This document shows positions 1 to 64,000 of a stretch of DNA of 64,000 nucleotides, in pieces. The stretch covers positions 186,001 to 250,000 of the forward strand of contig NZ_CP045119.1 in the NCBI RefSeq assembly GCF_011492945.1, read 5' to 3'. Numbering within the stretch: position 1 is the first letter of the stretch; every line of letters begins with the position of its first letter. The notes under the pieces were generated by a model that saw only the letters and a list, made by a program, of their open reading frames with translations, searched no databases and was not told where the DNA came from. The DNA comes from Rubrobacter tropicus (lineage in GTDB: Bacteria > Actinomycetota > Rubrobacteria > Rubrobacterales > Rubrobacteraceae). A program made the translations under genes and the position numbers.

Positions 1-2
1 GG

Positions 3-1019
3 GCTTCGGCCAGAGGACAGGAGCTTCTGGACGAGCAGGTCGAGCGGATCGAGAGGTATGGAGTGAAGGTTGCGGGCGCGCAGGTGAGGGCGGGGTCGCC
101 GGTCGACCAGATCCTCTCCGCGGCCGAGGAGATCGGGGCCGGGCTCGTGGTTATCGGCCGCAGGGGCCTCGGCGGCGTCAGGCGCCTCCTGATGGGCAGC
201 GTCTCGGAAGGCGTTATACACAACGCCCGCTGTCCCGTCCTGGTGCTCCGCGGCGAGGAAGGCGCCTGGCCGCCCTCGTACGTGATCATGGCCGACGACT
301 CATCCGCGGATTCGAGGAGCGCCGCGAGGCTTGCGGCGACCATGGGCGGCCTTCTCGGGGTCGAGGGCATGCTCGTGCAGATCTACCCGAGGCTGCTGAA
401 GACCTCGCGGGACGCCGGACCCCTTCAGGCCAGCATGGTAGATCACGCCCTGCTGGGGGCCGAGGCGGAGTTGAACGTCCTCGCGGACGAGCTGGAGCGC
501 CTCCTGGGGCGCCGCCCCGGGGTGAAGCTCGTCCCGGACGAGGGTGCCGACGGGATCGATGGCATAGCTCTAACCCTCATGGACGAGGCCCAGGAGGCCG
601 GCGGAACGGCTCTTATCTCCGTCGGCAGCCGGGGCGTGGGCGGGATCCAACGCGCGCGGGTAGGGAGCGTCTCGACCAAGGTGGTCCGGGCGGCGGACGG
701 GCCCGTCCTGATCTACCCCCAAACCCCTGAACGTCCGACCATCCAGGAAGAGGCCGCCCTGGAGGAGTCGTCTTTCTGGTCCAAGCTGTTCGACGACCGG
801 TACCGCTCCGGCAGGCAGGAGAGGGTCATCTCCTACATCGCCCACCGCCTCGGCGACGGCGCGAACCTCAAGGAGGTGACGCAGGAGGAGTACGTCCGGC
901 GCCTCGCCTCGTCGACCGAGGTGGACGAGATCCTCAGAAACCCCAAACTCGTGGAGGCCGCCCGCCGGAAGATGCAGGAGGGCTTTGAGGAGGCGGGCAA
1001 GGACCTCGGCTCCGTCTAA
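3..1019 (+). CDS. Tandem UspA universal stress protein (5' partial)
   Basis: The reading frame is open from the window edge, so the true start lies upstream; a GTG at 63 is only an internal codon. The first visible part is the C-terminal half of a UspA domain with the ATP-binding pattern GRRGLGG...GSVS, followed by a complete second UspA domain with GSRGVGG...GSVS. UspA proteins bind ATP or act as cytosolic stress regulators. After the second domain comes an extension of about 90 residues, rich in Glu, Arg and Leu, that is not part of the UspA fold and that I do not recognise. The gene converges on the carotenoid gene and the two stop codons overlap by 4 bp (TAA at 1017-1019, TAG on the other strand at 1018-1016). 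The family call is secure; the exact role is unknown. Confidence 0.9.
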   Translation, partial: ASARGQELLDEQVERIERYGVKVAGAQVRAGSPVDQILSAAEEIGAGLVVIGRRGLGGVRRLLMGSVSEGVIHNARCPVLVLRGEEGAWPPSYVIMADDSSADSRSAARLAATMGGLLGVEGMLVQIYPRLLKTSRDAGPLQASMVDHALLGAEAELNVLADELERLLGRRPGVKLVPDEGADGIDGIALTLMDEAQEAGGTALISVGSRGVGGIQRARVGSVSTKVVRAADGPVLIYPQTPERPTIQEEAALEESSFWSKLFDDRYRSGRQERVISYIAHRLGDGANLKEVTQEEYVRRLASSTEVDEILRNPKLVEAARRKMQEGFEEAGKDLGSV

Positions 1020-1708
1020 CGCCGGGTCTCCCCGCCGGCCGCCAGCGCGACGGGGAACAGGGCGGAATACAGAACGTACCGGACCTTCCCGCGCCTTACC
1101 GCCCAGGCCACGGCCGCCAGGTAGGGGGGCAACAGGAGCAACGCCGGGAGCCGGCCCACCGGTCGGCTCTCCGCGAAGGTCCGGTTGTGGGCCGAAGCGA
1201 CGCCCCCGACGAGCAGTAGCCAGCCCGCGTAGTTGACGAGCGGCACCCCGTTTCGCCCGTTGGCGCCGGCCACCTCGGCGGCGTAAGATCCATCGCCGCT
1301 CCACTCCCACAGGCCGGCGTCGAGCCCGGCGGGGTCGAGCACGAGGTCGAGGCTCGTCCCGACGAGCGCCGCGCCGGGCGGCAGGAGCCTCTCTCTGGTG
1401 GCATCCTCAAGGTGAAGGGCGTCGAGGGCTTTCTCCGCGACGGCGAGGGAGCCGTTTGTGGCGCAGTACCAGCCGAGAAGAACGGCGACCGGGACATTCG
1501 CCACCCGCGGTCGCGTGCGGTGGCGCAGGAGGCCAAGCGGTCCCGTCGCCAAGAGCTCGCCGACCGCCGGCAGGCCGACGCCGAGGGCGAAGAGGCCTGC
1601 GGCGCGGCGCGGTCCTCGCGTCCGCACCGAAGAGGCCAGGTTCAGGGCCGCGCCGAGAACCGAGCCGGCGAGCAGGAGCCTGGAAAGCTTCGGGTCAACG
1701 TCGTCCAT
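1016..1708 (-). CDS. DUF422 / CruF-like carotenoid biosynthesis membrane protein
   Basis: A predicted polytopic membrane protein of about 230 aa with roughly seven hydrophobic segments. It carries the motif GVPLVNYAGWL, characteristic of the DUF422/CruF carotenoid family, whose characterised members hydrate C50 or C40 carotenoid ends (for example bisanhydrobacterioruberin hydratase). In a Rubrobacter-like organism a role in bacterioruberin synthesis would fit, but this is inference. I chose the ATG at 1708 because the hydrophobic protein starts just after it; an ATG at 1723 is also possible and neither has a strong ribosome binding site. It is divergent from mutS, with about 70 bp between starts, so the mutS promoter lies in the shared gap. 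Its stop overlaps that of the UspA gene. Confidence 0.72.
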   Translation of the reverse strand: MDDVDPKLSRLLLAGSVLGAALNLASSVRTRGPRRAAGLFALGVGLPAVGELLATGPLGLLRHRTRPRVANVPVAVLLGWYCATNGSLAVAEKALDALHLEDATRERLLPPGAALVGTSLDLVLDPAGLDAGLWEWSGDGSYAAEVAGANGRNGVPLVNYAGWLLLVGGVASAHNRTFAESRPVGRLPALLLLPPYLAAVAWAVRRGKVRYVLYSALFPVALAAGGETRR

Positions 1709-1746
1709 GCGTCCAGGATACATGCTCCGCCCGCCGTCTTTCGGGG

Positions 1747-1775
1747 CTGACGAACAGGGGGCGCCCCCGTAGAAT
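1747..1775 (+). promoter_or_regulatory. Promoter of mutS, predicting a leaderless transcript
   Basis: A -35-like CTGACG at 1747-1752 and a -10 TAGAAT at 1770-1775 are separated by exactly 17 bp. The mutS ATG starts at 1782, six bases after the -10, which is where transcription should begin. No Shine-Dalgarno sequence precedes the ATG, which agrees with a leaderless mRNA, a common arrangement in Actinobacteria. Confidence 0.7.
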
Positions 1776-1781
1776 AGCCCC

Positions 1782-4139
1782 ATGCTGGATCGTTACGCAG
1801 AGTTGAAAGCGCAGTTGCCGCGAGGCACCATCCTCTTCTACCAGGTCGGGACCTTCTTCGAGACCTTCGAGGAGGATGCAAAGAAGATCTCGCAGGCCCT
1901 CTCCATCCGCCTGACGAGCCGCGAGGCCGCGGGCTACGCCGGCGGGCGCGTCCCTCTGGCCGGGGTGCCCGGACACTCTTTGCAAGAGCACCTGGCGACG
2001 CTGCTCAGGAAGGGCCACTCCGTCGCCGTCGCCGAGCAGCGCCAGCACCCGACGAAGCCCAAGCAGTTCACCCGCGAGGTCACCCGCATCCTCACGCCCG
2101 GCACGGTCATAGAGGACAACGTCCTCTCGGCCGGGCAGGCGAACTACCTGGCGGCCTTCGTGGTCAAGGACGGTTCGGCCGGTATCGCGGTCGTCGAGGC
2201 GTCCACCGGCGAATTTACCGGCACCGAAGTGCCGGAAGAACAGTTGGCCGCGGAACTCGAGCGGTGGTCGCCGCGGGAGCTGGTCGTACCGGAGCGGACC
2301 GCCGCGGAGAACCTGCCGAGGGTTCGGGCCACCGTCAGCTCCGTGCCCCGCTGGACGTTCGAGCCGTCGGCGGGGGAGCAGGCGCTCAAGAGGCATTTTC
2401 GGGTGTCCGGGCTCAAGGGGTTCGGGCTGGAAGGCAAGCCGGCGCTCGTCGGGGCCGCGGGGGCCCTGGTCCAGTACCTCGCGTCCCTCCGCGGCGCCGC
2501 CCCCGAGCAGGTGGTCACCTTCCGTCCCTACGATCCCGGCACGGGGATGGTGCTGGACGCCGCGACCAGGCGAAACCTCGGCCTCGACGAACTTATCGGG
2601 ACCGTAGACCGCACGAAGACGCCGATGGGCGAGAGGGCGCTGAGGCGCTGGCTGGAGCGCCCTTTGCTCGAGGTCGGACGCATCCGCCAGCGGCTCGAAG
2701 CCGTGGACACGCTCGTGCCCGACTACATGCTTCGCGAGGAGGTGCGGGAGCACCTCGGCGGCATCCCCGACGTGGAGCGGATAGCCACCAGGATAGTCCG
2801 ACTCTCCGCCTCGCCGAACGACCTGCTCTCGCTGCGCGGGGCGCTCGAAGCCATCGGACCGTTGAAGGAGACGCTCGCTCCCGCGGCTGAAAGTAGTTCC
2901 CTTATAGACCGGGTGCTCGGGGCGATGGAGGAGCCGCCCGGGGTGAGGGAGCTCATAGCGGCGGCGATCTCCGAGGAGTCCGGTGAGATCATACGCGCCG
3001 GCTACTCGGCCGAACTCGACGAGGCCCGCGAGTTCAGCGACGGCGCCCACGAGTGGCTCACCCGCTTCGAGGCCGAGGAGCGCCTCAAGACCGGCCTCAA
3101 GGGCCTCAAGGTCGGATACCGGGACGGCGAGGGGTACTTTATAGAGGTGGCGGGCAAGGACGCCTCCTCCGTGCCAGAGCGCTACCAGCACCGCAAGGCG
3201 CTCAAGCACAACGCCCGCTACGTCACGGTAGAGCTCAAAGAGCACGAGTCGAGGATGCTGACCGCGCGCGACGAGGTCGAGCGGCTGGAGCGGGGGATAC
3301 TCGGTGAGATCCGGGCCGCCGTAAAGGAGGCCGCCCCCGAGCTCCAGAAGGTCGCCCGCGCCGTCGCCGTCGTCGACGTCATCTCTTCCTTCGCCGCCGC
3401 CGCGACGGAGCTTCGCTACTGCCGGCCCGAGGTAACGGAGCGGCGGGGCATCCGCGTCGCGGGCGGCCGTCACCCGGTGGTCGAGCACAACACCGGGACG
3501 CCCTTCGTGCCGAACGATTCCGAGGTGGACGGCGACTCCAGGTTGCAGATCATCACAGGCCCTAACATGGCCGGCAAGTCCGTCTACCTGCGCCAGGTCG
3601 CCCTCGTTGCCCTCCTCGCCCAGACCGGCTCCTACGTCCCCGCCGAGGAGGCATCTTTGGGCGTCGTCGACCGCATCTTCACCCGCGTCGGGGCGGAGGA
3701 CCGGCTGGCCAGTGGCGAATCCACCTTCATGGTCGAGATGACCGAGGCCGCGAGCATCCTGAACGGGGCCACGGAGCGCTCGCTCGTAATACTGGACGAG
3801 GTAGGGCGGGGCACGTCCACCTACGATGGGATGAGCCTCGCGTGGGCGATGGCCGAGTACCTGCACGACGACGTCCAGTCCCTCACCCTCTTCGCCACCC
3901 ACTACCACGAGCTGACGCGCCTCGAAGGGCTGCTCCCCGGCTGCCGCAACTACAAGGCCAGCGTCGAGGACGTCGGTGGGGAGATAGTCTTCCTGCACAG
4001 GATAGAGGCGGGCGCCGAGTCCTCCTCCTACGGCGTCCACGTCGCCAGGCTCGCGGGACTTCCGCGACAGGTCACTGACCGGGCCGATGAGATCCTGACG
4101 CGCCTCGAAGCCGAGGGCGTCAAGGACTTTGCCGGGTGA
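1782..4139 (+). CDS. mutS: DNA mismatch repair protein MutS
   Basis: A 785-aa MutS1-type mismatch recognition ATPase. The N-terminus carries the mismatch-wedge motif as GTFFE (residues 23-27, the Phe-X-Glu of the family). Connector, lever and clamp regions follow, and the C-terminal ABC ATPase has Walker A GPNMAGKS (about 593-600) and Walker B VILDEVGRGTSTYDG. The protein is shorter than the usual 850 or so residues and ends soon after the helix-turn-helix region, so the C-terminal tetramerisation and clamp-binding tail seems reduced. MutS binds mispairs and recruits MutL, whose gene starts inside the mutS stop codon (GTGA, 4136-4139), so the two are almost certainly co-translated. The ATG at 1782 is supported by the promoter immediately upstream. 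Confidence 0.97.
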   Translation: MLDRYAELKAQLPRGTILFYQVGTFFETFEEDAKKISQALSIRLTSREAAGYAGGRVPLAGVPGHSLQEHLATLLRKGHSVAVAEQRQHPTKPKQFTREVTRILTPGTVIEDNVLSAGQANYLAAFVVKDGSAGIAVVEASTGEFTGTEVPEEQLAAELERWSPRELVVPERTAAENLPRVRATVSSVPRWTFEPSAGEQALKRHFRVSGLKGFGLEGKPALVGAAGALVQYLASLRGAAPEQVVTFRPYDPGTGMVLDAATRRNLGLDELIGTVDRTKTPMGERALRRWLERPLLEVGRIRQRLEAVDTLVPDYMLREEVREHLGGIPDVERIATRIVRLSASPNDLLSLRGALEAIGPLKETLAPAAESSSLIDRVLGAMEEPPGVRELIAAAISEESGEIIRAGYSAELDEAREFSDGAHEWLTRFEAEERLKTGLKGLKVGYRDGEGYFIEVAGKDASSVPERYQHRKALKHNARYVTVELKEHESRMLTARDEVERLERGILGEIRAAVKEAAPELQKVARAVAVVDVISSFAAAATELRYCRPEVTERRGIRVAGGRHPVVEHNTGTPFVPNDSEVDGDSRLQIITGPNMAGKSVYLRQVALVALLAQTGSYVPAEEASLGVVDRIFTRVGAEDRLASGESTFMVEMTEAASILNGATERSLVILDEVGRGTSTYDGMSLAWAMAEYLHDDVQSLTLFATHYHELTRLEGLLPGCRNYKASVEDVGGEIVFLHRIEAGAESSSYGVHVARLAGLPRQVTDRADEILTRLEAEGVKDFAG

Positions 4140-5728
4140 GACTCTTTCCCAAAATCGTGGCCGAAGAGACGGCCGAGTACGGGGGACGGGTACGTGTCCT
4201 GGCGCCGGAGGTGGCGCACAGAATAGCGGCCGGGGAGGTCATCGAGCGGCCGGCGAGCGCCGTGAAGGAACTGGTCGAGAACTCACTGGACGCGGGGGCG
4301 ACGCGGGTCGAGGTCGACGTCGAGGACGGCGGGATCTCCCTGATCCGGGTCACAGACGACGGCCACGGCATGTCCGCCGACGACGCCGAACGTGCGGTGG
4401 CCGAGCACGCGACGAGCAAGATCCGGACCGCCGACGACCTCGCCCGCGTAGAATCTCTGGGCTTCCGCGGCGAGGCCCTGCACGCTATCGGATCCGTCTC
4501 CCACCTTGCCCTGACGACGAACGCCCGCGGCACGGCGGGCCCCGGCTTCCGCGTCGGGGTCCGGGCCGGGGAGACGGTCGAGGCCGGCCCCGCCTCCCAC
4601 CCGCCCGGCACTACGGTGGAGGCGCGAGAGCTCTTCCTGAACCTTCCAGTTCGCCGGGGATTCTTGGGCACCGTGAGGGCGGAGGCCAACGCGGTAGCGA
4701 CGGTCGTGCAGGCCCTCGCCCTCGGCCGCCCGGACGTGGGCTTCTTCCTGCGCTCGGACGGGCGCGGCGTGCTGGCGCTGCCGGCCGCGGCGGATTTGCG
4801 GGAGAGGGTCGCCCAGGTACACGGCCTCTCGCTCGCCAGGGGCCTCGTCACGCTGGAGGACCCGGTCGTGTGGGGTTTGGTGAGCCCGCTCGAGGTGAGT
4901 TTCCCGACCCGCCGCCACCTGCACGTCTGCGTGAACGGCCGGGTCGTCGACACCGACTCCTTCGCGCCCGCGATCGCGAGGGCCTACGCGGACCTTCTCC
5001 CGAAAGGACGTCACCCGGCCGCTTTTCTGAGGTTGGACCTCGGCCCCGGCGAGGTGGACGTGAACGTGCATCCCGCCAAGAGCGCGGTGCGGCTGCGCGG
5101 AGGCCGGTCGGCGTACCCGCTCGTCGTCGGGACCATCAGGGCCGCCCTCTCCCCGGAGCGTGGTCCCGGCATCGGCGTTCCCGTGGACGAAGGGGACAAC
5201 GATTTGGTCCCCATCGGCCAGTTCGCGGGCAGATGCATCGTCGCCCGGGAGGGTGAGGACCTCGTAATCCTCGACCAGCACGGCGCCCACGAACGCATCC
5301 TCTACGAGAGGCTGCGGGAGAACCCGAGGGCCGCGCCGGTCTCGTTGGAGAACCCCGCGGTGGCGATGCTCCCCGAAGACCTGGCCCCCGAGGCGTGGGC
5401 GTTCGAGGCGGAGTTGGGTTCCCTCGGTTTTCTTTTCGAGCCGTTCGGGGCGGACGCGGTGAGGCTAACCGCAGCGCCCGGAACCGCCGTCGACCCGGAG
5501 GCGGCTTTCCTGGCCGCCGTACACGCGCTCGCCGGCGGCGAGGATCTCGCGAAGGCGCTCGCCTGCAAGGGTTCGACGAAGTTCGGCGAGAGCCTCTCGA
5601 AAGAAGAGATGGCCGCGCTCTTGCAAGCATGGTCCAAATGTCGATTCAGGGACGTCTGCCCGCACGGGCGTCCGATCGTGAAGCGGGTGGCTCTGGCCGA
5701 CCTGCTGCGGGAGTTCGGCCGGCTCTAA
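4136..5728 (+). CDS. mutL: DNA mismatch repair protein MutL with endonuclease motifs
   Basis: A 530-aa MutL. The N-terminal GHKL ATPase motifs are all visible: ELVENSLDAGAT, DDGHGMS, HATSKI and GFRGEAL. The C-terminal domain keeps the set of metal-binding endonuclease motifs found in organisms without MutH: DQHGAHERILYE (from residue 380; the usual DQHA...E....E with Ala changed to Gly), ACKGSTKFGE, CPHGRP, and FGRL at the extreme C-terminus. It should therefore be a nicking MutL. The linker between the two domains is short, which explains the modest length. The GTG start overlaps the mutS TGA, which implies translational coupling. No uvrD or mutH homologue is adjacent. Confidence 0.96.
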   Translation: MRLFPKIVAEETAEYGGRVRVLAPEVAHRIAAGEVIERPASAVKELVENSLDAGATRVEVDVEDGGISLIRVTDDGHGMSADDAERAVAEHATSKIRTADDLARVESLGFRGEALHAIGSVSHLALTTNARGTAGPGFRVGVRAGETVEAGPASHPPGTTVEARELFLNLPVRRGFLGTVRAEANAVATVVQALALGRPDVGFFLRSDGRGVLALPAAADLRERVAQVHGLSLARGLVTLEDPVVWGLVSPLEVSFPTRRHLHVCVNGRVVDTDSFAPAIARAYADLLPKGRHPAAFLRLDLGPGEVDVNVHPAKSAVRLRGGRSAYPLVVGTIRAALSPERGPGIGVPVDEGDNDLVPIGQFAGRCIVAREGEDLVILDQHGAHERILYERLRENPRAAPVSLENPAVAMLPEDLAPEAWAFEAELGSLGFLFEPFGADAVRLTAAPGTAVDPEAAFLAAVHALAGGEDLAKALACKGSTKFGESLSKEEMAALLQAWSKCRFRDVCPHGRPIVKRVALADLLREFGRL

Positions 5729-5755
5729 AGAGGTTTCAAGTACCTGTAGGGGTTG

Positions 5756-5856
5756 AAGCGGTATTCAGAGGCAAAAGCCTTTGAATACCGCGCTGTCAGC
5801 GATCAGCCTTCTTTGCTCTTGCTGATGGCTGACAGCTGATGGCTTAAAGCTCTGCA
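5756..5856. repeat. Intergenic modular hairpin repeat, copy R1
   Basis: Begins 27 bp after the mutL stop. Module 1 is a hairpin with arms at 5758-5772 and 5777-5791 (GCGGTATTCAGAGGC against GCCTTTGAATACCGC, loop AAAA, one G-T wobble). Module 2 is a run of TCAGC/GCTGA words (GCTGTCAGCGATCAGCC, then GCTGATGGCTGACAGCTGATGG) that can fold again. The same two-module design recurs at R2 to R5. It lies between convergent genes and may also end mutSL transcription. Confidence 0.75.
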
Positions 5857-5884
5857 AAAACGGACCGACCCGGAGGTCGGCCCG
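5857..5884 (-). terminator. Rho-independent terminator of the 54-aa gene
   Basis: Read on the minus strand, GGGCCGACC and GGTCGGTCC form a 9-bp stem (one G-T pair) around a TCCG loop, followed at once by TTTTT. It lies 25 bp after the stop codon of the small membrane protein gene, which supports that gene as a real transcription unit. Confidence 0.8.
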
Positions 5885-5908
5885 CTATGGGTTATCGGGT
5901 GTCTTTGC

Positions 5909-6073
5909 CTACGAGGGGTCGTCGTCGATCAGGGTCTGGCCCAGGTTGAGGATGGTCGGGGCCCAGAGGCCCACGAAGATCGCCAGGTTCTGCCGATCGC
6001 TGCGGTAGAGCGAGATCGAGATCAAAATCGAGATTAGGGTTGCCCCTATGTATACGGCTTTCCCTGCGCCCAT
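5909..6073 (-). CDS. Small 54-aa membrane protein, unknown function
   Basis: A short gene on the minus strand. Its ATG at 6073 is preceded by an excellent Shine-Dalgarno (AAGGAGG, six bases before the ATG), and its stop is followed by a proper rho-independent terminator. The protein starts MGAGKAVYIGATL, has one or two hydrophobic stretches (about residues 6-22 and 30-44) split by a short basic loop (YRSDRQN), and ends acidic (IDDDPS). I recognise no family. It stands alone between mutL and the divergent gamma-glutamyltransferase gene. Strong initiation and termination signals make it more convincing than its length suggests; the function is unknown. Confidence 0.75.
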   Translation of the reverse strand: MGAGKAVYIGATLISILISISLYRSDRQNLAIFVGLWAPTILNLGQTLIDDDPS

Positions 6074-6167
6074 GTATTGCCTCCTTCTAGGTTTGTGCGG
6101 ATGACTATACCCGGCGAAGGGTTCTGTAAACTGTATGAGCGATCATAGACCGGGAGGGTGAAAACCT

Positions 6168-7838
6168 TTGTTCAAGAGTGAGAGCGAGACGAAAAGGGAG
6201 CGCGTCCGGCGCCCCGACCGGGGGGGCCGCTCGACGGTCTTCGGGACGCGGGGCGCCGTGGCCTGCGAGCATCCGGCCGCGGCCGTAGCCGGCCTGCGCG
6301 CGCTGGACGAGGGCGGTACCGCCGCCGACGCCTGCGTGGCGATGGCGGCCGCGATGGCCGTCGTCGGCCCTATGGCCACGGGCATGGGCGGGGACGCCTT
6401 CTTGCTCTACTACGAGGCCGAGACGGGACGCGTCCTCGGCGCGAACGGTTCGGGCGCGGCCCCGAAGGCGGCCACAATCGAGAAGCTGCGGGGGGCTGGC
6501 TTCGACGAGATGCCGGAACGGGGCGGGCCGCCGATCACGGTCCCCGGCGCCGTCCGTCTGTGGGAGGACGCGGCGAACGCTCTGGGCAACCTGCCGCTCG
6601 CCCGCCTCCTCGAACCGGCCTACGAGCTCGCCGAGAACGGCTCCCCCGTTTCGGAGGTCTTCGCCCGCTACTGGGAGGTCGCCGAGGACCTGCTCCGCGG
6701 GAACGAGGCCGCCTCGAAGGCGCTCCTCGTGGACGGGCGGGCCCCAGGGCCCGGCGAGGTCTTCGCCCAGCCCGACATAGCGGGCACCCTCTCGGCCGTC
6801 GCCGAGGGCGGGGCCGACGCCTTCTACAACGGCCGCATCGCCCGAAGCATGGCGGAGGCCGCGCAGGCGTCAGGTGGATACCTTGCCGAGGAGGACCTTG
6901 CGGCCCACGAGACGCTGTGGGTGGAGCCCATCTCCACGGACTACAGGGGCGTCCGGGTGTACGAGATCCCACCCCCGGGCCAGGGCATCGCGGCCCTGGA
7001 GATGCTCAACCTGCTCGAAGGCTTCGATATGGCGGCCCTCGACCCTTTGGGAGCCGACCGCGTCCACCTGGAGGCCGAGGCGAAGAAGCTGGCCTACAGG
7101 GACCTCTACAACGAGATAGGCGACCCCGAGTTCTGGCTCGACCCGCCGGTCCCCACGGGGCGCCTGATCTCGAAAGAATACGCCGACTCTCTGCGCGAGA
7201 GCATCTCCCCCGAGCGCGCGGCGGACGCTTCGGCGGAGCCGCCTTTGGGCGAAGACACCACCTACCTCTGCGCCGTGGACGCCGAGGGCAACGGTTGCTC
7301 CTTCATAAACAGCCTCTACATGGGCTTCGGCAGCGGCGTCGTGGCCCCCGGCACCGGCGTCTGCCTCCAGAACCGGGGCTTGTCGTTTCGCCTGGACCCG
7401 AACCACCCGAACGGTCTCGCCCCCGGCAAGCGCCCGATGCACACGATCATCCCGGGCCTCGCCACCAGCTCCGCTACGGGCGCCCTGTGGGCCGTGTTCG
7501 GGAACATGGGCGGGCCCATGCAGCCCCAGGGCCACGCCCAGGTCCTCTCGAACCTCATAGACCACGGGATGACCCCCCAGGAGGCCGTCGACCATCCCCG
7601 CCACCTCCACCTCGACGGCACCCTGCTCGTCGAGGGCCGCCTGCCGGATCACGAGGTCGGGCGGCTCAGGGAGAAGGGTCACGAGGTCGAGGTCGGCGAG
7701 GACTACGTCGTCCCTGTCGGCGGCGCGCAGGTGATAAGGGTCCACGAAGACGGCGTCCGCGCCTGCGGCAGCGATCCCCGCAAGGACGGTTGCGCCCTCG
7801 CACAGGGCCCGGGGGATTCGGGTGACGGGAGGCGGTGA
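6168..7838 (+). CDS. Gamma-glutamyltransferase family protein (YwrD-like)
   Basis: A 556-aa Ntn-hydrolase of the gamma-glutamyltransferase/acylase family. Early motifs are ACEHPAAA and GMGGDAF. The autoprocessing site is EDTTYL, with Thr364 as predicted nucleophile after cleavage, then LQNRGLSF and GKRPMHT. The usual GTTH is DTTY here, as in the Bacillus YwrD branch rather than classical glutathione-degrading GGT. No signal peptide is visible, so a cytosolic place is likely. The TTG start at 6168 follows GGGAGGGTG with a rather long spacing. It overlaps the next gene by GTGA, suggesting an operon with the queuosine-precursor transporter. The substrate cannot be read from sequence. Confidence 0.88.
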   Translation: MFKSESETKRERVRRPDRGGRSTVFGTRGAVACEHPAAAVAGLRALDEGGTAADACVAMAAAMAVVGPMATGMGGDAFLLYYEAETGRVLGANGSGAAPKAATIEKLRGAGFDEMPERGGPPITVPGAVRLWEDAANALGNLPLARLLEPAYELAENGSPVSEVFARYWEVAEDLLRGNEAASKALLVDGRAPGPGEVFAQPDIAGTLSAVAEGGADAFYNGRIARSMAEAAQASGGYLAEEDLAAHETLWVEPISTDYRGVRVYEIPPPGQGIAALEMLNLLEGFDMAALDPLGADRVHLEAEAKKLAYRDLYNEIGDPEFWLDPPVPTGRLISKEYADSLRESISPERAADASAEPPLGEDTTYLCAVDAEGNGCSFINSLYMGFGSGVVAPGTGVCLQNRGLSFRLDPNHPNGLAPGKRPMHTIIPGLATSSATGALWAVFGNMGGPMQPQGHAQVLSNLIDHGMTPQEAVDHPRHLHLDGTLLVEGRLPDHEVGRLREKGHEVEVGEDYVVPVGGAQVIRVHEDGVRACGSDPRKDGCALAQGPGDSGDGRR

Positions 7839-8323
7839 CGTTCGGGCGTAATCAAGTCGGAGGTAGCCCGGCCCGGCGGGTCGCCGTGGCCGGGGTGGTC
7901 GGGGCACTCTACGTGGTCCTCAGCCTGCTGGTGGCCCCACTGGCTTTCGGACCCGTACAGTTCAGGCTCGGGGAGGTTCTCAAGCCGCTGGTCATAAGGT
8001 ACCCGGCGACCATCCCAGCCTTCGCGGTCGGGGTGGGGCTCGTCAACCTGTTCAGCCCGGTGGCCGGCGGGCTGGAGCTTCTTCTGATGCCCCTCGTTAA
8101 CCTCGTGGGCGGCGCGCTCTGCTGGCTCGTCGCGCACCGGGTAGGGGGGAGGGCGGGGACGTACCTCGCCAGCACGCTCTTCGCGCTCGTCATCGCCGCC
8201 GGCGTGGCGACGGTGCTGCACTTCGCCGCGGGGCTCCCCTACCTCGTCGCCTTCGGCTCGGTCGCCGTCTCGGAGCTGGTGCTCCTGCTCCTGGGCAACG
8301 CCGTGCTGGTGCGGAGGCTGTAG
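7835..8323 (+). CDS. QueT-family queuosine precursor transporter (ECF S-component)
   Basis: A 162-aa hydrophobic protein with about five or six membrane segments. The region VQFRLGEVLKPLVIR...GLVNLFSPVAGG matches the QueT family, the substrate-binding S-component thought to import queuosine precursors (preQ0/preQ1) with a shared ECF energising module. No ECF ATPase gene is nearby. The GTG start overlaps the TGA of the gamma-glutamyltransferase gene. The next gene is queF, which reduces preQ0 to preQ1, so the pair forms a sensible salvage/reduction unit. I infer the substrate from family and neighbour. Confidence 0.82.
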   Translation: MTFGRNQVGGSPARRVAVAGVVGALYVVLSLLVAPLAFGPVQFRLGEVLKPLVIRYPATIPAFAVGVGLVNLFSPVAGGLELLLMPLVNLVGGALCWLVAHRVGGRAGTYLASTLFALVIAAGVATVLHFAAGLPYLVAFGSVAVSELVLLLLGNAVLVRRL

Positions 8324-8389
8324 GGAACTTCGCCCGGACGGGGGTCGGTTAACATGGTCCGGAGAGCTAACCATTACCAGGAGGCTTCC

Positions 8390-8782
8390 ATGCAACGAGG
8401 AGACGAGCGGGTGCTGGGCCGAGATGCCCGGGGTCCTATAAGGGCGGACGAGATAGACACCGTCCCCTGGGCCCACGGCGGCAAGGACGCCGTCGTCGAG
8501 TTCGCGACGGACGAGCTTACCGCGATCTGCCCGGTAACGGGCCAGCCCGACTTCTACGACCTGAAGCTGACGTACCGCCCGAGGGAGCGCCTCCTGGAGT
8601 CCAAGGCCATGAAGCTCTACCTCTGGGGTTTTCGTGAGAAGGGCGCCTTCGCCGAGGACCTGGCGGCGACGCTCCTCGACGACCTCGTCGCCGCCTGCGA
8701 CCCAGTCGAGATGACCGTGGACCTCACGCAGCAGGTGCGGGGAGGGCTCAAGATCCGGACCGTCGTCCGTCATACCGGGTAG
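8390..8782 (+). CDS. queF: NADPH-dependent 7-cyano-7-deazaguanine reductase
   Basis: A 130-aa unimodular (type I) QueF that reduces the nitrile of preQ0 to the amine of preQ1 in queuosine tRNA modification. The catalytic Cys lies in CPVTGQPD (Cys47), which forms the thioimide with preQ0. The family NADPH motif is seen as ESKAMKLYLWGFR, and DPVEMTVDL follows. I chose the ATG at 8390 because AGGAGG stands five bases before it; an upstream ATG at 8354 has no ribosome site. The 66-bp gap from queT holds a possible -10 (TAACAT, about 8349) and a short hairpin, but nothing I can match to a preQ1 riboswitch. Confidence 0.94.
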   Translation: MQRGDERVLGRDARGPIRADEIDTVPWAHGGKDAVVEFATDELTAICPVTGQPDFYDLKLTYRPRERLLESKAMKLYLWGFREKGAFAEDLAATLLDDLVAACDPVEMTVDLTQQVRGGLKIRTVVRHTG

Positions 8783-8883
8783 CGGACCGTTGCCGCGGGG
8801 TCCCGTACGTCCCCCGGTTTGTGCGGACGCCGGATCTGTTGTGTAATGCGGCCAGGGAAACGGTTTTCGGGAGGGGAGAACCC

Positions 8884-10179
8884 ATGGCGGACGTTACCGG
8901 GAGGCCTGTCGGGGAGGCAGAAGCGGGGGAGGCCCCGTCCACCTGGGGGAGCAGGCTCAGGCTCATCGGGCCGGGTCTGGTCGTCGCCGCGACGGGGGTC
9001 GGGGCCGGGGACATGGTCTCCTCGCTCACCGCCGGCACGGAGTTCGGGACCGTCCTGATCTGGGCCGTCGTCCTCGGCGCCGCGCTGAAGTTCGCGCTCA
9101 CGGAGGGGCTCGGCCGCTGGTACATGGCGACGAAGACGACGATCCTCGAAGGCTGGCACTCGATGGGCTGGTGGGCGAGCATCTACTTTATGGTCTACCT
9201 GGCGCTCGTCACGTTCTTCTTCGGCGCCGCCGCCCCCTCCGCCTCCGCGCTGGCGACGGATGCGATGTTCCCGGGCCTCCTGCCGTTCTGGTTGTGGGCC
9301 GTCCTGCACTCCGTCGTCTTCGGGTTCGGCATCTGCATCATCGGCCGGTACGGGCTCTTCGAGCGGGTGATGGAGGTCTTCGTGGGCCTGATGTTCCTGA
9401 CGGTGGTCGGCCTCGCGGTCCTGCTCACCCCGAGCCTGGGCGAGCTCGCCCTCGGGACGGTGGTGCCGCGGATGCCCGAGGGGTCGCTACCCTTCGTGCT
9501 CGCCGTTATAGGCGGCGTGGGCGGGACTTTTACGCTCGTCTCCTACACCTACTGGGTGCGCGAGCGCGGCTGGCGGCGGCCGGCCTGGATCCCGATGATG
9601 CGCACCGACCTGGCCGTCGGCTACATAATGACCGGCGTCTTCATGGTCGCGATGCTGGTGATCGGCGCCGAGCTCCTGTTCGCCAACGGGACGAGCATCG
9701 AAGGCGAGGACGGACTCGTGGCCCTCTCGAACCCGATCTCCGAACGCTTCGGCCCGGTGGCGAGCTGGCTGTTCCTCATCGGCTTCTGGGCTGCTGCGAC
9801 GAGCTCCATCACGGGTGCCTGGAACGGCGGCGCCTACCTCTTCGGCGACCTGGTGAGGACCATCAGGCGGGTGCCGGAGGAGGAGGGCGAGGAGTACCTT
9901 TCGGAGACGGGCGTCTTTTTCCGCCTCTTCCTGGCCTGGATCACGTTCCCGCCCATGCTGCTGCTCGCCTTCGACGAGCCGGTTACCATCGTGATCGTTT
10001 ACGCTTCCCTCGGCGCCCTGTTCATGCCGTTCCTCGCCGTTACGCTCCTCTGGCTCCTGAACCTCCGCGTCCCGCGCGAGTTCCGCAGCGGCCTGCTCTC
10101 CAACGCGATCCTCGGCGTCTCCTTGCTGATCTTCCTCTACGTCGGAGCCCAGGAGATACTGGGCGCCCTGGGAGGGTGA
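8884..10179 (+). CDS. Nramp (SLC11)-like transporter without canonical metal-site motifs
   Basis: A 431-aa protein with about 11 membrane segments and the general shape of Nramp transporters (opening GPGLVVAATG in TM1). The ATG at 8884 follows GGGAGGGGAG at good spacing. The canonical metal-binding motifs are changed: the TM1 DPGN position reads GAGDM, and the TM6 MPH region reads TLVSYTYWVRE. Known Nramp relatives with altered sites move Mg2+ or other substrates, so calling this a Mn2+/Fe2+ importer would be unsafe. It is likely a cation or other small-solute transporter of the Nramp superfamily. It appears to be a single transcription unit; the 234-bp gap to the BCCT gene holds an AT-rich stretch at about 10188-10225 that may be promoter DNA. 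Confidence 0.75.
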   Translation: MADVTGRPVGEAEAGEAPSTWGSRLRLIGPGLVVAATGVGAGDMVSSLTAGTEFGTVLIWAVVLGAALKFALTEGLGRWYMATKTTILEGWHSMGWWASIYFMVYLALVTFFFGAAAPSASALATDAMFPGLLPFWLWAVLHSVVFGFGICIIGRYGLFERVMEVFVGLMFLTVVGLAVLLTPSLGELALGTVVPRMPEGSLPFVLAVIGGVGGTFTLVSYTYWVRERGWRRPAWIPMMRTDLAVGYIMTGVFMVAMLVIGAELLFANGTSIEGEDGLVALSNPISERFGPVASWLFLIGFWAAATSSITGAWNGGAYLFGDLVRTIRRVPEEEGEEYLSETGVFFRLFLAWITFPPMLLLAFDEPVTIVIVYASLGALFMPFLAVTLLWLLNLRVPREFRSGLLSNAILGVSLLIFLYVGAQEILGALGG

Positions 10180-10413
10180 TTCTCCGAACAAGTTAACGAA
10201 ACTTAATAAAACTTTAAAGCTATCCTCATCATAACCGCTGGAACCTGCGCGTTTACGGGGTACTATGTGCACCGTCGTATCCGGGCTGCTTCGCCCGCAA
10301 CGGTCTTCGACCGGGGCGTGGTCCTGACACTTCTCACGCGGCGTCCTGTCGCAACCTGAAACATCACGGCAATGTTTTTGTAGTGAACAGAGATCAGGGA
10401 AGGACGGTAGCGC

Positions 10414-12027
10414 ATGAGAAGGTCCGCGGGTTCGACGGTTGACATGGGCGTCTTTGGGGTGTCGGTAGGCATCGCGGCGTTGTTCGTGTTGTGGGGTGTT
10501 CTCTTCGCGGAGAACCTTTCGGCGGTCGCGTCCGCGGCGTTGAACTTTTTGATAGGTTCCTTCGGCTGGGTCTTTATCCTCTCGACGTTCGGGTTCCTGA
10601 TCTTCGTGGTCTACCTGGCCTTCTCGCGCCACGGAAGGGTAAAGCTCGGTGCCGACGACGACGAGCCGGAGTTCAAGACCGTCTCTTGGGTGGCCATGAT
10701 GTTCAGCGTCGGCATGGGCATCGGCCTCATGTTCTTCGGCGTCGCGGAGCCCATCTCCCACTACGCCGCCCCGCCCCACGGCCTGGCCAAGGCGGAGACC
10801 GAGGGCGCCGCGCTGCTGGCGATGGAGTACTCGTACTTTCACTGGGCTTTCCACCCGTGGGCCATCTACGCCGTCGTGGGCCTGGCGCTCGCGTACTTCA
10901 CGTTCCGAAAGGGGCGCAAGAACCTCATAAGCTCCGCGTTCTACCCGATACTCGGGGACAAGGTAGACGGGCCCATAGGCAAGGGCATAGACACTTTAGC
11001 GATCTTCGCGACGCTCTTCGGGACGGCGACTTCCCTGGGGCTCGGGGCGCTCCAGATCACGGGCGGTCTCAACTTCTTGACCGACGCCGTTCCGGCCGAC
11101 TCGAACGCGTGGGCCATCGGGATTATCGCGTTCATGACCGTGGCGTTCATCCTGTCGGCGGTCTCAGGCATCCACCGGGGCATCCAGTGGCTCTCGAACG
11201 TGAACATGGTGCTTGCCGTGGCGCTGGTCCTGTTCCTGTTCGTCGTGGGCCCCACGGTCTTCGTCCTGAACACCTTCACGGAGTCCGTCGGCGGCTACTT
11301 CGCCAACCTGGTCCCGATGAGCTTCAGGACGGCGGCGTTCGGGGACGCGGCCTGGCTCGCCTCGTGGACCGTCTTCTACTGGGCGTGGTGGATCAGCTGG
11401 ACCCCGTTCGTCGGGACTTTTATAGCCAGGATCTCGCGCGGGCGCACCATCAGGGAGTTCGTGCTCGGCGTGCTCGTCGTGCCGAGCCTGGTCACGTTCG
11501 TGTGGTTCGGCGTCCTCGGCGGGTCGGCCCTCAACCTGGAGCTTACCGGCAACCCCGGGATAGTGGATGCGGTCTCCGAGAGCTCGACCGTAGCCCTCTT
11601 CGCCACCCTCGGCGAGTTCCCGCTGGCGGGTCTTATGTCCCTGATCGCCATAGTCCTCGTCGCGCTCTTCTTTATTAGCGGGGCGGACGCGGGGGCTGTC
11701 GTGATGGGAATGCTCTCCTCGCGGGGCGCCCTGGAGCCGAACCGGGCGGTCGTCGTGGTCTGGGGGACCCTCGCCGGCGCCACCGCCGCGATCTGCCTCC
11801 TCGCAAACGGCCTCGAAGGCCTGCAGCAGGCGGCCATCATCTCCGCGGCACCCTTCGTACTCGTCATGATCGCGATGTGCTACTCCCTGATGAAGGAACT
11901 CCGCGCGGAGCCCGGGACCGCCCCCGAGCGCCGAACCGCCCCCGAGCCGGAACGGGCCGCCACCCGTCCGCCCGGCGTCCCCGCGCCCCAGCACATGCGC
12001 TCGGAACGCGACGCGCGGGAGCGCTAG
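10414..12027 (+). CDS. BCCT-family transporter (betaine/carnitine/choline type)
   Basis: A 537-aa protein with 12 predicted membrane helices. It has the BCCT hallmark GMGIGLMFFGVAEP and, in TM8, WWISWTPFVGTFIARISRGRT, including the tryptophans that form the aromatic box for trimethylammonium substrates. The glycine-rich TM3 motif is of the Na+-coupled BetP type. Family members import glycine betaine, choline or carnitine for osmoprotection. The C-terminal tail is long, charged and Pro/Arg-rich (PGTAPERR... onward), possibly cytosolic and regulatory. The next gene starts 7 bp after the stop, so the two are almost certainly co-transcribed, which bears on the substrate of that enzyme. Confidence 0.92.
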   Translation: MRRSAGSTVDMGVFGVSVGIAALFVLWGVLFAENLSAVASAALNFLIGSFGWVFILSTFGFLIFVVYLAFSRHGRVKLGADDDEPEFKTVSWVAMMFSVGMGIGLMFFGVAEPISHYAAPPHGLAKAETEGAALLAMEYSYFHWAFHPWAIYAVVGLALAYFTFRKGRKNLISSAFYPILGDKVDGPIGKGIDTLAIFATLFGTATSLGLGALQITGGLNFLTDAVPADSNAWAIGIIAFMTVAFILSAVSGIHRGIQWLSNVNMVLAVALVLFLFVVGPTVFVLNTFTESVGGYFANLVPMSFRTAAFGDAAWLASWTVFYWAWWISWTPFVGTFIARISRGRTIREFVLGVLVVPSLVTFVWFGVLGGSALNLELTGNPGIVDAVSESSTVALFATLGEFPLAGLMSLIAIVLVALFFISGADAGAVVMGMLSSRGALEPNRAVVVVWGTLAGATAAICLLANGLEGLQQAAIISAAPFVLVMIAMCYSLMKELRAEPGTAPERRTAPEPERAATRPPGVPAPQHMRSERDARER

Positions 12028-12034
12028 GCCGATC

Positions 12035-15000
12035 ATGGACGAACGTAACCTCTGCCTGCACGAGCTCTTCGAGCGCCAGGTCCGGAGAACCCCGGACGCG
12101 ACGGCCGTGGTCGACGCGCGGACCACGCTGACCTACGCGGAACTGGACCGGCGGGCCGACGTGCTTGCCGCCCACCTGCGGAGCGCGGGCGTCGCGCCGG
12201 ACGCGGCGGTCGGCGTGTACATGGAGCGCTGCGCGGAGTATGTGGTGGCGATCCTGGCCGCCATGAAGGCCGGCGGCGCCTTCGTCCCCCTGGAGCTCGC
12301 CTACCCGCCCTCGCAACTCGAGGACGTTCTATCAGACTGCGAGCCTATCGTCGTGCTCACCAAAGAGGCCCACGCCGGACGCCTGCCCGACTGGCAGCGA
12401 GGCTTCCGGATGGACGTGGAGGAGCCAGCGACGTCCGACGAAACCCCCGAACCTCCCCGGGTGGACCGGGAGAACCTGGCTTTCATCCCGTACTCGTCGG
12501 GAACCACGGGCAAGCCGAAGGGCATCGCGAACCCGCACCGGGCCCCCGTGCTCTCGTACCTGTGGCGCTACGGTATCAGCGACTATGGGCCGGATGACCG
12601 GGTCGGGTGCAGCGTCTTCTTCGTGTGGGAGGTGTTGAGGCCGCTCTTGCGGGGCGGGGCCTCGTACGTCATCGGGGACGACGTCATCTACGACCCGCCG
12701 GCCCTCGTTCGATACCTGGAAGAGCACCGCATCACAGAGATCCAGATGACATCCTCGCTGACGGAGGCCGTCCTCGACGCGAGCGGCCCTGACCTCGCCG
12801 AACGCCTCCCCGACCTCAAGACGGTCTGGGTCTGCGGCGAGGTGGTCACGAAGACCCTGGCCCGCCGCCTGCTAGAAGCGCTGCCCCACACCTGTTCTTA
12901 CAACCTCTACAGCATCGCCGAGACCCACGAGGTCGCGGTAACGGAGCTCGGTGAAGCCCTGGGCCACCCCGAGTCCACGTACTGCCCCGTTGGCCGTCCC
13001 GCCCGCCCGGAGCGCCTGTACGTCCTGGACGACGGGCTTCGGCGCGTGCCCGAGGGGGAACCGGGCGAGGTCGTCGTCGGGGGAGAGATGCTCGCCCGCG
13101 GCTTCGTCAACCTGCCGGAGAAGACCGCGGAGCGCTTCGTGCCGGACCCGTTCGCCGGCGAGGGCGGGGCGCGGATGTACAGGACCGGCGACAGGGGACG
13201 GATGCTCTCAGACGGGCACCTGGAGATACTCGGACGCGCGGACTTCCGCGTGCGGATAAGGGGCTACAACGTCGAGCTCGGCGCGGTCGAGGCCGCCATC
13301 GAGACCCGCCTCGCCGTCCGGGCCTGCGTCGTGGTCTCCGAGGGCGACGAGGGCGAGGACAAGCGCCTCGTCGCCTACGTGGTCCCCGAGCCCGAAGACG
13401 ACCACCGCTTCTCCGGTTGGGACCTCGACCCGAAGACGGGGCGCAGCAAGGAGATCCGCAGCGCCCTGCGCGACGCCCTGCCACACTACGCGGTACCCGC
13501 AGTCTACGTCGAGCTCGACGCCCTCCCCATACAGGACACCTCCGGCAAGGTCGACCGCAAGAAGCTCCCGCCTTCCCCGCCCCGCCAGGCCCGCCCCGGC
13601 CGCGACGGGGATCTCTCCGGCGTACGGCTCACCGCCGACGCCTCCCGCTCCGAGAAAGAGGACCTGCTCAAGAGGATCTGGGAAGAGACGCTGCGCCTGG
13701 ACGAAGACGAGGTCGAAACCGACGACAACTTCTTCGACCTCGGCGGTCACTCGCTCGCCGCGGCCCAGCTCTCGGGCCGCGTGGAGGAGGGCTTCGGCGT
13801 CCACGTCTCGATGCCATTGTTCATGGAGGACCCGACGGTGGGCGGGCTGTGCGACAGGATCGAAGCCCTCCAGCGCGACGAAGACGGCGAAGCGCGCCCA
13901 TCTGAGGTAGACCTTCGCGCCGAGGCGGTCCTGGAACCGGAGATCTTGCCGGAGGGAGGAGAGACGAAGGACCTGCGCAACGCAGAGAACGTCTTCCTGA
14001 CGGGTGCCACGGGCTTTCTCGGGGCCTTCCTCCTCGACGGCCTGCTCTCCTCGACGGGGGCCCGCGTCCACTGCCTCGTCCGGGAGCGCGAGGACGAGGA
14101 CCCCATCGAGACCATCGCCTCGAACCTCGAAAGCTACGGGCTCCCGGTGGACGGTATGGACCGCGTCGTGCCGGTCGTGGGGGATCTCGGGGAGCCTTTG
14201 CTCGGTATGGACCCGGAGAAGTTCGACGCGCTGGCGCGGGAGGCGGACCTCGTGATCCACGCCGCCGCCGCCGTGAACCTCGTCTACCCTTATCCCGCGC
14301 TGAAGGCGCCGAACGTCGGTGGCACGCGCGAGGCGCTGCGCCTCGCCTGCCGCCGCAGAACCAAGCCGTTCCACTTCGTCTCGACCGACGGCATCTTCCC
14401 CCCAGACGCGGAACTCTGCGAGGAGGACACGGATCTCGACTCCCTCGCCGAAGCCCGCGAGGACGGCTACGGCCGGTCCAAATGGGTGGCCGAGAAGCTC
14501 GTGCGGGAGGCGGCCGGGCGAGGTCTTCCGGCCTGCGTCTACAGGCCGGGCTTCATCTCGGGGCACTCCGAGACCGGCGCCTCGAACCCGCGCGACCTGC
14601 AGGGAGCGGTACTCTCGGAGTCGTTGCGCCTGGGGGCCGCGCCCGAGGTCGATGGCTGGAGGCTCGAGATGACGCCCGTAGACTTCGTGGCCGCCGCGAT
14701 CCTCGACGTCGCCTCCAAACCCGAAGCCCTCGGCGGGACCTACCACCTCGCCAACCCGGAGCCCGTTCCCGCGGAGACGGTCTTCGACTGGCTGGAGGAA
14801 GGAGGATACGTGTTGGATCTCGTCCCCCACGAGGAATGGTCGAACCGCCTGGAGGCCGCGCCGCCCGAAGACGAAAACGGGCCCGGCGGCGTCCTGCGCG
14901 GGGCCTCCCCGGACGCCGCAGACCTCTCGGACAACAACGTCTACGACGACCGGAACACCCGGCGAATCCTGGGCGAAGACGGCCCGACAAGGCCGGATCT

Positions 15001-15097
15001 GAACGAGGACCTCATCCTGACCTACGCCCGGTACTTCGCCGCACGAGGTTGGGCGCCGGAACCAGCGTCCCTACAGGAGAGCGGACGCCAGGGTTAG
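12035..15097 (+). CDS. NRPS-like A-T-R carboxylic acid reductase
   Basis: A 1020-aa single-module enzyme. The adenylation domain (about 20-510) has PYSSGTTGKPKG, YRTGDRGRM, RVRIRGYNVELG and TSGKVDRKK. The carrier domain (about 540-610) has DNFFDLGGHSLAAAQ with the phosphopantetheine Ser. The thioester reductase domain (about 650-1000) has the NAD(P)H motif TGATGFLG and the YGRSK active-site pair. Such enzymes activate a carboxylic acid, load it as a thioester and release an aldehyde. By hand alignment to the PheA pocket, the Asp that holds the alpha-amino group is Val194, and neighbouring pocket positions are Phe195, Trp198 and Trp265. A substrate lacking a free amine is therefore likely. Because a BCCT transporter gene ends 7 bp upstream, glycine betaine (giving betaine aldehyde) is an attractive candidate; aryl or other acids remain possible. 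Confidence 0.9.
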   Translation: MDERNLCLHELFERQVRRTPDATAVVDARTTLTYAELDRRADVLAAHLRSAGVAPDAAVGVYMERCAEYVVAILAAMKAGGAFVPLELAYPPSQLEDVLSDCEPIVVLTKEAHAGRLPDWQRGFRMDVEEPATSDETPEPPRVDRENLAFIPYSSGTTGKPKGIANPHRAPVLSYLWRYGISDYGPDDRVGCSVFFVWEVLRPLLRGGASYVIGDDVIYDPPALVRYLEEHRITEIQMTSSLTEAVLDASGPDLAERLPDLKTVWVCGEVVTKTLARRLLEALPHTCSYNLYSIAETHEVAVTELGEALGHPESTYCPVGRPARPERLYVLDDGLRRVPEGEPGEVVVGGEMLARGFVNLPEKTAERFVPDPFAGEGGARMYRTGDRGRMLSDGHLEILGRADFRVRIRGYNVELGAVEAAIETRLAVRACVVVSEGDEGEDKRLVAYVVPEPEDDHRFSGWDLDPKTGRSKEIRSALRDALPHYAVPAVYVELDALPIQDTSGKVDRKKLPPSPPRQARPGRDGDLSGVRLTADASRSEKEDLLKRIWEETLRLDEDEVETDDNFFDLGGHSLAAAQLSGRVEEGFGVHVSMPLFMEDPTVGGLCDRIEALQRDEDGEARPSEVDLRAEAVLEPEILPEGGETKDLRNAENVFLTGATGFLGAFLLDGLLSSTGARVHCLVREREDEDPIETIASNLESYGLPVDGMDRVVPVVGDLGEPLLGMDPEKFDALAREADLVIHAAAAVNLVYPYPALKAPNVGGTREALRLACRRRTKPFHFVSTDGIFPPDAELCEEDTDLDSLAEAREDGYGRSKWVAEKLVREAAGRGLPACVYRPGFISGHSETGASNPRDLQGAVLSESLRLGAAPEVDGWRLEMTPVDFVAAAILDVASKPEALGGTYHLANPEPVPAETVFDWLEEGGYVLDLVPHEEWSNRLEAAPPEDENGPGGVLRGASPDAADLSDNNVYDDRNTRRILGEDGPTRPDLNEDLILTYARYFAARGWAPEPASLQESGRQG

Positions 15098-15141
15098 CGG
15101 TCAGCCAGAAGGCTGACAGCGCGGTTCGCTGCGCGAACCGC
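15098..15141. repeat. Intergenic modular hairpin repeat, copy R2 (short)
   Basis: Starts at the stop codon of the A-T-R gene and ends at the stop codon of the convergent PRC-barrel gene. It has two tandem hairpins: GTCAGCC-AGAA-GGCTGAC (15100-15117), and GCGGTTCGC (15121-15129) with GCGAACCGC (15133-15141) around TGC. It carries the same GCGG...CCGC stem and TCAGC/GCTGA words as R1 and R3 to R5, in the other order. It fills the whole gap between convergent genes and probably terminates both. Confidence 0.72.
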
Positions 15142-15818
15142 TACCCCACGTCCACGTCCGTGGTGTCCACGTCAAGGACGCCGTCGAGTCCCCTGACCTC
15201 CTCCACGTTCCCGGCCAGATCCTCCCGGGTGGCAGCCGACCCGCCTAGTTGAACGACGCCGTCTTTTACGGCCAGGACGGTCAGGCCCGTGCCGTTTACT
15301 AGGTCCCTCACGTCGGCGCCGAGGGAGTCGTTTTCCTCTAGCTGTGGGTCCACCTGCTCTTCCCCCGTTTCGGGGTCTATGTAGACGTCGGTGCGCGGGT
15401 AGCCGGAGTCGGCGGTGGTCGAGCCTTCGTCCTCCCACCCGCCCGCCTCGTCCGCCTCGGTCGATGCTTCTTCGTCCAGGGAGACGGCCTCGTCTGGGTC
15501 CGTCGGGGTGGTGACGAACTGGCCCTCGTGCTCGCCGTCGTCCACGTCGGATTCGTTCGGGGCGTAGCCCTGGGGCGTCTCCTCGTCGCCGACGTGGTCG
15601 CCGGGCTCGTCGTCCGAGGGGTCGGCGTGGAAAGTGGCGAAGTCCGCGTCCCGGTCCAACGTCAACGCCGTGATCGGGACCTCCAGGCTCTCCTCATCCC
15701 GCTCGACGACGACGTGCGTGATCGACCCATCCTCGTCCTCTATGACCTCCGAGATGCGCCCGACCGCCTCACCGTCCGCCGCCCGCGCCTCTATGCCTAC
15801 CAGCCCGCGATCTTCCAT
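15141..15818 (-). CDS. PRC-barrel and BON domain protein
   Basis: A very acidic 225-aa protein. The N-terminal 75 or so residues resemble a PRC-barrel (GRISEVIEDEDGSITHVVVERD). A long Asp/Glu/Thr-rich linker follows, and the last 65 residues resemble a BON domain (GLTVLAVKDGVVQLGGSAATREDLAGNVEEVRGLDGVLDV read in pieces), a fold linked to membrane or phospholipid contact. There is no signal peptide. The ATG at 15818 has GGAGGT seven bases upstream on its strand, so I prefer it to an upstream ATG at 15872. It is divergent from clpC across a 196-bp gap with palindromic operator-like sites, suggesting shared stress control. Precise function unknown. Confidence 0.75.
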   Translation of the reverse strand: MEDRGLVGIEARAADGEAVGRISEVIEDEDGSITHVVVERDEESLEVPITALTLDRDADFATFHADPSDDEPGDHVGDEETPQGYAPNESDVDDGEHEGQFVTTPTDPDEAVSLDEEASTEADEAGGWEDEGSTTADSGYPRTDVYIDPETGEEQVDPQLEENDSLGADVRDLVNGTGLTVLAVKDGVVQLGGSAATREDLAGNVEEVRGLDGVLDVDTTDVDVG

Positions 15819-15919
15819 TTCGTACCTCCGAGTAGAACTGAAACGGGGTTTCGGAAACCCCATCTTACCCACACGCCCCGCTTCCCTAAGCCGCCTTGAA
15901 CTACCGGTGTTCGGTAATA

Positions 15920-15946
15920 AAATCTTAGCGTTGCAGACTAAGATTT
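15920..15946. promoter_or_regulatory. Palindromic operator candidate between PRC-barrel gene and clpC
   Basis: A perfect inverted repeat AAATCTTAG-N9-CTAAGATTT lies at 15920-15928 and 15938-15946. The geometry (9-bp arms, 9-bp spacer) copies that of the CIRCE heat-shock operator, but the arm sequence is different from CIRCE, HAIR and CtsR sites. A third related half-site (ATAGATTTTATCC, about 15983-15995) lies close to the clpC ribosome site. The position between two divergent genes, one of them clpC, makes a stress-repressor site plausible. Confidence 0.6.
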
Positions 15947-15959
15947 AGCCTGACGACGC

Positions 15960-15976
15960 TTCCCCGCGAGGGGGAA
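15960..15976 (+). promoter_or_regulatory. Short GC hairpin in the clpC leader
   Basis: CTTCCCC and GGGGGAAG flank GCGA and can form a compact stem in the region just upstream of the clpC ribosome binding site (AGAGGAGG, 15998-16005). It lies between the palindromic operator and the third half-site. Its role is unknown. Confidence 0.35.
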
Positions 15977-16014
15977 GAGGGTTATAGATTTTATCCCAGA
16001 GGAGGCTTCGGCTG

Positions 16015-18708
16015 ATGATATGCGAGAACTGCGGGGTCAGGCCGGCGAGCGTGCAGGTCTTTCGGCAGCAGGGGGATCAGCGCGCGACGAGCTACTTATG
16101 CACGCAGTGCGCGCGGCAGCTCGGCATGTTCGGCGGCGCTTACGGCGGGGGGAACCCGTTCGAGATGCTGCAGAACCTCGTGCAGCAGCAGGGCGGCCAG
16201 GGGCCGAACAACTTCTTCGAGGCCCTCAGCGGCGAGGCCAGGGAGGCCGTGATGCGGGCCCGCGAGGCTTCGGCCGGGACGACGCGGACCAACGCGATCG
16301 GGACCGACCACCTGCTGGCGGGCATCGTCACCGGCGAGAACGTGGCGACCGAGGCGCTCAAGCGGGCCGGGGCGAACGTGGACGAGATGCGCTCCACCTT
16401 CGGCGCGCAGCGCGGCGACCCTGGCGAGGCCGTCTACACCTTTACGCCGAGCGCCAAGCACGCCCTGCAGCTCGCCTTCCAGGCCGCGCGGCAGATGGGG
16501 GCCGCCCAGATCGGCAGCGAGCACCTCTTGCTCGGGCTTCTCGGCGAGGGCGACGGCAACGCGTACCAGATCCTGGCCCGCAACGGGGCCGGCGACGCGG
16601 AGGCCTTGAGGCGTGAGATCCTCCGTCTCCTCCAGCAGCGCGGCGGCGCTGTCCCCGGCGCAGCCGGACCGGGCGGTCCCGGTGGCGGCGGCAACTTCGG
16701 CGGCGGCTTCGGCGCCGGGGGCGGTCAGCCCGGTCCGCAGAGCAAGACGCCGACCCTGGATCAGGTAACCCGCGACCTTACCGAGGCGGCGCGCAACGGC
16801 GAGCTCGACCCGGTCATGGGCCGCGCAGAGGAGATAGCCCGCTCCGTCCGCATCCTGAGCCGCAGGACCAAGAACAACCCCGTGCTCATAGGGGAGCCCG
16901 GCGTCGGCAAGACCGCCATCGTCGAAGGGCTGGCGCAGAGGATCGTCTCCGACGACGTGCCCGAGTCGCTCAGGGGCAAGCGCGTGCTCGCGCTCGACAC
17001 CGGGTCTCTCGTGGCCGGCACCCGTTTCCGCGGGGACTTCGAGGAGCGGATGAGCCAGATGATCCAGGAGCTCCAGGGCGAGGAGCGGGACATAGTCCTC
17101 TTCATAGACGAGCTCCACACCATCGTGGGCGCCGGCGGGGCCGAGGGCGCCGTGAACGCCTCGAACATGCTCAAGCCTGCCTTGGCAAGAGGCGAGCTGC
17201 AGGTCATAGGCGCGACCACGCTCGACGAGTACCGCAAGCACGTCGAGAAGGACGCGGCACTCGAGCGTCGCTTCCAGCCCGTGCTCGTGGACGAGCCGAC
17301 CGTTGACGAGTCGGTCGGCATCCTCTTCGGCCTGAGGGACCGCTACGAGGCCCATCACAAGGTCCGTATCTCCGACGAGGCCATAGTCGCCGCGGCGCAG
17401 CTCGGCGACCGCTACATCACCGACCGCTACCTCCCGGACAAGGCCATAGACTTGCTGGACGAGGCCGCGGCCGAGGTGAGGCTCCGTTCGGCGGTGCCGC
17501 CGGTGGACGTGAGGCGCATAGAGGAGGAGATAGCGCAGCTAGAGCGCGAGAAGGACGACGCCGTGCGCGGCGAGGACTACGAGAAGGCCGCCAACCTCAA
17601 GCAGCGCCAGGAGCAGCTCAAGGCCGAGCTGCGCGAGCAGCAGGAGGGCTGGGTCGGCCGGCGCGAGGACAACTCCCCCGAGGTCGGGCGCGAGGACATA
17701 GCCCGCATCCTCGAGGAGTGGACCGGGGTGCCCGCGACCAACATCGTCCAGGAGGAGGCGGAGAGGCTCCTCAACCTCGAGGGCGTGCTCCACGAGCGGG
17801 TCGTCGGGCAGGACAGGGCCGTGAAGTCCGTCTCCGAGGCCGTCAGGCGGGCGCGGGCCGGCATAAAGGATCCCAACCGTCCCGTCGGATCCTTCATCTT
17901 CCTCGGCCCGACCGGGGTCGGCAAGACCGAGCTCGCCCGTACCCTCGCCGAGTACCTCTTCGGCGAGGAGGACGCCATGATCCGGATAGACATGTCCGAG
18001 TTCCAGGAGCGCCACACGGTCTCCAGGCTCGTCGGCGCCCCTCCGGGCTACGTCGGCTACGACGAGGCCGGCCAGCTCACCGAGGCCGTGCGCCGCAGGC
18101 CGTACAGCGTGGTCCTTTTTGATGAGATCGAGAAGGCCCACCCCGACGTCTTCAACACGCTGCTCCAGTTGCTCGACGACGGGAGGCTGACGGACGCGCA
18201 GGGCAGGACCGTGAACTTCCAGAACACGGTGATCATCATGACCTCCAACGTCGGGAGCCAGCACCTCGTCTCGACCAAGCAGTTCGGGTTCACTTCATCC
18301 GACGGCGTGGACTTCCAGGAGACCGAGCGGCGGGCCATGGACGCCCTGGAGCGGGCCTTCAGGCCGGAGTTCATAAACAGGGTCGACGAGATCATAGTCT
18401 TCGAGCCGCTCACGCGCGAGAACGTCCTCGAGATCGTCGGCATCATGCTCTCCCGCCTGAACAAGCACCTGGAGAGCCAGCGGATCTCCGTCGAGGTCAC
18501 CGACGCCGCCAAGGCGTTCCTGGCCGAGACGGGCTACGACCCGAAGTTCGGCGCGAGGCCCCTGGCCCGGGCGATAAGGCGTTACGTCGAGAACCCGCTC
18601 TCCAGCCGGATAATCGGCGGCGACTTCGACCCCGGCGACACCGTCGTCGTGGACCGCGCGGGCGACGGGCTGACCTTCGAGAAGAAGGTGTCCGTCACGC
18701 AGCAGTAA
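16015..18708 (+). CDS. clpC: ClpC-type AAA+ protease ATPase with N-terminal zinc finger
   Basis: An 897-aa Hsp100 unfoldase that feeds ClpP. The N-terminus is a four-Cys zinc finger (Cys3, Cys6, Cys29, Cys32), as in ClpE, followed by a double Clp-N repeat (about 60-205) and a Gly-rich linker (about 215-245). ATPase domain 1 has GEPGVGKT and [13 protein letters not shown]. The middle region carries a UVR motif ([15 protein letters not shown]). Domain 2 has [11 protein letters not shown] and [12 protein letters not shown], plus a QFGF loop suited to ClpP docking. It thus mixes ClpE-like and ClpC-like features. The ATG at 16015 has AGAGGAGG nine bases upstream. No mcsA/mcsB/ctsR genes are adjacent; a strong terminator follows, so it is monocistronic. 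Confidence 0.93.
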
Positions 18709-18730
18709 ATCGGCCGCAACGATGACCACT

Positions 18731-18763
18731 GAAGGGCCCCCGATCCGGGGGGCCCTTCACTTT
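18731..18763 (+). terminator. Rho-independent terminator of clpC
   Basis: GAAGGGCCCCC (18731-18741) pairs perfectly with GGGGGCCCTTC (18748-18758) around GATCCG, followed by ACTTT. It lies 22 bp after the clpC stop. Confidence 0.85.
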
Positions 18764-18873
18764 GCCCGTCCGGCGTTCCCTGCCGTGTACGACTCGCAGC
18801 AGGCGCCGACGGGTGGGAGGGGCTTCGCCCGTCGTGTAGCAGCGCCGTTCGGCGCGGTGTTAGGCTTTGCGTC

Positions 18874-19842
18874 ATGGAAGGGTTGCCGGCAGGGTTCTCC
18901 CGGAGGCCGCCCACGCCGGAAGACGCGGGCGCGGTCGCCGGCCTCATGGCCGCGTGCGTGCGGGTGGACGGCGGCGCGCAGGGCACGAGCGTCGAGCACG
19001 TCCTGGACGATTGGCGCGAGGTGGACCTCGCGGAGGAGGCCGTGCTCGTGTCCGCCCCGGACGGGACCGTCGCAGGCTACGCTGACGTGGTCAACCGCGC
19101 GTTCGTCTCGTTGAGCGTCTACGGTTACGTCCACCCGGAACACCGGGGGCGTGGGATCGGTGCTTGGCTCGTCGGATGGGGCGAGGACTGGATACGCGAC
19201 CGCACGCACCTCGCGCCGGCGGGTGTCAGGATCGTGGTCAAGCATTACGTGATCTCGACCTCAGAGGACACCCGGAGACTCCTCGAAAGCAAGGGCTACG
19301 AGGCCGTGCGCGGGACCTACGTCATGGAGGTAGACCTGGAGGGGCCTCCTCCGTCCCCGGCGTGGCCGGAAGGGCTGGGGCCGCGCGCCTTCGTCCCGGG
19401 CCGGGACGATCGAGAGGTTTTCGAGGCGGTGGAAGACGCTTTCCGGGACGTTTGGGGCCGTCCCGGGGGGACGTTCGAACGCTTCGCGGGCAGGATGGCG
19501 GGCGAGGACTTCGACCCCTCGATGTGGTTTCTGGCGACGGATGGCAACGAGATAGCCGGGTCGGTGCTGTGCAAGACGGTGGCCGGCGAAGGATGGGTCG
19601 AGGTGGTCGGCGTGCGGCGGCCGTGGCGGGGCCGGGGGCTCGGGCTGGCGCTGCTGCGCCACGCTTTCGCCGAGTACCATCGCCGCGGCATCCGCAAGGT
19701 GGGGCTCAGCGTCGACGCGCAGAGCGTGACGGGCGCCCCGAGGCTCTACGGCCGGGCGGGGATGCGGACCACGAGCAGCTACGTCGTCTACCAGAAGGAG
19801 CTGCGTCCCGGCGAGGACTTCGGCCCGACCCCGGCCCCGTAG
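18874..19842 (+). CDS. Tandem GNAT acetyltransferase (MshD-like architecture)
   Basis: A 322-aa cytosolic protein with two GNAT folds. The first (about 8-155) has VHPEHRGRGIGAWLV as acetyl-CoA loop; the second (about 165-310) has VRRPWRGRGLGLALL. Two-domain GNAT proteins of this length include mycothiol synthase MshD, but also antibiotic and peptide acetyltransferases. No mycothiol genes are nearby, so I leave the substrate open. No Shine-Dalgarno precedes the ATG at 18874. A TAGGCT at 18861-18866 ends seven bases before it and could be a -10 giving a leaderless mRNA, although no clear -35 accompanies it. Confidence 0.82.
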   Translation: MEGLPAGFSRRPPTPEDAGAVAGLMAACVRVDGGAQGTSVEHVLDDWREVDLAEEAVLVSAPDGTVAGYADVVNRAFVSLSVYGYVHPEHRGRGIGAWLVGWGEDWIRDRTHLAPAGVRIVVKHYVISTSEDTRRLLESKGYEAVRGTYVMEVDLEGPPPSPAWPEGLGPRAFVPGRDDREVFEAVEDAFRDVWGRPGGTFERFAGRMAGEDFDPSMWFLATDGNEIAGSVLCKTVAGEGWVEVVGVRRPWRGRGLGLALLRHAFAEYHRRGIRKVGLSVDAQSVTGAPRLYGRAGMRTTSSYVVYQKELRPGEDFGPTPAP

Positions 19843-20098
19843 CGCCGGGGTCTTATCGGGCGTGGTGTCGGCTATTGCCGCGCGAAAGGGAGAAGAGATC
19901 CCAAATGCGCGGCCGCCCTCTCGAAGCCTGGCCCGTGCTTCGCCGGGTTTCGCGGGTGTTGCGGGCCGTGTGTGCGCCGGGTAACATGGGCCGCAAGGCG
20001 TGCCTCTCGGGGGAGGTGTCCGACCACGTTTCGGTTAGAGAGGTTTTTGCAGGGGTGAGCGAGGCGTTTTCGGCTGGGGACACGTCCCGCGCGGCGCC

Positions 20099-21961
20099 TT
20101 GCGGATCGCCCCCCTCCGGGGGCTTCGCTTGAGAGCATCGGGAGGGTGGCACGGGCCGGAGCGCCTCTGGCGCCATCTGCGGCGGGGGGCGGCCGCCTAC
20201 GGGGTGCTCCTGATCTCGCTGCTCCTCACGGCGCTCGCCTGGTACTACGTGCGCGACACGGTCGAGAAGCAGAACGGCGTGCGCTTCGGCGAGACGGTGA
20301 GGGCCACCCAGGCGGCCGTGGACCGCCGCACGGACGATTACCTGGACGCGATGTTCGGCGCCCGCGGCCTGATCCTCGCCAGCGAATCCGTCACCCCCGC
20401 CGAGTGGGAGGAGTACGTGAAGGGCGTGGAGCCGGGGAGGCGCCTCGGGGGTCTCCAGACCCTCGCGTACGCGGAGCGCGTGGAGCCCTCCGAGCGCGAG
20501 GATTTCGTCCAGAGGATGATGGAGGAAGGGTTGCCCGGTCTTCGGCCCGATCTGGATCCGGGCGGGGAGCGCGGCGTCTACTTCCCCGTAAGCCTCGCGG
20601 CGCCCGCGAACGAGGCGAACCGCGAGATGTTCGGGCGCGACGAGTACCCGTACACCGTCTATAAGACGGCCATGAACCGGGCGAGGGACTCAGGCTCGCC
20701 GCAGGCCACGGAGACGACCTACGTGCTCACGGAGAACCCCCCTGGGGCGACCGCCGACCTCGCGCGGCTGCAGGGCTTCGCGGTTTACCTGCCGGTCTAC
20801 GAGTCGGGCGAGCCCACGGGGACCGTCGCCGAGCGTCGTCGGGCCCTGCAGGGTTTCATAGTCGGCGCTTTCAGGAGTGACGACCTGCTCGACGCCGTCT
20901 TCGGCGGCAGCTTCGAACCGGCCATAGACTTCGAGGTGTACGACGGACTGGACGTCGAGGCAAGCGCCTTGCTCTACGACGCGGACGGGATACAGCGCGC
21001 CGGCATGGGGGGTGACGAGCTGTTCACCGAGAAGCGCAGGCTCGAGGTGGCCGGGCGGGACTGGAGCCTGTACTTCGCCACGTTGCGGGGCTTCGAGAGG
21101 AACGCGCAGAGCAACCTGCCCCTCTTCGTGCTGGCGACGGGGCTCGGGGTGAGCCTGCTGCTCTTCGGCATCTCCCTGATGCTCGTGCGCAGCCGCCTGC
21201 GCGCCGAGCGGGCGAGCGAGGAACTCGAAGACGTCAACCGGGAGCTCGAAGGGACCAACCGGGAGCTCGAAGCCTTCTCCTACTCCGTCTCCCACGACCT
21301 GAGGGCGCCTCTGCGCACCATAGACGGTTTCTCCCAGATCCTCTCGGAGGACTACGGCGACAAGCTCGACGACGAGGGCCTCGACTACCTGAGGCGGGTC
21401 CGGTCCGCGAGCAGGCACATGGCCGAGCTCATAGACGACCTGCTCGACCTCTCGCGGGTCGGCCGGAGGCCGCTGAGGCGCGAGAGCGTGAACCTGAGCG
21501 CGCTCGCCTCGGGCATCGCGGAAGATTTGAGGAGGACCGCCCCGGGGCGCAACGTGGAGTTCGACATCGAGGAAGGCGTCACGGCCAGGGGCGACGTCGG
21601 CCTGCTGAAGGTGGCCCTCGAAAACCTGCTCGGCAACGCCTGGAAGTTCACCTCCAGGGAGGAGCGCGCGACAATCCGCTTCGGCGTCTCCGGGGGCGCC
21701 TTCTACGTCTCGGACGACGGGGCGGGCTTCGAGGAGGCCTACAAGGACAAGCTCTTCGGCGCCTTCCAGCGGTTGCACGGGCCGGAGGAGTTCGAGGGGA
21801 CCGGCATAGGGCTGGCAACGGTGGCGAGGATCATACACCGCCACGGCGGCGAGGTGTGGGCCGAGGGGGAGGTGGGTGAGGGGGCCACCTTCCGCTTCAC
21901 GCTCGGCGGGAGGGACAGGCCCGCGGAAGAGGCCGCCGCCAGGAAGAGAGAGCCGGCGTGA
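20099..21961 (+). CDS. CHASE-domain sensor histidine kinase
   Basis: A membrane-bound sensor kinase of about 620 aa. It has an N-terminal membrane helix (about 35-55), an extracytoplasmic CHASE ligand-binding domain (about 75-325), a second membrane helix (about 345-367) and a short coiled linker with two similar RELEGTN/RELEAF repeats. A HisKA domain follows with phosphoacceptor His399 in SVSHDLRAPLRTIDGF, then a HATPase domain with LLGNAWKF and DDGAGF. The kinase part resembles the phytochrome-like HisKA group. The start is uncertain: TTG at 20099 is the furthest, another TTG at 20129 is possible, and neither has a good ribosome site. The stop overlaps the start of the next gene, suggesting co-expression. 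Confidence 0.88.
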   Translation: MRIAPLRGLRLRASGGWHGPERLWRHLRRGAAAYGVLLISLLLTALAWYYVRDTVEKQNGVRFGETVRATQAAVDRRTDDYLDAMFGARGLILASESVTPAEWEEYVKGVEPGRRLGGLQTLAYAERVEPSEREDFVQRMMEEGLPGLRPDLDPGGERGVYFPVSLAAPANEANREMFGRDEYPYTVYKTAMNRARDSGSPQATETTYVLTENPPGATADLARLQGFAVYLPVYESGEPTGTVAERRRALQGFIVGAFRSDDLLDAVFGGSFEPAIDFEVYDGLDVEASALLYDADGIQRAGMGGDELFTEKRRLEVAGRDWSLYFATLRGFERNAQSNLPLFVLATGLGVSLLLFGISLMLVRSRLRAERASEELEDVNRELEGTNRELEAFSYSVSHDLRAPLRTIDGFSQILSEDYGDKLDDEGLDYLRRVRSASRHMAELIDDLLDLSRVGRRPLRRESVNLSALASGIAEDLRRTAPGRNVEFDIEEGVTARGDVGLLKVALENLLGNAWKFTSREERATIRFGVSGGAFYVSDDGAGFEEAYKDKLFGAFQRLHGPEEFEGTGIGLATVARIIHRHGGEVWAEGEVGEGATFRFTLGGRDRPAEEAAARKREPA

Positions 21962-24900
21962 TGGGAGCGGGCGTCCCCGTGCGCTTGCTGCTCGTCGAGG
22001 ACTCCGAGAACGACGCCATGCTCCTCCTGCGCGAGCTCCGGCGCGGCGGCTACGAACCGGACTACGAGCGGGTCTACACCCCCGAGGACATGGAGCGGGC
22101 GCTGAAAGACGCCGACGCCCGGGGGGGGCCGTTCGAGGTCGTCGTCTCCGACTACTACATGCCCCGCTTCAGGGCTCCGGACGCGTTGGAGCTCCTGCGG
22201 GGTCTCGGGTACGACGTGCCTTTCATAGTCGTCTCCGGCAAGATCGGGGAGGACGCGGCCGTCGGGATCATGAAGGCGGGCGCCAACGATTACCTGACCA
22301 AAGAGAACATGGCGCGGCTCTGCCCGGCCATCGCGCGCGAGCTCAAGGAGGCCGGGGTCCGCAGGGAGCGGGCGAGGGCCGAGGAGGCGCTGGCGCGCAG
22401 CGAGGAGCGGTTCCGTCGGCTCGTCGAGCAGGCCGCGGACGCGATGTTCGTGCACGACCTGGAGGGCAACCTGGTGGACGTCAACCGCCGGGCTTGCGAG
22501 TCGCTCGGGTACTCCAGGGAGGAGTTGCTCGGCATGAACGTGGCCGACGTCGAGGTCGGGATTCCCCCCGAGACCTTCCGCGGGGTGTGGGACAGGATCT
22601 CCTCCGGCGCGCCCGTCACGCTGGAGGGCAAGCACCGGCGCAAGGACGGGACGACCTTCCCCGTGGAGGTGCGCGTGGGCGCGTTCGAGTCGGGGGAGCA
22701 GACGCTCCACCTCGCCCTGGCGCGCGACGTCACGGGCCGCAGGGACGCCGAGAGAAAGGTGAGGGAGGCCGAGGCCCGCTACAGGACCCTCGTCGAGCAG
22801 ATACCGGCCGTCACCTACGTCCAGCAGCTGACCGGCGACAAGCGCGTCACCTACGTCAGCCCGCAGGTCGAGAGCGTGCTCGGCTACCCGGCCGACAGGG
22901 AGTTGCTCGACGGGGATCACTGGACAAAGATCATGCACCCCGACGACCGCGAGAGGGTCCTCGCCGAGGACGAGCGCACAGACAAGACGGGCGAGCCGTT
23001 CAGGGCGGAGTACCGCCAGTTCGCCAGCGACGGGAGGATGGTCTGGATCAGGGACGAGGCCGTGCTCGTGCGCGACGAGGATGGGAACCCCCTCTACTGG
23101 CAGGGCGTCCAGTACGACATTACGGATCAGAAGCTCGCCGAAGAGGGCCTGCGCAGGAGCGAGGAGCGCTACAGGACCTTTATAGCGCAGAGCACAGAGG
23201 GGATCTGGTGCTTCGAGTTCGAGGAGCCGCTGCCGACGGACCTGTCAGACGACGAACAGTTGGACCACCTCTACCGCCACGCCTACCTCGCCGAGTGCAA
23301 CGACGCCATGGCCCGGATGTACGGCTTCGGGGGCGCATCAGAGATCGTCGGCGCCAGGGTCGGCGACCTCCTGCCCCGCTCGAAGCCGGAGAACGTGGAG
23401 TTCTTGAGGGCGGCGACCCGGGCCGGCTACCGCATAACCGAAGGCGAGACGACCGAGCTCGACCGCGACGGCAGCGCCAGGGTCATCGTCAACAACCTCA
23501 CCGGCATAGTCGAGGACGGATACGTGGTGCGGGTCTGGGGTACCCAGAGGGACGTAACGGAGCAGAAGGAGGCCGAGGAGCAGCTCGCGCGCCTGGCCTC
23601 ATTCCCCGAGCTCAACCCGAACCCCATCATCGAGACCAGCGTCGCCGGCGAGCCGACCTACCTGAACCCCGTGGCCCAGGCCCGCTTCCCGGACCTTCGG
23701 AGGCTGGGGCCGGACCACCCGGCGCTCGCCGACCTCGAAGGGGTGAACCAGCGCATCTGGTCGGCGGGGGGGCGGCCTTTCACCCGCGAGATCGAGGTGG
23801 GCGGGCGCTACTACCAGCAGACCGTCTCGCGCACGCCCGAGGGCGGCCTCCTGCGCATCTACGGGATCGACGTTACCGAGCGGCGCCAGGCCGAGGACGC
23901 GCTGCGCAAGAGCGAGGAGCGGTTCCGGTCTTTGGTGCAGAACACCTCGGACATCATCATCGTGCTGGACGAGGATGGGACCGTCGTCTACGAGAGCCCG
24001 GCCATCGAGCGGGTGCTGGGTTACAAGCCGGAGGAGAGGATCGGGTCGAACGCGTTCGAGTTGATCCACCCCGACGACCGCGACCGCGTGGCCGGCGTGT
24101 TCTCCGCCTACCAGGACCATCCCGGCCCGTTTCCGCCCGTGGAGTACAGGGTCATGGACAAGAGCGGCGAGTGGCGCACCCTGGAAGCCGTCGGCGAGAA
24201 CCTGCTCGACGACCCGGTGATCCAGGGCATAGTCGTAAACTCCCGCGACGTCACAGAACGCCGGCGGACGGAGGAGGCACTCAAGCAGAGCGAGGAGCTC
24301 CTGAGGACCGTCGTCACGAACGCCCCCGTCGCGCTCTTCTCCCTCGACGTGGAAGGCGTCTTTACCTTCTCCGCCGGGCGTGGGCTGAAGACTTTGGGCC
24401 TGGAGCCCGGCGAGTTGGCCGGCCGCTCCGCCTACGAAGTCTACGCCGGCGCGCCCGGCGTCCTCGAAGACATCCGGCGGGCGCTCGCGGGCGAGGAGTT
24501 CGTCGGCACGAGCGAGGTCGGGGGCCTCGTCTTCGAGACCTGGTACGGGCCCCTGCGCGCCGAAGACGGCGCGGTCAAGGGCGTGATCGGGGTCGCGACC
24601 GACGTGACGGAGAGGGCGGAGGCCGAGGACGGCCTGCGCAGGACGCTCAAGGAACTCGCCGACCTCAAGTTCGCCCTCGACGAGTCGGCCATAGTCGCCA
24701 TAACGGACCAGAAGGGCGCGATCACCTACGTCAACGACAAGTTCTGCGAGATCTCCGGCTACTCGCAGGATGAACTCGTCGGCCAGGACCACCGCCTGGT
24801 CAACTCCGGCCACCACCCGCCCGAGTACATAAAGGGCCTCTGGAGGACCATCGCCAGGGGGCGCGTCTGGCGCGGGGAGCTCAAGAACCGGGCAAAGGAC

Positions 24901-27570
24901 GGCTCGATCTACTGGGTGGACACCACGATCGTGCCTTTCCTGAACGAGCGGGGCAAGCCCTACCAGTACGCGGCGATCCGGTACGACGTCACCGCCCGCA
25001 AGGCGGCCGAGGAGGCGCTAAGGGAGAGCCAGGAGAGCCTGCAGGCCATCCTCGACAACACGACGGCCGTGATCTACGTCAAGGACGCCGAGGGCCGCTA
25101 CGTCCTCGTGAACCGCCGCTTCGAGGATTTGTTCCACTTCGCCAAAGACCAGGTCATCGGCAAGACCGACCACGATATCTTCGGGAAGGAGTCGGCGGAC
25201 GCCTACCGGAAGAACGACCTTGAGGTGCTCCGCTCGGAGGCCCCGCTCGAAGTCGAGGAGACGGTCTTCCAGGACGACGGCACGCACACCTACGTCTCCG
25301 TCAAGTTCCCGTTGAAGGGGCCGGACGGGTCCCCTTACGCGACGTGCGGCATCTCCACGGACATCACCCCGCGCAAGCGGACCGAGAGGGAGCTTCGGGA
25401 GAGCGAGGAGCGTTTTCGGGCCACGTTCGACCAGGCGGCCGTCGGGATGGCCCAGGTCGGGCTCGACGGCAGGTGGCTGCGCGTCAACCGGAGGCTCTGC
25501 GAGATCCTCGGCCACACCGAAGAAGAGTTGCTGGACCTCGACTTCCAGCGGATAACCCACCCAGACGACCTCGACAAGGACCTCGAGTCGTTGGGGCGGC
25601 TGATCTCGGGTGAGATAGAGACCTTCTGGATGGAGAAGCGCTACTTCCACAAGCGCGGCTCGACCGTCTGGGTCAACCAGACGGTCTCGCTGGTACGCGG
25701 GCCCTCGGAGGCGTCCGAGTACCTGATAGCGGTGGTCGAGGACATAACCGAAAGACGCAGGGCGGAAGAGGCCCTGCGCGAGTCCGAAGAGCGTTACCGG
25801 ACGCTTTTCACGACCATAGACGAGGGGTTCTGCCTGTGCGAGATGGTCGTCGACGAAGACGGCACGCCGGCGGACTATCGTTTCCTCGACGTGAACCCGA
25901 AGTTCGAGGAGATGACCGGCCTCGCCGACGCGGTGGGCAAGACGATCACGGAGCTCGTGCCGGGGCTCGAGGGCCGCTGGGTCGAGACGTACGGGCGGGT
26001 GGGGCTCGGCGGCGAGACGCTCCGCTTCGAGGACGGCTCGGAGGCGATGGGCCGCTGGTTCGACGTGTACGCCTCCCCGGTCGAGCCGAAGGGGGGCGGG
26101 AGGTTCACCCTCGTCTTCAAGGACATAACCGAGCGCAAGCGGGCCGAGGAGGCCCTGCGCCTGAGCGAGGCGCGCGCCAACCTGGCCCTCGGCGTCGCCA
26201 GGTTGGGCACCTGGAGCTGGGACCCGGGCCGCGACGAGATCTTCGCCGACGCCCGCACCCGTGAGATCTGCGGCCTCGACCCCGACACGCCGCTCTCGCT
26301 CTCCGGCATCACGCCCCTCGTCCATCCCGAAGACCGGCCGCGCGTCGAGGCGGCCATGGGGGCCGCCCTTCAGCCCGACGGCGACGGGCTCTACGCCGAG
26401 GAATTCCGGTTCGTCCGCCCGGACGGCGATTTGCGCTGGGTGATCTCGCGCGGGCAGACGCTCTTCGAGGGCGAGCAGCGGCGGCCCGACCTCCTGCTCG
26501 GCACCGTCCTCGACATCACGGAGCGCAAGCGGGCGGAGGAGTCCCTCAGGCAGAGCGAAGAGCTCTACAGGAGCGTGATAGAGCAGGCGGTCGAGAGCAT
26601 CTTCCTTTTGGACATCGAATCCTTGCGCGTGTTGGAGGCCAACGCCGCGCTGGGCGAGACCCTGGGGTATACGCCCGAGGAGCTCAAGGGCATGTCGTTT
26701 TACGACATAAGCGCCCACGACCGGGAGAGCGTCGGGCGCAACGTCGAGCGCGTGGTGCGCGAGGGACGGCTCTCCCTCGGCGTGAGGCAGTACAGGCGCA
26801 AGGACGGCGGGCTCGTGGACGTCGAGATCAGCATCAGCACCGTGCCCTACGGCGGCCGGCGGGCGATGTGCGTGGTGGCCCACGACGTGACCGGGCGCCG
26901 GCGGGCCGAGAAGGCGCTCGAGGGCATCAGGGAGGCCGAGCGAAACCGGATAGCCCGCGAACTCCACGACAGCATCCTGCAGGACATCGTCTACGCCCTG
27001 CAGGAGATACAGGTACTCCAGGTTACGGGCCAGAACGGCGACGACCCGGCCCTGCAGGACTCGGCCGACGCCCTCAGACGCTCGGTGGAGGGGCTGCGCG
27101 GCGCCATCTTCGAACTGCGGCTGAAGGAGACGACGGAGCGGTCCTTCGTCTCCTCGCTAAAGAGCCTCGTGGACCTGAGCCGCCGCATGGCGCGCGGGAA
27201 GTACGAGCTGGACCTGGTGGTCGGGAGCGGCGTGCCGCAGAGACTGCCCGAGGGGTACGGGAGGGAGGTCGTGCGGATCGTCCAGGAGGCGCTTACCAAC
27301 GTCCGCCGCCACGCCGCCGCAAGCCGCGTCCGGGTCGAGATCGGCGTCGATGGGGATAACCTGTACGCCGAGGTCGTCGACGACGGCCGCGGCTTCGATC
27401 CGGAAGACTCGCACTCGGGCGTCGGGCAGTACTCCATGCGTCAGAGGGCGCTGGATCTGGGCGGGGAGCTCAAGGTCGAGAGCGGGGTCGGCGGGGGCAC
27501 GCGGGTGCTCTTGCGCGTGCCGCTCTCCCGGCTGGCCGAAGAAATCTCGGCAAAGGAACAAGATTTCTAG
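21961..27570 (+). CDS. REC-(PAS)12-NarL-type histidine kinase
   Basis: A 1869-aa soluble hybrid sensor. An N-terminal receiver (about 5-125) has the phosphoacceptor Asp64 in VVVSDYYMP. About twelve PAS/PAC units follow back to back from about 145 to 1655, each closing with the DVT or DIT plus ERxxAEEAL-type linker. The C-terminal transmitter is of the HisKA_3/HATPase type: His1669 in ARELHDSILQD and LTNVRRHAAASRV. No membrane segment is seen. The N-terminal receiver may take phosphate from the CHASE kinase just upstream, and the kinase may feed the NarL-type regulator 97 bp downstream. ATG 21961 overlaps the preceding TGA; a GTG at 21958 is the alternative. The number of PAS domains is extreme for a single protein. 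Cofactors of the PAS units cannot be told by eye. Confidence 0.9.
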   Translation: MGAGVPVRLLLVEDSENDAMLLLRELRRGGYEPDYERVYTPEDMERALKDADARGGPFEVVVSDYYMPRFRAPDALELLRGLGYDVPFIVVSGKIGEDAAVGIMKAGANDYLTKENMARLCPAIARELKEAGVRRERARAEEALARSEERFRRLVEQAADAMFVHDLEGNLVDVNRRACESLGYSREELLGMNVADVEVGIPPETFRGVWDRISSGAPVTLEGKHRRKDGTTFPVEVRVGAFESGEQTLHLALARDVTGRRDAERKVREAEARYRTLVEQIPAVTYVQQLTGDKRVTYVSPQVESVLGYPADRELLDGDHWTKIMHPDDRERVLAEDERTDKTGEPFRAEYRQFASDGRMVWIRDEAVLVRDEDGNPLYWQGVQYDITDQKLAEEGLRRSEERYRTFIAQSTEGIWCFEFEEPLPTDLSDDEQLDHLYRHAYLAECNDAMARMYGFGGASEIVGARVGDLLPRSKPENVEFLRAATRAGYRITEGETTELDRDGSARVIVNNLTGIVEDGYVVRVWGTQRDVTEQKEAEEQLARLASFPELNPNPIIETSVAGEPTYLNPVAQARFPDLRRLGPDHPALADLEGVNQRIWSAGGRPFTREIEVGGRYYQQTVSRTPEGGLLRIYGIDVTERRQAEDALRKSEERFRSLVQNTSDIIIVLDEDGTVVYESPAIERVLGYKPEERIGSNAFELIHPDDRDRVAGVFSAYQDHPGPFPPVEYRVMDKSGEWRTLEAVGENLLDDPVIQGIVVNSRDVTERRRTEEALKQSEELLRTVVTNAPVALFSLDVEGVFTFSAGRGLKTLGLEPGELAGRSAYEVYAGAPGVLEDIRRALAGEEFVGTSEVGGLVFETWYGPLRAEDGAVKGVIGVATDVTERAEAEDGLRRTLKELADLKFALDESAIVAITDQKGAITYVNDKFCEISGYSQDELVGQDHRLVNSGHHPPEYIKGLWRTIARGRVWRGELKNRAKDGSIYWVDTTIVPFLNERGKPYQYAAIRYDVTARKAAEEALRESQESLQAILDNTTAVIYVKDAEGRYVLVNRRFEDLFHFAKDQVIGKTDHDIFGKESADAYRKNDLEVLRSEAPLEVEETVFQDDGTHTYVSVKFPLKGPDGSPYATCGISTDITPRKRTERELRESEERFRATFDQAAVGMAQVGLDGRWLRVNRRLCEILGHTEEELLDLDFQRITHPDDLDKDLESLGRLISGEIETFWMEKRYFHKRGSTVWVNQTVSLVRGPSEASEYLIAVVEDITERRRAEEALRESEERYRTLFTTIDEGFCLCEMVVDEDGTPADYRFLDVNPKFEEMTGLADAVGKTITELVPGLEGRWVETYGRVGLGGETLRFEDGSEAMGRWFDVYASPVEPKGGGRFTLVFKDITERKRAEEALRLSEARANLALGVARLGTWSWDPGRDEIFADARTREICGLDPDTPLSLSGITPLVHPEDRPRVEAAMGAALQPDGDGLYAEEFRFVRPDGDLRWVISRGQTLFEGEQRRPDLLLGTVLDITERKRAEESLRQSEELYRSVIEQAVESIFLLDIESLRVLEANAALGETLGYTPEELKGMSFYDISAHDRESVGRNVERVVREGRLSLGVRQYRRKDGGLVDVEISISTVPYGGRRAMCVVAHDVTGRRRAEKALEGIREAERNRIARELHDSILQDIVYALQEIQVLQVTGQNGDDPALQDSADALRRSVEGLRGAIFELRLKETTERSFVSSLKSLVDLSRRMARGKYELDLVVGSGVPQRLPEGYGREVVRIVQEALTNVRRHAAASRVRVEIGVDGDNLYAEVVDDGRGFDPEDSHSGVGQYSMRQRALDLGGELKVESGVGGGTRVLLRVPLSRLAEEISAKEQDF

Positions 27571-27667
27571 TACAAAAGGACCAGGATAAGATCCGGCGAC
27601 TCGATTATAGTTGTGTCGACGCGTCGGGGCTGCGGAGTTGGCGTGGCTTTTCATGATCCGGGGGTAG

Positions 27668-28360
27668 ATGGTGACCGTAGAGAACGGTGTGGAGAAAGAG
27701 CAGACCCGCATCCTCCTCGTGGAGGACCATGCCTCTTTCCGTCAGGCGCTCGCCTTCATGTTCGAGCGGGAGGACGAGTTCGTCGTGGTGGGACAGGCCG
27801 GCACGCTCGCCGAGGCGCGAGAGTTCCTGAACGGGTCGGCGGACGCCACCGACGTGGCCGTCTGCGACCTGGCCCTGCCGGACGGAGACGGTTTCGACCT
27901 TATAGAGGAGCTCGCCGAGAAGGGCAGCGCGGTAACCACGCTCGTCCTCAGCGCGAGCCTGGAGCCGGCCCGCTTCGCCCGGGCCGTCGAGGCGGGCGCC
28001 TCCGGCGTGCTCCACAAGGCAGCCGCCATAGGCGACATCGTGGACGCGGTGAGGCGCCTGAAGGCCGGCGAGGCCCTGCTCTCGCCGAACGAGATCATCG
28101 AGATGCTGCGCATGGTGAGCCGCAAGCGCCAGGAGGAGCTGGAGGCGCAGAAGGCAATAGACAGGCTGACGCGGCGCGAGAAAGAGGTGCTGCAGGCGCT
28201 CGCGGAGGGCCTGGACAGCAAGGACATAGCCCAGAAGCTGCACATTACCGTGGAGACCGAGCGTACCCACATGGTCAACATCCTCAACAAGCTCGACGTC
28301 CACTCGCGCCTGCAGGCCCTCGTCTTCGCCGCGCGCAACGGCGTCGTCGAGATCCGCTAG
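27668..28360 (+). CDS. NarL/LuxR-family response regulator
   Basis: A 230-aa transcription factor. The receiver domain (about 14-130) has phosphoacceptor Asp67 in VAVCDLALPDG. The C-terminal LuxR-type helix-turn-helix is LTRREKEVLQALAEG...SKDIAQKLHITVETERTHMVNILNK in pieces. The DNA-binding part is unusually rich in VETERTH rather than the common VKNH, but keeps the fold. It directly follows the multi-PAS kinase and is the most likely partner. The start could be ATG 27668 or GTG 27671, after GGGGGTAG. Confidence 0.93.
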   Translation: MVTVENGVEKEQTRILLVEDHASFRQALAFMFEREDEFVVVGQAGTLAEAREFLNGSADATDVAVCDLALPDGDGFDLIEELAEKGSAVTTLVLSASLEPARFARAVEAGASGVLHKAAAIGDIVDAVRRLKAGEALLSPNEIIEMLRMVSRKRQEELEAQKAIDRLTRREKEVLQALAEGLDSKDIAQKLHITVETERTHMVNILNKLDVHSRLQALVFAARNGVVEIR

Positions 28361-28460
28361 CCCCTCTTCCCGTACTATCCGGGCGGGGGCCGCCATGCTA
28401 GAATTCCCGACGGTCCGGGCAGATTGCCCGCATGGCTGTACGGATGGCAGGGTGTGTTCC

Positions 28461-28874
28461 ATGAGGGGGCAGGGGGGGGGCTTGCCAGAACCGACGGGCA
28501 GAGAACCGACGAGTCGGGCGGAAGTGGAGCGTTCACGCCACCGTAACGGTGGGTTGCGGGTCTTGCTGGCAAACGAGCCGCGTTCCTACAGGGAGAGCAT
28601 AGCGGCCGTCTTCCGCCAGTTGCGCCCCGAGCTGGATCTCGAGGTCGCGGAGCCGGAGGACCTCGAAAGTTGCATTTCCAGCTATTCCCCGGACGTCGCG
28701 ATCTGCAGCCGCATCACGGACGAAGTGCGAGACCGGGTGCCGGTCTGGGTGGAGCTCTATCCGGGACACGCGGCACATTCGGTTGCCTTCGAGCGGGGAA
28801 GGATGACGGAATTCGCGGATATACAGCTTGGAGACTTGCTCTCCATAGTGGACCGTGCCTCGGGCTCGGCGTAG
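28461..28874 (+). CDS. Small degenerate receiver-like protein, paralogue 1
   Basis: About 137 aa. The recognisable part begins LRVLLANEPRSYRESIAAVF and continues PDVAICSRITDEVRDRVPVWVELYPG. Its alpha/beta pattern resembles a receiver domain, but the acidic pocket near the N-terminus is missing and the phosphoacceptor Asp position reads ICSR. It should therefore not be phosphorylated. The next gene is a clear paralogue with the same SYRESIAAV and CSRxT...VWVELYP blocks. The start is uncertain: ATG 28461 is used here, with ATG 28395 and TTG 28554 as alternatives; a TAGAAT at 28399-28404 could be the -10 promoter element. Set between response regulator and LOV kinase genes, it may be a signalling adaptor; that is inference. 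Confidence 0.62.
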   Translation: MRGQGGGLPEPTGREPTSRAEVERSRHRNGGLRVLLANEPRSYRESIAAVFRQLRPELDLEVAEPEDLESCISSYSPDVAICSRITDEVRDRVPVWVELYPGHAAHSVAFERGRMTEFADIQLGDLLSIVDRASGSA

Positions 28875-28875
28875 C

Positions 28876-28939
28876 CCAAAATGGTTAGTGAAACTTCACC
28901 CTTTTTCGTGATGCCGCGGTGCCTCGGCCACCATAATAT
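28876..28939 (+). promoter_or_regulatory. Promoter region of paralogue 2, with CTAG-like motif
   Basis: TAGCC...GGTTA (about 28873-28888), followed by GTGAAACTTCACCC, resembles a weak copy of the leader element found upstream of the oxidases. A -10-like TAATAT at 28934-28939 ends seven bases before the ATG at 28947, predicting a leaderless mRNA. No -35 is clear. Confidence 0.4.
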
Positions 28940-28946
28940 ATCCGGC

Positions 28947-29288
28947 ATGGAAGCCTTGAGACACATATTGGTGGCGAACGAATTGGCGTCATACAGGGAG
29001 AGCATCGCGGCGGTTTTGCGGATCTCCCTCCCGGACATCGAGGTGTTCGAGGCGGACTCGGGAGACCTGAACCGGGAGGTACTGCGCCTGAGGCCCGACC
29101 TCGTGATCTGCAGCAGGCTCACGCCCCTCGTGGAGGACAGGGTCCCGAACTGGGTAGAGCTCTACCCCGATTGCGACCCCTTCTCGACGTTCTACGTCGG
29201 GGGTGAACGTTCCACCAGGGAGCAAGTAGACCTCTCCGACCTGCTCGACGCCGTCTCCCAGGCCCGGCCGGCCGCCCGCACCGTCTAA
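28947..29288 (+). CDS. Small degenerate receiver-like protein, paralogue 2
   Basis: A 113-aa paralogue of the preceding protein. It opens MEALRHILVANELASYRES, keeps PDLVICSRLTPLVEDRVPNWVELYP, and ends with an Ala/Arg-rich tail. As in its neighbour, the receiver-like fold lacks the acidic pocket, and the phosphoacceptor position is Cys-Ser. The ATG at 28947 gives a start exactly aligned with the conserved block, and TAATAT seven bases upstream supports a leaderless transcript. The pair likely arose by tandem duplication and has diverged well apart, which implies it has been kept by selection. Function unknown; its position inside a two-component island suggests a non-phosphorylated partner or sensor. 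Confidence 0.7.
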   Translation: MEALRHILVANELASYRESIAAVLRISLPDIEVFEADSGDLNREVLRLRPDLVICSRLTPLVEDRVPNWVELYPDCDPFSTFYVGGERSTREQVDLSDLLDAVSQARPAARTV

Positions 29289-29367
29289 GGCCCCGCAGCC
29301 CCGCGCGCAAGAAATAACGCATTTGCGGTATGCACCGCTCCGGCGTCGGTGAGACCCTTATTCGTGG

Positions 29368-32300
29368 GTGATCCCGAACCAGGAGAAGCACGACACCGAT
29401 GCAAGACAAGCCATCGAAGGTCGTCCGGGGTGGTCCGGATCCTTGCCGCCGGGAACGGGGCCTGGAATGACGGGTCTTCTAGGCTCACCGCTCGCGCGTT
29501 ACGGCGTGGCCGTGGCCGCCGTCGGTATCGTGACGGTAACGAAGATCTTTATCGACCCCTTCATGGAATCCGAGAGCCCGTTCCTGCTCTTCGCCCTCGC
29601 GACGATGCTGGTCGCCTGGTTCGGCGGGCTGGGACCGGGGTTGTTCGCCACCGCGCTCGCGTTGCTGGTGGTCAACTACCTGATCCTGGCCCCAGCCTAC
29701 TCGTTCAAGATCGACAGCCCCGGTCATCTGCTGAATCTCCTGGTGTTCGCCCTGGTGGGGGGCGCGATCAGCGCGCTCGTGGCCTCCATGCGCGCCGCCA
29801 GGCGCCGGTCCGCCTCCAGCGAGGAGCGTTTCCGCCTGCTAGTCCAGGGCGCGAAGGACTACGCGATCGTGATGCTCGACGCGGGAGGATACGTTCGGGA
29901 CTGGAACGAGGGCGCCCATCGCATTCTCGGCTACTCCGAGGAGGAGATTCTGGGCGAGCACTTCTCCGTGTTCTTTACGCCGGAGGACAGGCGGGACGGC
30001 GTACCCGAGCGCCAGCTTCGGGCCGCCATCGACGGCGAGACGGTCTCCGAGGAGACGTGGGCCGTGCGAAAAGACGGAAACCGCATCTGGGCCAACGGCT
30101 CTACAGACGCCGTGCGGGACGAGGGGGGCAACCTCAAGGGCGTGGTCAAGGTGCTGCGCGACAGGACGGAGGCCAGGCGGGCCGAGGAAGAGCTGCGCCT
30201 GCGGGACCGGGCCATGGCCTCGAGCGCCAACGGCATCGTCATAACGGACCCTAACCAACCCGACAACCCCATCGTCTACACGAACCCCGCGTTTGCGAGG
30301 ATCACGGGCTACTCCGAAGCCGAGGTCATTGGCCTCAACTGCCGCTTCCTGCAGGGAGAGGAGCGCGGCCAGCCGGCCGTTGGCGAGTTGCGCGAGGCGA
30401 TCCGGGAGGGGAGGACCCGCGAGGTCGTCCTGCGCAACTACAAGAAGGACGGAACCCTCTTCTTCAACAGGCTCACCGTCTCGCCCGTCTTCGACGACGA
30501 CGGCGGGATCACCCGCTTCGTCGGCATCCAGGACGACGTCACCGAGCAGGTGCGGGCCGAGGAGACCCTGCACGTACAGGCCGAAGCCGGCGAGGTCCTC
30601 GCCGCCCCCCTCTCCTACGAAGAACGGCTGGCGAGCGTCGCCCGCCTGGTAGTGCCCCGCCTCGCCGACTGGTGCGCCGTGGACGTCGTCGGCGACGACG
30701 GCTCCATCCGCCGGCTGGCGGTCGAGCACGAGGACCCCGAGAAGGTGGCGCTCGCCTACGAGCTCCAGCGCCGGTACCCCGCGGACCCGGATTCGCCCCG
30801 CGGGGTGCACCAGGTTATAAGGACCGGCGAGCCCGAGATGATGCGCGAGATCCCCGACGAGTTGCTGCGCGAGGCGGTCCGGGACGCAGAGCAGGCAAGC
30901 ATTCTCCGGGAGCTCGGGCTGCGCTCTTACATGATAGTGCCGATGGTCGCGCGGGGGCGGACGCTCGGGGCGATCACGCTCGTCTCGGCCGAGTCGGGGA
31001 GGCTCTACGAAGAGAAGGACCTGGAGCAGGCCCAGATCCTCGTCCGGCGGGCGGCCATGGCCGTGGACAACGCCAGGCTCTACGAGGAGGCCCAGCGCGA
31101 GATCTCCGAGCGCGAGAGGGCCGAGAGGGAGCTGCGGGCGAGCGACGAGCGGCTGCGCCTGGCGACCGAGGCGACCCAACTCGGGACCTTCGACTACGAC
31201 CCCGTAAGCGGCGGGCTGATCTGGGACGAGCGGTGCAGGCAGATCTTCGGCCTTCCGCCCGGCGCCGAGGTCGACTACGAGACGTTCCTCGACGGGCTAC
31301 ACCCGGACGACCGCGAAAAAGCCGAGGAGGCCGTGCGGCGGGTGCTCGACCCGGCAGGAGACGGCGAGTTCGAGCTGGAGTACCGGGTCGTTGGAAAGGG
31401 CGATGGGCAGGAGCGCTGGGTGGACGCCCGCGGCAGGGCGTACTTCGAGGACGGGCGCGCCGTGCGCTTTATAGGGACGGTCCTGGACGTGACGGAGGAG
31501 AAGCGGGCCGAGGAGGCCCTCAAGCGCAGCGAGGAGCGCTACAGGGCGGTCATAGAGCAGTCCACCGAGGGTATCTACCTCATAGACGCCCAGACCCGGC
31601 GCCTGATCGAGACCAACCCGGCCTTCCAGGCGATGTTCGGCTACACCGCGGAAGAGCTGCGCGGGATGGAGCTCTACGACCTGATAGCCCACACCCGCGA
31701 GGACGTGGACGCCAACATCGGGCGCACGCTGGAGGCTGGGCGGCGCCTGGTCGGGGAGCGGAGCTACAGGCGCAAGGACGGCACCATAGTCGAGGTCGAG
31801 GTCGGCGTGAGCACCATCTCCTACAACAGCCACAGGACCATCTGCGCCACGGTTCGGGACATCACCGCCCGAAAGCGGGCCGAGGAGTCCCTCAGGACCA
31901 GCGAGGAGCGGTTCCGCTCGCTGGTCCGCTACGCCTCGGACATCATCGTCGTGCTGGACGCCGACGGCACGATCCTCTACGAGAGCCCCGCCGTGGAACG
32001 CGTGCTCGGCTTCGACTCCGAGGAGCGCATCGGCTCGAACGCCTTCGGCTTCCTCCACCCTGAGGACAGGGGGTCCGTGGCGGAGCGGTTCGCCAAGCTC
32101 GCGGAGGAGACAGACGGGCGCATCTCCGCCGAATACAGGGTGAGGGACAGCAACGGGGGCTGGCGGCACTTCGAGGCAATAGGGGCCAACCTGCTGGGGG
32201 ACCCCGTGATCCAGGGCATAGTCGTGAACTCCCGCGACGTCACCGAGCGCAAACGCACCGAGAGGGCGTTGGCCGAGATCCGGGACGCCGAACGCAACCG

Positions 32301-32895
32301 CATAGCCCGGGAGCTGCACGACGGCGTCCTCCAGGATCTCTCCTACACCGTCCAGGCGATGGAGGTGACCCGGGTGAAATACGATGGCACGGGGGTCGAG
32401 ACTGACCTGGGCGAAGCCACGGAGGCCATCCGCCGCGCCGCCAGGGACCTTCGGGGGGTCATCTACGACCTGCGCGCCTACAGGCACGGCGGGCAGGGCG
32501 CCCGTCAGCTCCTCGATTCGCTCGTCGATCTGAACCGGAACCGGATGCCGGACTGCAACCTGACGAGCGAGTTGGAGGAAGGCCTCCTCGAAGAGTTCTC
32601 CGAGAGGGGCACCGCGGAGCTGCTGCGGGTCGTCCAGGAGGCGCTTACCAACGTCCGCCGCCACTCCGGCGCCGAGAACGTACACGTTACCCTTTTCTCA
32701 GCCGGTGACAGCGTCGTGGCCCGGGTCTCGGACGACGGGCGGGGTTTCGACCCCGAGGAGCTCCCACCCGGTGTGGGCACGCTCGGGATGCGCGAGAGGA
32801 CCGTCGGCCTCGGCGGCAGGCTGGAGATAGAGAGCGAGCCAGGCGCCGGCACCACCGTGCGTTTCGAGGTTCCCCTGGAGAACATCCGGCGCTGA
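29368..32895 (+). CDS. LOV blue-light photoreceptor histidine kinase with DUF4118, PAS and GAF domains
   Basis: A 1175-aa sensor. The N-terminus has about four membrane helices (about 40-135) like KdpD DUF4118. Then come a PAS domain (about 150-270) and a LOV domain (about 285-395) with the photoactive motif GLNCRFLQG (adduct-forming Cys325), NYKKDGTLFFN and GIQDDVTE. A GAF domain (about 405-570), three further PAS domains (about 590-960) and a NarL-type transmitter follow: His984 in ARELHDGVLQD and LTNVRRHSGAENV. LOV domains bind flavin and form a Cys-flavin adduct in blue light, so the kinase is probably light-controlled. The start is GTG 29368, or ATG 29467 just before the first helix. A repeat element follows the stop, and a second kinase-regulator pair lies next. 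Confidence 0.9.
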   Translation: MIPNQEKHDTDARQAIEGRPGWSGSLPPGTGPGMTGLLGSPLARYGVAVAAVGIVTVTKIFIDPFMESESPFLLFALATMLVAWFGGLGPGLFATALALLVVNYLILAPAYSFKIDSPGHLLNLLVFALVGGAISALVASMRAARRRSASSEERFRLLVQGAKDYAIVMLDAGGYVRDWNEGAHRILGYSEEEILGEHFSVFFTPEDRRDGVPERQLRAAIDGETVSEETWAVRKDGNRIWANGSTDAVRDEGGNLKGVVKVLRDRTEARRAEEELRLRDRAMASSANGIVITDPNQPDNPIVYTNPAFARITGYSEAEVIGLNCRFLQGEERGQPAVGELREAIREGRTREVVLRNYKKDGTLFFNRLTVSPVFDDDGGITRFVGIQDDVTEQVRAEETLHVQAEAGEVLAAPLSYEERLASVARLVVPRLADWCAVDVVGDDGSIRRLAVEHEDPEKVALAYELQRRYPADPDSPRGVHQVIRTGEPEMMREIPDELLREAVRDAEQASILRELGLRSYMIVPMVARGRTLGAITLVSAESGRLYEEKDLEQAQILVRRAAMAVDNARLYEEAQREISERERAERELRASDERLRLATEATQLGTFDYDPVSGGLIWDERCRQIFGLPPGAEVDYETFLDGLHPDDREKAEEAVRRVLDPAGDGEFELEYRVVGKGDGQERWVDARGRAYFEDGRAVRFIGTVLDVTEEKRAEEALKRSEERYRAVIEQSTEGIYLIDAQTRRLIETNPAFQAMFGYTAEELRGMELYDLIAHTREDVDANIGRTLEAGRRLVGERSYRRKDGTIVEVEVGVSTISYNSHRTICATVRDITARKRAEESLRTSEERFRSLVRYASDIIVVLDADGTILYESPAVERVLGFDSEERIGSNAFGFLHPEDRGSVAERFAKLAEETDGRISAEYRVRDSNGGWRHFEAIGANLLGDPVIQGIVVNSRDVTERKRTERALAEIRDAERNRIARELHDGVLQDLSYTVQAMEVTRVKYDGTGVETDLGEATEAIRRAARDLRGVIYDLRAYRHGGQGARQLLDSLVDLNRNRMPDCNLTSELEEGLLEEFSERGTAELLRVVQEALTNVRRHSGAENVHVTLFSAGDSVVARVSDDGRGFDPEELPPGVGTLGMRERTVGLGGRLEIESEPGAGTTVRFEVPLENIRR

Positions 32896-32896
32896 A

Positions 32897-33013
32897 GCGG
32901 TTCGCTTCGCAAACCGCGCCGTCAACGATCAGCCCGCTCCGGCCTGCTTCGCAGGCCTCCGCCATTAGCTTTCAGCAAAAAGAGCTGAAAGCTGATGGCG
33001 GATAGCTTTGCGG
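32897..33013. repeat. Intergenic modular hairpin repeat, copy R3
   Basis: Starts 2 bp after the stop of the LOV kinase. It has a GCGGTT...AACCGC stem, GTCAACGATCAGCCC, a GCCTGC-TTC-GCAGGC hairpin, and a perfect 10-bp stem AGCTTTCAGC/GCTGAAAGCT around AAAAAGA. It shares a stretch of about 30 bp almost unchanged with R5 (CAGCCCGCTCCGGCCTGC and onward). Confidence 0.78.
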
Positions 33014-33034
33014 AAGATATACCCCATATGGACC

Positions 33035-33943
33035 ATGCACCGCCGTCCCGGCTTGCTTAAGATGTCTCGCGTGATAGGCAAGCCAAAAACCCCGGGTCTG
33101 GGCCGACTCCGCCTGCTGGCGGTCCTGCTGCCCGCGGGCGCGATGGGGGTCTTCGAGTTTCTGCGCCACCAGTGGCTCTCGCACGCCCTGCCGGGCTGGC
33201 TGGCTGAAGGGTGGGCCGGCAACGTCCTGGGCGCCCTGGTCGTTGGCGGCGTGGTCTACGGTTTCGTGCGCGTCTTCGGGGGGCTGGTCCAGAGGTCTGC
33301 CGGCGAGACGGCGCGGGCGCGGGAGGAGGCCGCGGTTCTCTCCGAGCGCCAACGCCTGGCCCGCGAGATGCACGACGGGGTAGCCCAGACGCTCTTCTAC
33401 CTCGGCGCCAACCTGCGGGAGGTCCGCGCGCTCCTCGAGTCGGGCGAGGAGGTGGAGGCGCTAGACGGGGTTCGGACCGCCGAGCTGCACCTGGAGGAGG
33501 CCCACGAGAGGGTAAGGGCGGCCATCGCGGACTCGCGCCAAAACGGGACGCGGGACCTCGGCGAGTCGCTGCGCCGCGCCGCGGTCGAGGCCTCAGGCCG
33601 CCTCGGGATGCGGGTGGTCTGCGAGGTAGAGGGACGCCCCTCCGTGCCGGCCTCCTCCCAGAGGCAGGTCCTGGCGATAGTCCACGAGGCCCTCACCAAC
33701 GCGCACAGGCACGGCCGGGCGCGCGAGGCGCTCGTGCGCGTGGACGCGGATGAAGGGAGCGTCTGTGTCGAGGTCTCCGACGACGGCGGCGGGTTCGACC
33801 CGCGGGCGCGCCAGGGCGAGAGTAGCTACGGGTTGGAGATCATGGCCGAAAGGGCAATGATGCTCGAAGGCGAACTGAGCCTCGCCTCCTCGCCCGGGGG
33901 CGGGACGAAGGTGACGGTGCGCCTCCCGGAGACCGGCACGTGA
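33035..33943 (+). CDS. Small membrane NarL-type sensor histidine kinase
   Basis: About 302 aa. Two membrane helices (about 22-40 and 60-85) are joined by a short extracytoplasmic loop. A HisKA_3 dimerisation domain follows with phosphoacceptor His113 in AREMHDGVAQTLFYL, then a HATPase domain with VHEALTNAHRHG and DDGGGFDPRA. There is no separate sensor domain, so it may sense membrane or envelope state, or a partner protein. The start is uncertain among ATG 33035, ATG 33062 and a TTG at 33008. The stop overlaps the GTG start of the response regulator, so the two form a translationally coupled two-component pair like LiaS-LiaR or DesK-DesR in layout. Confidence 0.9.
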   Translation: MHRRPGLLKMSRVIGKPKTPGLGRLRLLAVLLPAGAMGVFEFLRHQWLSHALPGWLAEGWAGNVLGALVVGGVVYGFVRVFGGLVQRSAGETARAREEAAVLSERQRLAREMHDGVAQTLFYLGANLREVRALLESGEEVEALDGVRTAELHLEEAHERVRAAIADSRQNGTRDLGESLRRAAVEASGRLGMRVVCEVEGRPSVPASSQRQVLAIVHEALTNAHRHGRAREALVRVDADEGSVCVEVSDDGGGFDPRARQGESSYGLEIMAERAMMLEGELSLASSPGGGTKVTVRLPETGT

Positions 33944-34590
33944 GCCCGGCCGGGGTCAGGCGGGTGCTACTCGCCGACGATAGCGCCCTCGCCCGCCGGG
34001 CGGTATCGACGCTGCTCAAGCGGGAGCCCGGGTTCGAGGTGGTCGGGGAGGCCGAGGACGGCTACGGGGCGCTCGCCCTGGCGCGGGACCTGAGGCCGGA
34101 CCTCGTCCTCATGGACATCAACATGCCGCGGTGCGACGGCCTGCTGGCGACCCGGCTCCTCAAGCGGGAGCTGCCCGAGACAACCGTGGTCGTGCTCACC
34201 GTATCGGGGGACGCGGGGGACCTCTTCGAGGCGATCCGGAGCGGCGCGCAGGGGTACCTGCTCAAGAGCCTGGACCCGGAGAGCTGGCTCGAGTGCCTGA
34301 GGGGTCTCGCGAGCGGCGAGGCCATGCCAAAGGATCTGGCCCGGCGCATCCTTACCGAGTTCGCGGCCCGGGCCGCCCCGGCGGACCCCGACGCCCGCCT
34401 GACGGAGAGGGAGCGCGAGATACTCAACCTCGTCGCCTCCGCCATGACGAACAAGCAGGTCGCCGAGGCTCTGTACATCTCCGAGCAGACGGTAAAGAAC
34501 CACGTGAAGAAGATCATGCAAAAACTGCGCCTGAAGAACCGCGTGGAGCTGGCGCTGCACGCCCGGCGGGTCGCGTTGGGGGGGCCATGA
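33940..34590 (+). CDS. NarL/LuxR-family response regulator (pair of preceding kinase)
   Basis: A 216-aa regulator. The receiver (about 6-122) has Asp59 in LVLMDINMP. The LuxR-type DNA-binding domain is LTEREREILNLVASAMTNK...VAEALYISEQTVKNHVKKIMQKL in pieces, with the standard recognition helix. GTG 33940 overlaps the kinase TGA. A long perfect hairpin separates it from the copper operon, so it may end its own transcript there, but it is also the nearest regulator to that operon. Confidence 0.93.
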   Translation: MSPAGVRRVLLADDSALARRAVSTLLKREPGFEVVGEAEDGYGALALARDLRPDLVLMDINMPRCDGLLATRLLKRELPETTVVVLTVSGDAGDLFEAIRSGAQGYLLKSLDPESWLECLRGLASGEAMPKDLARRILTEFAARAAPADPDARLTEREREILNLVASAMTNKQVAEALYISEQTVKNHVKKIMQKLRLKNRVELALHARRVALGGP

Positions 34591-34591
34591 T

Positions 34592-34644
34592 GGCCCCGGC
34601 GGAAGATAGCCCCAAAGGGTCATGGAAGGTCTTCCGCCGGGGCC
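34592..34644 (+). terminator. Long perfect hairpin between regulator and copper operon
   Basis: GGCCCCGGCGGAAGA (34592-34606) is perfectly complementary to TCTTCCGCCGGGGCC (34630-34644), leaving a 23-nt loop. It starts right after the regulator stop. No T-run follows, so it is an unusual terminator or an attenuator/processing site for the downstream YcnI-CopC-CopD genes. A -10-like TAAAAT lies after it (34663-34668). Confidence 0.6.
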
Positions 34645-34692
34645 CTAAACTACGAGCGGCAGTAAAATCACCCGAAGGCTAGGAGATCAACC

Positions 34693-35295
34693 ATGCGCAA
34701 GACCGGGCTTCGAGTCGTACTTTTGAGCGTGTTGCTGACCTTCGGGCTAGCCGGAGCGGCCCTGGCCCACGTCGAGGTCTCCCCGGACCAGGTCCCCGCG
34801 GGCGCCACAGAGACGTTCACGATCGAGGTCCCCACGGAAAAGGAGATCCCGACCACCGAGGTTCGTATCGAGCTTCCCGAGGGCTTCGAGGCCGGCGGCG
34901 CCGAGGCGCCCTCCGGTTGGCGGGGCGAGGTTCAGGGCAACGCGCTGGTGTGGACGGGGGGCGAGATCCCGGTCGCGAACTCGGAAGAGTTCTCCTTCGA
35001 GGCCACGGTCCCCGACGAAGCCGGCAGCTTCAGGCTGAGCGCCATTCAGACCTACGAGGACGGTAGCGTGGCCGAGTGGACCGGCGCCCCGGACTCCGAG
35101 GAGCCGGCCCCCGTGATCGAGGTTGCCTCTGGTGGAGGAGCCTCGGGTGAGATGGACGAGCCGCAGCACGGCGACACGCAAGGCTCTCACGAAGAGGTCC
35201 CCGACACTGGTGGCGTAAACGCTGGCCTGCTTCTCGGGGTGTGCGTCGCGGTCTTCGCGGCGGCGTCTCTGCTCTTGAGGTCGGCCGTTCGGTGA
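34693..35295 (+). CDS. YcnI-like copper-binding protein (DUF1775)
   Basis: A 200-aa exported protein. The signal peptide ends at GAALA-H, so the mature protein starts with His, as in YcnI/DUF1775 proteins where the N-terminal His binds Cu(II); the AHVEVSP motif and SGWRGEV fit. A cupredoxin-like beta domain (about 25-145), an acidic linker and a C-terminal membrane helix (about 178-196) follow, anchoring it outside the membrane. AGGAG stands six bases before the ATG. The gene overlaps copC and lies before copD, the same trio as in Bacillus and Actinobacteria copper-uptake loci. It is probably a metallochaperone for exported cuproenzymes. Confidence 0.88.
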   Translation: MRKTGLRVVLLSVLLTFGLAGAALAHVEVSPDQVPAGATETFTIEVPTEKEIPTTEVRIELPEGFEAGGAEAPSGWRGEVQGNALVWTGGEIPVANSEEFSFEATVPDEAGSFRLSAIQTYEDGSVAEWTGAPDSEEPAPVIEVASGGGASGEMDEPQHGDTQGSHEEVPDTGGVNAGLLLGVCVAVFAAASLLLRSAVR

Positions 35296-35825
35296 CGGCC
35301 GGGGCGGTCGGCCGGCGGCTGGGCGTCCTTCTGGGCCTGGCGACGCTCCTGGTGGTCCTGTGCGGCTCTCCGGTGCTCGCCCACGCCGAGCTCTTGCGCG
35401 CGACGCCCGCAAACGGTAAAGCCCTTTCGAAGCAGCCCGGGGAGGTGCGGCTCGTCTTCGACGAACCCGTGCGGGCCGAGTTCGACCCGGTAAAGGTCAC
35501 CCACGAGAACGGCGACCGGGTCGACGACGGCGAGGCCGACACGCTGACGGAGGACCCCGACGTGCTGGTGGCGGAGTTGGGCGACCTCCCCGCCGGCGAT
35601 TATACGGTCGAGTGGCGCGTCACCTCGGCCGACGGCGACCCCATCTCTGGCGAGTACGGGTTCTCCGTCAGCGAGTCCGCGGTCGAAACCCCGGAAGACG
35701 GCGGTGGCGCCGCTGCCCCGGAGGAGCAAGACGCGGTCGGCGGGGGGACCCTCGGTGTGGTCCTGGGTGTTCTGGTCATCGGCGGTGTCGCGGTCGCCGG
35801 CTTCGTGATGCTGCGCAGGGGTTAG
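35292..35825 (+). CDS. copC: CopC-domain copper-binding protein
   Basis: About 177 aa. The signal peptide ends in SPVLA-HAELLRATPANG, giving a mature N-terminal His, the Cu(II) ligand of CopC proteins. The CopC beta-barrel extends to about residue 115, with DGDPISGEYGFSV at its end. A Gly/Ala/Glu linker and a C-terminal membrane helix follow, so it is anchored on the outer face of the membrane. I chose GTG 35292, which overlaps the TGA of the YcnI gene; a longer upstream start would put 17 residues before the signal peptide. It works with CopD in copper uptake or homeostasis. Confidence 0.88.
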   Translation: MTAGAVGRRLGVLLGLATLLVVLCGSPVLAHAELLRATPANGKALSKQPGEVRLVFDEPVRAEFDPVKVTHENGDRVDDGEADTLTEDPDVLVAELGDLPAGDYTVEWRVTSADGDPISGEYGFSVSESAVETPEDGGGAAAPEEQDAVGGGTLGVVLGVLVIGGVAVAGFVMLRRG

Positions 35826-35829
35826 GCCG

Positions 35830-36816
35830 GTGTCGAGGAGATCACGGCTCGCGGCGACCGTCATGACCGCGGCCGCTGCGCTGGCGGCCTCGCCCACCGC
35901 CGCGTTCGCGCAGGAGTCTCACGCGGGGGGCGGGAGGCTCCCGACTGTGGAGCTGCTGGCCGGCGTTACGCACGGCATCGTGCAGGGCGCCGCGGTGCTG
36001 CTGGTGGGGCTGGTCGCGTTCGTGGCGCTGGTGTGGCTTCCCATAAGTCGGGCCGCGGGAACCGACGGGGGCTCGGGCGCCGTCTTCGCCCGCGGGGCCT
36101 GGGCCCTGTTCGCCGCGCTGGCCCTCGTTGGCCTGGCCGACGTGGCCGTCTACACGGCGTGGGCCACGGGGCGGCCGCTAGGTCTCGGGCTGTACCTCGA
36201 GGGGCTCTTCGGGACCACGGCCGGACAGGTGGCGCTGGCGCGGCTCGGCACGGGGCTCCTCGTCGCGTTCGCGGTGGCGTGGGCTGCCGGGGGGGGTGGG
36301 ATCGGGCGCTGGTGGGCCGCCGCGGGCGCGGGTGGCCTGCTCCTCGCCACCCTGGTCCCCGAGAGCCACGCCGTGGCCCAGGGGCTACTCGCGATAACGG
36401 TCATCTGGCTGCACCTGGTGGCCGCGGCCTTCTGGACGGGCGGCCTGCTCGCCTTCCCGATTCTCCTGCTCGGCCCCCTGCGCGCCCTGGGCCTCGACGA
36501 GCGTGCCGACCTTCGCCGCCGCACCGTGCGCCGGTTCTCGAAGGTTGCCACCGTCGCGGTCCTCGTCCTCGTCGCGACCGGCCTCTACAGCACCCTGCTC
36601 AACGTCGCCGGTCTCGGCGCGCTCGTCGGCACCGCCTACGGCAGGGCCCTCGTCATGAAGCTCGGGATGACCGTGCTGCTGCTCGCCACGGGCGGCCTCA
36701 ACCTCATAGACAAGGGGGACGGACCGCTCGGCAGGATGGTCGGCCTGGAACTCGCCCTCGCCGCCGGCATCTTCGTGGCGGCCGGTTTCCTGACCAGCCT
36801 GCCGCCGGCAAACTAG
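35830..36816 (+). CDS. copD: CopD-family copper membrane protein
   Basis: A 328-aa membrane protein: a signal-like N-terminus (to about 27), then eight predicted helices. The family His/Met-rich pattern is seen in LVPESHAVAQ, WLHLVAAAFWTGGL and LVATGLYSTLLNV. CopD forms the membrane channel partner of CopC, generally associated with copper import in Bacillus YcnJ-type systems. GTG 35830 follows the copC stop by 4 bp, so the three genes form one operon. Copper supply is directly relevant to the three multicopper oxidases downstream. Direction of transport is inferred from family members. Confidence 0.86.
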   Translation: MSRRSRLAATVMTAAAALAASPTAAFAQESHAGGGRLPTVELLAGVTHGIVQGAAVLLVGLVAFVALVWLPISRAAGTDGGSGAVFARGAWALFAALALVGLADVAVYTAWATGRPLGLGLYLEGLFGTTAGQVALARLGTGLLVAFAVAWAAGGGGIGRWWAAAGAGGLLLATLVPESHAVAQGLLAITVIWLHLVAAAFWTGGLLAFPILLLGPLRALGLDERADLRRRTVRRFSKVATVAVLVLVATGLYSTLLNVAGLGALVGTAYGRALVMKLGMTVLLLATGGLNLIDKGDGPLGRMVGLELALAAGIFVAAGFLTSLPPAN

Positions 36817-36817
36817 G

Positions 36818-36982
36818 GCGGCCCGCTTCGCGGACCGCCGCCGTCAGCTTTCAGCCGTCAGCTATCAGCAAACGCTCAAGGCCGCACCAGCAACCCGGAA
36901 TCCTGTCCCCGTTGCAACCGTGGCGGTTCCCTTCCCGGCGATCATCGGCCTCCCGCCAGGTACTTGCTAAAAGCTGATAGCT
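36818..36982. repeat. Intergenic modular hairpin repeat, copy R4 (interrupted)
   Basis: Begins 1 bp after the copD stop with GGCGG-C-CCGC-TTC-GCGG-A-CCGCC. Then come GTCAGCTTTCAGCCGTCAGCTATCAGC and, after about 90 bp of unrelated sequence, AAAGCTGATAGCTTA. The two ends match R3 and R5 but the middle does not, so this copy seems to carry an insertion or to have decayed. Confidence 0.65.
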
Positions 36983-36985
36983 TAC

Positions 36986-37050
36986 CTAGCCCAAATTATC
37001 TACCGGCGATGGGTTAGGGAAAGATCACGCATCGGTCCGATGTCGGGGGA
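36986..37050 (+). promoter_or_regulatory. CTAG leader element L1 (upstream of oxidase 1)
   Basis: CTAGCCCA (36986-36993) pairs with TGGGTTAG (37010-37017). GGAAAGATCACG follows, then a self-complementary CATCGGTCCGATG (37030-37042). The GCGATCATT end seen in other copies is absent, so this is a diverged copy. Between it and the oxidase start lies a perfect 10-bp hairpin GGGCGGTCCG/CGGACCGCCC (37090-37099 and 37120-37129), just upstream of the ribosome site at 37141-37147. With R4 it fills the 337-bp gap; no gene is seen there. Confidence 0.65.
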
Positions 37051-37153
37051 GGGGGTTCGGGTGTAAAAAAGGGTCAAGAACAGAGATTCGGGCGGTCCGT
37101 CAGGGTTTGGCGACGCCGGCGGACCGCCCGTTACAGAGACAAGGAGGACCCCC

Positions 37154-38797
37154 TTGACTCCTGCCGCGCATTATACCCGCCGGGGAACGAGGTTAACCCG
37201 CAAGGAGGTGCTCAAGCTGGGCCTGCTCGGGGGCGCCGCGCTCCTGCTGCCGCTGGAGCGGGCGGCCCGGACGAAGTCTCTGGCGGATCGTATCCCGACG
37301 AGCCGGCTCCCCCGGCCGTTCACCTCCCCGTTCGCCGTCCCGCCCGTCTTGAAACCCCAAACCGTCGGGAACACCGACTACTACCGCATGACCATGACCA
37401 ACGCCCCCGTGCGGGTGCTGCCGGGGTTCCCGAAGACCGAGATATGGGGCTACAACGGCATCACGCCCGGTCCCACCATAATCCAGGAGAGGGGCAGGGA
37501 GACCGTCGTTCGCCAGATAAACGCCATCCGCAGCCCGGACCACCTGCACACCTCGGTGCACCTGCACGGGAACGCCACAAAGCCCCAGTACGACGGCTAC
37601 GCAAACGACGTCACGAAGCCGGGCTGGGGGAAGGACTACCGCTACCCGAACGGCCAGCCAGCCCGCACGCTGTGGTACCACGACCACGGCGTCCACGTCA
37701 CCTCCGAGAACGCCTACAGGGGCCTGGCGGGCCTCTACATCACCCACGACGAGCACGAGAGGGGACTCGGCCTGCCGAAGGGGTACCACGACCCGGTCGC
37801 CCGCACCGGGTACGACGTGCCGCTCGTGATAAGGGATGCCGTCTTCGCGACGAACGGCTCGCTCATCTTCGACCGCGAAGAGCAGGGGAGCCTGTTCGGG
37901 GACGTGATCCTGGTAAACGGCGTCCCGTGGCCGGTGATGAAGGTCGAGAGGCGCAAGTACCGCTTCCGCGTCTTGAACGCCTCGATCTCCCGCTCGTACA
38001 AGCTCGCCCTGAGCAGCGGTGACCCCATGACGGTGATCGGGAGCGACGGCGGGCTCATGCCGCACCCCGTCCGGACCGGCTCCGTGCGCGTGGGGATGGC
38101 CGAGCGCTACGAGATAGTCATAGACTTCGCCAGGTACAAGGTCGGGACGAGCATCGTCCTGCGCAACGGGGATCTCCCGAACAACCGCGAGGAGAAGAAC
38201 ACGAACGTCGTCATGCGTTTCGACGTGGTCTCGGACGCCACCGACACCTCTGGCAACAGGGTGCCCTGGAATCTCGGCAAGGTCGGGGACGGCGACTACG
38301 ACCCCATGCCGCTCCTCCCGTCCCAGTCCACGCACACCGAGAGGTTCGTCTTCGAGCGCAAGAACGGCAACTGGGTCATAAACGACGGTACCTGGAAGGA
38401 TATCGAGGATTCCGGCAACCAGTTGAACGCCGCGGTGTGCAAGAAGGACGAGATCGAGATCTGGGAGTTCCAGAACAAGAGCGGCGGTTGGTTCCACCCG
38501 ATCCACGTCCACCTCATAGACTTCAAGATCCTCTCCCGCACCGGCGGCAAGTCCCCCGGCGTCCTGCCCTACGAGAGAGGACCGAAGGACACGGCCTACG
38601 TCGGGGAGAACGAGACGGTGCGCGTCCTGGCGAAGTTCGGACCCCACCAGGGCCGCTACATGATGCACTGCCACAACCTGACCCACGAGGACCACGACAT
38701 GATGACCCAGTTCCAGGTCGGAACGGGCGGCGAGCGCTGGGACTCCGCCCCCCCGAGACCCGCCTCCGAGCTACCCCCGCTTCTGCCGGGTCTCTAG
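37154..38797 (+). CDS. Exported multicopper oxidase 1 (bilirubin oxidase/CotA type)
   Basis: A 547-aa three-cupredoxin oxidase. Copper ligands are all visible: HLHG (His136, His138), WYHDHG, HPIHVHL, and HCHNLTHEDHDMM, so both the trinuclear cluster and the type 1 site should be complete. It oxidises phenolic, tetrapyrrole or metal substrates using O2. The N-terminus (TRKEVLKLGLLGGAALLL) is Tat-like, but with Arg-Lys in place of the twin Arg. The TTG start at 37154 is supported by AAGGAGG six bases upstream. It is 50% or so similar by eye to oxidase 2, which follows; both are preceded by a CTAG leader element. Placement after copper genes suggests metallation outside the cytosol or before Tat export. 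Confidence 0.93.
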   Translation: MTPAAHYTRRGTRLTRKEVLKLGLLGGAALLLPLERAARTKSLADRIPTSRLPRPFTSPFAVPPVLKPQTVGNTDYYRMTMTNAPVRVLPGFPKTEIWGYNGITPGPTIIQERGRETVVRQINAIRSPDHLHTSVHLHGNATKPQYDGYANDVTKPGWGKDYRYPNGQPARTLWYHDHGVHVTSENAYRGLAGLYITHDEHERGLGLPKGYHDPVARTGYDVPLVIRDAVFATNGSLIFDREEQGSLFGDVILVNGVPWPVMKVERRKYRFRVLNASISRSYKLALSSGDPMTVIGSDGGLMPHPVRTGSVRVGMAERYEIVIDFARYKVGTSIVLRNGDLPNNREEKNTNVVMRFDVVSDATDTSGNRVPWNLGKVGDGDYDPMPLLPSQSTHTERFVFERKNGNWVINDGTWKDIEDSGNQLNAAVCKKDEIEIWEFQNKSGGWFHPIHVHLIDFKILSRTGGKSPGVLPYERGPKDTAYVGENETVRVLAKFGPHQGRYMMHCHNLTHEDHDMMTQFQVGTGGERWDSAPPRPASELPPLLPGL

Positions 38798-38803
38798 GAC
38801 AAA

Positions 38804-38827
38804 ACGGGGGCGTCTGTAGCCCCCCGT
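38804..38827 (+). terminator. GC hairpin after oxidase 1
   Basis: ACGGGGG (38804-38810) pairs with CCCCCGT (38821-38827) around a 10-nt loop, 7 bp after the stop. There is no clear T-run, so the terminator role is likely but not certain. Confidence 0.5.
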
Positions 38828-38964
38828 CGTGCATCGATCCTCGTGGCCTCCAGCGTCGAATCGGGCGAAACGGTTTCGAGAGCGCTTCTGCGAGGGAAGC
38901 GTTCCGAAGCCTTGATCCGCGGGTCACAAATACCCCAAACGGCGTAGACGCCTTGTACCGGATT

Positions 38965-39026
38965 TGCGCTAGGCAAAGATCGCTGCTTTAGACGATGTCT
39001 AAGAGCTTCCCGCGGGCGATCATTCT
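38965..39026 (+). promoter_or_regulatory. CTAG leader element L2 (upstream of oxidase 2)
   Basis: GCGCTAGGCAAAGATCGC (38966-38983), then hairpin TTAGAC-GAT-GTCTAA (38988-39002), then GGGCGATCATTCTGG (39014-39028). GATCGC (38978-38983) pairs with GCGATC (39016-39021). The upstream CTAGCCCA arm is poorly kept. A GGCG-TTTT-CGCC mini-hairpin and GATAAT (a possible -10, about 39070) lie before the oxidase 2 start. The rest of the 298-bp gap, 38828-38964, shows nothing else I can name. Confidence 0.75.
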
Positions 39027-39095
39027 GGTCATGAGGAGCGACTTTTTCAGAAGAGGCGTTTTCGCCAGTGATAATACAGAGACCGGGGGGGCGCG

Positions 39096-41033
39096 ATGCA
39101 AGCAGTAAGGACCAAGATCAGCCGCAAGGACATGCTGAAGATGGGCCTGCTCGGCAGCGCCGCCGTGGCCCTCCCGCTGGAGCGCGCGGCCCGGACGCAG
39201 TTGGCGGCGGCCCGCCTGCCCGAGAACCAGTTGCCCCGGCCTTTTCAGACCGAATTTACGGTACCGCCGGTCGCGAAGCCCGCCTACCAGGACGACACGA
39301 CCGACTATTACGAGATGGCCATGCGGTCGGCGTTCCTCCAGATCCTCCCCGCCCCCCTCCCCAAGACCGAGGTCTGGGGCTACGAGGGCATCACGCCCGG
39401 TCCCACGATCATGGCCAGGCGCGGCCGCAACGTCGTCGTCAGGCACAAGAACTGGATCCAGAGCCCGGGGCACGAGCACACCTCGGTCCACCTGCACGGC
39501 AACGCCACAAAGCCCCAGTACGACGGCTACGCCAACGACACCACCAACCCCGGCGAGTACAAGGACTACCACTACCCAAACGGCCAGGACGCGAGGACCC
39601 TCTGGTACCACGACCACGGCGTCCACGTTACCGCCTTCAACGCGTACATGGGTTGCGCCGCGTTCTACATAAGCCACGACGAGCACGAGATGAGCCTCCC
39701 CATTCCCAAGGGAAAGTACGACGTCCCGCTCGTGCTGCGCGACGCCATCTTCGGCACCGACGGGCAGATGATCTTCGACGACCAGGGCCACTCGAGCCTG
39801 TTCGGGGACGTGATCCTGGCAAACGGCGCCCCCTGGCCGGTGATGAAGGTCGAGAGGCGCAAGTACCGCTTCCGTATCCTCAACGCCTCGATCTCCCGCG
39901 GCTTCAACCTGGCCCTGAGCGATCGCGAGCCGATGACGATCATCGGCCACGACGGCGGGCTCGCCCCCGAGCCGGTCGAGGTCACTAGCTACCGCCACGG
40001 GATGGCCGAGCGCTACGAGGTCGTCATAGACTTCGCCAGGTACAACGTCGGAGAGAGCGTCGAGCTCAGGAACCTCGGGCTGCCCAACACGCAGGACTTC
40101 GCGACGACGAACCGGGTGATGCGCTTCGACGTGGTCTCCGAGGCGACCGACCTCTCCAACAACGAGATACCGGGCGTCCTCGGCAACAGCGAGCACCCCT
40201 ACAGCCCGATGAAGCTCCAGGAGTCGCAGTCCGTCAGGACCCGCCGGTTCGAGTTCGGGCGCGAGATCGTCAACGGCAGCGAGATGTGGACCGTCGCCAC
40301 GGACGGCGGGCCGGGCCGGATCTGGGACCCCAACCGCGTGGACGCGAACCCGGGGCTTGACGACGTGGAGATCTGGGAGTTCACCAACAACGGCGGCGGC
40401 TGGTTCCACCCGATCCACGTCCACCTCATAGACTTCAAGATCCTCGACCGCGACGGGGCGCCCCCGCATCCGTGGGAGCGCGGCCCGAAGGACACGGTCT
40501 ACGTCGGCGAGGGCGAGACGGTGCGCATGATCATGAAGTTCGGCCCGCACAAGGGCCGGTACATGATCCACTGCCACAACCTCGTCCACGAGGACCACGA
40601 CATGATGGCCCAGTTCGAGGTCGGTTCGGGCGGGGACGACCCGATCGCCTCGGCCCCCGCCAGGCCGACTAGCGAGGCGCCGCCGCTGTACACGGTGAAA
40701 GAGGACCCGCCGGACAAGCCGGACCCGCCCCTGCCCCCGAACGTGGCGCCGAAGGTCTCCATCCTGCGCCCCGCGCAGGGCTCCGTGACCCGCTCCCGGA
40801 GGCCCACCGTCGTCGCCCGCGTCACCGACGACAAGCAGCTGAGCAAGAGCAAGATCCAGCTCTTCCTGGACGGACGGCGCGTCGGCGAGTACGACTACCG
40901 CAACGACACCGGCGTCCTGACCTACGTGTGCCCGAAGCTCAAGCTCGGCTGGCACCGGGTGCAGATCCTCGCCACCGATGACCGGGGACTCAAGACGGCC
41001 CGGACCCAGAGCTTCCGCGTGGTGCTCCGGTAG
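39096..41033 (+). CDS. Exported multicopper oxidase 2 with C-terminal Ig-like domain
   Basis: A 645-aa paralogue of oxidase 1 with the same copper motifs: VHLHGNA, WYHDHGVHV, HPIHVHL and HCHNLVHEDHDMM. The N-terminus (SRKDMLKMGLLGSAAVALPL) is again Tat-like with Arg-Lys. Unlike oxidase 1 it continues past the third cupredoxin through a Pro-rich linker (about 530-548) into a beta-sandwich of about 90 residues (PKVSILRPAQGSVTRS onward) that ends in the sequence SFRVVLR, the same kind of ending as the surface proteins further downstream. The extra domain may fix the enzyme to the envelope. It starts the transcription unit that continues, after 29 bp, into the membrane protein and signal peptidase genes. 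Confidence 0.93.
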   Translation: MQAVRTKISRKDMLKMGLLGSAAVALPLERAARTQLAAARLPENQLPRPFQTEFTVPPVAKPAYQDDTTDYYEMAMRSAFLQILPAPLPKTEVWGYEGITPGPTIMARRGRNVVVRHKNWIQSPGHEHTSVHLHGNATKPQYDGYANDTTNPGEYKDYHYPNGQDARTLWYHDHGVHVTAFNAYMGCAAFYISHDEHEMSLPIPKGKYDVPLVLRDAIFGTDGQMIFDDQGHSSLFGDVILANGAPWPVMKVERRKYRFRILNASISRGFNLALSDREPMTIIGHDGGLAPEPVEVTSYRHGMAERYEVVIDFARYNVGESVELRNLGLPNTQDFATTNRVMRFDVVSEATDLSNNEIPGVLGNSEHPYSPMKLQESQSVRTRRFEFGREIVNGSEMWTVATDGGPGRIWDPNRVDANPGLDDVEIWEFTNNGGGWFHPIHVHLIDFKILDRDGAPPHPWERGPKDTVYVGEGETVRMIMKFGPHKGRYMIHCHNLVHEDHDMMAQFEVGSGGDDPIASAPARPTSEAPPLYTVKEDPPDKPDPPLPPNVAPKVSILRPAQGSVTRSRRPTVVARVTDDKQLSKSKIQLFLDGRRVGEYDYRNDTGVLTYVCPKLKLGWHRVQILATDDRGLKTARTQSFRVVLR

Positions 41034-41062
41034 AAGGGCCCACGGGCAGAAAGGAGCCGGCC

Positions 41063-41581
41063 GTGACCATAAAGAACGCGCAACTACTCCCTGCCGGATC
41101 CCGGCTCCTGCCGCGCCCGGCACGGGACGCGGCCCAAACGGAGGTCTCGCAGGCGGGCGTCGCCGCGGCGGTCCTCTCTCTGGCGGTCGCCATGATCCAC
41201 CTGTGGACCGCGCCCGGGTACTTCGAGGTCTGGTGGGGCTACGGGACTTTCTTCCTCGGGGTCGCCGCCGCGCAGGGCCTCTTCTCTGTGGGGTTGTTGC
41301 GCTGGCCGGGACGGGTCCTCTCCCTGGCCGGCATCTTCGGCAACCTCTCCGTCATCATGGTCTACGTCCTCAGCCGCACCTCCGGCGTGCCCTTCGGGCC
41401 GCACGCCGGCAGGGCCGAGGATGCGGGCCTCCTCGACATGTCGGCGACGGGGATCGAGCTGATGATCGTCGTCTTCTTGCTGACCCTGCTCGACGGCAGG
41501 GGGCGCTCGGTCGCCATCAACGCGGTACTTCTCGCGGGGGCCGGGATCTGGGCCCTCAGGCTCGCGGGCTTTCTCTCTTGA
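41063..41581 (+). CDS. Four-helix membrane protein homologous to oxidase 3 membrane domain
   Basis: A 172-aa protein with four predicted helices. The block IHLWTAPGYFEVWWGYGTFF, then RTSGVPFGPHAG and AGLLDMSATGIEL, aligns closely with the N-terminal membrane part of the giant oxidase (IHLWAVPEHLFEWWGYGAFF; RTAGIPFIGPHAG; AGALDLTATVAEL). It carries conserved His and Trp residues at the membrane face, but no classical haem or copper motif. The GTG start has AAAGGAG at good distance. It is coupled by TTGA overlap to the signal peptidase. I do not recognise a named family; by context it may be a membrane partner or electron/copper relay for the oxidases. Function not proven. Confidence 0.75.
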   Translation: MTIKNAQLLPAGSRLLPRPARDAAQTEVSQAGVAAAVLSLAVAMIHLWTAPGYFEVWWGYGTFFLGVAAAQGLFSVGLLRWPGRVLSLAGIFGNLSVIMVYVLSRTSGVPFGPHAGRAEDAGLLDMSATGIELMIVVFLLTLLDGRGRSVAINAVLLAGAGIWALRLAGFLS

Positions 41582-42156
41582 GCCTCGCCGCCCCGCCCGA
41601 GAGCCGTCCCGAGGAGTCCGGGAAGGGACGAGAGCCGACCACGGAGGGCGGCACGGGGCCTTTCGGGTTTCTGTTCTTCGTCGTCGTCGCCCTCCTGCTC
41701 GTCTTCGGCGTCGTGCGCCCTTTCGTGGCCGAGCCTTTCTCGATAACCACGGCGAGCATGGACCCGACGCTCCGGGCCGGGGACAGCGTGCTCGCGACGA
41801 AGTTCGCCTACCGCTTCGCAGATCCTGAGCGGGGCGACGTCATACTCTTCGAGGCCCCCGCCGACGGCGCCCCCACCATCAAACGCGTGGTCGGGGTGGC
41901 CGGGGATACGGTGGCGGTCAGAGACGGCGTCCTGTTCGTGAACGGCGAGAAGACGCGGGAGGGCTACGTCGACTACAACCTCACCGATGCCACATTCTTC
42001 GGGCCGACTGACGTGCCCGAGGGCAGCGTCTACGTTATGGGCGACAACCGCTCCAACTCCCTCGACTCCCGTTCATACGGGCCGGTCCCCAGGGAGGACG
42101 TCCTCGGCGGGATCGACCTGCGCATCTGGCCGCTCGAACGGGTGGGAACCGTCTGA
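41578..42156 (+). CDS. lepB: Signal peptidase I
   Basis: About 192 aa, one N-terminal membrane helix (about 27-50), then the serine/lysine protease domain. The catalytic Ser lies in ITTASMDPTLRAGD and the Lys in IKRVVGVAGD; box E is YVMGDNRSNSLDSRSYGPV. The TTG start at 41578 overlaps the TGA of the preceding gene (TTGA). A longer frame extends upstream over that gene but has no homology there. Its place inside an operon of exported oxidases suggests it may be dedicated to maturing these or the nearby surface proteins, though a housekeeping role is equally compatible. Confidence 0.92.
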   Translation: MSLAAPPESRPEESGKGREPTTEGGTGPFGFLFFVVVALLLVFGVVRPFVAEPFSITTASMDPTLRAGDSVLATKFAYRFADPERGDVILFEAPADGAPTIKRVVGVAGDTVAVRDGVLFVNGEKTREGYVDYNLTDATFFGPTDVPEGSVYVMGDNRSNSLDSRSYGPVPREDVLGGIDLRIWPLERVGTV

Positions 42157-42199
42157 AAACCGCCGTTTTGCAGGACAATTCGGTGCGTGCGCGTCGAGG

Positions 42200-42217
42200 C
42201 CGGACCGCGCGGGCCGG
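42200..42217 (+). terminator. Hairpin after signal peptidase gene
   Basis: CCGG-A-CCGC directly faces GCGG-G-CCGG, giving an 8-bp stem with one mismatch and almost no loop, 44 bp after the stop and immediately before element L3. No T-run; weak support as a terminator. Confidence 0.35.
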
Positions 42218-42222
42218 TAATC

Positions 42223-42293
42223 CTAGTCCAGGTGGGCTAGGCAAAGATCGCCCATACATGTGATGGTTTGAGGCGTCTCGTGGGCGATCATTT
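42223..42293 (+). promoter_or_regulatory. CTAG leader element L3 (upstream of oxidase 3)
   Basis: The best-preserved copy. CTAGTCCA (42223-42230) pairs with TGGGCTAG (42233-42240). GATCGCCCA (42246-42254) pairs perfectly with TGGGCGATC (42281-42289), enclosing a CCAT...ATGG hairpin. TGGGC at 42233-42237 can alternatively pair with GCCCA at 42250-42254. The ribosome site AGAGGAGAG and ATG 42330 follow within 40 bp. Confidence 0.82.
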
Positions 42294-42329
42294 CGGCACT
42301 GAAGGTTTTAGATCCAGAGGAGAGCCCAG

Positions 42330-45300
42330 ATGGCAGCCCACCAGATCTCGACGAAGCTCACAGATTTCTCTTCCGGCATCGTCCGGGAGTTCGCGCTTTT
42401 CGCGGCCTCGGGGCTCTCGCTTCTGGCGGCGGCGATCCACCTGTGGGCCGTCCCGGAGCACCTCTTTGAGTGGTGGGGCTACGGCGCGTTTTTCGTGGCG
42501 CTCTCCCTGCTCCAGGGCCTCTTCGCGGTGGCGCTTCTGCGCCGTCCGTCCCGCGGGCTCCTCCTCTCCGGCGCCTTCGCGAACCTCGGCGTCGTCGCTT
42601 TCTACGTTACGACCCGCACCGCCGGCATCCCGTTCATTGGTCCCCACGCCGGCGAGGTCCACGCCGCCGGCGCCCTCGACCTGACCGCCACCGTTGCCGA
42701 GCTGGCGCTGGCCGCCGCGCTCGTAGCGCTCGCGGGCGAGGGGCGCAGGGCCCGCATCTACGTCGCCCTCGGCGCCGTCCAGGCGCTCGGCACCGGGCTC
42801 GTCCTGCACGCGCTCCACTCGGGTATACACGCCGAGCAGGGACTCGGCTTCGTCACGCACTGGGTGCAGAACTCCATCCTCGCGCTTCCCCTCTCCGTTC
42901 TCGCCCTCCTCGTCGCCGGCCCGCTCGCGCGGGCCGGCGCCGGGTTCTTTTTCGGCGAAGACGCGTTCGCGGCCAGGATCTCCTGGGCGCTCGCGGCGGC
43001 CGGGGCTTACGCCGCGGCCGGTATCCCGGCCAACGCCCTCGCGGCGCACCACGCTTCGGCCGGCGCGTTCCTCGCGCAGTCCGGCCGCGACGCGGGCGTC
43101 GTGCTCGGGGTCGGGTTCCTGATCCTGCTCGCCGTGGCCCAGCTTCGCGGGACGCCCTGGGAGGTCCCCCGGTCCATAGACTTCTGGCGCCCCCGCGCCG
43201 CGACCGCCCTGGTCGGGCTCGCGGCGGGGATCATGGTCGTCGTCGGGCCCGCGGCCTTCGCCGAGATGTTCGCCCAGCCGGTCCAGGCGCAGGCCGCGCC
43301 TGGCGCCTGCTCTTCTTCCTCCTACGATCGCTCCTACGACGTGGCCGCTGCCAACGTGGACATCCCCTACAACCGCTTCGCCCAGACGAAGGAAGTCGCC
43401 GGCGAGACCGTCGGCCTGAACATGGACCCCAACGGCCAGGCCTTCGTGCTGCAGGGAGATCAGGCAGCCGTCGAGAACTGGTTCAGGCCGCTCGGCGCCA
43501 CGCCTTCTGAAGATCCGGCCGGGGCCGACAACAGGCGCCTCAGGCCGCGCCCGCTCGTGATCCGGGCCAACGCCGGCGAGTGCGTGAAGGTCACGCTCAC
43601 CAACGAGCTCGAAGCGACCGGCGGCGACGGCCTGCCGGACAACCCCAGGGTCGGCATCAAGGTCTACGGCCCCGCCTACGACGCCCAGACCTCCGACGGC
43701 TCCGCGGTCGGCTACAACGCCGACACCACCGTCGGCATGGGCGAGACCATCTCCTACTACTGGAAGGCCCCCTCCGAAGAGGGCACCTTCCTCTTCCGCG
43801 ACCAGGGAGCCCTGGCCGGCTCCGAGGCAAACTCCGGCTCCACCGGCCACGGCCTTCACGGCGCCTTCGTCGTCGAGCCGGCCGGCTCGACCTGGAGGGA
43901 CCCCGAGACGGGCCAGCCCCTCTACGCCGGCGGCGCGAACGGAAAGACCCACAACCGCCTCACCAAGCAGAGCGGCGATTCGTACATAGACGCCGACATC
44001 GTCACGCCCGGCGGGTCGTTCCGCGAGACGCTCCAGATCAGCCAGGACGAGCTTCCCGGCGGCAACGGCTTCGCCTTCAACTACGGCGCCGAGCCTGCGT
44101 GGAACAGGATAGCCACCAACCCCGCCGGCGCGAACCCGGCGGCCGAGCAGAGCGCCCCCGACGCCATCGGCGAGGAGACCTCGCTCTCGTCCTGGACCTA
44201 CGGCGACCCCGCCCTCATAAAGCTCGCCAGCGGTCCCGGCCCCTGGCTCCCCGGCGCCGACAGGCAGAACAAAGAGGATTGCGGCCTCGAGAACTCCTGC
44301 TACGTCTCCAACGTCACGCACGCCTACAAGGGGGATGCGACCAAGATCCGGTTCGCCCACGCGGGCGTCAAGGAGACCCACGTCTTCCACATGCACGCCC
44401 ACCAGTGGCGCATAGAGCCGAACGACCCGGGAAGCCAGATCATAGACTCCCAGACCTTCGGCCCCGGCGAGGCGTTCACCGCGAGCCTCATAGGCGGCGC
44501 CGGCTCGACCCCCAAGACGGCCGGCGACTCGATCTTCCACTGCCACCTCTACCCGCACTTCGCCGACGGCTTCTGGGCCCTCTTCCGGGTCCACGACGTC
44601 TACGAGGACGGCACGGGCTCGCTCCCCGACGGCACGAAGGTCCGCGAGCTGAAGGCGCTGCCGGGCAAGGCGGCCCCGGCCGGCCCCACGGCCGAGAAGC
44701 CGGGCTACCCGCGCTTCATCCCCGGCAAGTACGGCTGGAGGGCCCCGCAGCCCCCCGGCTCCATCAGCGAGTCGAACGGCCAGCAGGACGTTGCCTCCAC
44801 CGTCCAGCGCGAGGACCTCGACCCGGCCACCCGCGTGGTCGCCGGCAGGCCTCTGAAGGCCGACGAGCTCGGCACCCGGGCCGCCGCCGGAGACGCCCTC
44901 TCCCAGCAGCTTTTGGATAAGCTCCAGCTCGAGCAGCAGAACGTGCTGCCGAACGCCAAGCCCGGCGCGCCCTTCGCCGAGCCCTGCCCCTCCGGCGCCA
45001 GGGAGGTCACCTACAACGTCAGCGCGATCCAGACCGACGTCGTCTACAACGAGCGCGGCGACCACGACACGCAAGGGCGCATCATGGTCCCGACCAAGGA
45101 CGTGGAGGCGATCCTCAGCGGTGCCAAGAAGCCCGAGCCGCTCTTTATCCGGGTGAACGCCGGCGATTGCATAAACTTCAACCTGACAAACTACCTGCCC
45201 AACTGGTACGGCGGCGACGCCTTCGTCGAGCTGGCCCAGACGAACATGGTCGGCGGGCACATTCACCTGGTCAAGTTCGACGTGCTCGCCTCCGACGGCT

Positions 45301-48300
45301 CCTCCAACGGCTGGAACTACCAGCAGGCCGCCTTCTCGAACGAGCAGGCGCAATTCAACAAGGACACGGTCGCGGGCAGCAAGCCCTGCAACTGGAACGG
45401 CTGCCGCCTCGAGGAGACGGACGCCCCCGCAAACTACGACCCGAACAACACCAGGACGACCGTGGCGGCGCCCGGGCAGACGATCAGCGAGCGCTGGTAC
45501 GCCGACACCGAGCTTCGGACGGTCTTCACCCACGACCACCACTTCGCCGCCCTCGACCAGAACCGCGGCTACTTCGGCGCCCTGGTCGTCGAGCCTAGAG
45601 GCATGGACTTCCGCAACCCGAAGACGGGCCAGTACTTCCAGCCGGGCAACGGTTCGACGGCCTCCGCCCCGACCTGCGGCGACTCCTGCGTCGGCACGGC
45701 GGCCGGTGCCGCGATGGACATCATCGGCCCCGGCGCTTCCGACGACTTCAGGGAGTTCGGCATCGCCATCCAGGACTTCGTCTCCCTGACGAAGAAGGGC
45801 GGCGACTCGCGCCTGAAGAGCGACGTCATAGCGGGCCCGGCGGCGCCCGAGGAGTTCCCGGACGCGGACCCCGGCACGGTCGGGATCAACTACCGCAACG
45901 CCCCGTTCCAGCTTCGAGAGACGGACAAGAACGGCAACCCGTCCGACCCGGCGCACGTCTTCTCCTCGACGGTCCACGGCGACCCGATGACCCCGATCAT
46001 GCAGACCTATTCGGGCGACCCGGTCCGCGTCCGCGCCATCCAGGGCTCGCAGGAGGAGCAGCACGTGCTCTCCATGAACGGCGTCCGCTGGCGCGAGGAG
46101 CCGGACGACCCGAACTCGCCGCTCATCAACGCCAAGACGATAGGCATCTCCGAGGCCTTCAACTTCGAGGTCCCGAAGATCACCTGCGCCGCCACCGACC
46201 AGTCCTGCGCCGGCGACTACCTCTACGGCGGCACCTCTACCGACGACCTCTACCAGGGCGCCTGGGGCCTCCTCAGGGCCCGCGCCGAGAGGGTCCCATC
46301 CCTCCTCCCGCTGCCGGACAACAACCCGGCCGCCACGGACACGACGCCCGAGCCCGGCGAGGGCGCCGGCACGGGGTCCGCCACCTCGCCGGCCCCGCCC
46401 GAGGCCGCCACCCCGGGCAACCCGTGCCCGACGGGCCAGCCGGCGGGCCAGGTCAAGACCTTCAACGTGGTCGCGATGCAGGCCAAGGTCGAGTACAACA
46501 AGCAGGGCGACAACGACCCGCACGGCCTGATCTACGCGCTCGCCGAGGACGAGGCGGCCATCCGTTCCGGCGAGTTGAAGCCCGAACCTCTGGTCCTCAG
46601 GGCCAACCAGGGCGACTGCGTCCAGGTCCGCCTGACGAACAAGCTCACGAACAACTGGGGCCACGGCAACGCCGGCACGGACGGCGATCCGACCCTTCCA
46701 ACCGAGCCCGCGGGCGGCACCCGTTCGGGCCTCAGGGTCTCCCTGAACCCGCAGGTCGTCAAGTACGACGTGCGCGGCTCGGATGGCGCGGCGGTCGGCT
46801 ATAACCGCGATTCCACCGTTGCCCCCGGCGACACCCGCCTCTACCGCTGGTACGCCGACGGCGAGCTCGGCACGACGAACCTGACCGACTGGGGCGACGT
46901 GCGCGGCCACCGCCACCACGGCCTCTTTGCCGGGCTCAACATCGAGCCGCGCGGGGCCACCTACCACGACCCCGAGACGGGCGAGCCGATCAAGAGCGGC
47001 GTCTCGGCCGACATCCGGGTGCCGGGCCAGGACAACGACTTCCGCGAGTTCACCACGTTCTTCCAGGACGGCCTGAACCTGCGCGATGCCCAGGGGAACG
47101 TCATAGAGGACCCGCTCGACCATCCCCCGACCCCGGAGGAGCCCGAAGGCGAGCCTATGGACGCCGAGGACATGGGCGAGAAGGGCTTCAACTACGCAAG
47201 CTCCCCCTTCAGCCACCGCGTCCCCGAGCAGATGGGCCCCGACGGCATCCACCCGCTGCCCCCCGACGGCGACGCGATGGCCCACGTCTTCGACTCCTCG
47301 CGCCACGGCGACCCGAACACCCCGATCTACCGGGCCTTCGAGGGCGACGACATCAGGATGCGCGTCCTGCAGGGCTCTGATAAGCCCCGCCAGCACTCCT
47401 TCCAGATGTCCGGCGCCTCTTGGAAGGCACAGCCGAACGATCCCGGCTCGAACCTGATCGGGGCCCAGGGCGGCATCAGCGTCGGCCGCTCCCTGAACAT
47501 GCACCTCTCCGGCTTCGACTCCCGGGGCGACTACCGCTACGGCTGCGGGGTGGCTTTCCACCACCTCTCGGGCGGGCTCTGGGGCATCGTGAGGGTCTAC
47601 GACAAGCCCGCGGCGGCCCAGGCCATAAACCCGACGCCGCTCGGCAACGTGGACAACCCCCACGCCGGCGGGCACCCGATCCTGCCCCTGGAGGCCCAGA
47701 ACGTCGCCACGAGCGTGACGCTGAGAGCCGCACCGACCTCGGTCCAGCCCGGCGGGACTACGGTCCTCTCCGGCAGGCTCTCCGCGACCGGCGGGCCGCT
47801 CGCGAACCGGCAGGTAACGGTCGAGCAGAGGCCTGCGGGATCCACCGCCGCCTTCGCCCCCGTGCCGGAAGGGCGGGCCACGACCGACGCCGAGGGCAAC
47901 TTCAGGCTCGCGAACGTCTCGCCCGGGAGGACCACCGAGTACCGGGCCGTCTTCGCCGGCAGCTCCGGGGCCGGCCTGGAGCGCTCCGTCAGCGCCGGGG
48001 TCAGGGTCGTCGTGATGGGCGAGACCACCCTCCGGGCCACCGCGAGCCCCGCCGTCGTCTTCGGCCAGTCCACGAACGTCACCGGCTCCCTGACGGAGGA
48101 CGCGAAGGCGCTGGCCGGCAAGCAGGTGACCCTGGAGCAGCGGCCAGCGGGCCAGACGGCGTTCTCTCGGGTGGGCACGCCTGTAAACACCGACGCCAAC
48201 GGCAAGTTTATGTTCTCCGGCATAAAGCCGCCCAAGAACACCGACTACCGGGTCGTATTCGCCGGGGAGACCTCCACGGGCCTCAAGCCTTCAGAGGCCA

Positions 48301-48605
48301 CGGTTCCGGTCAAGGTGCGGGCCGCGGTCTCCGTGACCACCGCTGGTGCCGACCTCAAGCTGGGCAGGAGCCGCCCGATCTCGGGCTCCGTGGCCCCGGC
48401 CCACGCCGGCGCCGTCAAGCTCCTCATCAAGCGCAACGGCACGGCGCTCCCGTCAAAGACCCTGCGCCTCGACGCCGATTCCCGCTTCACCTACACCTAC
48501 AAGCCGAACAGCCCCGGCTTCTACACCGTGCAGGCCACCTTCGCCGGGGACGCCGACCACCTCGCCGGCAGCAGCGCGACAAAGAGCTTCCAGGTAATCC
48601 GGTAA
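42330..48605 (+). CDS. Giant membrane-anchored multicopper oxidase (MnxG-like) with Ig-like tail
   Basis: A 2091-aa protein. Residues 15-325 hold about nine membrane helices, homologous at the start to the small upstream membrane protein. From about 335 to 1790 there are six or so cupredoxin-like units arranged as three related blocks, each opening with a Tyr/Asn...RVNAGDC or NQGDC strand. Possible copper ligands include HVFHMHAHQW, FHCHLYPHF, GGHIHLV, HDHHFAAL, GHRHHGLFAG and GVAFHHLSGG. Size and layout recall MnxG-type manganese oxidases, but the membrane domain is additional. Residues 1795-2091 are three Ig-like repeats (RPAG and ATTDAEGNFRL motifs) ending KSFQVIR. It likely faces outward and oxidises metals or large substrates. 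ATG 42330 has AGAGGAGAG upstream. Confidence 0.85.
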   Translation: MAAHQISTKLTDFSSGIVREFALFAASGLSLLAAAIHLWAVPEHLFEWWGYGAFFVALSLLQGLFAVALLRRPSRGLLLSGAFANLGVVAFYVTTRTAGIPFIGPHAGEVHAAGALDLTATVAELALAAALVALAGEGRRARIYVALGAVQALGTGLVLHALHSGIHAEQGLGFVTHWVQNSILALPLSVLALLVAGPLARAGAGFFFGEDAFAARISWALAAAGAYAAAGIPANALAAHHASAGAFLAQSGRDAGVVLGVGFLILLAVAQLRGTPWEVPRSIDFWRPRAATALVGLAAGIMVVVGPAAFAEMFAQPVQAQAAPGACSSSSYDRSYDVAAANVDIPYNRFAQTKEVAGETVGLNMDPNGQAFVLQGDQAAVENWFRPLGATPSEDPAGADNRRLRPRPLVIRANAGECVKVTLTNELEATGGDGLPDNPRVGIKVYGPAYDAQTSDGSAVGYNADTTVGMGETISYYWKAPSEEGTFLFRDQGALAGSEANSGSTGHGLHGAFVVEPAGSTWRDPETGQPLYAGGANGKTHNRLTKQSGDSYIDADIVTPGGSFRETLQISQDELPGGNGFAFNYGAEPAWNRIATNPAGANPAAEQSAPDAIGEETSLSSWTYGDPALIKLASGPGPWLPGADRQNKEDCGLENSCYVSNVTHAYKGDATKIRFAHAGVKETHVFHMHAHQWRIEPNDPGSQIIDSQTFGPGEAFTASLIGGAGSTPKTAGDSIFHCHLYPHFADGFWALFRVHDVYEDGTGSLPDGTKVRELKALPGKAAPAGPTAEKPGYPRFIPGKYGWRAPQPPGSISESNGQQDVASTVQREDLDPATRVVAGRPLKADELGTRAAAGDALSQQLLDKLQLEQQNVLPNAKPGAPFAEPCPSGAREVTYNVSAIQTDVVYNERGDHDTQGRIMVPTKDVEAILSGAKKPEPLFIRVNAGDCINFNLTNYLPNWYGGDAFVELAQTNMVGGHIHLVKFDVLASDGSSNGWNYQQAAFSNEQAQFNKDTVAGSKPCNWNGCRLEETDAPANYDPNNTRTTVAAPGQTISERWYADTELRTVFTHDHHFAALDQNRGYFGALVVEPRGMDFRNPKTGQYFQPGNGSTASAPTCGDSCVGTAAGAAMDIIGPGASDDFREFGIAIQDFVSLTKKGGDSRLKSDVIAGPAAPEEFPDADPGTVGINYRNAPFQLRETDKNGNPSDPAHVFSSTVHGDPMTPIMQTYSGDPVRVRAIQGSQEEQHVLSMNGVRWREEPDDPNSPLINAKTIGISEAFNFEVPKITCAATDQSCAGDYLYGGTSTDDLYQGAWGLLRARAERVPSLLPLPDNNPAATDTTPEPGEGAGTGSATSPAPPEAATPGNPCPTGQPAGQVKTFNVVAMQAKVEYNKQGDNDPHGLIYALAEDEAAIRSGELKPEPLVLRANQGDCVQVRLTNKLTNNWGHGNAGTDGDPTLPTEPAGGTRSGLRVSLNPQVVKYDVRGSDGAAVGYNRDSTVAPGDTRLYRWYADGELGTTNLTDWGDVRGHRHHGLFAGLNIEPRGATYHDPETGEPIKSGVSADIRVPGQDNDFREFTTFFQDGLNLRDAQGNVIEDPLDHPPTPEEPEGEPMDAEDMGEKGFNYASSPFSHRVPEQMGPDGIHPLPPDGDAMAHVFDSSRHGDPNTPIYRAFEGDDIRMRVLQGSDKPRQHSFQMSGASWKAQPNDPGSNLIGAQGGISVGRSLNMHLSGFDSRGDYRYGCGVAFHHLSGGLWGIVRVYDKPAAAQAINPTPLGNVDNPHAGGHPILPLEAQNVATSVTLRAAPTSVQPGGTTVLSGRLSATGGPLANRQVTVEQRPAGSTAAFAPVPEGRATTDAEGNFRLANVSPGRTTEYRAVFAGSSGAGLERSVSAGVRVVVMGETTLRATASPAVVFGQSTNVTGSLTEDAKALAGKQVTLEQRPAGQTAFSRVGTPVNTDANGKFMFSGIKPPKNTDYRVVFAGETSTGLKPSEATVPVKVRAAVSVTTAGADLKLGRSRPISGSVAPAHAGAVKLLIKRNGTALPSKTLRLDADSRFTYTYKPNSPGFYTVQATFAGDADHLAGSSATKSFQVIR

Positions 48606-48620
48606 CGCAATCCAGGTCCA

Positions 48621-48650
48621 GTGGCCCCGCCTTGCTTGGTGGGGCCACTT
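48621..48650 (+). terminator. Terminator of oxidase 3
   Basis: GTGGCCCCGCC (48621-48631) pairs with GGTGGGGCCAC (48638-48648), one G-T pair, loop TTGCTT, followed by TT. It lies 15 bp after the stop. Confidence 0.75.
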
Positions 48651-48702
48651 CGCGTGTCGCCGTTTTGGGGGTGCCCGTCTGGGGGTGCCCCTTCTAAAGT
48701 AG

Positions 48703-48767
48703 CTAGTAATGGCTAGTACAAAAAGGCCAATAAAAGTTAATCCTTTTGGGCGATACCGGTATCCCTC
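48703..48767 (+). promoter_or_regulatory. Possible divergent leader element upstream of RTX gene
   Basis: CTAGTAATGGCTAG, then TACAAAAAGGCC, then CCTTTTGGGCGATACC (48750-48765) follow the order of the CTAG element (CTAG..TGGCTAG, A-rich, GCC, GGGCGAT), but the words are only partly kept. CTAGTACAAAA also occurs at about 27568, upstream of the response regulator gene. A -10-like TATAAC (48781-48786) lies downstream. Confidence 0.35.
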
Positions 48768-48815
48768 TAAGTGTCCAATATATAACCGTAAACCAGGGAA
48801 AGGGAGGCGACGACG

Positions 48816-49241
48816 ATGCTGCGCAAGATAGGCCTTATGTTACTGATGGGAGTGATGCTTCTAGCGCTCGGGGTTGGGGCGGCGCTCGCGGGCGACGGTT
48901 CGACCATCACCGGCACGAACCAGGACGACAGGTTGATCGGCACGAACGCGGACAACAGGATAAACGCGTTCGACGGCAAGGACTTCGTTATGGGGATGGG
49001 CGGCAACGACACCCTCAACGGCGGGAACAACTCGGACAGGCTCAACGGCAACTGGGGCAACGACACCCTGATCGGCGGCCAGAACTCCGACGTGCTGCTT
49101 GGCCGGGTCGGCAACGACACCCTCAACGCCGCGGATAACCAGCAGGACACCCTCTTCTGCGGCCTCGGCACGGACCGCGCGATCGCCGACGCCATCGACA
49201 TCGTCGCGTCGGACTGCGAGAGCATCAGGCGCGTGAACTAG
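48816..49241 (+). CDS. Secreted RTX-repeat calcium-binding protein (short)
   Basis: A 141-aa exported protein with a classic signal peptide (to about residue 25, GVGAALA). The mature part is built of five or so nonapeptide-type repeats such as GTNQDDRL, GGNDTLNGG and GNDTLIGG, the hemolysin/RTX beta-roll that binds Ca2+. It has one Cys pair near the C-terminus (CGLGTD, SDCES), probably a disulfide, since both lie outside the membrane. No adhesin or enzyme domain is attached. GGGAGG stands at proper distance from the ATG. A second protein of the same design is encoded at 51566-52087 on the other strand. Confidence 0.85.
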   Translation: MLRKIGLMLLMGVMLLALGVGAALAGDGSTITGTNQDDRLIGTNADNRINAFDGKDFVMGMGGNDTLNGGNNSDRLNGNWGNDTLIGGQNSDVLLGRVGNDTLNAADNQQDTLFCGLGTDRAIADAIDIVASDCESIRRVN

Positions 49242-49276
49242 CCACGGCATCCCGAACGACTAACGGTTCGAAGGTA

Positions 49277-49305
49277 AGAGCCGGGGCTTCGGCCCCGGCT
49301 CTTTG
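49277..49305 (+). terminator. Rho-independent terminator of RTX gene
   Basis: AGAGCCGGGGC (49277-49287) and GCCCCGGCTCT (49292-49302) form a perfect 11-bp stem with a stable TTCG tetraloop, followed by TT. Confidence 0.85.
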
Positions 49306-49332
49306 CCGCGTTGGGAGGCCGGTTTGCGGGGA

Positions 49333-49402
49333 TAGCCCAGTTGGGCTAAAGAAAGATCGCCCATCTGCGCGATGGCGCCCGGGACCGCTGAAGCGATCAT
49401 TG
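49333..49402 (+). promoter_or_regulatory. CTAG leader element L4 (upstream of beta-propeller protein)
   Basis: TAGCCCA (49333-49339) and TGGGCTA (49342-49348) form a perfect palindrome. AAAGATCGC (49352-49360) follows, then CCATC/GATGG around TGCGC, and GCGATCATT (49393-49401). GATCGC (49355-49360) pairs with GCGATC (49393-49398). The element overlaps an upstream extension of the reading frame, which supports the later GTG start at 49438. Confidence 0.8.
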
Positions 49403-49437
49403 TCTCAGGCTGGTTCTTACCGAGAGAGGCTGCGCAA

Positions 49438-51339
49438 GTGGGAGCTACGAAGGCATCACCTAACGTTGCGGGCGGCAGGCTGTGGGCCTGCCTGATCCTG
49501 ACGGCATTCCTGCTCGTCCCCCTTATGGTGGCCCCCCGCCCATCAGGCGCGGTCGTCTCCTCCACGGGCTTCCCCGTCTCACTCAACCCCGAGAACGAGA
49601 CCCAGGCCGCCGTTAGCGGCAACACCGCCGTGTGGACCGTCTCCCGCGCGGGCGGCCCCGACATCCAGGGCAAGAACCTCTCCACCGGCCTGGATCTCCT
49701 CATCCCAACCGAGCCGGGCGCCCAGACGCGCCCCTCCGTGAGCGGTCGCACCGTCGTCTGGGAGGACGCCTCCTCCGGTAACGCCGACATCTACGGCTAC
49801 GACCTCGTCACCCGCCAGAAGTTCCCCGTCGCCGTCGGCCCCGGCAACCAGACGCGCCCCTCCGTGAGCGGCCGCGACGTCGTCTGGGAGGACGACCGCA
49901 ACGGCAACAGGGACATCTACCGCTTCGACCTCGACTCCGGGCAGGAGAGCCCGGTCACGACGGCCCCGGGCGACCAGCGCGACCCCGACGTCGACGGTGG
50001 GCTGGTAGTGTGGGAGCAGCGCGACGCCATGAACTCAGACGTTGTCCTCAAAAACCTCGCGACCGGCGCACGGAGGACCGTAGCCTCGGGCTCCGCCTGG
50101 CAGGATTCCCCCGCCGTCAGCGCTGCCGCGGTGGTCTGGCGGGTGGAGAGCGCCTCCGGCGACTACGACGTCCGCGGCTACGACCTCGCCGGGCAGCGTG
50201 GGATCGAGGTGGCCGTCGGTTCTGACGACGAGTACGCCCCGGATATCGACGGCCGGACGGCGGTGTGGACCCACAACCCCGGCGGGAACGCGGACGTTCG
50301 CGGCAAGGACCTCTCCACGGGCGAGTCTTTCACCGTCGCCCAGGGCTCCGGGCAACAGGAGGTCCCGGCGGCTAGCGGCGAAACCGTCGTCTGGGAGGTG
50401 CAGCGGGACGGGGACGACGGCTTCGGCAGCTTCGACCTTCAGGGAGCGAGGCTCGACCTCGCGCCCGCATCGCCTGCGGGCCTGGCGGCGATGGGCTCCG
50501 GCGAGGGCGTTGCGCTCGACTGGGAGGGCAACGCCGATTCCGACCTCGCCGGCTACAACGTCTACCGCGCCGCCTCCGAGGGCGGCGAGTACGCGAAGCT
50601 CAACACCCGTGGCCCGCTCTCCGCGACCTCCTTCGACGACGCCCAGGCCCCCAAGGGGACGAGATCCTACTACCGGGTCACGGCCGTGGACGCGGCGGGG
50701 AGCGAGTCGGCGGCGGCCCGCGCGAGCGCCGTGGTCCCGAAGGCCACCCAGCTCACGCTCTCCGCGAGCCCCACGCTGCTGAACTACACGCTTCCAAACT
50801 CCTCCACCACCCTCTCGGGACAGCTCTCGTCAGAAGGGACGCCCCTCGCCGGGAAAGGGATAGTGCTGGAACGCAAGCCGCTCGGGGGCAGCGCCTTCGT
50901 CCCCGTGTCGGGCGGCGAACTTACTACCGACGCCGGGGGGAACTTCTCCCTCGCCGGCCTCAAGCCGGAGCGGAACACCGAGTACCGGGCGCGCTTCGTC
51001 ACCGACGCGGAGGAGCTCCAGTCTTCCGCCAGCCCGATCGCGGCGGTCGAGGTGAAGCTGCTCGTCAACACGGGACTCTCCGCCACGCGGGTGAAGCTCG
51101 GCAAGGCCGTGGGCATCTCGGGGTCGGTCTTCCCCGCCAACTCGGGCAACGTCACGCTGAACATCGCGCGCAACGGCCTTCCGCTGACGAAGATCAACGT
51201 TCCCTTGCAAAGCTCCCGCTTCTCCCGGCTCTACAGGCCGCCCAAAACGGGCCTGTACACCGTGAGGGTCACCCCCGCCGGCTACCCCCAGCACCTCGTG
51301 ACCACGACCACCAGGTCCTTCAGGGTGACGATCCGCTAG
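49438..51339 (+). CDS. Secreted TolB-like beta-propeller, FN3 and Ig-like protein
   Basis: About 633 aa. GTG 49438 is chosen because GAGAGAGG stands upstream and a signal peptide follows (helix LWACLILTAFLLVPLM, cleavage near PSGA). Residues about 40-340 contain six to seven blade-like repeats of about 45 residues, each with a VVWED or TAVW strand and a GNxDIYxYDL strand, as in TolB-type propellers. Next is a fibronectin type III domain (about 345-435, GYNVYRAASEGG), then two beta-sandwich repeats related to the tail of oxidase 3 and ending SFRVTIR. It may be a surface structural or binding protein. It is preceded by leader element L4. Confidence 0.82.
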   Translation: MGATKASPNVAGGRLWACLILTAFLLVPLMVAPRPSGAVVSSTGFPVSLNPENETQAAVSGNTAVWTVSRAGGPDIQGKNLSTGLDLLIPTEPGAQTRPSVSGRTVVWEDASSGNADIYGYDLVTRQKFPVAVGPGNQTRPSVSGRDVVWEDDRNGNRDIYRFDLDSGQESPVTTAPGDQRDPDVDGGLVVWEQRDAMNSDVVLKNLATGARRTVASGSAWQDSPAVSAAAVVWRVESASGDYDVRGYDLAGQRGIEVAVGSDDEYAPDIDGRTAVWTHNPGGNADVRGKDLSTGESFTVAQGSGQQEVPAASGETVVWEVQRDGDDGFGSFDLQGARLDLAPASPAGLAAMGSGEGVALDWEGNADSDLAGYNVYRAASEGGEYAKLNTRGPLSATSFDDAQAPKGTRSYYRVTAVDAAGSESAAARASAVVPKATQLTLSASPTLLNYTLPNSSTTLSGQLSSEGTPLAGKGIVLERKPLGGSAFVPVSGGELTTDAGGNFSLAGLKPERNTEYRARFVTDAEELQSSASPIAAVEVKLLVNTGLSATRVKLGKAVGISGSVFPANSGNVTLNIARNGLPLTKINVPLQSSRFSRLYRPPKTGLYTVRVTPAGYPQHLVTTTTRSFRVTIR

Positions 51340-51478
51340 AGCGGGTTTCGGAAGCTGATCGCTTCCGAAACCCGCGCGGTCAGCGATCAGCCCGCTCCGG
51401 CCTGCTTCGCAGGCCTCCGCTATCAGCCCTTCAGCTTTTTGGCTGAAGGCTGATAGCTGACAGCTTTGCAAACCGCTG
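51340..51478. repeat. Intergenic modular hairpin repeat, copy R5
   Basis: Starts at the base after the stop codon. The first hairpin has perfect 15-bp arms (GCGGGTTTCGGAAGC at 51341-51355; GCTTCCGAAACCCGC at 51361-51375). Then come GGTCAGCGATCAGCCC, the GCCTGC-TTC-GCAGGC hairpin shared with R3, and a TTCAGC/GCTGAA hairpin leading into GCTGATAGCTGACAGC. This is the fullest copy in the window. Confidence 0.8.
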
Positions 51479-51509
51479 TAAGACCCAAGTTACGCAACGG
51501 AACGAAGCC

Positions 51510-51542
51510 CAGGGGCCCCTCGTTGGAGGGGGCCTGAATTTC
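51510..51542. terminator. Two-way terminator candidate between convergent genes
   Basis: CAGG..CCCCTC-GTTG-GAGGGG.CCTG forms a stem with a small internal loop, followed on the plus strand by AATTT. It lies 24 bp from the stop of the minus-strand RTX gene and downstream of R5. Confidence 0.5.
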
Positions 51543-51565
51543 GCGCCCCGGCCTTCGGTAGGCCG

Positions 51566-52087
51566 CTACCGGCGCACCGTCAGGTTCTCGCAGCTGGTCT
51601 GTTCGGCGTACTCGATAAGGTTGGACCCGCCCAGCTCCCGGAAGTCCAGAACCAGGGTGTCGTTGCTGCCGGTGCCGCAGTTGGCGGCGTCGTTCTGGGG
51701 GTCTCCCGCGATGACGACGTGGTCGTTGCCCGTGCCGCCGTTGACGGTGTCCGTGCCGGGACCGGCGTAGATCTTGTCGTTTGCGGGGCCGCCCGAGATG
51801 GTGTCGGCGTAGCTGTTGCCGTAGAGCGTGTCGTACCCGAAGCTGCCCTCCACCGAGTCTGACCCGCTGCCGCCGACGAGCAGGTCGTTGTTGTGGCCGG
51901 CGTTCATCTTGTCGTTGCCGCCGAAGCCGTACATCTTGTCCACGCGCGTGCTGCCCGTCATCACGTCGATAAACCTCGTGCCCGTGCATTTACCGCCGTC
52001 GCAAGCCACGCGGGCGGCCACGGCAGTCCCGGCGAACGAGACCACCAGCACCGCCATCATCGAGATGAAAAGTACAGGTCTCTTCAT
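51566..52087 (-). CDS. Secreted RTX-repeat calcium-binding protein
   Basis: About 173 aa. ATG 52087 is followed by a signal peptide (to about residue 23, AGTAVA) and preceded by GGGGTG on its strand; an upstream ATG at 52156 would put 23 hydrophilic residues ahead. The mature protein has a Cys-containing lead (VACDGGKCTG) and about seven RTX-type repeats (GFGGNDKM, GGSGSDSV, GNSYADTI, GGTGNDHV). It ends in a non-repeat cap with Cys residues (NCGTGSND, TSCENLTVRR) like the capped end of the other RTX protein. Both are stand-alone Ca2+-binding beta-rolls, possibly surface-layer accessory proteins. It converges on the beta-propeller gene. Confidence 0.85.
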   Translation of the reverse strand: MKRPVLFISMMAVLVVSFAGTAVAARVACDGGKCTGTRFIDVMTGSTRVDKMYGFGGNDKMNAGHNNDLLVGGSGSDSVEGSFGYDTLYGNSYADTISGGPANDKIYAGPGTDTVNGGTGNDHVVIAGDPQNDAANCGTGSNDTLVLDFRELGGSNLIEYAEQTSCENLTVRR

Positions 52088-52270
52088 GTCTACACCCCGT
52101 TTGGTCGTCGCCCCGGCCCCGACGTGCCCGGACTCTTCTCCTCCTTGGCTGCACACGCAGCAGATGCTACTAGTCTAGCATCGTGGCCTCCCCGTCCGGG
52201 GGTTTCCGGGGCCGGTTTTTGTCGTTTTCGCCCGGTGCTCGCCGTTCCGGGAGCCTGTCGTCGTCGGGAC

Positions 52271-52342
52271 CTAGCCCAGATGGACTAGAAAAAAATCCTG
52301 AGCTTTCGCGATGGCGGCGTGGGCCGTATCGCCGATCATCTT
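52271..52342 (+). promoter_or_regulatory. CTAG leader element L5 (upstream of two-domain surface protein)
   Basis: CTAGCCCA (52271-52278) faces TGGACTAG (52281-52288). The GGA here is matched by TCC in AAAAAATCC, where other copies have GGG...CCC, a change that keeps the pairing. CGATGGCG and CGATCATC (52333-52340) complete the element. The 368-bp gap 52157-52524 also holds a leader of about 180 bases to the TTG start, in which I see no gene. Confidence 0.75.
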
Positions 52343-52524
52343 CGGGTGCGAAGAAGACAAGAGGGGGACCAATCGTGACTCTATCAAGTAGAAGCACCGA
52401 TGGCGCGCCACCGGGGACCGGAGCATTCGGCCGACGACGCCCACACTTCGGAAGACGACGTACGGATCCTGCAAGCGGGGCCAGCGAGAGACGTAACCAT
52501 ATCAACGTACGGAGAGGAAGGACC

Positions 52525-55500
52525 TTGATCGGTAACTACAAGCAAGCTTTGGTGGGTGGAAAAGAGAACGGGCGAGGCACTGCGGTCAGGATAACGCTCG
52601 CCGCCGTTGCCGCGCTACTGCTCCTCTCCGCCGTGCTCGGGGGGCTGGCCTCGCCGGTCCGGGCGCAGGAGCAGTCCCGTCAGGGCCTGGCCGAGAGCGG
52701 ACCCATAAACCCCGACAGCGGATTCCCGTTCTGGTACAAGGACCACAGCGGGGCGAAGCTGGAGCTTTGCCTCAACCCCAAGCCGGCGACCGTACCCGAC
52801 GGCGCCCCGAACGCGGGCGCGCCGAACCCCGGGGGCGGGCGCTGCCTGACGCCCTTCGAGATGCCAGACGAGAACGCGCCCATGGTCTTTCCCGACAACT
52901 TCCCGGGCGAGGCCTTCTGGTGGACCGGCGAGGCCCACATCGAGGACCCCAACGACCCGAATGCCACGAACGCGTTGCTGGTGATGGCGGCCGAGTCCGC
53001 GTTCGCCAACGAGAACCCCAAGGAGGGCGACCAGATGAGCTTCGGGCGCGTTCGCGTCCGGATCGACAACGGCGTCCCCGGCGCCACCTACAGGGTCACG
53101 CATCCCTACGGCATCGACACGGTCGTCGCCGAGGACAAGGACGGCGACCCCGCGACCGCCAACGACGGCCGGGTCTTCGTCACCGAGGACATCGGCTGCT
53201 TCCCCACGGCCATCACCACGTGCAACTTCGACAAGATGCTGAACGGCCGCGTGGGCCCCTTCCTCAAGTGGGACACCTTCGGCAACGGCACCGACGGCGA
53301 CGAGGCCACGCCCGCCGACGAAAACCTCATGGCCCTCGACGCCGACGGCAACCCCGACCCCAACCGGCCGGACGCCTACTTCGGTGACCCCGACACGCCC
53401 CACAAGGTCGTCGGAAGCCCCAAGGGGACCAACTACTTCAAGATTGAGCAGATAAAAGACGGCGCCGGCCGGCCGCTCGCCGAGCCCGCGCTCGTCGGCG
53501 AGACCGACCTCTTCGCCGTCACGGGCAAGGTCGCCGAGCTCCGGCTCGCGGCCGAGGCCGTCGGGGCCGAGGGCCGCGCCGACACCGTCTTCAACGACAA
53601 GGACCAGAAGATAAAGCTCGTCCCCTCCGAGCCCGGCTCCGAGGTCTACTACACCACCGACGGCTCCGACCCGGCCGACGGGGCAAACCCGAACCGCAAG
53701 ATCTACGACCCGAACGGCGCGGGCGTCGCCCTCGAAAGCGACCCGACCGCCGCCGCCGGCGTCGACACCAGGGTCCGGGCCATCGCCGTCAAGGACGGGA
53801 AGACCTCGGCCGAGCTCGACAGGACCTACACCGTGGACCTCGTCGCCCCGAACGTCGTCTTCTCCGGCCTCGCGGCGGGCAAGCACGAGGAGCCGGGCGA
53901 CCTCACCATAGCCGCGACCCAGAAGGCAAGGGTCTACTACACCACCGACGGCTCGGACCCCACGGACGAGGCCAACCCGAACCGCAGATCGTTCGTCTAC
54001 GACCCGGCCCCCGGGGCCCAGAACGAGGGCAACGTCCTGAACATCGCCCGCACCCAGACCGTGAAGGCCGCGGCCCTGGACCTCAACCACAACGAGGCCA
54101 CGGGCCAGGACGAGGAAGGAGCCTGGAGCCGGATCAAGAGCCGGAAGTTCGTGGTCGCCAACCTCAAGGTCGGCCCCGTGAACCCGCACACCGGGTTCCC
54201 GTTCTGGTACGAGGACCGCAACGGCGTCAGGCTCGACCAATGCCTCAACCCCGTCGCGGCGCCCGAGGCGGGCGGCGGGTACTGCGCCACGCCCATGGAG
54301 ATGCCGGCGGACTGGCAGCCGGGCGACGGCGTCCGCTTCCCCGACCGCTTCCCGGGCGAGGCCTTCTGGTGGACCGGCGAGTCCAGCATGGACACCAGCG
54401 AGAGGGGGTCTGCAGACCTGATCATGGCGCTGGAGGCCGCGTTCCTCAACGAGGAGCCGAACCCCAACGACCGTATGGTCTTCGGACGCATCCGCATCCG
54501 GGTAGACGACCTGATCATCGGCGAGACCTACAAGGTCACCCATCCCTACGGCGTCGACACCTACGTCGCCGAGGACAACGGCAAGGGCAGCGGGGAGATC
54601 AACGTAACCGAGGACATCGGCTGCATGCTGCCCTCCGAGGCGGAGCCCTGCGACTTCAACGAGGCCCGCTTCTCCCGCGTCGGCCCGTTCCTGACCCTCG
54701 CGGATAAGACCAAGGAGCCTACGGACGCCCCGGACGGCGGACGCTACCTCGCCGACCCCGTAACCGACCAGGACGTCGTCCAGGGCAGCCCCATCATGGC
54801 CCACGCGGACCCGAACGACCCCGACTCGCCGATGGTCCCCGCCAACTTCTTCAGGGTCGAGGGCCCCGGTATCCGGGCGGTCCAGGACGAGGAATCCGCG
54901 GTCGACTTCAACCGGGGGACGGCCGAGAAGCCCTACATCCAGTCCGACTTCTTCTCCGTAACGGGCCGGTACTCCGAGTTCCAGGCGGCCGCGAGCGCGG
55001 TCGGCGGCTTCTACAACAGGCCCCTGGACGTGACCCTCGGCGCCTCCGAGTTCGACGCGAGGATCTTCTACACGCTCGACGGCTCCGAGCCTGTTGGCGC
55101 GGACGGCCAGCCGACGGAGAACGCGCGGGAGTTCGTCGCGGGAGCCCCGATCCAGATCCCCGCCAACGGCGAGACCACGCTCAAGTACGCCGCCACGAGC
55201 GCCACCCATCCCCGGCCGACGAAGGTCTACACCGAGGTCTACAAGATGGACACCGAGGCCCCGGTCGTGGTCGCCGAGGACACCCCCGAGGCCGGCTCCG
55301 TCGTGGAAGGCGCCAGGGTCTTCGAGAACGTCAACCCGGCGGTGAGGCTGAGCGTCGCCAACGAGCCGGGCAAGGTCAAGATCTTCTACACCACCAACGG
55401 CACGGACCCCTCCGATCCCACCAACGTCGACAGGGCGCTCTACGACGCGGCCACGCCGGTAGTGATCCGCAAGGACACCACGCTCAAGTTCTGGGCCGTA

Positions 55501-56421
55501 GACGAGGCCGGCAACTCCTCCGAAGTCGGCGCGCAAGCCTACGACATCGTGGACAACCAGGCGCCGAACGTCCCGTCCGTGGACCTCGCGGCGGAGAGCG
55601 ACACGGGCAAGTCCAACGAGGACAACGTCACCAACGCCGCCAGCCTCACCTTCACCGGCGACGCCGAGGCTGGCTCCGCGGTGAAGATCCTGGTCAACGG
55701 TACCGAGAGGGGAAGCGCCGTCGCGGGCGAAGACAACAGGTACAGCGTCACCATCGCCGGCCTCGCCCCGGGCGCGGATCTTCCCGTGACGGCCACGGCG
55801 ACCGACCAATCGGGCAACACCAGCGCCGCCACCGATCCGGCCCTGAGCCTCACGATCGACCGGACGGCCCCCAGGGTCACGGCCCAGGCCGCCGCCGGCA
55901 CCTACCCCAGGGCCCACACGGTCACGCTGACGCCAAACGAGGCGGCAAGCGTCCACTACACGCTCAACGGCGCGGTCGATCCGGCCCCGGGCGCGGCCGG
56001 CACCACGGAGGGCAACTCCGTCCGCATCGCCAACGCCCGCGACACTTTGAGGTTCCTCGGTGTCGATACGGCCGGCAACGTCTCCCAGACGTTCGTGGCG
56101 GAGTACAGGATCCGGAACTTCCTGCCCACTATCTCCAACATGAGCCCGACCACGGCCATAAGGGACGCGACGCCTCGGGTGGCGGCGACCGTCAACGACA
56201 GCGACTCCGACCTGACCGAGGCCGACGTCACGCTCTCGATCAACGGTCGGGCCATACCGCGGTCGGCCTTCGTCTACAACGCCGACACCAACCGCCTGAC
56301 CTACCAGGTCCCGGCGGGCCAGCCGCTGGACCCCGGCCGCTACAACGTCAGGGTGACCGCCACCGACGTCGACGGGGGCTCCGCCGCGAGAAGCTGGAGC
56401 TTCACCATCCGTAACCGCTAG
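52525..56421 (+). CDS. Large secreted protein: duplicated FPFW domain, chitobiase-type and Ig-like repeats
   Basis: About 1298 aa. The TTG at 52525 is chosen because GGAGAGGAAGGA lies just upstream and a signal peptide follows (LAAVAALLLLSAVLGG, cleavage near VRA-QE). Two copies of a domain of about 190 residues (about 55-260 and 550-740) share GFPFWY, the Cys-containing CLNP, FPGEAFWWTGE, VTHPYGxDT and TEDIGC. I do not recognise it. Between and after them are at least four beta-sandwich repeats of chitobiase C-terminal type (VYYTTDGSDP, KIFYTTNGTDP), then bacterial Ig-like and cadherin-like domains. It is an extracellular, probably envelope-bound protein; no sorting motif such as LPxTG is visible. 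It is preceded by L5 and followed by a strong terminator. Confidence 0.8.
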   Translation: MIGNYKQALVGGKENGRGTAVRITLAAVAALLLLSAVLGGLASPVRAQEQSRQGLAESGPINPDSGFPFWYKDHSGAKLELCLNPKPATVPDGAPNAGAPNPGGGRCLTPFEMPDENAPMVFPDNFPGEAFWWTGEAHIEDPNDPNATNALLVMAAESAFANENPKEGDQMSFGRVRVRIDNGVPGATYRVTHPYGIDTVVAEDKDGDPATANDGRVFVTEDIGCFPTAITTCNFDKMLNGRVGPFLKWDTFGNGTDGDEATPADENLMALDADGNPDPNRPDAYFGDPDTPHKVVGSPKGTNYFKIEQIKDGAGRPLAEPALVGETDLFAVTGKVAELRLAAEAVGAEGRADTVFNDKDQKIKLVPSEPGSEVYYTTDGSDPADGANPNRKIYDPNGAGVALESDPTAAAGVDTRVRAIAVKDGKTSAELDRTYTVDLVAPNVVFSGLAAGKHEEPGDLTIAATQKARVYYTTDGSDPTDEANPNRRSFVYDPAPGAQNEGNVLNIARTQTVKAAALDLNHNEATGQDEEGAWSRIKSRKFVVANLKVGPVNPHTGFPFWYEDRNGVRLDQCLNPVAAPEAGGGYCATPMEMPADWQPGDGVRFPDRFPGEAFWWTGESSMDTSERGSADLIMALEAAFLNEEPNPNDRMVFGRIRIRVDDLIIGETYKVTHPYGVDTYVAEDNGKGSGEINVTEDIGCMLPSEAEPCDFNEARFSRVGPFLTLADKTKEPTDAPDGGRYLADPVTDQDVVQGSPIMAHADPNDPDSPMVPANFFRVEGPGIRAVQDEESAVDFNRGTAEKPYIQSDFFSVTGRYSEFQAAASAVGGFYNRPLDVTLGASEFDARIFYTLDGSEPVGADGQPTENAREFVAGAPIQIPANGETTLKYAATSATHPRPTKVYTEVYKMDTEAPVVVAEDTPEAGSVVEGARVFENVNPAVRLSVANEPGKVKIFYTTNGTDPSDPTNVDRALYDAATPVVIRKDTTLKFWAVDEAGNSSEVGAQAYDIVDNQAPNVPSVDLAAESDTGKSNEDNVTNAASLTFTGDAEAGSAVKILVNGTERGSAVAGEDNRYSVTIAGLAPGADLPVTATATDQSGNTSAATDPALSLTIDRTAPRVTAQAAAGTYPRAHTVTLTPNEAASVHYTLNGAVDPAPGAAGTTEGNSVRIANARDTLRFLGVDTAGNVSQTFVAEYRIRNFLPTISNMSPTTAIRDATPRVAATVNDSDSDLTEADVTLSINGRAIPRSAFVYNADTNRLTYQVPAGQPLDPGRYNVRVTATDVDGGSAARSWSFTIRNR

Positions 56422-56444
56422 TAAGGGGGGCAGACGGGAGCAGA

Positions 56445-56478
56445 GGGGGCCGGCCCAGCATCGGGCCGGCCCCCTTTT
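56445..56478 (+). terminator. Rho-independent terminator of two-domain surface protein
   Basis: GGGGGCCGGCCC (56445-56456) and GGGCCGGCCCCC (56463-56474) form a perfect 12-bp stem around AGCATC, followed by TTTT. Confidence 0.9.
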
Positions 56479-56613
56479 CGAAACCTCGCCAAAGGCAACG
56501 CCCGGGTGGAGTGGGGTTGGCGAAACGCATTCGCGGGTCGAAGACGCGAAGAGCACCGAACTGGCCGCGAACCGCGGGTCGTGGCATGCTCCCGCATCGA
56601 ACCCGGCTTGTGG

Positions 56614-57110
56614 GTGAGTTGGAGGAAGCGGCGTGGGCGAGGACGACGGTCGACGGGACGATTCGGGGGCATACTCGTACCCCCGCCGCCCATCTTTCTC
56701 GGCGGCCTGGTGGCGGGCCTCGCGCTCGGCAGGTCGGCCCGATTGCCCGTCCTGCCGGGTAGATCCTCGCGGGTTGTTGGCCTGGTGTTGGGGGGCGCCG
56801 GGGTTTCGCTGGCGGGCTGGTTCGGACGCACCATGAGGAGATCCGGGACACCCTTCCGGTTGGACGAACCGGCCGACAGGCTGCTGACCGGGGGCCGTTC
56901 CGCCACAGCCGCAATCCCGGGTACCTCTCGTTCGCGATGATATATCCGGGGATCTCGCTGCTGGCGAGGTCGTCCTGGTCCTTGCTCCTCCTGCCGGTGG
57001 TACTGGCGGTAATAAGGGTCAGGGTTATCGAGCAAGAAGAGCGTTACCTGGAGCGGGAGTTCGGCCGGGAGTACCTGGGCTACAAAGCTCGGGCGCGGCG
57101 CTGGATCTAG
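56614..57110 (+). pseudogene. Isoprenylcysteine carboxyl methyltransferase-like gene, frameshifted
   Basis: In one frame, from about GTG 56614, the product reads GGILVPPPPIFLGGLVAG...GRTMRRSGTPFRLDEPADRLLTGG and then runs into RSATAAIP and a stop at 56940. In another frame it continues as PFRHSRNPGYLSFAMIYPG and ends REFGREYLGYKARARRWI at 57110. Together these give a normal small four-helix methyltransferase of the ICMT/PEMT-like family, including the conserved GPFRxSRNPxYL motif. The break is in a run of five G at 56890-56894; one more G would restore the frame. It is either a real inactivating mutation or a sequencing error in the homopolymer. The start is uncertain. Confidence 0.8.
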
Positions 57111-57186
57111 CCCGGGCGAAGCCCCGCCCCGTCGACACCGCCCTCCGGCTGGATCTTCTTGCCGGATAGAACCTTCCGCGGCCGTA

Positions 57187-57282
57187 TTTAACCCAAATGA
57201 GCTAGAGGTACACGCCTATTTTGGGCTAGTCAAAGATGGCCTATCTTCGCGAGGGAGAACCGTGTGGGATGCCGCATCATTC
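57187..57282 (+). promoter_or_regulatory. CTAG leader element L6 (upstream of duplicated-domain surface protein)
   Basis: AACCCA...TGAGCTAG (57190-57205) is followed by a second TTGGGCTAG (57221-57229), then TCAAAGATGGCC and GCATCATT (57274-57281). GATG (57235-57238) can pair with CATC near the end. It looks like a copy with a doubled first arm. Downstream, in the leader, CGCGGACCC (57377-57385) and GGGTCCGCG (57389-57397) form a perfect 9-bp hairpin followed by TTTCGG, about 45 bp before the start. The 332-bp gap holds no other gene I trust. Confidence 0.7.
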
Positions 57283-57376
57283 TCTTGTGGGAAATAGCAC
57301 ATCAGAGGAGAAGAGGATGACCGGTATGGGTTACGAAGAGCAGGTCACGCACCGGCGACCATCGAACTATCTCTTT

Positions 57377-57400
57377 CGCGGACCCGAGGGGTCCGCGTTT
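57377..57400 (+). terminator. Hairpin plus TTT in the leader of the 57443 gene
   Basis: CGCGGACCC-GAG-GGGTCCGCG followed by TTT looks like an intrinsic terminator sitting inside the leader, between element L6 and the start codon, that is, where a riboswitch expression platform would be. Read-through would be needed to express the gene. Confidence 0.5.
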
Positions 57401-57442
57401 CGGCGCGCGAGCGCGGGCGTTTCAACCAGCAAGGGAGAAGGC

Positions 57443-60400
57443 ATGACGTACGTACGGGAGCACGATTCGAGCAGGGGTATCAGCGTAGTCAGGAAGGCGT
57501 TCCTCGCCTGCTTCGCCGCGCTGCTCGCCGTTCTGGCGCTCGCGCCGCAGGCCAACGCGCAGGCCGTAATAAACGAGCCGCCGCAGTTGCCCCACGAGGT
57601 CGTGGTATTTCCCCAGCGAGATTTCGTGGTGGCAGATGGCTACCAGGACGGACAGCGGCTGGACTTCGAGGTTATCCGCAAAGATACCGGCGGCAACGAC
57701 GTGACGGTAGGCACCGCCACCGGCGTAGTGGCCGGCGGCCTTCTAGAGGTCAACCACCCGGGCGGCGTCTGCTGGACGGATCAGACCCCGGATATTCTCC
57801 CCGGCGACAGGGTGGTCGTCACCGATCCTTCGGGCAACGGCGACGCCGTGACCACGGCGAACGTGACCGCCGAGGCCGCTTTCATAAACGATACGACGGG
57901 CAACATCGAGGTCCACGGCACGGCCAGGGAGGCCGACGGCTCCAGGATCCCGATCGAGCGCCTGGAACAGCGCATCATCAACCCCGACCTGGTAGATACT
58001 TCGGTCGGCCGGCGAGACATCCGGGCGACGAGCGACGGCGCCGAGCTCGGCACCATCTCCTACGACGGCGAGACCGGCAACGCCTGGACGGCCACCTACT
58101 CCGACCTCGGCGACCAGGCCGAGCAGGTCGCCGTCGCGGGCCAGACCCGCATCATGAGCTGGCAGGCGACCAACGCCGCGGGCGACCGGCTCGGGATCAC
58201 GATCTTCGAGGAAGACGAGATCGGCGGGCCCGGCCTCGGCGGCTGCGGCGCCGGCGCGAGCTACGGCGTCGCCGACTTCGGCCGCGACGCCATAAACGCT
58301 TCGAACGTCGGCCAGGCCCTCGACGTCACCGGCTCCGCCTTCGACGCGAGCGCCGTAACGGCCACCCTCTCCGACGGCACCAGGACCATAAACGCCAACA
58401 TAACCCAGCAGCCCACGCCCGCCACCGGGCACCAGAGCTGGAAGGGAACCTTCTCCGCCGCCGACGTCGCGACACTCGCCGACGGCAACCTCACCGCTTC
58501 TAGCACCTACACCATCCAGGACATAGACGAGGCGACCCAGCTTCCGGTAGAGCGCCAGATCAAGGGCGCGGACAAGCTGATCCTCAAGGACACCGTGGCC
58601 CCCGACGCGGGCGGCCTCACGGCAACGCCCGGCGCCGGCACGTTCACGAGCCCGCAGAACGTGAAGCTCCAGAAGCCCGCTGGCGAGGACCGGCTCACGG
58701 AGGTTTACTACACCACCAACGGCAGCCAGCCCACGCTCGCCAGCCGTGTCTTCGGCGAGGACATCATCGTCACCGACGACCAGACCATCCGGGCCCGCAT
58801 GGTCGACGCCGCGGGCAACCAGAGCGGCGTCAACTCCTTCGCCTACGACATCAACGTCGGTCCCGACTCGACCGTGGACGCCCCGGCCAACGTCACGCCC
58901 ATAGACGTCCCCGACGCGCCCAACACCGGGACCATCAACAACCCGCCGCAGCTCCCGCACGACGTCACGGTCTTCCCCTCGCGGGACTTCGTGGTGGCCG
59001 ACTTCTACGAGCCCTTCACCGACCTGTTCTTCAAGGTAGTCCGTAACGGGCACGTCGTCGGCGCCGCCAAGGGCACCACCGACGCGGCCGGCTTCCTGGA
59101 GGTCAACCACCCGGGCGGCGTCTGCTGGACCGGCCAGACCCCCGACATCAAGGCTGGCGACGAGGTGATCGTCACCGACGCCCAGGGCAACGGCGACGCC
59201 GTTAGCACCTCGGACGTCTTCGCGACCGGTGCCGAGGAGGTCGGCAGCACCGTCGTCATCCACGGCACCGCCGCCGACGCCAACGGCAACCCGTTCCCCA
59301 TAGAGCGCCTCGAGCAGCGCATCATCAACCCCGACTTCAGGGACGCCCCCGGCAGCACCATCGGCCGGCGAGACATCCGGGCGACGAGCGACGGCGCCGA
59401 GCTCGGCGACATCTCCTACGACCCGGTCGATCCGCAGGACAACCCCGACGGCACCAGGTGGACCGCCGTCTACACGGGCCTCAACGCGGTCGAGCGCGAC
59501 CTCGCGGTCGCGGGCCAGACCAGGATCATGGGCTGGCAGGCGACCAACGCCGCGGGCGACCGGCTCGGGATCACGATCTTCGAGGTCGGCGAGCTCGGCG
59601 GCCCCGGCTTCGGCGGCTGCCCCGCCCCCACGGACTTCGCCGTTACCGGCGCGAACCGGGACGCGGTCAACGCCACCAACGTCTCCCAGGGCCTCCAGAT
59701 CGACGGCCTCTCAAACAACGCGAGCGCCGTCAGGGTAACGCTGACCGACGGGTCCGGAAACACGGCCTCCGCCGACGCCGCCATCACCCCGTCCCCCGGC
59801 CTCACGAGCCCGAACGCCCAGGTCTTCAAGGCCGCCTTCACGGCCGGGCAGCTTGGCGGCCTCGACGAGGGCACCCTCACGGCCTCCGCGGCCTACACGG
59901 TCCCGGGCGAGCCTGACGCGAACGGCAACCCGACCACCACCACCTTCGACGGCGTCGTGAACTTCGAGGTCCTCAAGGACACCGTGGCACCCGACGCGAA
60001 CGGCATCACGGCCACGCCGAACGCCAACACGGGCACGAACCGTTACCCGACCTGGCAGGCGATCGCGCTCGAACACGGCGACGCCGAGGGAACGGGCATC
60101 CGCTTCACCCTCAACGGCAACGACCCGACCCCGTACAGCAGGCTCGCCGAGTCGCAAATCGTGCTCGACGCCAGGCCCGAGCCCTACGCCCTGAAGGCCA
60201 TAGCGGTCGACAAGGCCGGCAACAAGAGCGCCGTCAGGACCTTCGAGTTCAACATCGTGGACGGCATCGCGCCGCGCCAGCCGGGCGCCCTCGATCTGGC
60301 CGCCGCGAGCGACACGGGCCTCTCCAACACCGACAACGTGACGAACGACGCCACGCCGACCTTCGGCGGCACGGCCGAGGCCCGCTCGACCGTCAGGCTC

Positions 60401-61171
60401 TTCGAGCTCACGGGCACGGACACCCTGAACCAGGTGGGCCAGGCGACCGCCGGCACCAACGGAAGCTTCAGCGTCACCGCCAATACGCTCTCCGACGGGG
60501 ACCACGCCCTCCTCGTGACGGCCACCGACGCCTCCGGCAACGAGAGTGCTAGGTCAAACGTCCTCAACCTCACCGTCGACACGGCGGCGCCGAACACGAC
60601 CATTACCTCCGGTCCTACGGGCACCGTCAACGTCACCACGGCCAGCTTCGGCCTCTCCTCCAGCGAGCCGCAGGGCGCGAGGTTCCAGTGCTCCCTCGAC
60701 GGGGTCGCCTTCGCCGCCTGCACCTCGCCCAGGAACTACACCGGGCTCGCCCCCAACCGCTCGCACACCTTCAGGGCGCAGACTACGGACCTCGCCGGCA
60801 ACCTCGAAGCCGACCCGGCCTCCCGCACCTGGACCATCGACACCGTCAGGCCCACGGTCACGAGGACGACGCCGGCCGCCGGCGCCCGGAACGTCGCGCC
60901 CGCCAGCAACGTCACGGCCACCTTCTCCGAGGCGATGACGGCCGACACCGTGAACGGGACCACCGTCAGGCTCGTCAGGAACGGCACCAGGGTCGGCGCC
61001 ACCGTCAACTACAGCCCGGCAACCAGGGTCGTCACCCTCAACCCGAACGCCAACCTCGTCCGCGGCGCCACCTACACCGCGACGATCGTGGGCGGGGCGA
61101 ACGGGGTGAAGGACACGGCCGGCAACGCGATGGCCACGGGCATGAGCTGGTCTTTCAGGATCGCCCCGTAG
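57443..61171 (+). CDS. Large secreted protein with duplicated unknown domain and Ig/chitobiase repeats
   Basis: About 1242 aa. ATG 57443 (GGGAGAAGG upstream) starts a clear signal peptide (LACFAALLAVLALAPQANA). An in-frame ATG at 57317 also has a good ribosome site, but would bury the signal and translate through a hairpin. The N-terminal domain of about 230 residues occurs twice (about 46-270 and 500-735): QLPHEVVVFPQRDFVVAD, LEVNHPGGVCW, TPDI..GD, ERLEQRIINPD and ATNAAGDRLGITIF. I do not know this domain; it returns in the next two genes. The rest contains chitobiase-type repeats (VYYTTNGSQP), Ig-like domains and a final Big_5-like domain (TPAAGARNVAPASNVTATFSEAM in parts). There is no LPxTG motif. 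Preceded by L6; terminator downstream. Confidence 0.8.
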   Translation: MTYVREHDSSRGISVVRKAFLACFAALLAVLALAPQANAQAVINEPPQLPHEVVVFPQRDFVVADGYQDGQRLDFEVIRKDTGGNDVTVGTATGVVAGGLLEVNHPGGVCWTDQTPDILPGDRVVVTDPSGNGDAVTTANVTAEAAFINDTTGNIEVHGTAREADGSRIPIERLEQRIINPDLVDTSVGRRDIRATSDGAELGTISYDGETGNAWTATYSDLGDQAEQVAVAGQTRIMSWQATNAAGDRLGITIFEEDEIGGPGLGGCGAGASYGVADFGRDAINASNVGQALDVTGSAFDASAVTATLSDGTRTINANITQQPTPATGHQSWKGTFSAADVATLADGNLTASSTYTIQDIDEATQLPVERQIKGADKLILKDTVAPDAGGLTATPGAGTFTSPQNVKLQKPAGEDRLTEVYYTTNGSQPTLASRVFGEDIIVTDDQTIRARMVDAAGNQSGVNSFAYDINVGPDSTVDAPANVTPIDVPDAPNTGTINNPPQLPHDVTVFPSRDFVVADFYEPFTDLFFKVVRNGHVVGAAKGTTDAAGFLEVNHPGGVCWTGQTPDIKAGDEVIVTDAQGNGDAVSTSDVFATGAEEVGSTVVIHGTAADANGNPFPIERLEQRIINPDFRDAPGSTIGRRDIRATSDGAELGDISYDPVDPQDNPDGTRWTAVYTGLNAVERDLAVAGQTRIMGWQATNAAGDRLGITIFEVGELGGPGFGGCPAPTDFAVTGANRDAVNATNVSQGLQIDGLSNNASAVRVTLTDGSGNTASADAAITPSPGLTSPNAQVFKAAFTAGQLGGLDEGTLTASAAYTVPGEPDANGNPTTTTFDGVVNFEVLKDTVAPDANGITATPNANTGTNRYPTWQAIALEHGDAEGTGIRFTLNGNDPTPYSRLAESQIVLDARPEPYALKAIAVDKAGNKSAVRTFEFNIVDGIAPRQPGALDLAAASDTGLSNTDNVTNDATPTFGGTAEARSTVRLFELTGTDTLNQVGQATAGTNGSFSVTANTLSDGDHALLVTATDASGNESARSNVLNLTVDTAAPNTTITSGPTGTVNVTTASFGLSSSEPQGARFQCSLDGVAFAACTSPRNYTGLAPNRSHTFRAQTTDLAGNLEADPASRTWTIDTVRPTVTRTTPAAGARNVAPASNVTATFSEAMTADTVNGTTVRLVRNGTRVGATVNYSPATRVVTLNPNANLVRGATYTATIVGGANGVKDTAGNAMATGMSWSFRIAP
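57577..58260 (+). repeat. Intragenic domain repeat, copy A
   Basis: First coding copy of the duplicated domain. Several stretches are nearly identical in DNA to copy B, for example at 58006-58051 (GGCCGGCGAGACATCC and onward) and 58136-58210 (GCATCATGAGCTGGCAGG and onward). Other stretches have diverged. Confidence 0.75.
58939..59640 (+). repeat. Intragenic domain repeat, copy B
   Basis: Second coding copy. The near-identical patches are at about 59362-59407 and 59509-59585. The patchy identity suggests an old duplication with later gene conversion, or strong codon-level constraint. Confidence 0.75.
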
Positions 61172-61196
61172 TCATCCGATAGGGCCTTCGAGCCGC

Positions 61197-61230
61197 GGGG
61201 GACCCGTTCTTTCAGGACGGGTCCCCTCGT
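61197..61230 (+). terminator. Terminator of the 57443 gene
   Basis: GGGGACCCGT (61198-61207) pairs with ACGGGTCCCC (61217-61226) around TCTTTCAGG, 27 bp after the stop. The T-run is poor (TCGTCG). Confidence 0.65.
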
Positions 61231-61265
61231 CGTCCCGGCTTTTGGTACCGGATCGCCGGGGATTG

Positions 61266-61345
61266 TGCCTCATACGGCAAATGGGCTAGGGAAAGTTCGC
61301 CCATGCAAGCGATGGCGAATCCTGCGGGGTAAGCGACCATATTCC
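61266..61345 (+). promoter_or_regulatory. CTAG leader element L7 (upstream of 649-aa surface protein)
   Basis: GCCTCAT (61267-61273) can pair with ATGGGC (61281-61286) with one bulge. TGGGCTAG (61282-61289), GGAAAGTTCGCCC, GCCCATGC...GCGATGGC and GCGACCAT (61333-61340) follow. GTTCGC faces GCGACC with one mismatch. The rest of the 334-bp gap is a leader of about 150 bases with no gene seen. Confidence 0.78.
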
Positions 61346-61505
61346 CGAAGCAGTACCTACGAGGACAGGACCTGCGGGGAGGTGGGCCTGGCGGACGAAC
61401 TGTAACAGGCAGACCGGGCTCCCGCCCACGGGTTGCCGGAAGGTTCCGGTCCCCGAAGGAGCGGCAAACGAAGCGACAGGTCCAGAGAGAAAGGGAGTAG
61501 GGGAG

Positions 61506-63455
61506 ATGGGTACACAGTACGGGAACATATTCGAGAGGGGGAGACGGCTCAAGAAGCTGGTGGCGATCTCCGCCACCGCCCTCCTCGTGAGCCTGCCGCT
61601 CGCGGCACCGGCTCAGGCTTTGCCGACCGGCCCGGGGATACAGCCCGGGCACAACATCACCGTCTTCCACAACCTGGACTTCATAGCCGTCTTCGGCTAC
61701 CAGGTGGGTGAGGAGCTCACCGTGCAAGTCTTCCGCGGGGACCACATGATCGGCACCGCCACCGGGCCGGCGGTCGAGGCCGACGAGGGTCTGCCCCAGA
61801 ACGGGGCCCTCGAAGTAAACCACGGGCCTGAAGGAGACCCTCAGCCGGGCGACTGCTGGGAGAACTTCACGCCCGACATCCTGCCCGGCGACCGCGTGGT
61901 GGTGACGAGCGCGGCCGGGACCGTGACCGAGGAGGTCACCGTAGACGGTATCTCCATGAAGGCGCCGAAGGACGACACTTCGACCGCCGACCCGAGCGAC
62001 GTTATCGTCGAGGGCCGTGCCTCCTTCGCCGACGGGACGCCCATCCCCGTCGACCGGCTCGACTCCGGTGAGCTGCGGCAGGCGAGCCCAAGGTTCCGCG
62101 CGGCGCCAAGCGCCGTCGAGAGGATCCCGGGTACGACCGATGGCTGGCGTGCGATCTACCGGGCCCCGTACGATATCGTCCAGATGCCCGCGCCCCTCAC
62201 GGCCCAGCAGCAGAAGGACGCCATCTTGAACGGCGATCACGCGATGGGCTACGGTCACGTGGCGCCCCTGCCGGCCGAGACCCAGCTCGTCGACGGCGTC
62301 GGAGGCGGCGGCCCCGCCCTCGGGTGCGAGGCGCTCGCGCCGAAGCAGTCGAACGCCGTCGCCACCAGCGACGACGAGAACGTGAACATCGCCAGCGACA
62401 CCCTCAACCTCAGCGGCACCGCGATGGAGGACGTCTCCGGCGTCGACATTACCCTGGGCGACGGCGACGCGGCAACCACCGATCCCACCGTCAGCGCCAC
62501 CAACCTCGCCCCCGGCCCCGGCGGAGAGCAGACGTGGTCCGCGCAGTTCTCGCGGGCGGATCTCGACGCCCTGAGCGACGGCACCCTGACCGCCACGGGC
62601 GCCTACGCCCTCTCCGGCGGCGGGACGACCACGGGCGCGACCCTGGAACTCCAAAAAGATACGGTCGCCCCCGGCCCGGCGACGTCCGACGTGCCTCCCG
62701 GCATCTACAATACCGACAAATCCGTCACGCTCAGCGCGGAGGCGGGCGCGAAAGTCCGCTACACGACGGACGGGACGGACCCCTCCGCCACCACCGGCGC
62801 CCTCTACGACGGCCAGCAGATAAACGTGACGAGCAGCCAGACCATAAAGGCGATAGTCGTGGACGCCGCGGGCAACCCCTCCAGCGTCGCCTCCTTCGGC
62901 TACACTATTGACCGCGTCGCCCCGAGCCTGACCTCGAACTTCGTCAGCGGCTCCTACGACGCGGCGCAGATGGTTCCCTTCACCTCCGACGACCCGGGCG
63001 CGGAGATCCGCTACACCACCGACGGCTCCACGCCCAACAGGACCAGCAAACTGTACACGGGCCCGGTCCGGATAGCGAAAACCCAGACGGTCAAGGCGGT
63101 AGCCTACGACGCCGCGGGCAACGCCTCCGGGGTCCAGTCGAGGACCGTCACGATCCGCAAGGCCACGACGACCAACCTCAACGTCCCGACGGCCGACATG
63201 AAGCTCGGCAACACGCGGGCCATAGCGGGCGGGGTGAGCCCCAACCAGGCCGGCAGCTTCGTCAGGGTGACGATAGACCGCCCGGGCACGCTCTCGACCA
63301 TAACGAGGAGCGCAACGCTCAACGAGTTCTCGCGGTTCAGCACTACCTACAAGCCGACCGCGCCGGGCACGTACAGGATAACGGCGAGCTTCGTCAAGGA
63401 CGCCGACGCCCTGGCCTCCACGAGCGTGATGAAGAGCTTCAGGGTGGTCCGTTAG
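61506..63455 (+). CDS. Secreted protein with unknown N-terminal domain and chitobiase-type repeats
   Basis: A 649-aa exported protein. ATG 61506 follows GGGAGTAGGGGAG; the signal peptide ends near APAQA. The N-terminal domain (about 40-285) is a diverged relative of the duplicated domain of the previous gene: HNITVFHNLDFIAVFGY, IGTATGPAV, LEVNHGPEGD, DCWENFTPDILPGDRVVV. An Ig-like region and two chitobiase-type repeats (VRYTTDGTDP, IRYTTDGSTP) follow. The last 95 or so residues match the C-terminal module of oxidase 3 and the propeller protein (MKLGNTRAIAGGV..., ending KSFRVVR). It is preceded by L7 and closed by a strong terminator. Confidence 0.82.
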   Translation: MGTQYGNIFERGRRLKKLVAISATALLVSLPLAAPAQALPTGPGIQPGHNITVFHNLDFIAVFGYQVGEELTVQVFRGDHMIGTATGPAVEADEGLPQNGALEVNHGPEGDPQPGDCWENFTPDILPGDRVVVTSAAGTVTEEVTVDGISMKAPKDDTSTADPSDVIVEGRASFADGTPIPVDRLDSGELRQASPRFRAAPSAVERIPGTTDGWRAIYRAPYDIVQMPAPLTAQQQKDAILNGDHAMGYGHVAPLPAETQLVDGVGGGGPALGCEALAPKQSNAVATSDDENVNIASDTLNLSGTAMEDVSGVDITLGDGDAATTDPTVSATNLAPGPGGEQTWSAQFSRADLDALSDGTLTATGAYALSGGGTTTGATLELQKDTVAPGPATSDVPPGIYNTDKSVTLSAEAGAKVRYTTDGTDPSATTGALYDGQQINVTSSQTIKAIVVDAAGNPSSVASFGYTIDRVAPSLTSNFVSGSYDAAQMVPFTSDDPGAEIRYTTDGSTPNRTSKLYTGPVRIAKTQTVKAVAYDAAGNASGVQSRTVTIRKATTTNLNVPTADMKLGNTRAIAGGVSPNQAGSFVRVTIDRPGTLSTITRSATLNEFSRFSTTYKPTAPGTYRITASFVKDADALASTSVMKSFRVVR

Positions 63456-63490
63456 GCAAGGAAAACAAACGACGCGAGTAGCTGTCCTTC

Positions 63491-63524
63491 GAGGCCCCGC
63501 CCGGTGTGGGCGGGGCCTCTCTTG
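63491..63524 (+). terminator. Terminator of 649-aa surface protein
   Basis: GAGGCCCCGCCC (63491-63502) and GGGCGGGGCCTC (63508-63519) form a perfect 12-bp stem around GGTGT, followed by TCTT. Confidence 0.8.
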
Positions 63525-63544
63525 CGTGGGCCGGTCCCATCGGT

Positions 63545-63613
63545 ACGACGAATGGGCTAGAGAAAGTTCGCCTTTGCGGGGGATGGCGGGGTGGCCGTGA
63601 GGCGGGATGATTA
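63545..63613 (+). promoter_or_regulatory. CTAG leader element L8 (upstream of partial surface protein)
   Basis: TGGGCTAG (63553-63560) is followed by AGAAAGTTCGCC. TTCGCCT (63567-63573) pairs with AGGCGGG (63600-63606) using two T-G pairs where L3 has perfect pairs, so pairing is kept although the sequence differs. GGATGGCGG lies between. CCCAT just upstream (63537-63541 region) can pair with ATGGG. Confidence 0.75.
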
Positions 63614-63656
63614 GCGGTGATCCGTCGTGTAGAAGACCTGAGAGGGGCAAAAGGCG

Positions 63657-64000
63657 ATGACCGATGAGAGCGCGGGACGGCAGGCGACCACCGGCGGCAG
63701 GCGGGCAAAGGTGCTGGCGGTCTGCGCCCTGTCCCTCCTGGTGGGCCTGACGCTGGCGATACCGGCGTCGGCCATGCCCACCGGGCCGGGGGTCAGGGAC
63801 GGCAGGAACATCACCGTCTTCGGCAACCTGGACTTCGTGGCGGCCTTCGGCTACCAGACGCGCGAGAAGCTCACCGTGGACGTCTACCGCGGCGACACCC
63901 GCATAGCCACGGCGTTCGGGCTGGCGGTCGACACCCCGGAGGGCGGCGGTCTCGAGGTGAACCACGGCGTGGAGGGCAACGTGGTCCAGGGCGACTGCTG
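63657..64000 (+). CDS. Secreted surface protein, third paralogue (3' partial)
   Basis: The gene runs off the window end; 114 codons are visible. ATG 63657 has AGAGGGG about 10 bases upstream, and a signal peptide follows (VLAVCALSLLVGLTLAIPASA). The mature part begins MPTGPGVRDGRNITVFGNLD and continues FVAAFGY, LEVNHGVEGN and GDC, closely matching the start of the preceding protein. It is therefore the third adjacent gene with this unknown domain. Preceded by its own leader element L8, so it is probably transcribed independently. Confidence 0.85.
   Translation, partial: MTDESAGRQATTGGRRAKVLAVCALSLLVGLTLAIPASAMPTGPGVRDGRNITVFGNLDFVAAFGYQTREKLTVDVYRGDTRIATAFGLAVDTPEGGGLEVNHGVEGNVVQGDC

Follow-up and report, generated by a model that had tools for sequence, protein, structure and literature searches.

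In Rubrobacter tropicus, the gene for a transporter of the BCCT family is directly followed by the gene for an NRPS-like protein with an adenylation (A), a thiolation (T) and a thioester reductase (R) domain, and as judged from sequence the pair probably belongs to a bacterial glycine betaine reductase system, of which it would encode the importer and the A-T-R1 part. The two genes occupy the following positions of the window, by which is meant the whole stretch of 64,000 nucleotides that was analysed:

10414..12027, + strand: BCCT-family transporter, probable glycine betaine importer (537 aa; PF02028, E 4.6e-194).
12028..12034, + strand: intergenic gap of 7 bp between the BCCT stop and the A-T-R start, read from the sequence.
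12035..15097, + strand: NRPS-like A-T-R carboxylate reductase of 1020 aa, which would be the A-T-R1 part of the proposed bacterial glycine betaine reductase.

That the A-T-R gene starts 7 bp past the BCCT gene, as the original prediction had it, is confirmed by the spacer at 12028-12034, and both open reading frames are real by their domain matches. A gap this short argues for co-transcription. Upstream of the pair lies a gene for an Nramp-like transporter; downstream follow a gene in the opposite orientation, for a PRC-barrel protein, and one for a Clp-type ATPase. The unit in the window thus consists of the BCCT and A-T-R genes only. Farther along the window, at 21958-27570, an ORF of 1870 aa resembles a sensor histidine kinase that has several PAS domains and, at its N-terminus, a receiver domain.

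In profile searches the A-T-R ORF matches the models for AMP-binding (PF00501), PP-binding (PF00550) and thioester reductase (TIGR01746; 306.3 bits at a cut-off of 213.35) domains, and their order is the A-T-R1 order of the ATRR glycine betaine reductase. The core motifs of all three domains are intact:

12068..13567, + strand: adenylation domain, residues 12-511, with motifs YSSGTTGKPKG, YRTGDRGR and TSGKVDRKKL intact.
13664..13861, + strand: thiolation domain (PF00550), with the phosphopantetheine Ser in DNFFDLGGHSL.
13988..15046, + strand: thioester reductase domain (R1; TIGR01746), with GxxGxxG and YxxxK motifs (TGATGFLGA, YGRSKWVAE).

By its score above the cut-off of TIGR01733, the A domain belongs to the NRPS type. 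Carboxylic acid reductases (CARs) share the A-T-R order and also take an acid to an aldehyde, but the window protein reaches only 206 bits with their model NF041592, which has a cut-off of 1300, and 391.6 bits with the L-aminoadipate reductase model TIGR03443, which has a cut-off of 1030.1. With both scores so far below their cut-offs, the protein does not, by these models, take a place among the aryl-acid reductases; such a place had been named in the original prediction as something that would count against it. Orthologues of the A-T-R gene occur in 27 of the 39 genomes of the same family. One orthologue (L028; G028 contig 1, 1742764-1745500) is split over frames into 238 + 812 aa, so that the gene is either in decay or wrongly assembled.

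The substrate pocket of the A domain is unlike that of A domains that activate alpha-amino acids. In the latter, Asp235 binds the amino group, and the loop that carries this residue is missing from the window protein, which in multiple alignment is five residues shorter here (PheA GQFASISFDASVWE against G--CSVFF---VWE); most of the best-matching solved A domains have a five-residue insertion at the Asp235 loop relative to the window protein. The relevant parts of the pocket are:

12608..12631, + strand: short hydrophobic loop CSVFFVWE, residues 192-199, which replaces the PheA Asp235 loop and holds Phe195 and Trp198.
12827..12829, + strand: Trp265 (PheA Ile299), candidate cation-cage aromatic, from alignment to PheA.
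12929..12931, + strand: Glu299 (PheA Ile330), acidic pocket residue, which is Glu throughout the family and Asp in the Rhodobacterales and PKS relatives.

Val194, Phe195, Trp198 and Trp265 have the positions that were originally given to them. The amino-binding Asp is indeed missing, but not through its simple replacement by Val194, as had been proposed, since the whole loop is shortened. The aromatic cation pocket proposed at the same time is right in kind, but the charge-bearing Glu299 was overlooked. Trp198 corresponds to the usual Trp239 of PheA, and the distinctive aromatic is Trp265. The best candidate for binding of a cation is Glu299 together with Trp265. In the family as a whole the loop follows the consensus C[NS][VI]FF[IV]WE, and the short loop and the Glu at PheA position 330 occur in all members. 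In both the betaine-activating ATRR-A and the DMSP-activating BurA-A, unlike in amino-acid A domains, the D235 loop has given way to a shorter one that is hydrophobic, and an acidic residue is so placed that it can meet the positive charge (PMC7496086). These two features are found in the window protein as well, when it is compared with the published description (PMC7496086), by which, rather than by alignment, Glu299 is set beside the fungal residue; no published pocket residues of fungal ATRR were found in the open-licence literature. At PheA positions 278, 301 and 322, the window's own clade has Gln, Cys and Leu, against Leu, Asn and Val in the rest of the family, and from this follows that its substrate could have shifted.

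The BCCT protein scores 645.8 bits with PF02028 (cut-off 27) and 540 bits with TIGR00842 (cut-off 407.55), and narrowly misses, by 10 bits, the cut-off of the glycine betaine BCCT model NF047988 (639.8 against 650). With BetP/OpuD-type BCCTs it shares the fold and the aromatics of the betaine box, of which the Trp and Tyr residues, those at Tyr197 and Trp377 included, are present. Its motif GMGIG places Gly at position 153 of BetP, as in those transporters, and the mutation G153D turns BetP choline-specific (PMC6400524). What sets it apart from the BetP/OpuD type, besides the missing 10 bits, is that its gene lies directly before a reductase gene.

This arrangement is found repeatedly. A BCCT gene lies directly upstream of the A-T-R gene in nine genomes from five genus-level lineages (G000, G024, G015, G032, G035, G036, G037 and G398, together with G016, in which the BCCT gene is incomplete at the edge of a contig). 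Those gaps between the two genes that were measured span 7-97 bp. BCCT, A-T-R and SDR genes stand in a row in three of these genomes (G032, G015 and G398). Most A-T-R orthologues are without a neighbouring BCCT gene. The link is thus recurrent, not obligate, and it is more than chance, because a gene type with only four copies in the 4.58-Mb genome of the window recurs at the same place in nine genomes of five lineages. The type of pocket, the betaine-type BCCT and the recurring linkage point together to a zwitterionic onium acid as the substrate, and we infer that it is most likely glycine betaine. The original prediction is to that extent upheld, apart from the Val194 detail and from the product.

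The product had been expected to be betaine aldehyde, since the window protein has a single R domain, and this expectation is probably wrong. The last domain of the ATRR of fungi and nematodes is R2, a YdfG-like SDR (PMC11050029), and this domain is absent from the window polypeptide. One among 396 genomes of the phylum, G327, which is outside the family and, like G398 (the contig of which could be misbinned), an incomplete assembly, has a gene for one polypeptide of about 1300 aa in which a C-terminal SDR comes after A-T-R, and this layout matches the fungal A-T-R1-R2. Over residues 1-1010, the A-T-R part of this fused protein shares 47% identity with the window protein, and it has the same pocket. 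The SDR part of the fused protein is 63-73% identical to the products of SDR genes that lie directly downstream of A-T-R in ten relatives. The SDR matches split sharply, into those with 63-74% identity and those with 49% and less, and the genome of the window has an R2 orthologue on contig 1 at 1,050,642-1,051,370 with 69% identity, while the next SDR has 47%. This gene is 0.85 Mb away from the A-T-R gene, and in the window's genus R2 is not beside A-T-R. Of the 39 genomes, 20 have both A-T-R and R2, 11 have neither, 7 have only A-T-R and 1 has only R2 (Fisher p 2.5e-4, calculated with relatedness ignored and with some genomes incomplete). A 1328-aa ORF in G003 was considered as a second A-T-R-SDR fusion and rejected, its extra residues being a spurious N-terminal extension. 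Among proteins of solved structure, R2 is closest to clavaldehyde dehydrogenase, an enzyme that converts an aldehyde to an alcohol. Since the window's genome has an R2 orthologue, and relatives have R2 joined to A-T-R or next to it, the end product to be expected is choline, and choline rather than betaine aldehyde is what the pathway is likely to deliver. An R domain that carries out a four-electron reduction would give choline as well; the solved R domain closest to that of the window protein is the R domain of MxaA, which is a thioester-to-alcohol reductase.

To exemplify the proposed mechanism, consider a molecule of glycine betaine that is imported by the BCCT protein. The A domain would bind the betaine where the Asp235 loop is cut away, with the trimethylammonium group held by Trp265, Phe195, Trp198 and Glu299, and would then adenylate the carboxylate and load it onto the T domain. 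The R domain would release betaine aldehyde by use of NAD(P)H, and the separate SDR (R2; contig 1, 1,050,642-1,051,370) would reduce betaine aldehyde to choline. Choline would feed a phosphatidylcholine synthase of the Pcs type, and possibly also a PAPS-dependent sulfotransferase that makes choline-O-sulfate.

The genomes contain candidates for these last steps. No BetA above cut-off was found in any of the 39 genomes, and there is thus no sign in them of the usual route from choline to betaine. The window's genome encodes a CDP-alcohol phosphotransferase for which phosphatidylcholine synthases make up the five best NCBIfam models, all scored below their cut-offs; this Pcs-like protein has the motif DGx2ARx12Gx3Dx3D, and its gene is present in 30 of the 39 genomes. 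In the window's genus, R2 is clustered with an APS kinase and with a protein in which a PF19798 sulfotransferase is fused to ATP sulfurylase. In the window's own genome the fusion protein has 642 aa (L206:11320-13248, contig 1 near 1,053,319-1,055,247), and its gene lies beside those of the APS kinase and the R2 SDR. Fusion protein and APS kinase read as a self-contained sulfation unit that makes its own PAPS. A PF19798 sulfotransferase gene also precedes the fused A-T-R-SDR gene of G327, and in four genomes from three genera (L261, L265, L259 and L263) such a gene adjoins those of OpuAC-type binding proteins of glycine betaine ABC transporters. There is here a hint that the acceptor of the PF19798 enzyme is a quaternary-ammonium alcohol, and a suggestion that choline-O-sulfate is a second destination of choline, which is held at low confidence because the PF19798 sulfotransferase is nearly universal in the family. 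As an obligate partner of A-T-R this sulfotransferase was rejected, since most of the 39 genomes have it, whether A-T-R is there or not. Also rejected was a choline-kinase Pfam match beside a second sulfotransferase copy in the window's genome, for which the nearest NCBIfam model is GntI, below cut-off, and for the fused HAD part of which it is histidinol-phosphatase. A sulfatase near a PF19798 sulfotransferase scores 114.8, against a choline-sulfatase cut-off of 433. The complete route, in which imported betaine is converted to choline by a split ATRR, and choline is passed on both to phosphatidylcholine (by Pcs) and to choline-O-sulfate (by the sulfotransferase, with PAPS from the fused ATP sulfurylase and the neighbouring APS kinase), can at present be proposed only tentatively.

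A maximum-likelihood tree of A domains covered the family and its bacterial relatives together with ordinary NRPS A domains and with acyl-CoA ligases. In it the family forms one clade (support 100/99) with an A-T-R protein from a Nostoc plasmid, three A-T-R proteins from Rhodobacterales and two PKS-attached A domains, and the ordinary A domains and the ligases stand apart from this clade. The short loop is common to the whole clade, and Asp or Glu is found at PheA position 330 in all but the Nostoc protein. The Rhodobacterales proteins, of about 930 aa, are encoded on plasmids of Paracoccus aestuarii, Limimaricola variabilis and Paracoccus aminovorans (L276:6566-10077, L277:6563-10092, L278:6566-10235), each with an adjoining convergent SDR gene, and are possibly a second onium-acid reductase system. 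The Nostoc carneum protein (L172:5001-8006), which has the same short loop without the acidic residue at 330 and without Trp239, is probably a sister enzyme with another substrate. The A domains in PKS proteins of Mesorhizobium and Eleftheria (L279:4747-11991, L280:4687-12570) are of the short-loop, acidic-pocket type and are candidates for the use of onium-acid starter units. These relatives beyond the phylum are an incomplete set; a pocket-alignment scan of genome contigs responded mainly to the generic YSSGTTG motif, so that its matches were all distant ligases, and the viral contigs searched gave no match.

The same machinery could instead serve another onium acid, such as DMSP, gamma-butyrobetaine, carnitine, proline betaine or dimethylglycine, which would be imported by the BCCT protein and reduced to its aldehyde or alcohol. 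The BCCT family accepts several onium compounds, and three pocket residues are changed in the window's clade. BurA-A, which has the same two pocket features, prefers DMSP (PMC7496086). Such a substrate is nevertheless less likely than glycine betaine when the BCCT protein has the betaine-type Gly at BetP position 153 and its closest score is with the glycine betaine model, when the genome encodes a Pcs-like consumer of choline, and when the fused relative is built like the betaine-reducing ATRR.

Less probable still is an ordinary A-T-R reductase of an uncharged or an aryl or alkyl acid, with the BCCT gene an incidental neighbour and the SDR devoted to some other aldehyde. A-T-R reductases exist for many acids and most orthologues have no BCCT neighbour, but an ordinary reductase would account poorly for an invariant Glu in the pocket, for the missing Asp235 loop, for the recurrence of the BCCT gene in five lineages and for the low CAR score of 206 bits at a cut-off of 1300. 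That betaine is the substrate, but is reduced to choline in a four-electron reaction by the R domain alone, with R2 in another pathway in the window's genus, is the least probable alternative. It agrees with the closeness to the MxaA R domain, with the unlinked position of R2 in the window's genome and with the seven genomes that have A-T-R without a close R2; it is at odds with the fusion of R2 to A-T-R, or its position beside it, in at least 11 other loci, and with the retention of R2 in the window's genome at 69% identity.

The glycine betaine reductase proposed here would work like the fungal ATRR, and in its split and fused bacterial forms would be a new version of a known enzyme type. 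With the enzymes of Aspergillus nidulans (ATRR) and nematodes (MiATRR) it shares the A-T-R1 order and, by the description in PMC7496086, the short hydrophobic loop and the acidic residue; the SDR that serves them as second reductase is likewise fused in the bacterial G327 protein. It differs from them in that R2 is a separate and distant gene, in the linked BCCT importer and in its bacterial host, and it is kept apart from ATRR proper because R2 is unfused and the eukaryotic enzymes were compared by description only. The BurA adenylation domain, part of an NRPS-PKS that uses DMSP, has the same two pocket features and activates a zwitterionic acid, but there the loaded acid is extended by the PKS, whereas in the window enzyme it would be released by the reductase. 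The BetA/BetB pathway involves the same metabolites, choline, betaine aldehyde and betaine, in the opposite direction and with unrelated enzymes.

Oxidation of choline to betaine is textbook bacterial metabolism, while the energy-spending reduction of betaine to choline is on record for fungi and has been suggested for nematodes. The open-licence literature yielded no report of a bacterial betaine reductase or ATRR of this kind, and to our knowledge the system in the window would be the first. If the proposal is correct, bacteria that require choline could use an abundant osmolyte as the source of phosphatidylcholine, or of choline-O-sulfate, there would be a gene-level candidate for bacterial synthesis of choline-O-sulfate, and the eukaryotic enzyme would have its origin, or else a parallel, in prokaryotes. 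A testable gene signature can be drawn from the fused and the split forms: a short-loop A domain, an acidic residue at PheA position 330, an SDR partner and a BCCT neighbour.

Follow-up and report, generated by a model that had tools for sequence, protein, structure and literature searches.

The question raised by this locus is whether the sequence repeated in front of its genes for exported oxidases and surface proteins acts as an RNA structure inside the transcripts or as a site on double-stranded DNA. The initial annotation of the window, i.e. the whole 64-kb stretch of DNA analysed here, described a conserved structured leader, possibly a riboswitch, at eight places and named a composite protein operator as the main alternative. 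Our data fit that alternative and suggest the element is almost certainly a promoter and not an RNA. As the whole explanation we propose, with a probability of about 0.68, a promoter-operator activated through two dyads by the response regulator RR1, a reading that leans on features taken from the sequences: layout, spacing, the absence of a consensus RNA fold, conserved gene order and co-occurrence.

Copies of the element in the window

A repeated element exists in the window and exceeds chance: the pattern GGGCTAGNNAAAGWTCGCC matches seven times with up to three mismatches, compared to a mean of 0.26 and a maximum of two matches in shuffled sequences, and a sequence-only model recovers all eight places of the initial annotation with E-values from 5e-18 to 1e-6. 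This model was built from 44 rows including seven of the eight window copies, leaving the copy at 37009 as the only independent match. The same model recovers positions 28872 (E = 4e-7) and 48713 (E = 0.0016), revealing two copies that had been missed, one at 28870-28943 with the -10 hexamer TAATAT and the ATG of the pseudo-receiver B gene 7 nt after it, and a weak one at 48712-48785 preceding an open reading frame (48816-49241) in which GNDT-type repeats were recognised by eye.

All copies lie on the forward strand. Multicopper oxidase genes follow the copies at 36999-37072 (gene 37154-38797) and 38954-39027 (gene 39096-41033), the former, noted at 36986/37010, being present but degenerate with a score of 25 bits and no good -10. 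The copy at 42222-42295, in which site I spans 42223-42240, site II 42247-42264 and the -10 hexamer GATCAT 42286-42291, precedes the MnxG-like gene 42330-48605. Further copies are found at 49331-49404 before gene 49438-51339, encoding a protein with a hydrophobic N-terminus and no Pfam match, and at 52270-52343 before a gene encoding a chitobiase-C/Fn3-associated/Big repeat protein (52375-56421). The copy at 57211-57284 precedes a chitobiase-C/Big repeat protein gene whose open frame (57236-61171) overlaps the element, so that its true start must be located 3' of the element. The copies at 61271-61344 and 63542-63615 precede a repeat protein gene (61506-63455) and a repeat protein gene extending beyond the window end, respectively. 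The order of parts described initially holds in some copies only: the CTAGyCCA half adjoins TGGGCTAG in three of the eight (42223, 49333 and 52271) but not in the other five, being found further upstream in those at 36986 and 57187 and not being clear in the remaining three. Over 54 copies this upstream half is well conserved.

Two dyads and a -10 box at fixed distance

These 54 copies, originating from the same genome and from relatives, were picked by columns 1-23 only (TGGGCTAG representing columns 1-8) and kept by eye from pattern matches at a stage when the -10 box was still unnoticed; 14 rows of one pattern search and most three-mismatch rows of the own-genome search were omitted as poor. 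All 54 entered the sequence logo and the test of the -10 position, which is unbiased given the selection on columns 1-23. MAFFT, RNAalifold, the pairing shuffles and the dyad similarity test were run on 44 rows, i.e. the better copies, leaving out the 37010 copy, L044, L049, L051, L062, L064, L073, L076:17321, L077:18236 and L080, mostly rows with a poor upstream half or without a clear -10.

The 54 copies stack gaplessly, and MAFFT introduced just one gap column into the 44. The logo reads CTAGCCCA-ww-TGGGCTAG-nn-AAAG-ATCGCCCA-TnTnn-GCGATGg, followed by a stretch of near-zero information and by NATNAT at columns 54-59. The GCGATCATT end of the initial description corresponds to this NATNAT, which varies in sequence, keeps its distance and represents a -10 box. 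The motif.AT.AT begins at column 54 in 32 of the 54 copies and in none or one at every other column between 40 and 75; the relaxed.A...T does so in 45 copies, compared to 0-12 elsewhere; and the closest -10-like hexamer begins at column 54 for 42 copies, at column 55 for six and at column 57 for one, five copies having none. The spacer being variable in sequence and near-constant in length points to a constraint by RNA polymerase, as an RNA loop would drift. Counting against the promoter reading, the usual first T of the -10 is present in just nine of the 75 higher-scoring elements described below, a count that is partly selected because the 74-column weight matrix includes the -10 columns.

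Upstream of the -10 box we identified two related 18-bp dyads, CTAGCCCA-NN-TGGGCTAG (dyad I) and ATCGCCCA-NN-TNNGCGAT (dyad II), 24 bp apart. Their similarity reaches 0.52 in register, no shift of 1-6 bp giving more than 0.14 (p = 0.012, symmetric column shuffles), and they have a common half-site of roughly [CA]T[AC]GCCCA. In the 54-copy logo this is seen as inverted heptamers with 2-bp spacing, TAGCCCA-NN-TGGGCTA. A distance of 30.5 columns separates the centre of dyad II from the first base of the -10 box downstream, and this dyad adjoins the -35 region; with +1 put at the leaderless ATG described below, the centres would fall near -66.5 (dyad I) and -42.5 (dyad II). The 24-bp spacing does not correspond to a whole number of helical turns, which counts against the operator model. 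In some copies GGGCGATC overlaps the -10 box and gives the impression of a further half-site, which might account for the pairing noted earlier.

Pseudo-receiver genes and predicted leaderless starts

The missed copy at 28870 sits between two paralogous genes of about 113 aa, encoding pseudo-receivers A (28554-28871, start codon not fixed) and B (28947-29288), 3' of the genes for the histidine kinase HK1 and for RR1. Pseudo-receiver B has a predicted receiver fold without the phospho-acceptor Asp and is predicted to be leaderless. The pseudo-receiver AlphaFold model (pLDDT 92.8) aligns to receiver domains with Z-scores up to 10.0 over 101 of 113 residues (rmsd 3.5), supporting a receiver fold as far as the modelled structure goes; Foldseek alone (best E = 5e-3) and the profile comparison with RR1 (probability 10, E = 0.003) were weak, and neither Pfam for the L033 paralogue nor NCBIfam for pseudo-receiver B gave a match. 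The phospho-acceptor column, with the register taken from the Asp of RR1, never contains D; 13 of its 14 rows have S and the remaining one has N.

Among the 13 family genomes having a close pseudo-receiver gene, 12 carry an element before it, G012 being the exception. The ATG follows 6-7 nt after the -10 box in all 12 copies, partly read by eye and with G014 and G017 fitting if the -10 is moved by one base, and a Shine-Dalgarno sequence was not seen in these 12 copies, again partly by eye. The mRNA would then begin at the ATG, so that the element could not be inside the transcript. The copy before the L134 paralogue has the same ATG spacing; the ATGs of the L033 and L052 paralogues are located about 24 nt further on, which counts against the leaderless pattern.

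Distribution and targets

The genome itself (4.58 Mb) contains 22 model matches at E<=0.01, several of them just beyond the window end. In the family, 26 of 39 Rubrobacteraceae genomes, this one included, have matches at E<=0.01, a tally that includes weak and possibly chance matches. In a phylum sample searched with stricter filters, 14 of 246 genomes match at E<=1e-4, all 14 being Rubrobacteraceae. The short pattern is less selective, its 41 genome-wide matches at three mismatches comparing to 20 in a backward control, so that about half are expected by chance, and outside the family three of 24 genomes have one three-mismatch match each, which is about as rare as in the backward control. 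The fetched loci contain 75 elements above 35 bits, compared to none in the reversed-sequence control.

Of these 75 elements, 13 precede pseudo-receivers and 62 other ORFs, 32 of the latter beginning 20-40 nt past the predicted start site, i.e. with an ordinary leader length. Judged by a hydrophobicity rule only, on ORFs picked by length with at least one in a wrong frame (L075:3457), 52 of the 62 encode a strongly hydrophobic N-terminal segment, and another three a TAT-like N-terminus. This bears out the idea of a regulon in which one element precedes mostly genes for exported proteins. The claim that no clear copy precedes a cytosolic gene fails, since the copy at 28870 precedes a pseudo-receiver without signal sequence, as do 13 of the 75 elements. 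Recurrent targets, assigned by motif or by eye except for the window and own-genome (G000) proteins tested with Pfam or NCBIfam, carry the N-terminal motif of the MnxG-like oxidase 42330 (8 of 62 ORFs) or the TAT-like N-terminus of oxidase 39096 (4 of 62), or are Met-rich DUF4352-like proteins (five by a narrow motif), chitobiase-C/Ig repeat proteins and RTX-like proteins. The window protein 42330-48605 scores 409 bits in eight stretches against the MnxG model NF041487, below its cut-off of 3100 bits. By eye, small zinc-ribbon-like proteins and a metallo-hydrolase-like protein are exceptions among the targets.

RR1 as candidate activator

According to Pfam, HK1 (21958-27570, forward strand) is a histidine kinase with receiver, multiple PAS and HisKA_3 domains; its gene is adjacent upstream of that of RR1 (27668-28360, forward strand), a response regulator with receiver and GerE (LuxR/NarL-type) domains. 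Against the NarL model RR1 reaches 110 bits, under the cut-off of 250 bits. Pfam domains, synteny and co-occurrence suggest RR1 as the best candidate activator, and it is probably the right one. RR1 followed by two pseudo-receivers with an element between them is found in 11 of 13 genomes; G030 has one pseudo-receiver preceded by an element, and G012 has RR1-like genes and a pseudo-receiver, yet no element was found between them, which counts against RR1. HK1-like sequence before RR1 is clear in nine of 13 genomes (at least 95 bits) and weak in G014 and G026, and it lies apart from RR1 in G012, G013 being outside this comparison.

The element is matched at least once in all 14 genomes whose RR1 score exceeds 350 bits, compared to 12 of the 25 others (Fisher p = 0.0009), and the same holds for all 13 genomes with a close pseudo-receiver, compared to 13 of the 26 others (p = 0.0014); at a threshold of five elements the fractions are 10/14 versus 4/25 for RR1 and 11/13 versus 3/26 for the pseudo-receiver, with cut-offs chosen after the tables had been seen and statistics that ignore shared ancestry. 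Element number tracks the RR1 score with a Spearman coefficient of 0.75. Contrasts within genera point in the same direction, G023 having eight elements, RR1 and pseudo-receivers and G011 no element and no RR1 match, while G030 has 17 elements compared to 0-1 in nine congeners with RR1-like matches of at most 320 bits. Counting against the link, G005, G020 and G031 have five matches each without a close pseudo-receiver, with G005 having RR1.

The same promoter-operator could be served by another activator, or by two different proteins on dyads I and II, which we regard as unlikely. The dyad halves differ (CTAGCCCA versus ATCGCCCA), several LuxR-type regulators are encoded in the genome (seven matches to RR2 are listed) and elements occur in some genomes without a close RR1; against this stand the RR1 gene order, the stronger co-occurrence of RR1 and the likeness of dyads I and II in register. 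Co-occurrence was analysed for two LuxR-type regulators, RR1 and RR2. The latter (33940-34590, beside YcnI-type, CopC and CopD genes), the second two-component regulator close to the cluster, shows a weak correlation of its score with element number (Spearman 0.35, p = 0.03) and no association by Fisher's test (p = 1.0 and 0.29). We rejected RR2 as its close orthologues (>=70% identity) are confined to three of the 39 genomes, i.e. G000, G030 and G033, the last being without an element.

Sigma factor and RNA alternatives

An alternative sigma factor of the flagellar/WhiG or ECF type, for which the conserved blocks would represent an extended -35/-10 promoter, is quite improbable. PMC8325347 gives TAAA / GCCGATAA for the promoters of WhiG from Rubrobacter radiotolerans, a flagellar-type consensus that AAAG...GCGATG loosely resembles, and most -10 boxes of the element do not begin with T. 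However, T at the first base of TAAA (column 10) occurs in only one of 54 copies, the conserved region of about 70 bp including an 18-bp dyad is larger than a sigma site, and the ATGs of the pseudo-receivers fit a -10 at columns 54-59, not GCGATGG. A flagellar/WhiG promoter was rejected on the rarity of that T and the misfit to the consensus.

For RNA structure, RNAalifold returned no consensus pair on the 44 sequences. The long helix GATCGCC/GGCGATC pairs in 65.6% of cells compared to 66.4% in shuffles, i.e. without excess, and the two dyads taken as hairpins pair in 84.3% compared to 82.9%. The dyad hairpins lie slightly above the shuffles in covariation, with 14 double-change cells compared to 7.6 (14 being reached by 3 of 500 shuffles) and a covariation score matched by 8 of 500; these double changes lend weak support to an RNA, and a palindromic operator could yield them too. 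The pairings noted earlier exist in single copies, but the long helix does not covary. Ten single copies gave folding z-scores from 0.1 to -3.6, five of them between -2.06 and -3.60 and five no better than -0.81; the CTAG hairpin and the long helix are present in a common fold of three (42222, L031:3275 and L070), the other seven not showing both. The top mutual-information pairs in columns -12 to 63 lie within the -10 box, reflecting one-base shifts, or between neighbouring columns, and one long-helix pair (columns 21 and 50, z = 4.7) is among the top 25. Rfam yields no window match at the gathering score; at E<=5 the region 36900-63900 has three weak matches, none to a riboswitch family.

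We therefore reject a riboswitch and Rfam membership, a structured leader RNA within the transcripts being highly improbable in view of the spacer without indels, the fixed -10 box, the absent consensus fold, the long helix at shuffle level and the ATGs close to the -10, even though the double changes of the dyads and the three similar folds point the other way.

Proposed mechanism

The promoter-operator activated by RR1 would be an element of about 70 bp acting as double-stranded DNA. In this model HK1 would phosphorylate RR1, and two dimers of a NarL/FixJ-family regulator, most likely RR1, would bind the dyads, with dyad II substituting for the -35 box and the NATNAT -10 lying at fixed spacing. 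The bound dimers would recruit RNA polymerase, resulting in activation rather than repression, and transcription would begin about 7 nt after the -10, downstream of the entire element. Genes for exported oxidases and surface proteins at dispersed places may thereby be switched on together as one regulon, including, as a putative feedback, the pseudo-receiver B gene in the RR1 operon.

A more far-reaching reading, which we put forward tentatively and hold to be rather doubtful, is a Rubrobacteraceae-specific master circuit running from HK1 via RR1 and tandem 7-2-7 operators to a surface-oxidation regulon, with a leaderless pseudo-receiver feeding back on RR1/HK1. The regulon would here comprise MnxG-like and TAT multicopper oxidases as well as Met-rich and adhesin-like proteins, the operator being flanked, within the operon of the regulator, by paralogous genes for two phosphorylation-dead receivers.

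Comparison with known systems

With the promoter-operator reading, what had been taken for a possible riboswitch becomes a regulon that can be read and for which a candidate regulator can be named, in an actinobacterial family that has received little study. Giant MnxG-like oxidases, TAT oxidases and Met-rich proteins would be tied to one signal, so that both the substrates and the timing of oxidation at the surface of these bacteria become testable. An activator-dependent promoter is of an ordinary kind; the family-wide instance appears to be new as far as the literature matches listed go, among which, for Rubrobacter regulation, multicopper oxidases and riboswitches, no description of the element was found. 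The conserved receiver pair without phospho-acceptor flanking an operator is an unusual layout. Compared to stand-alone receivers of the CheY/Spo0F type, receiver-domain likeness extends over about 100 of 113 residues in the pseudo-receiver, while after strand 3 the pseudo-receivers have Ser/Asn where the phospho-acceptor Asp would be, and pseudo-receiver B of the window has NE instead of ED after strand 1.

In the NarL/NarX pair the response regulator is of the GerE type and the kinase of the HisKA_3 type, and the NarL heptamer of E. coli is TACYYMT. The candidate RR1 likewise has a HisKA_3 kinase beside it, whereas the half-site of the element, TAGCYCA, differs from the E. coli heptamer. The promoters of R. 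radiotolerans WhiG come from a bacterium with the same genus name, for which transcription starts have been mapped across the genome, and are linked to type IV pili, a surface structure (PMC8325347); their consensus is not matched by the element. The inverted repeats used by NarL dimers follow a 7-2-7 arrangement; in the E. coli ogt promoter, tandem NarL sites lie at -44.5 and -77.5, with activity also from -67.5 (PMC7419079). The element resembles ogt in having tandem inverted repeats with 2-bp centres, the lower one abutting the -35 region, and by analogy a response regulator may stand in for the -35 box here. In contrast to ogt, the predicted centres near -42.5 and -66.5 are 24 bp apart rather than 33 bp, AAAG is conserved between the sites and the -10 box is usually without its first T.

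Gene content around the element

Immediately 3' of pseudo-receiver B (28947-29288) lies a second HisKA_3 kinase with multiple PAS/GAF domains (29368-32895), perhaps being co-transcribed with it on a predicted leaderless mRNA. Distant paralogues of the pseudo-receiver are numerous in the family genomes, with 12 matches in the Rubrobacter tropicus genome and 17 in another (G030). The genes at 33008-36816 encode a histidine kinase, the LuxR-type regulator RR2, a DUF1775 (YcnI-type) protein, CopC and CopD, and form a copper-related cluster that carries a two-component system of its own; a weight-matrix scan found no element upstream of it (32-33 kb of the window).

Among the fetched family loci, elements lie upstream of a small protein, zinc-ribbon-like as judged by eye (CPxCxxxxL...CxxC) and devoid of a hydrophobic segment (L130:3330, L135:491 and L074:12200). 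A small Met-rich protein, membrane-anchored or exported, also recurs downstream of the element (L031:3369-3980, L035:1666-2304, L057 and L074:15580), showing the motif EHMAPM...GMxMSSMGMDMAPEG and a weak DUF4352 likeness, and it possibly binds copper.

In several family genomes the element is present at ORFs sharing the N-terminal motif of the 2091-aa multicopper oxidase encoded at 42330-48605, which has a hydrophobic N-terminal part and resembles MnxG with 409 bits, a score under the model's cut-off.
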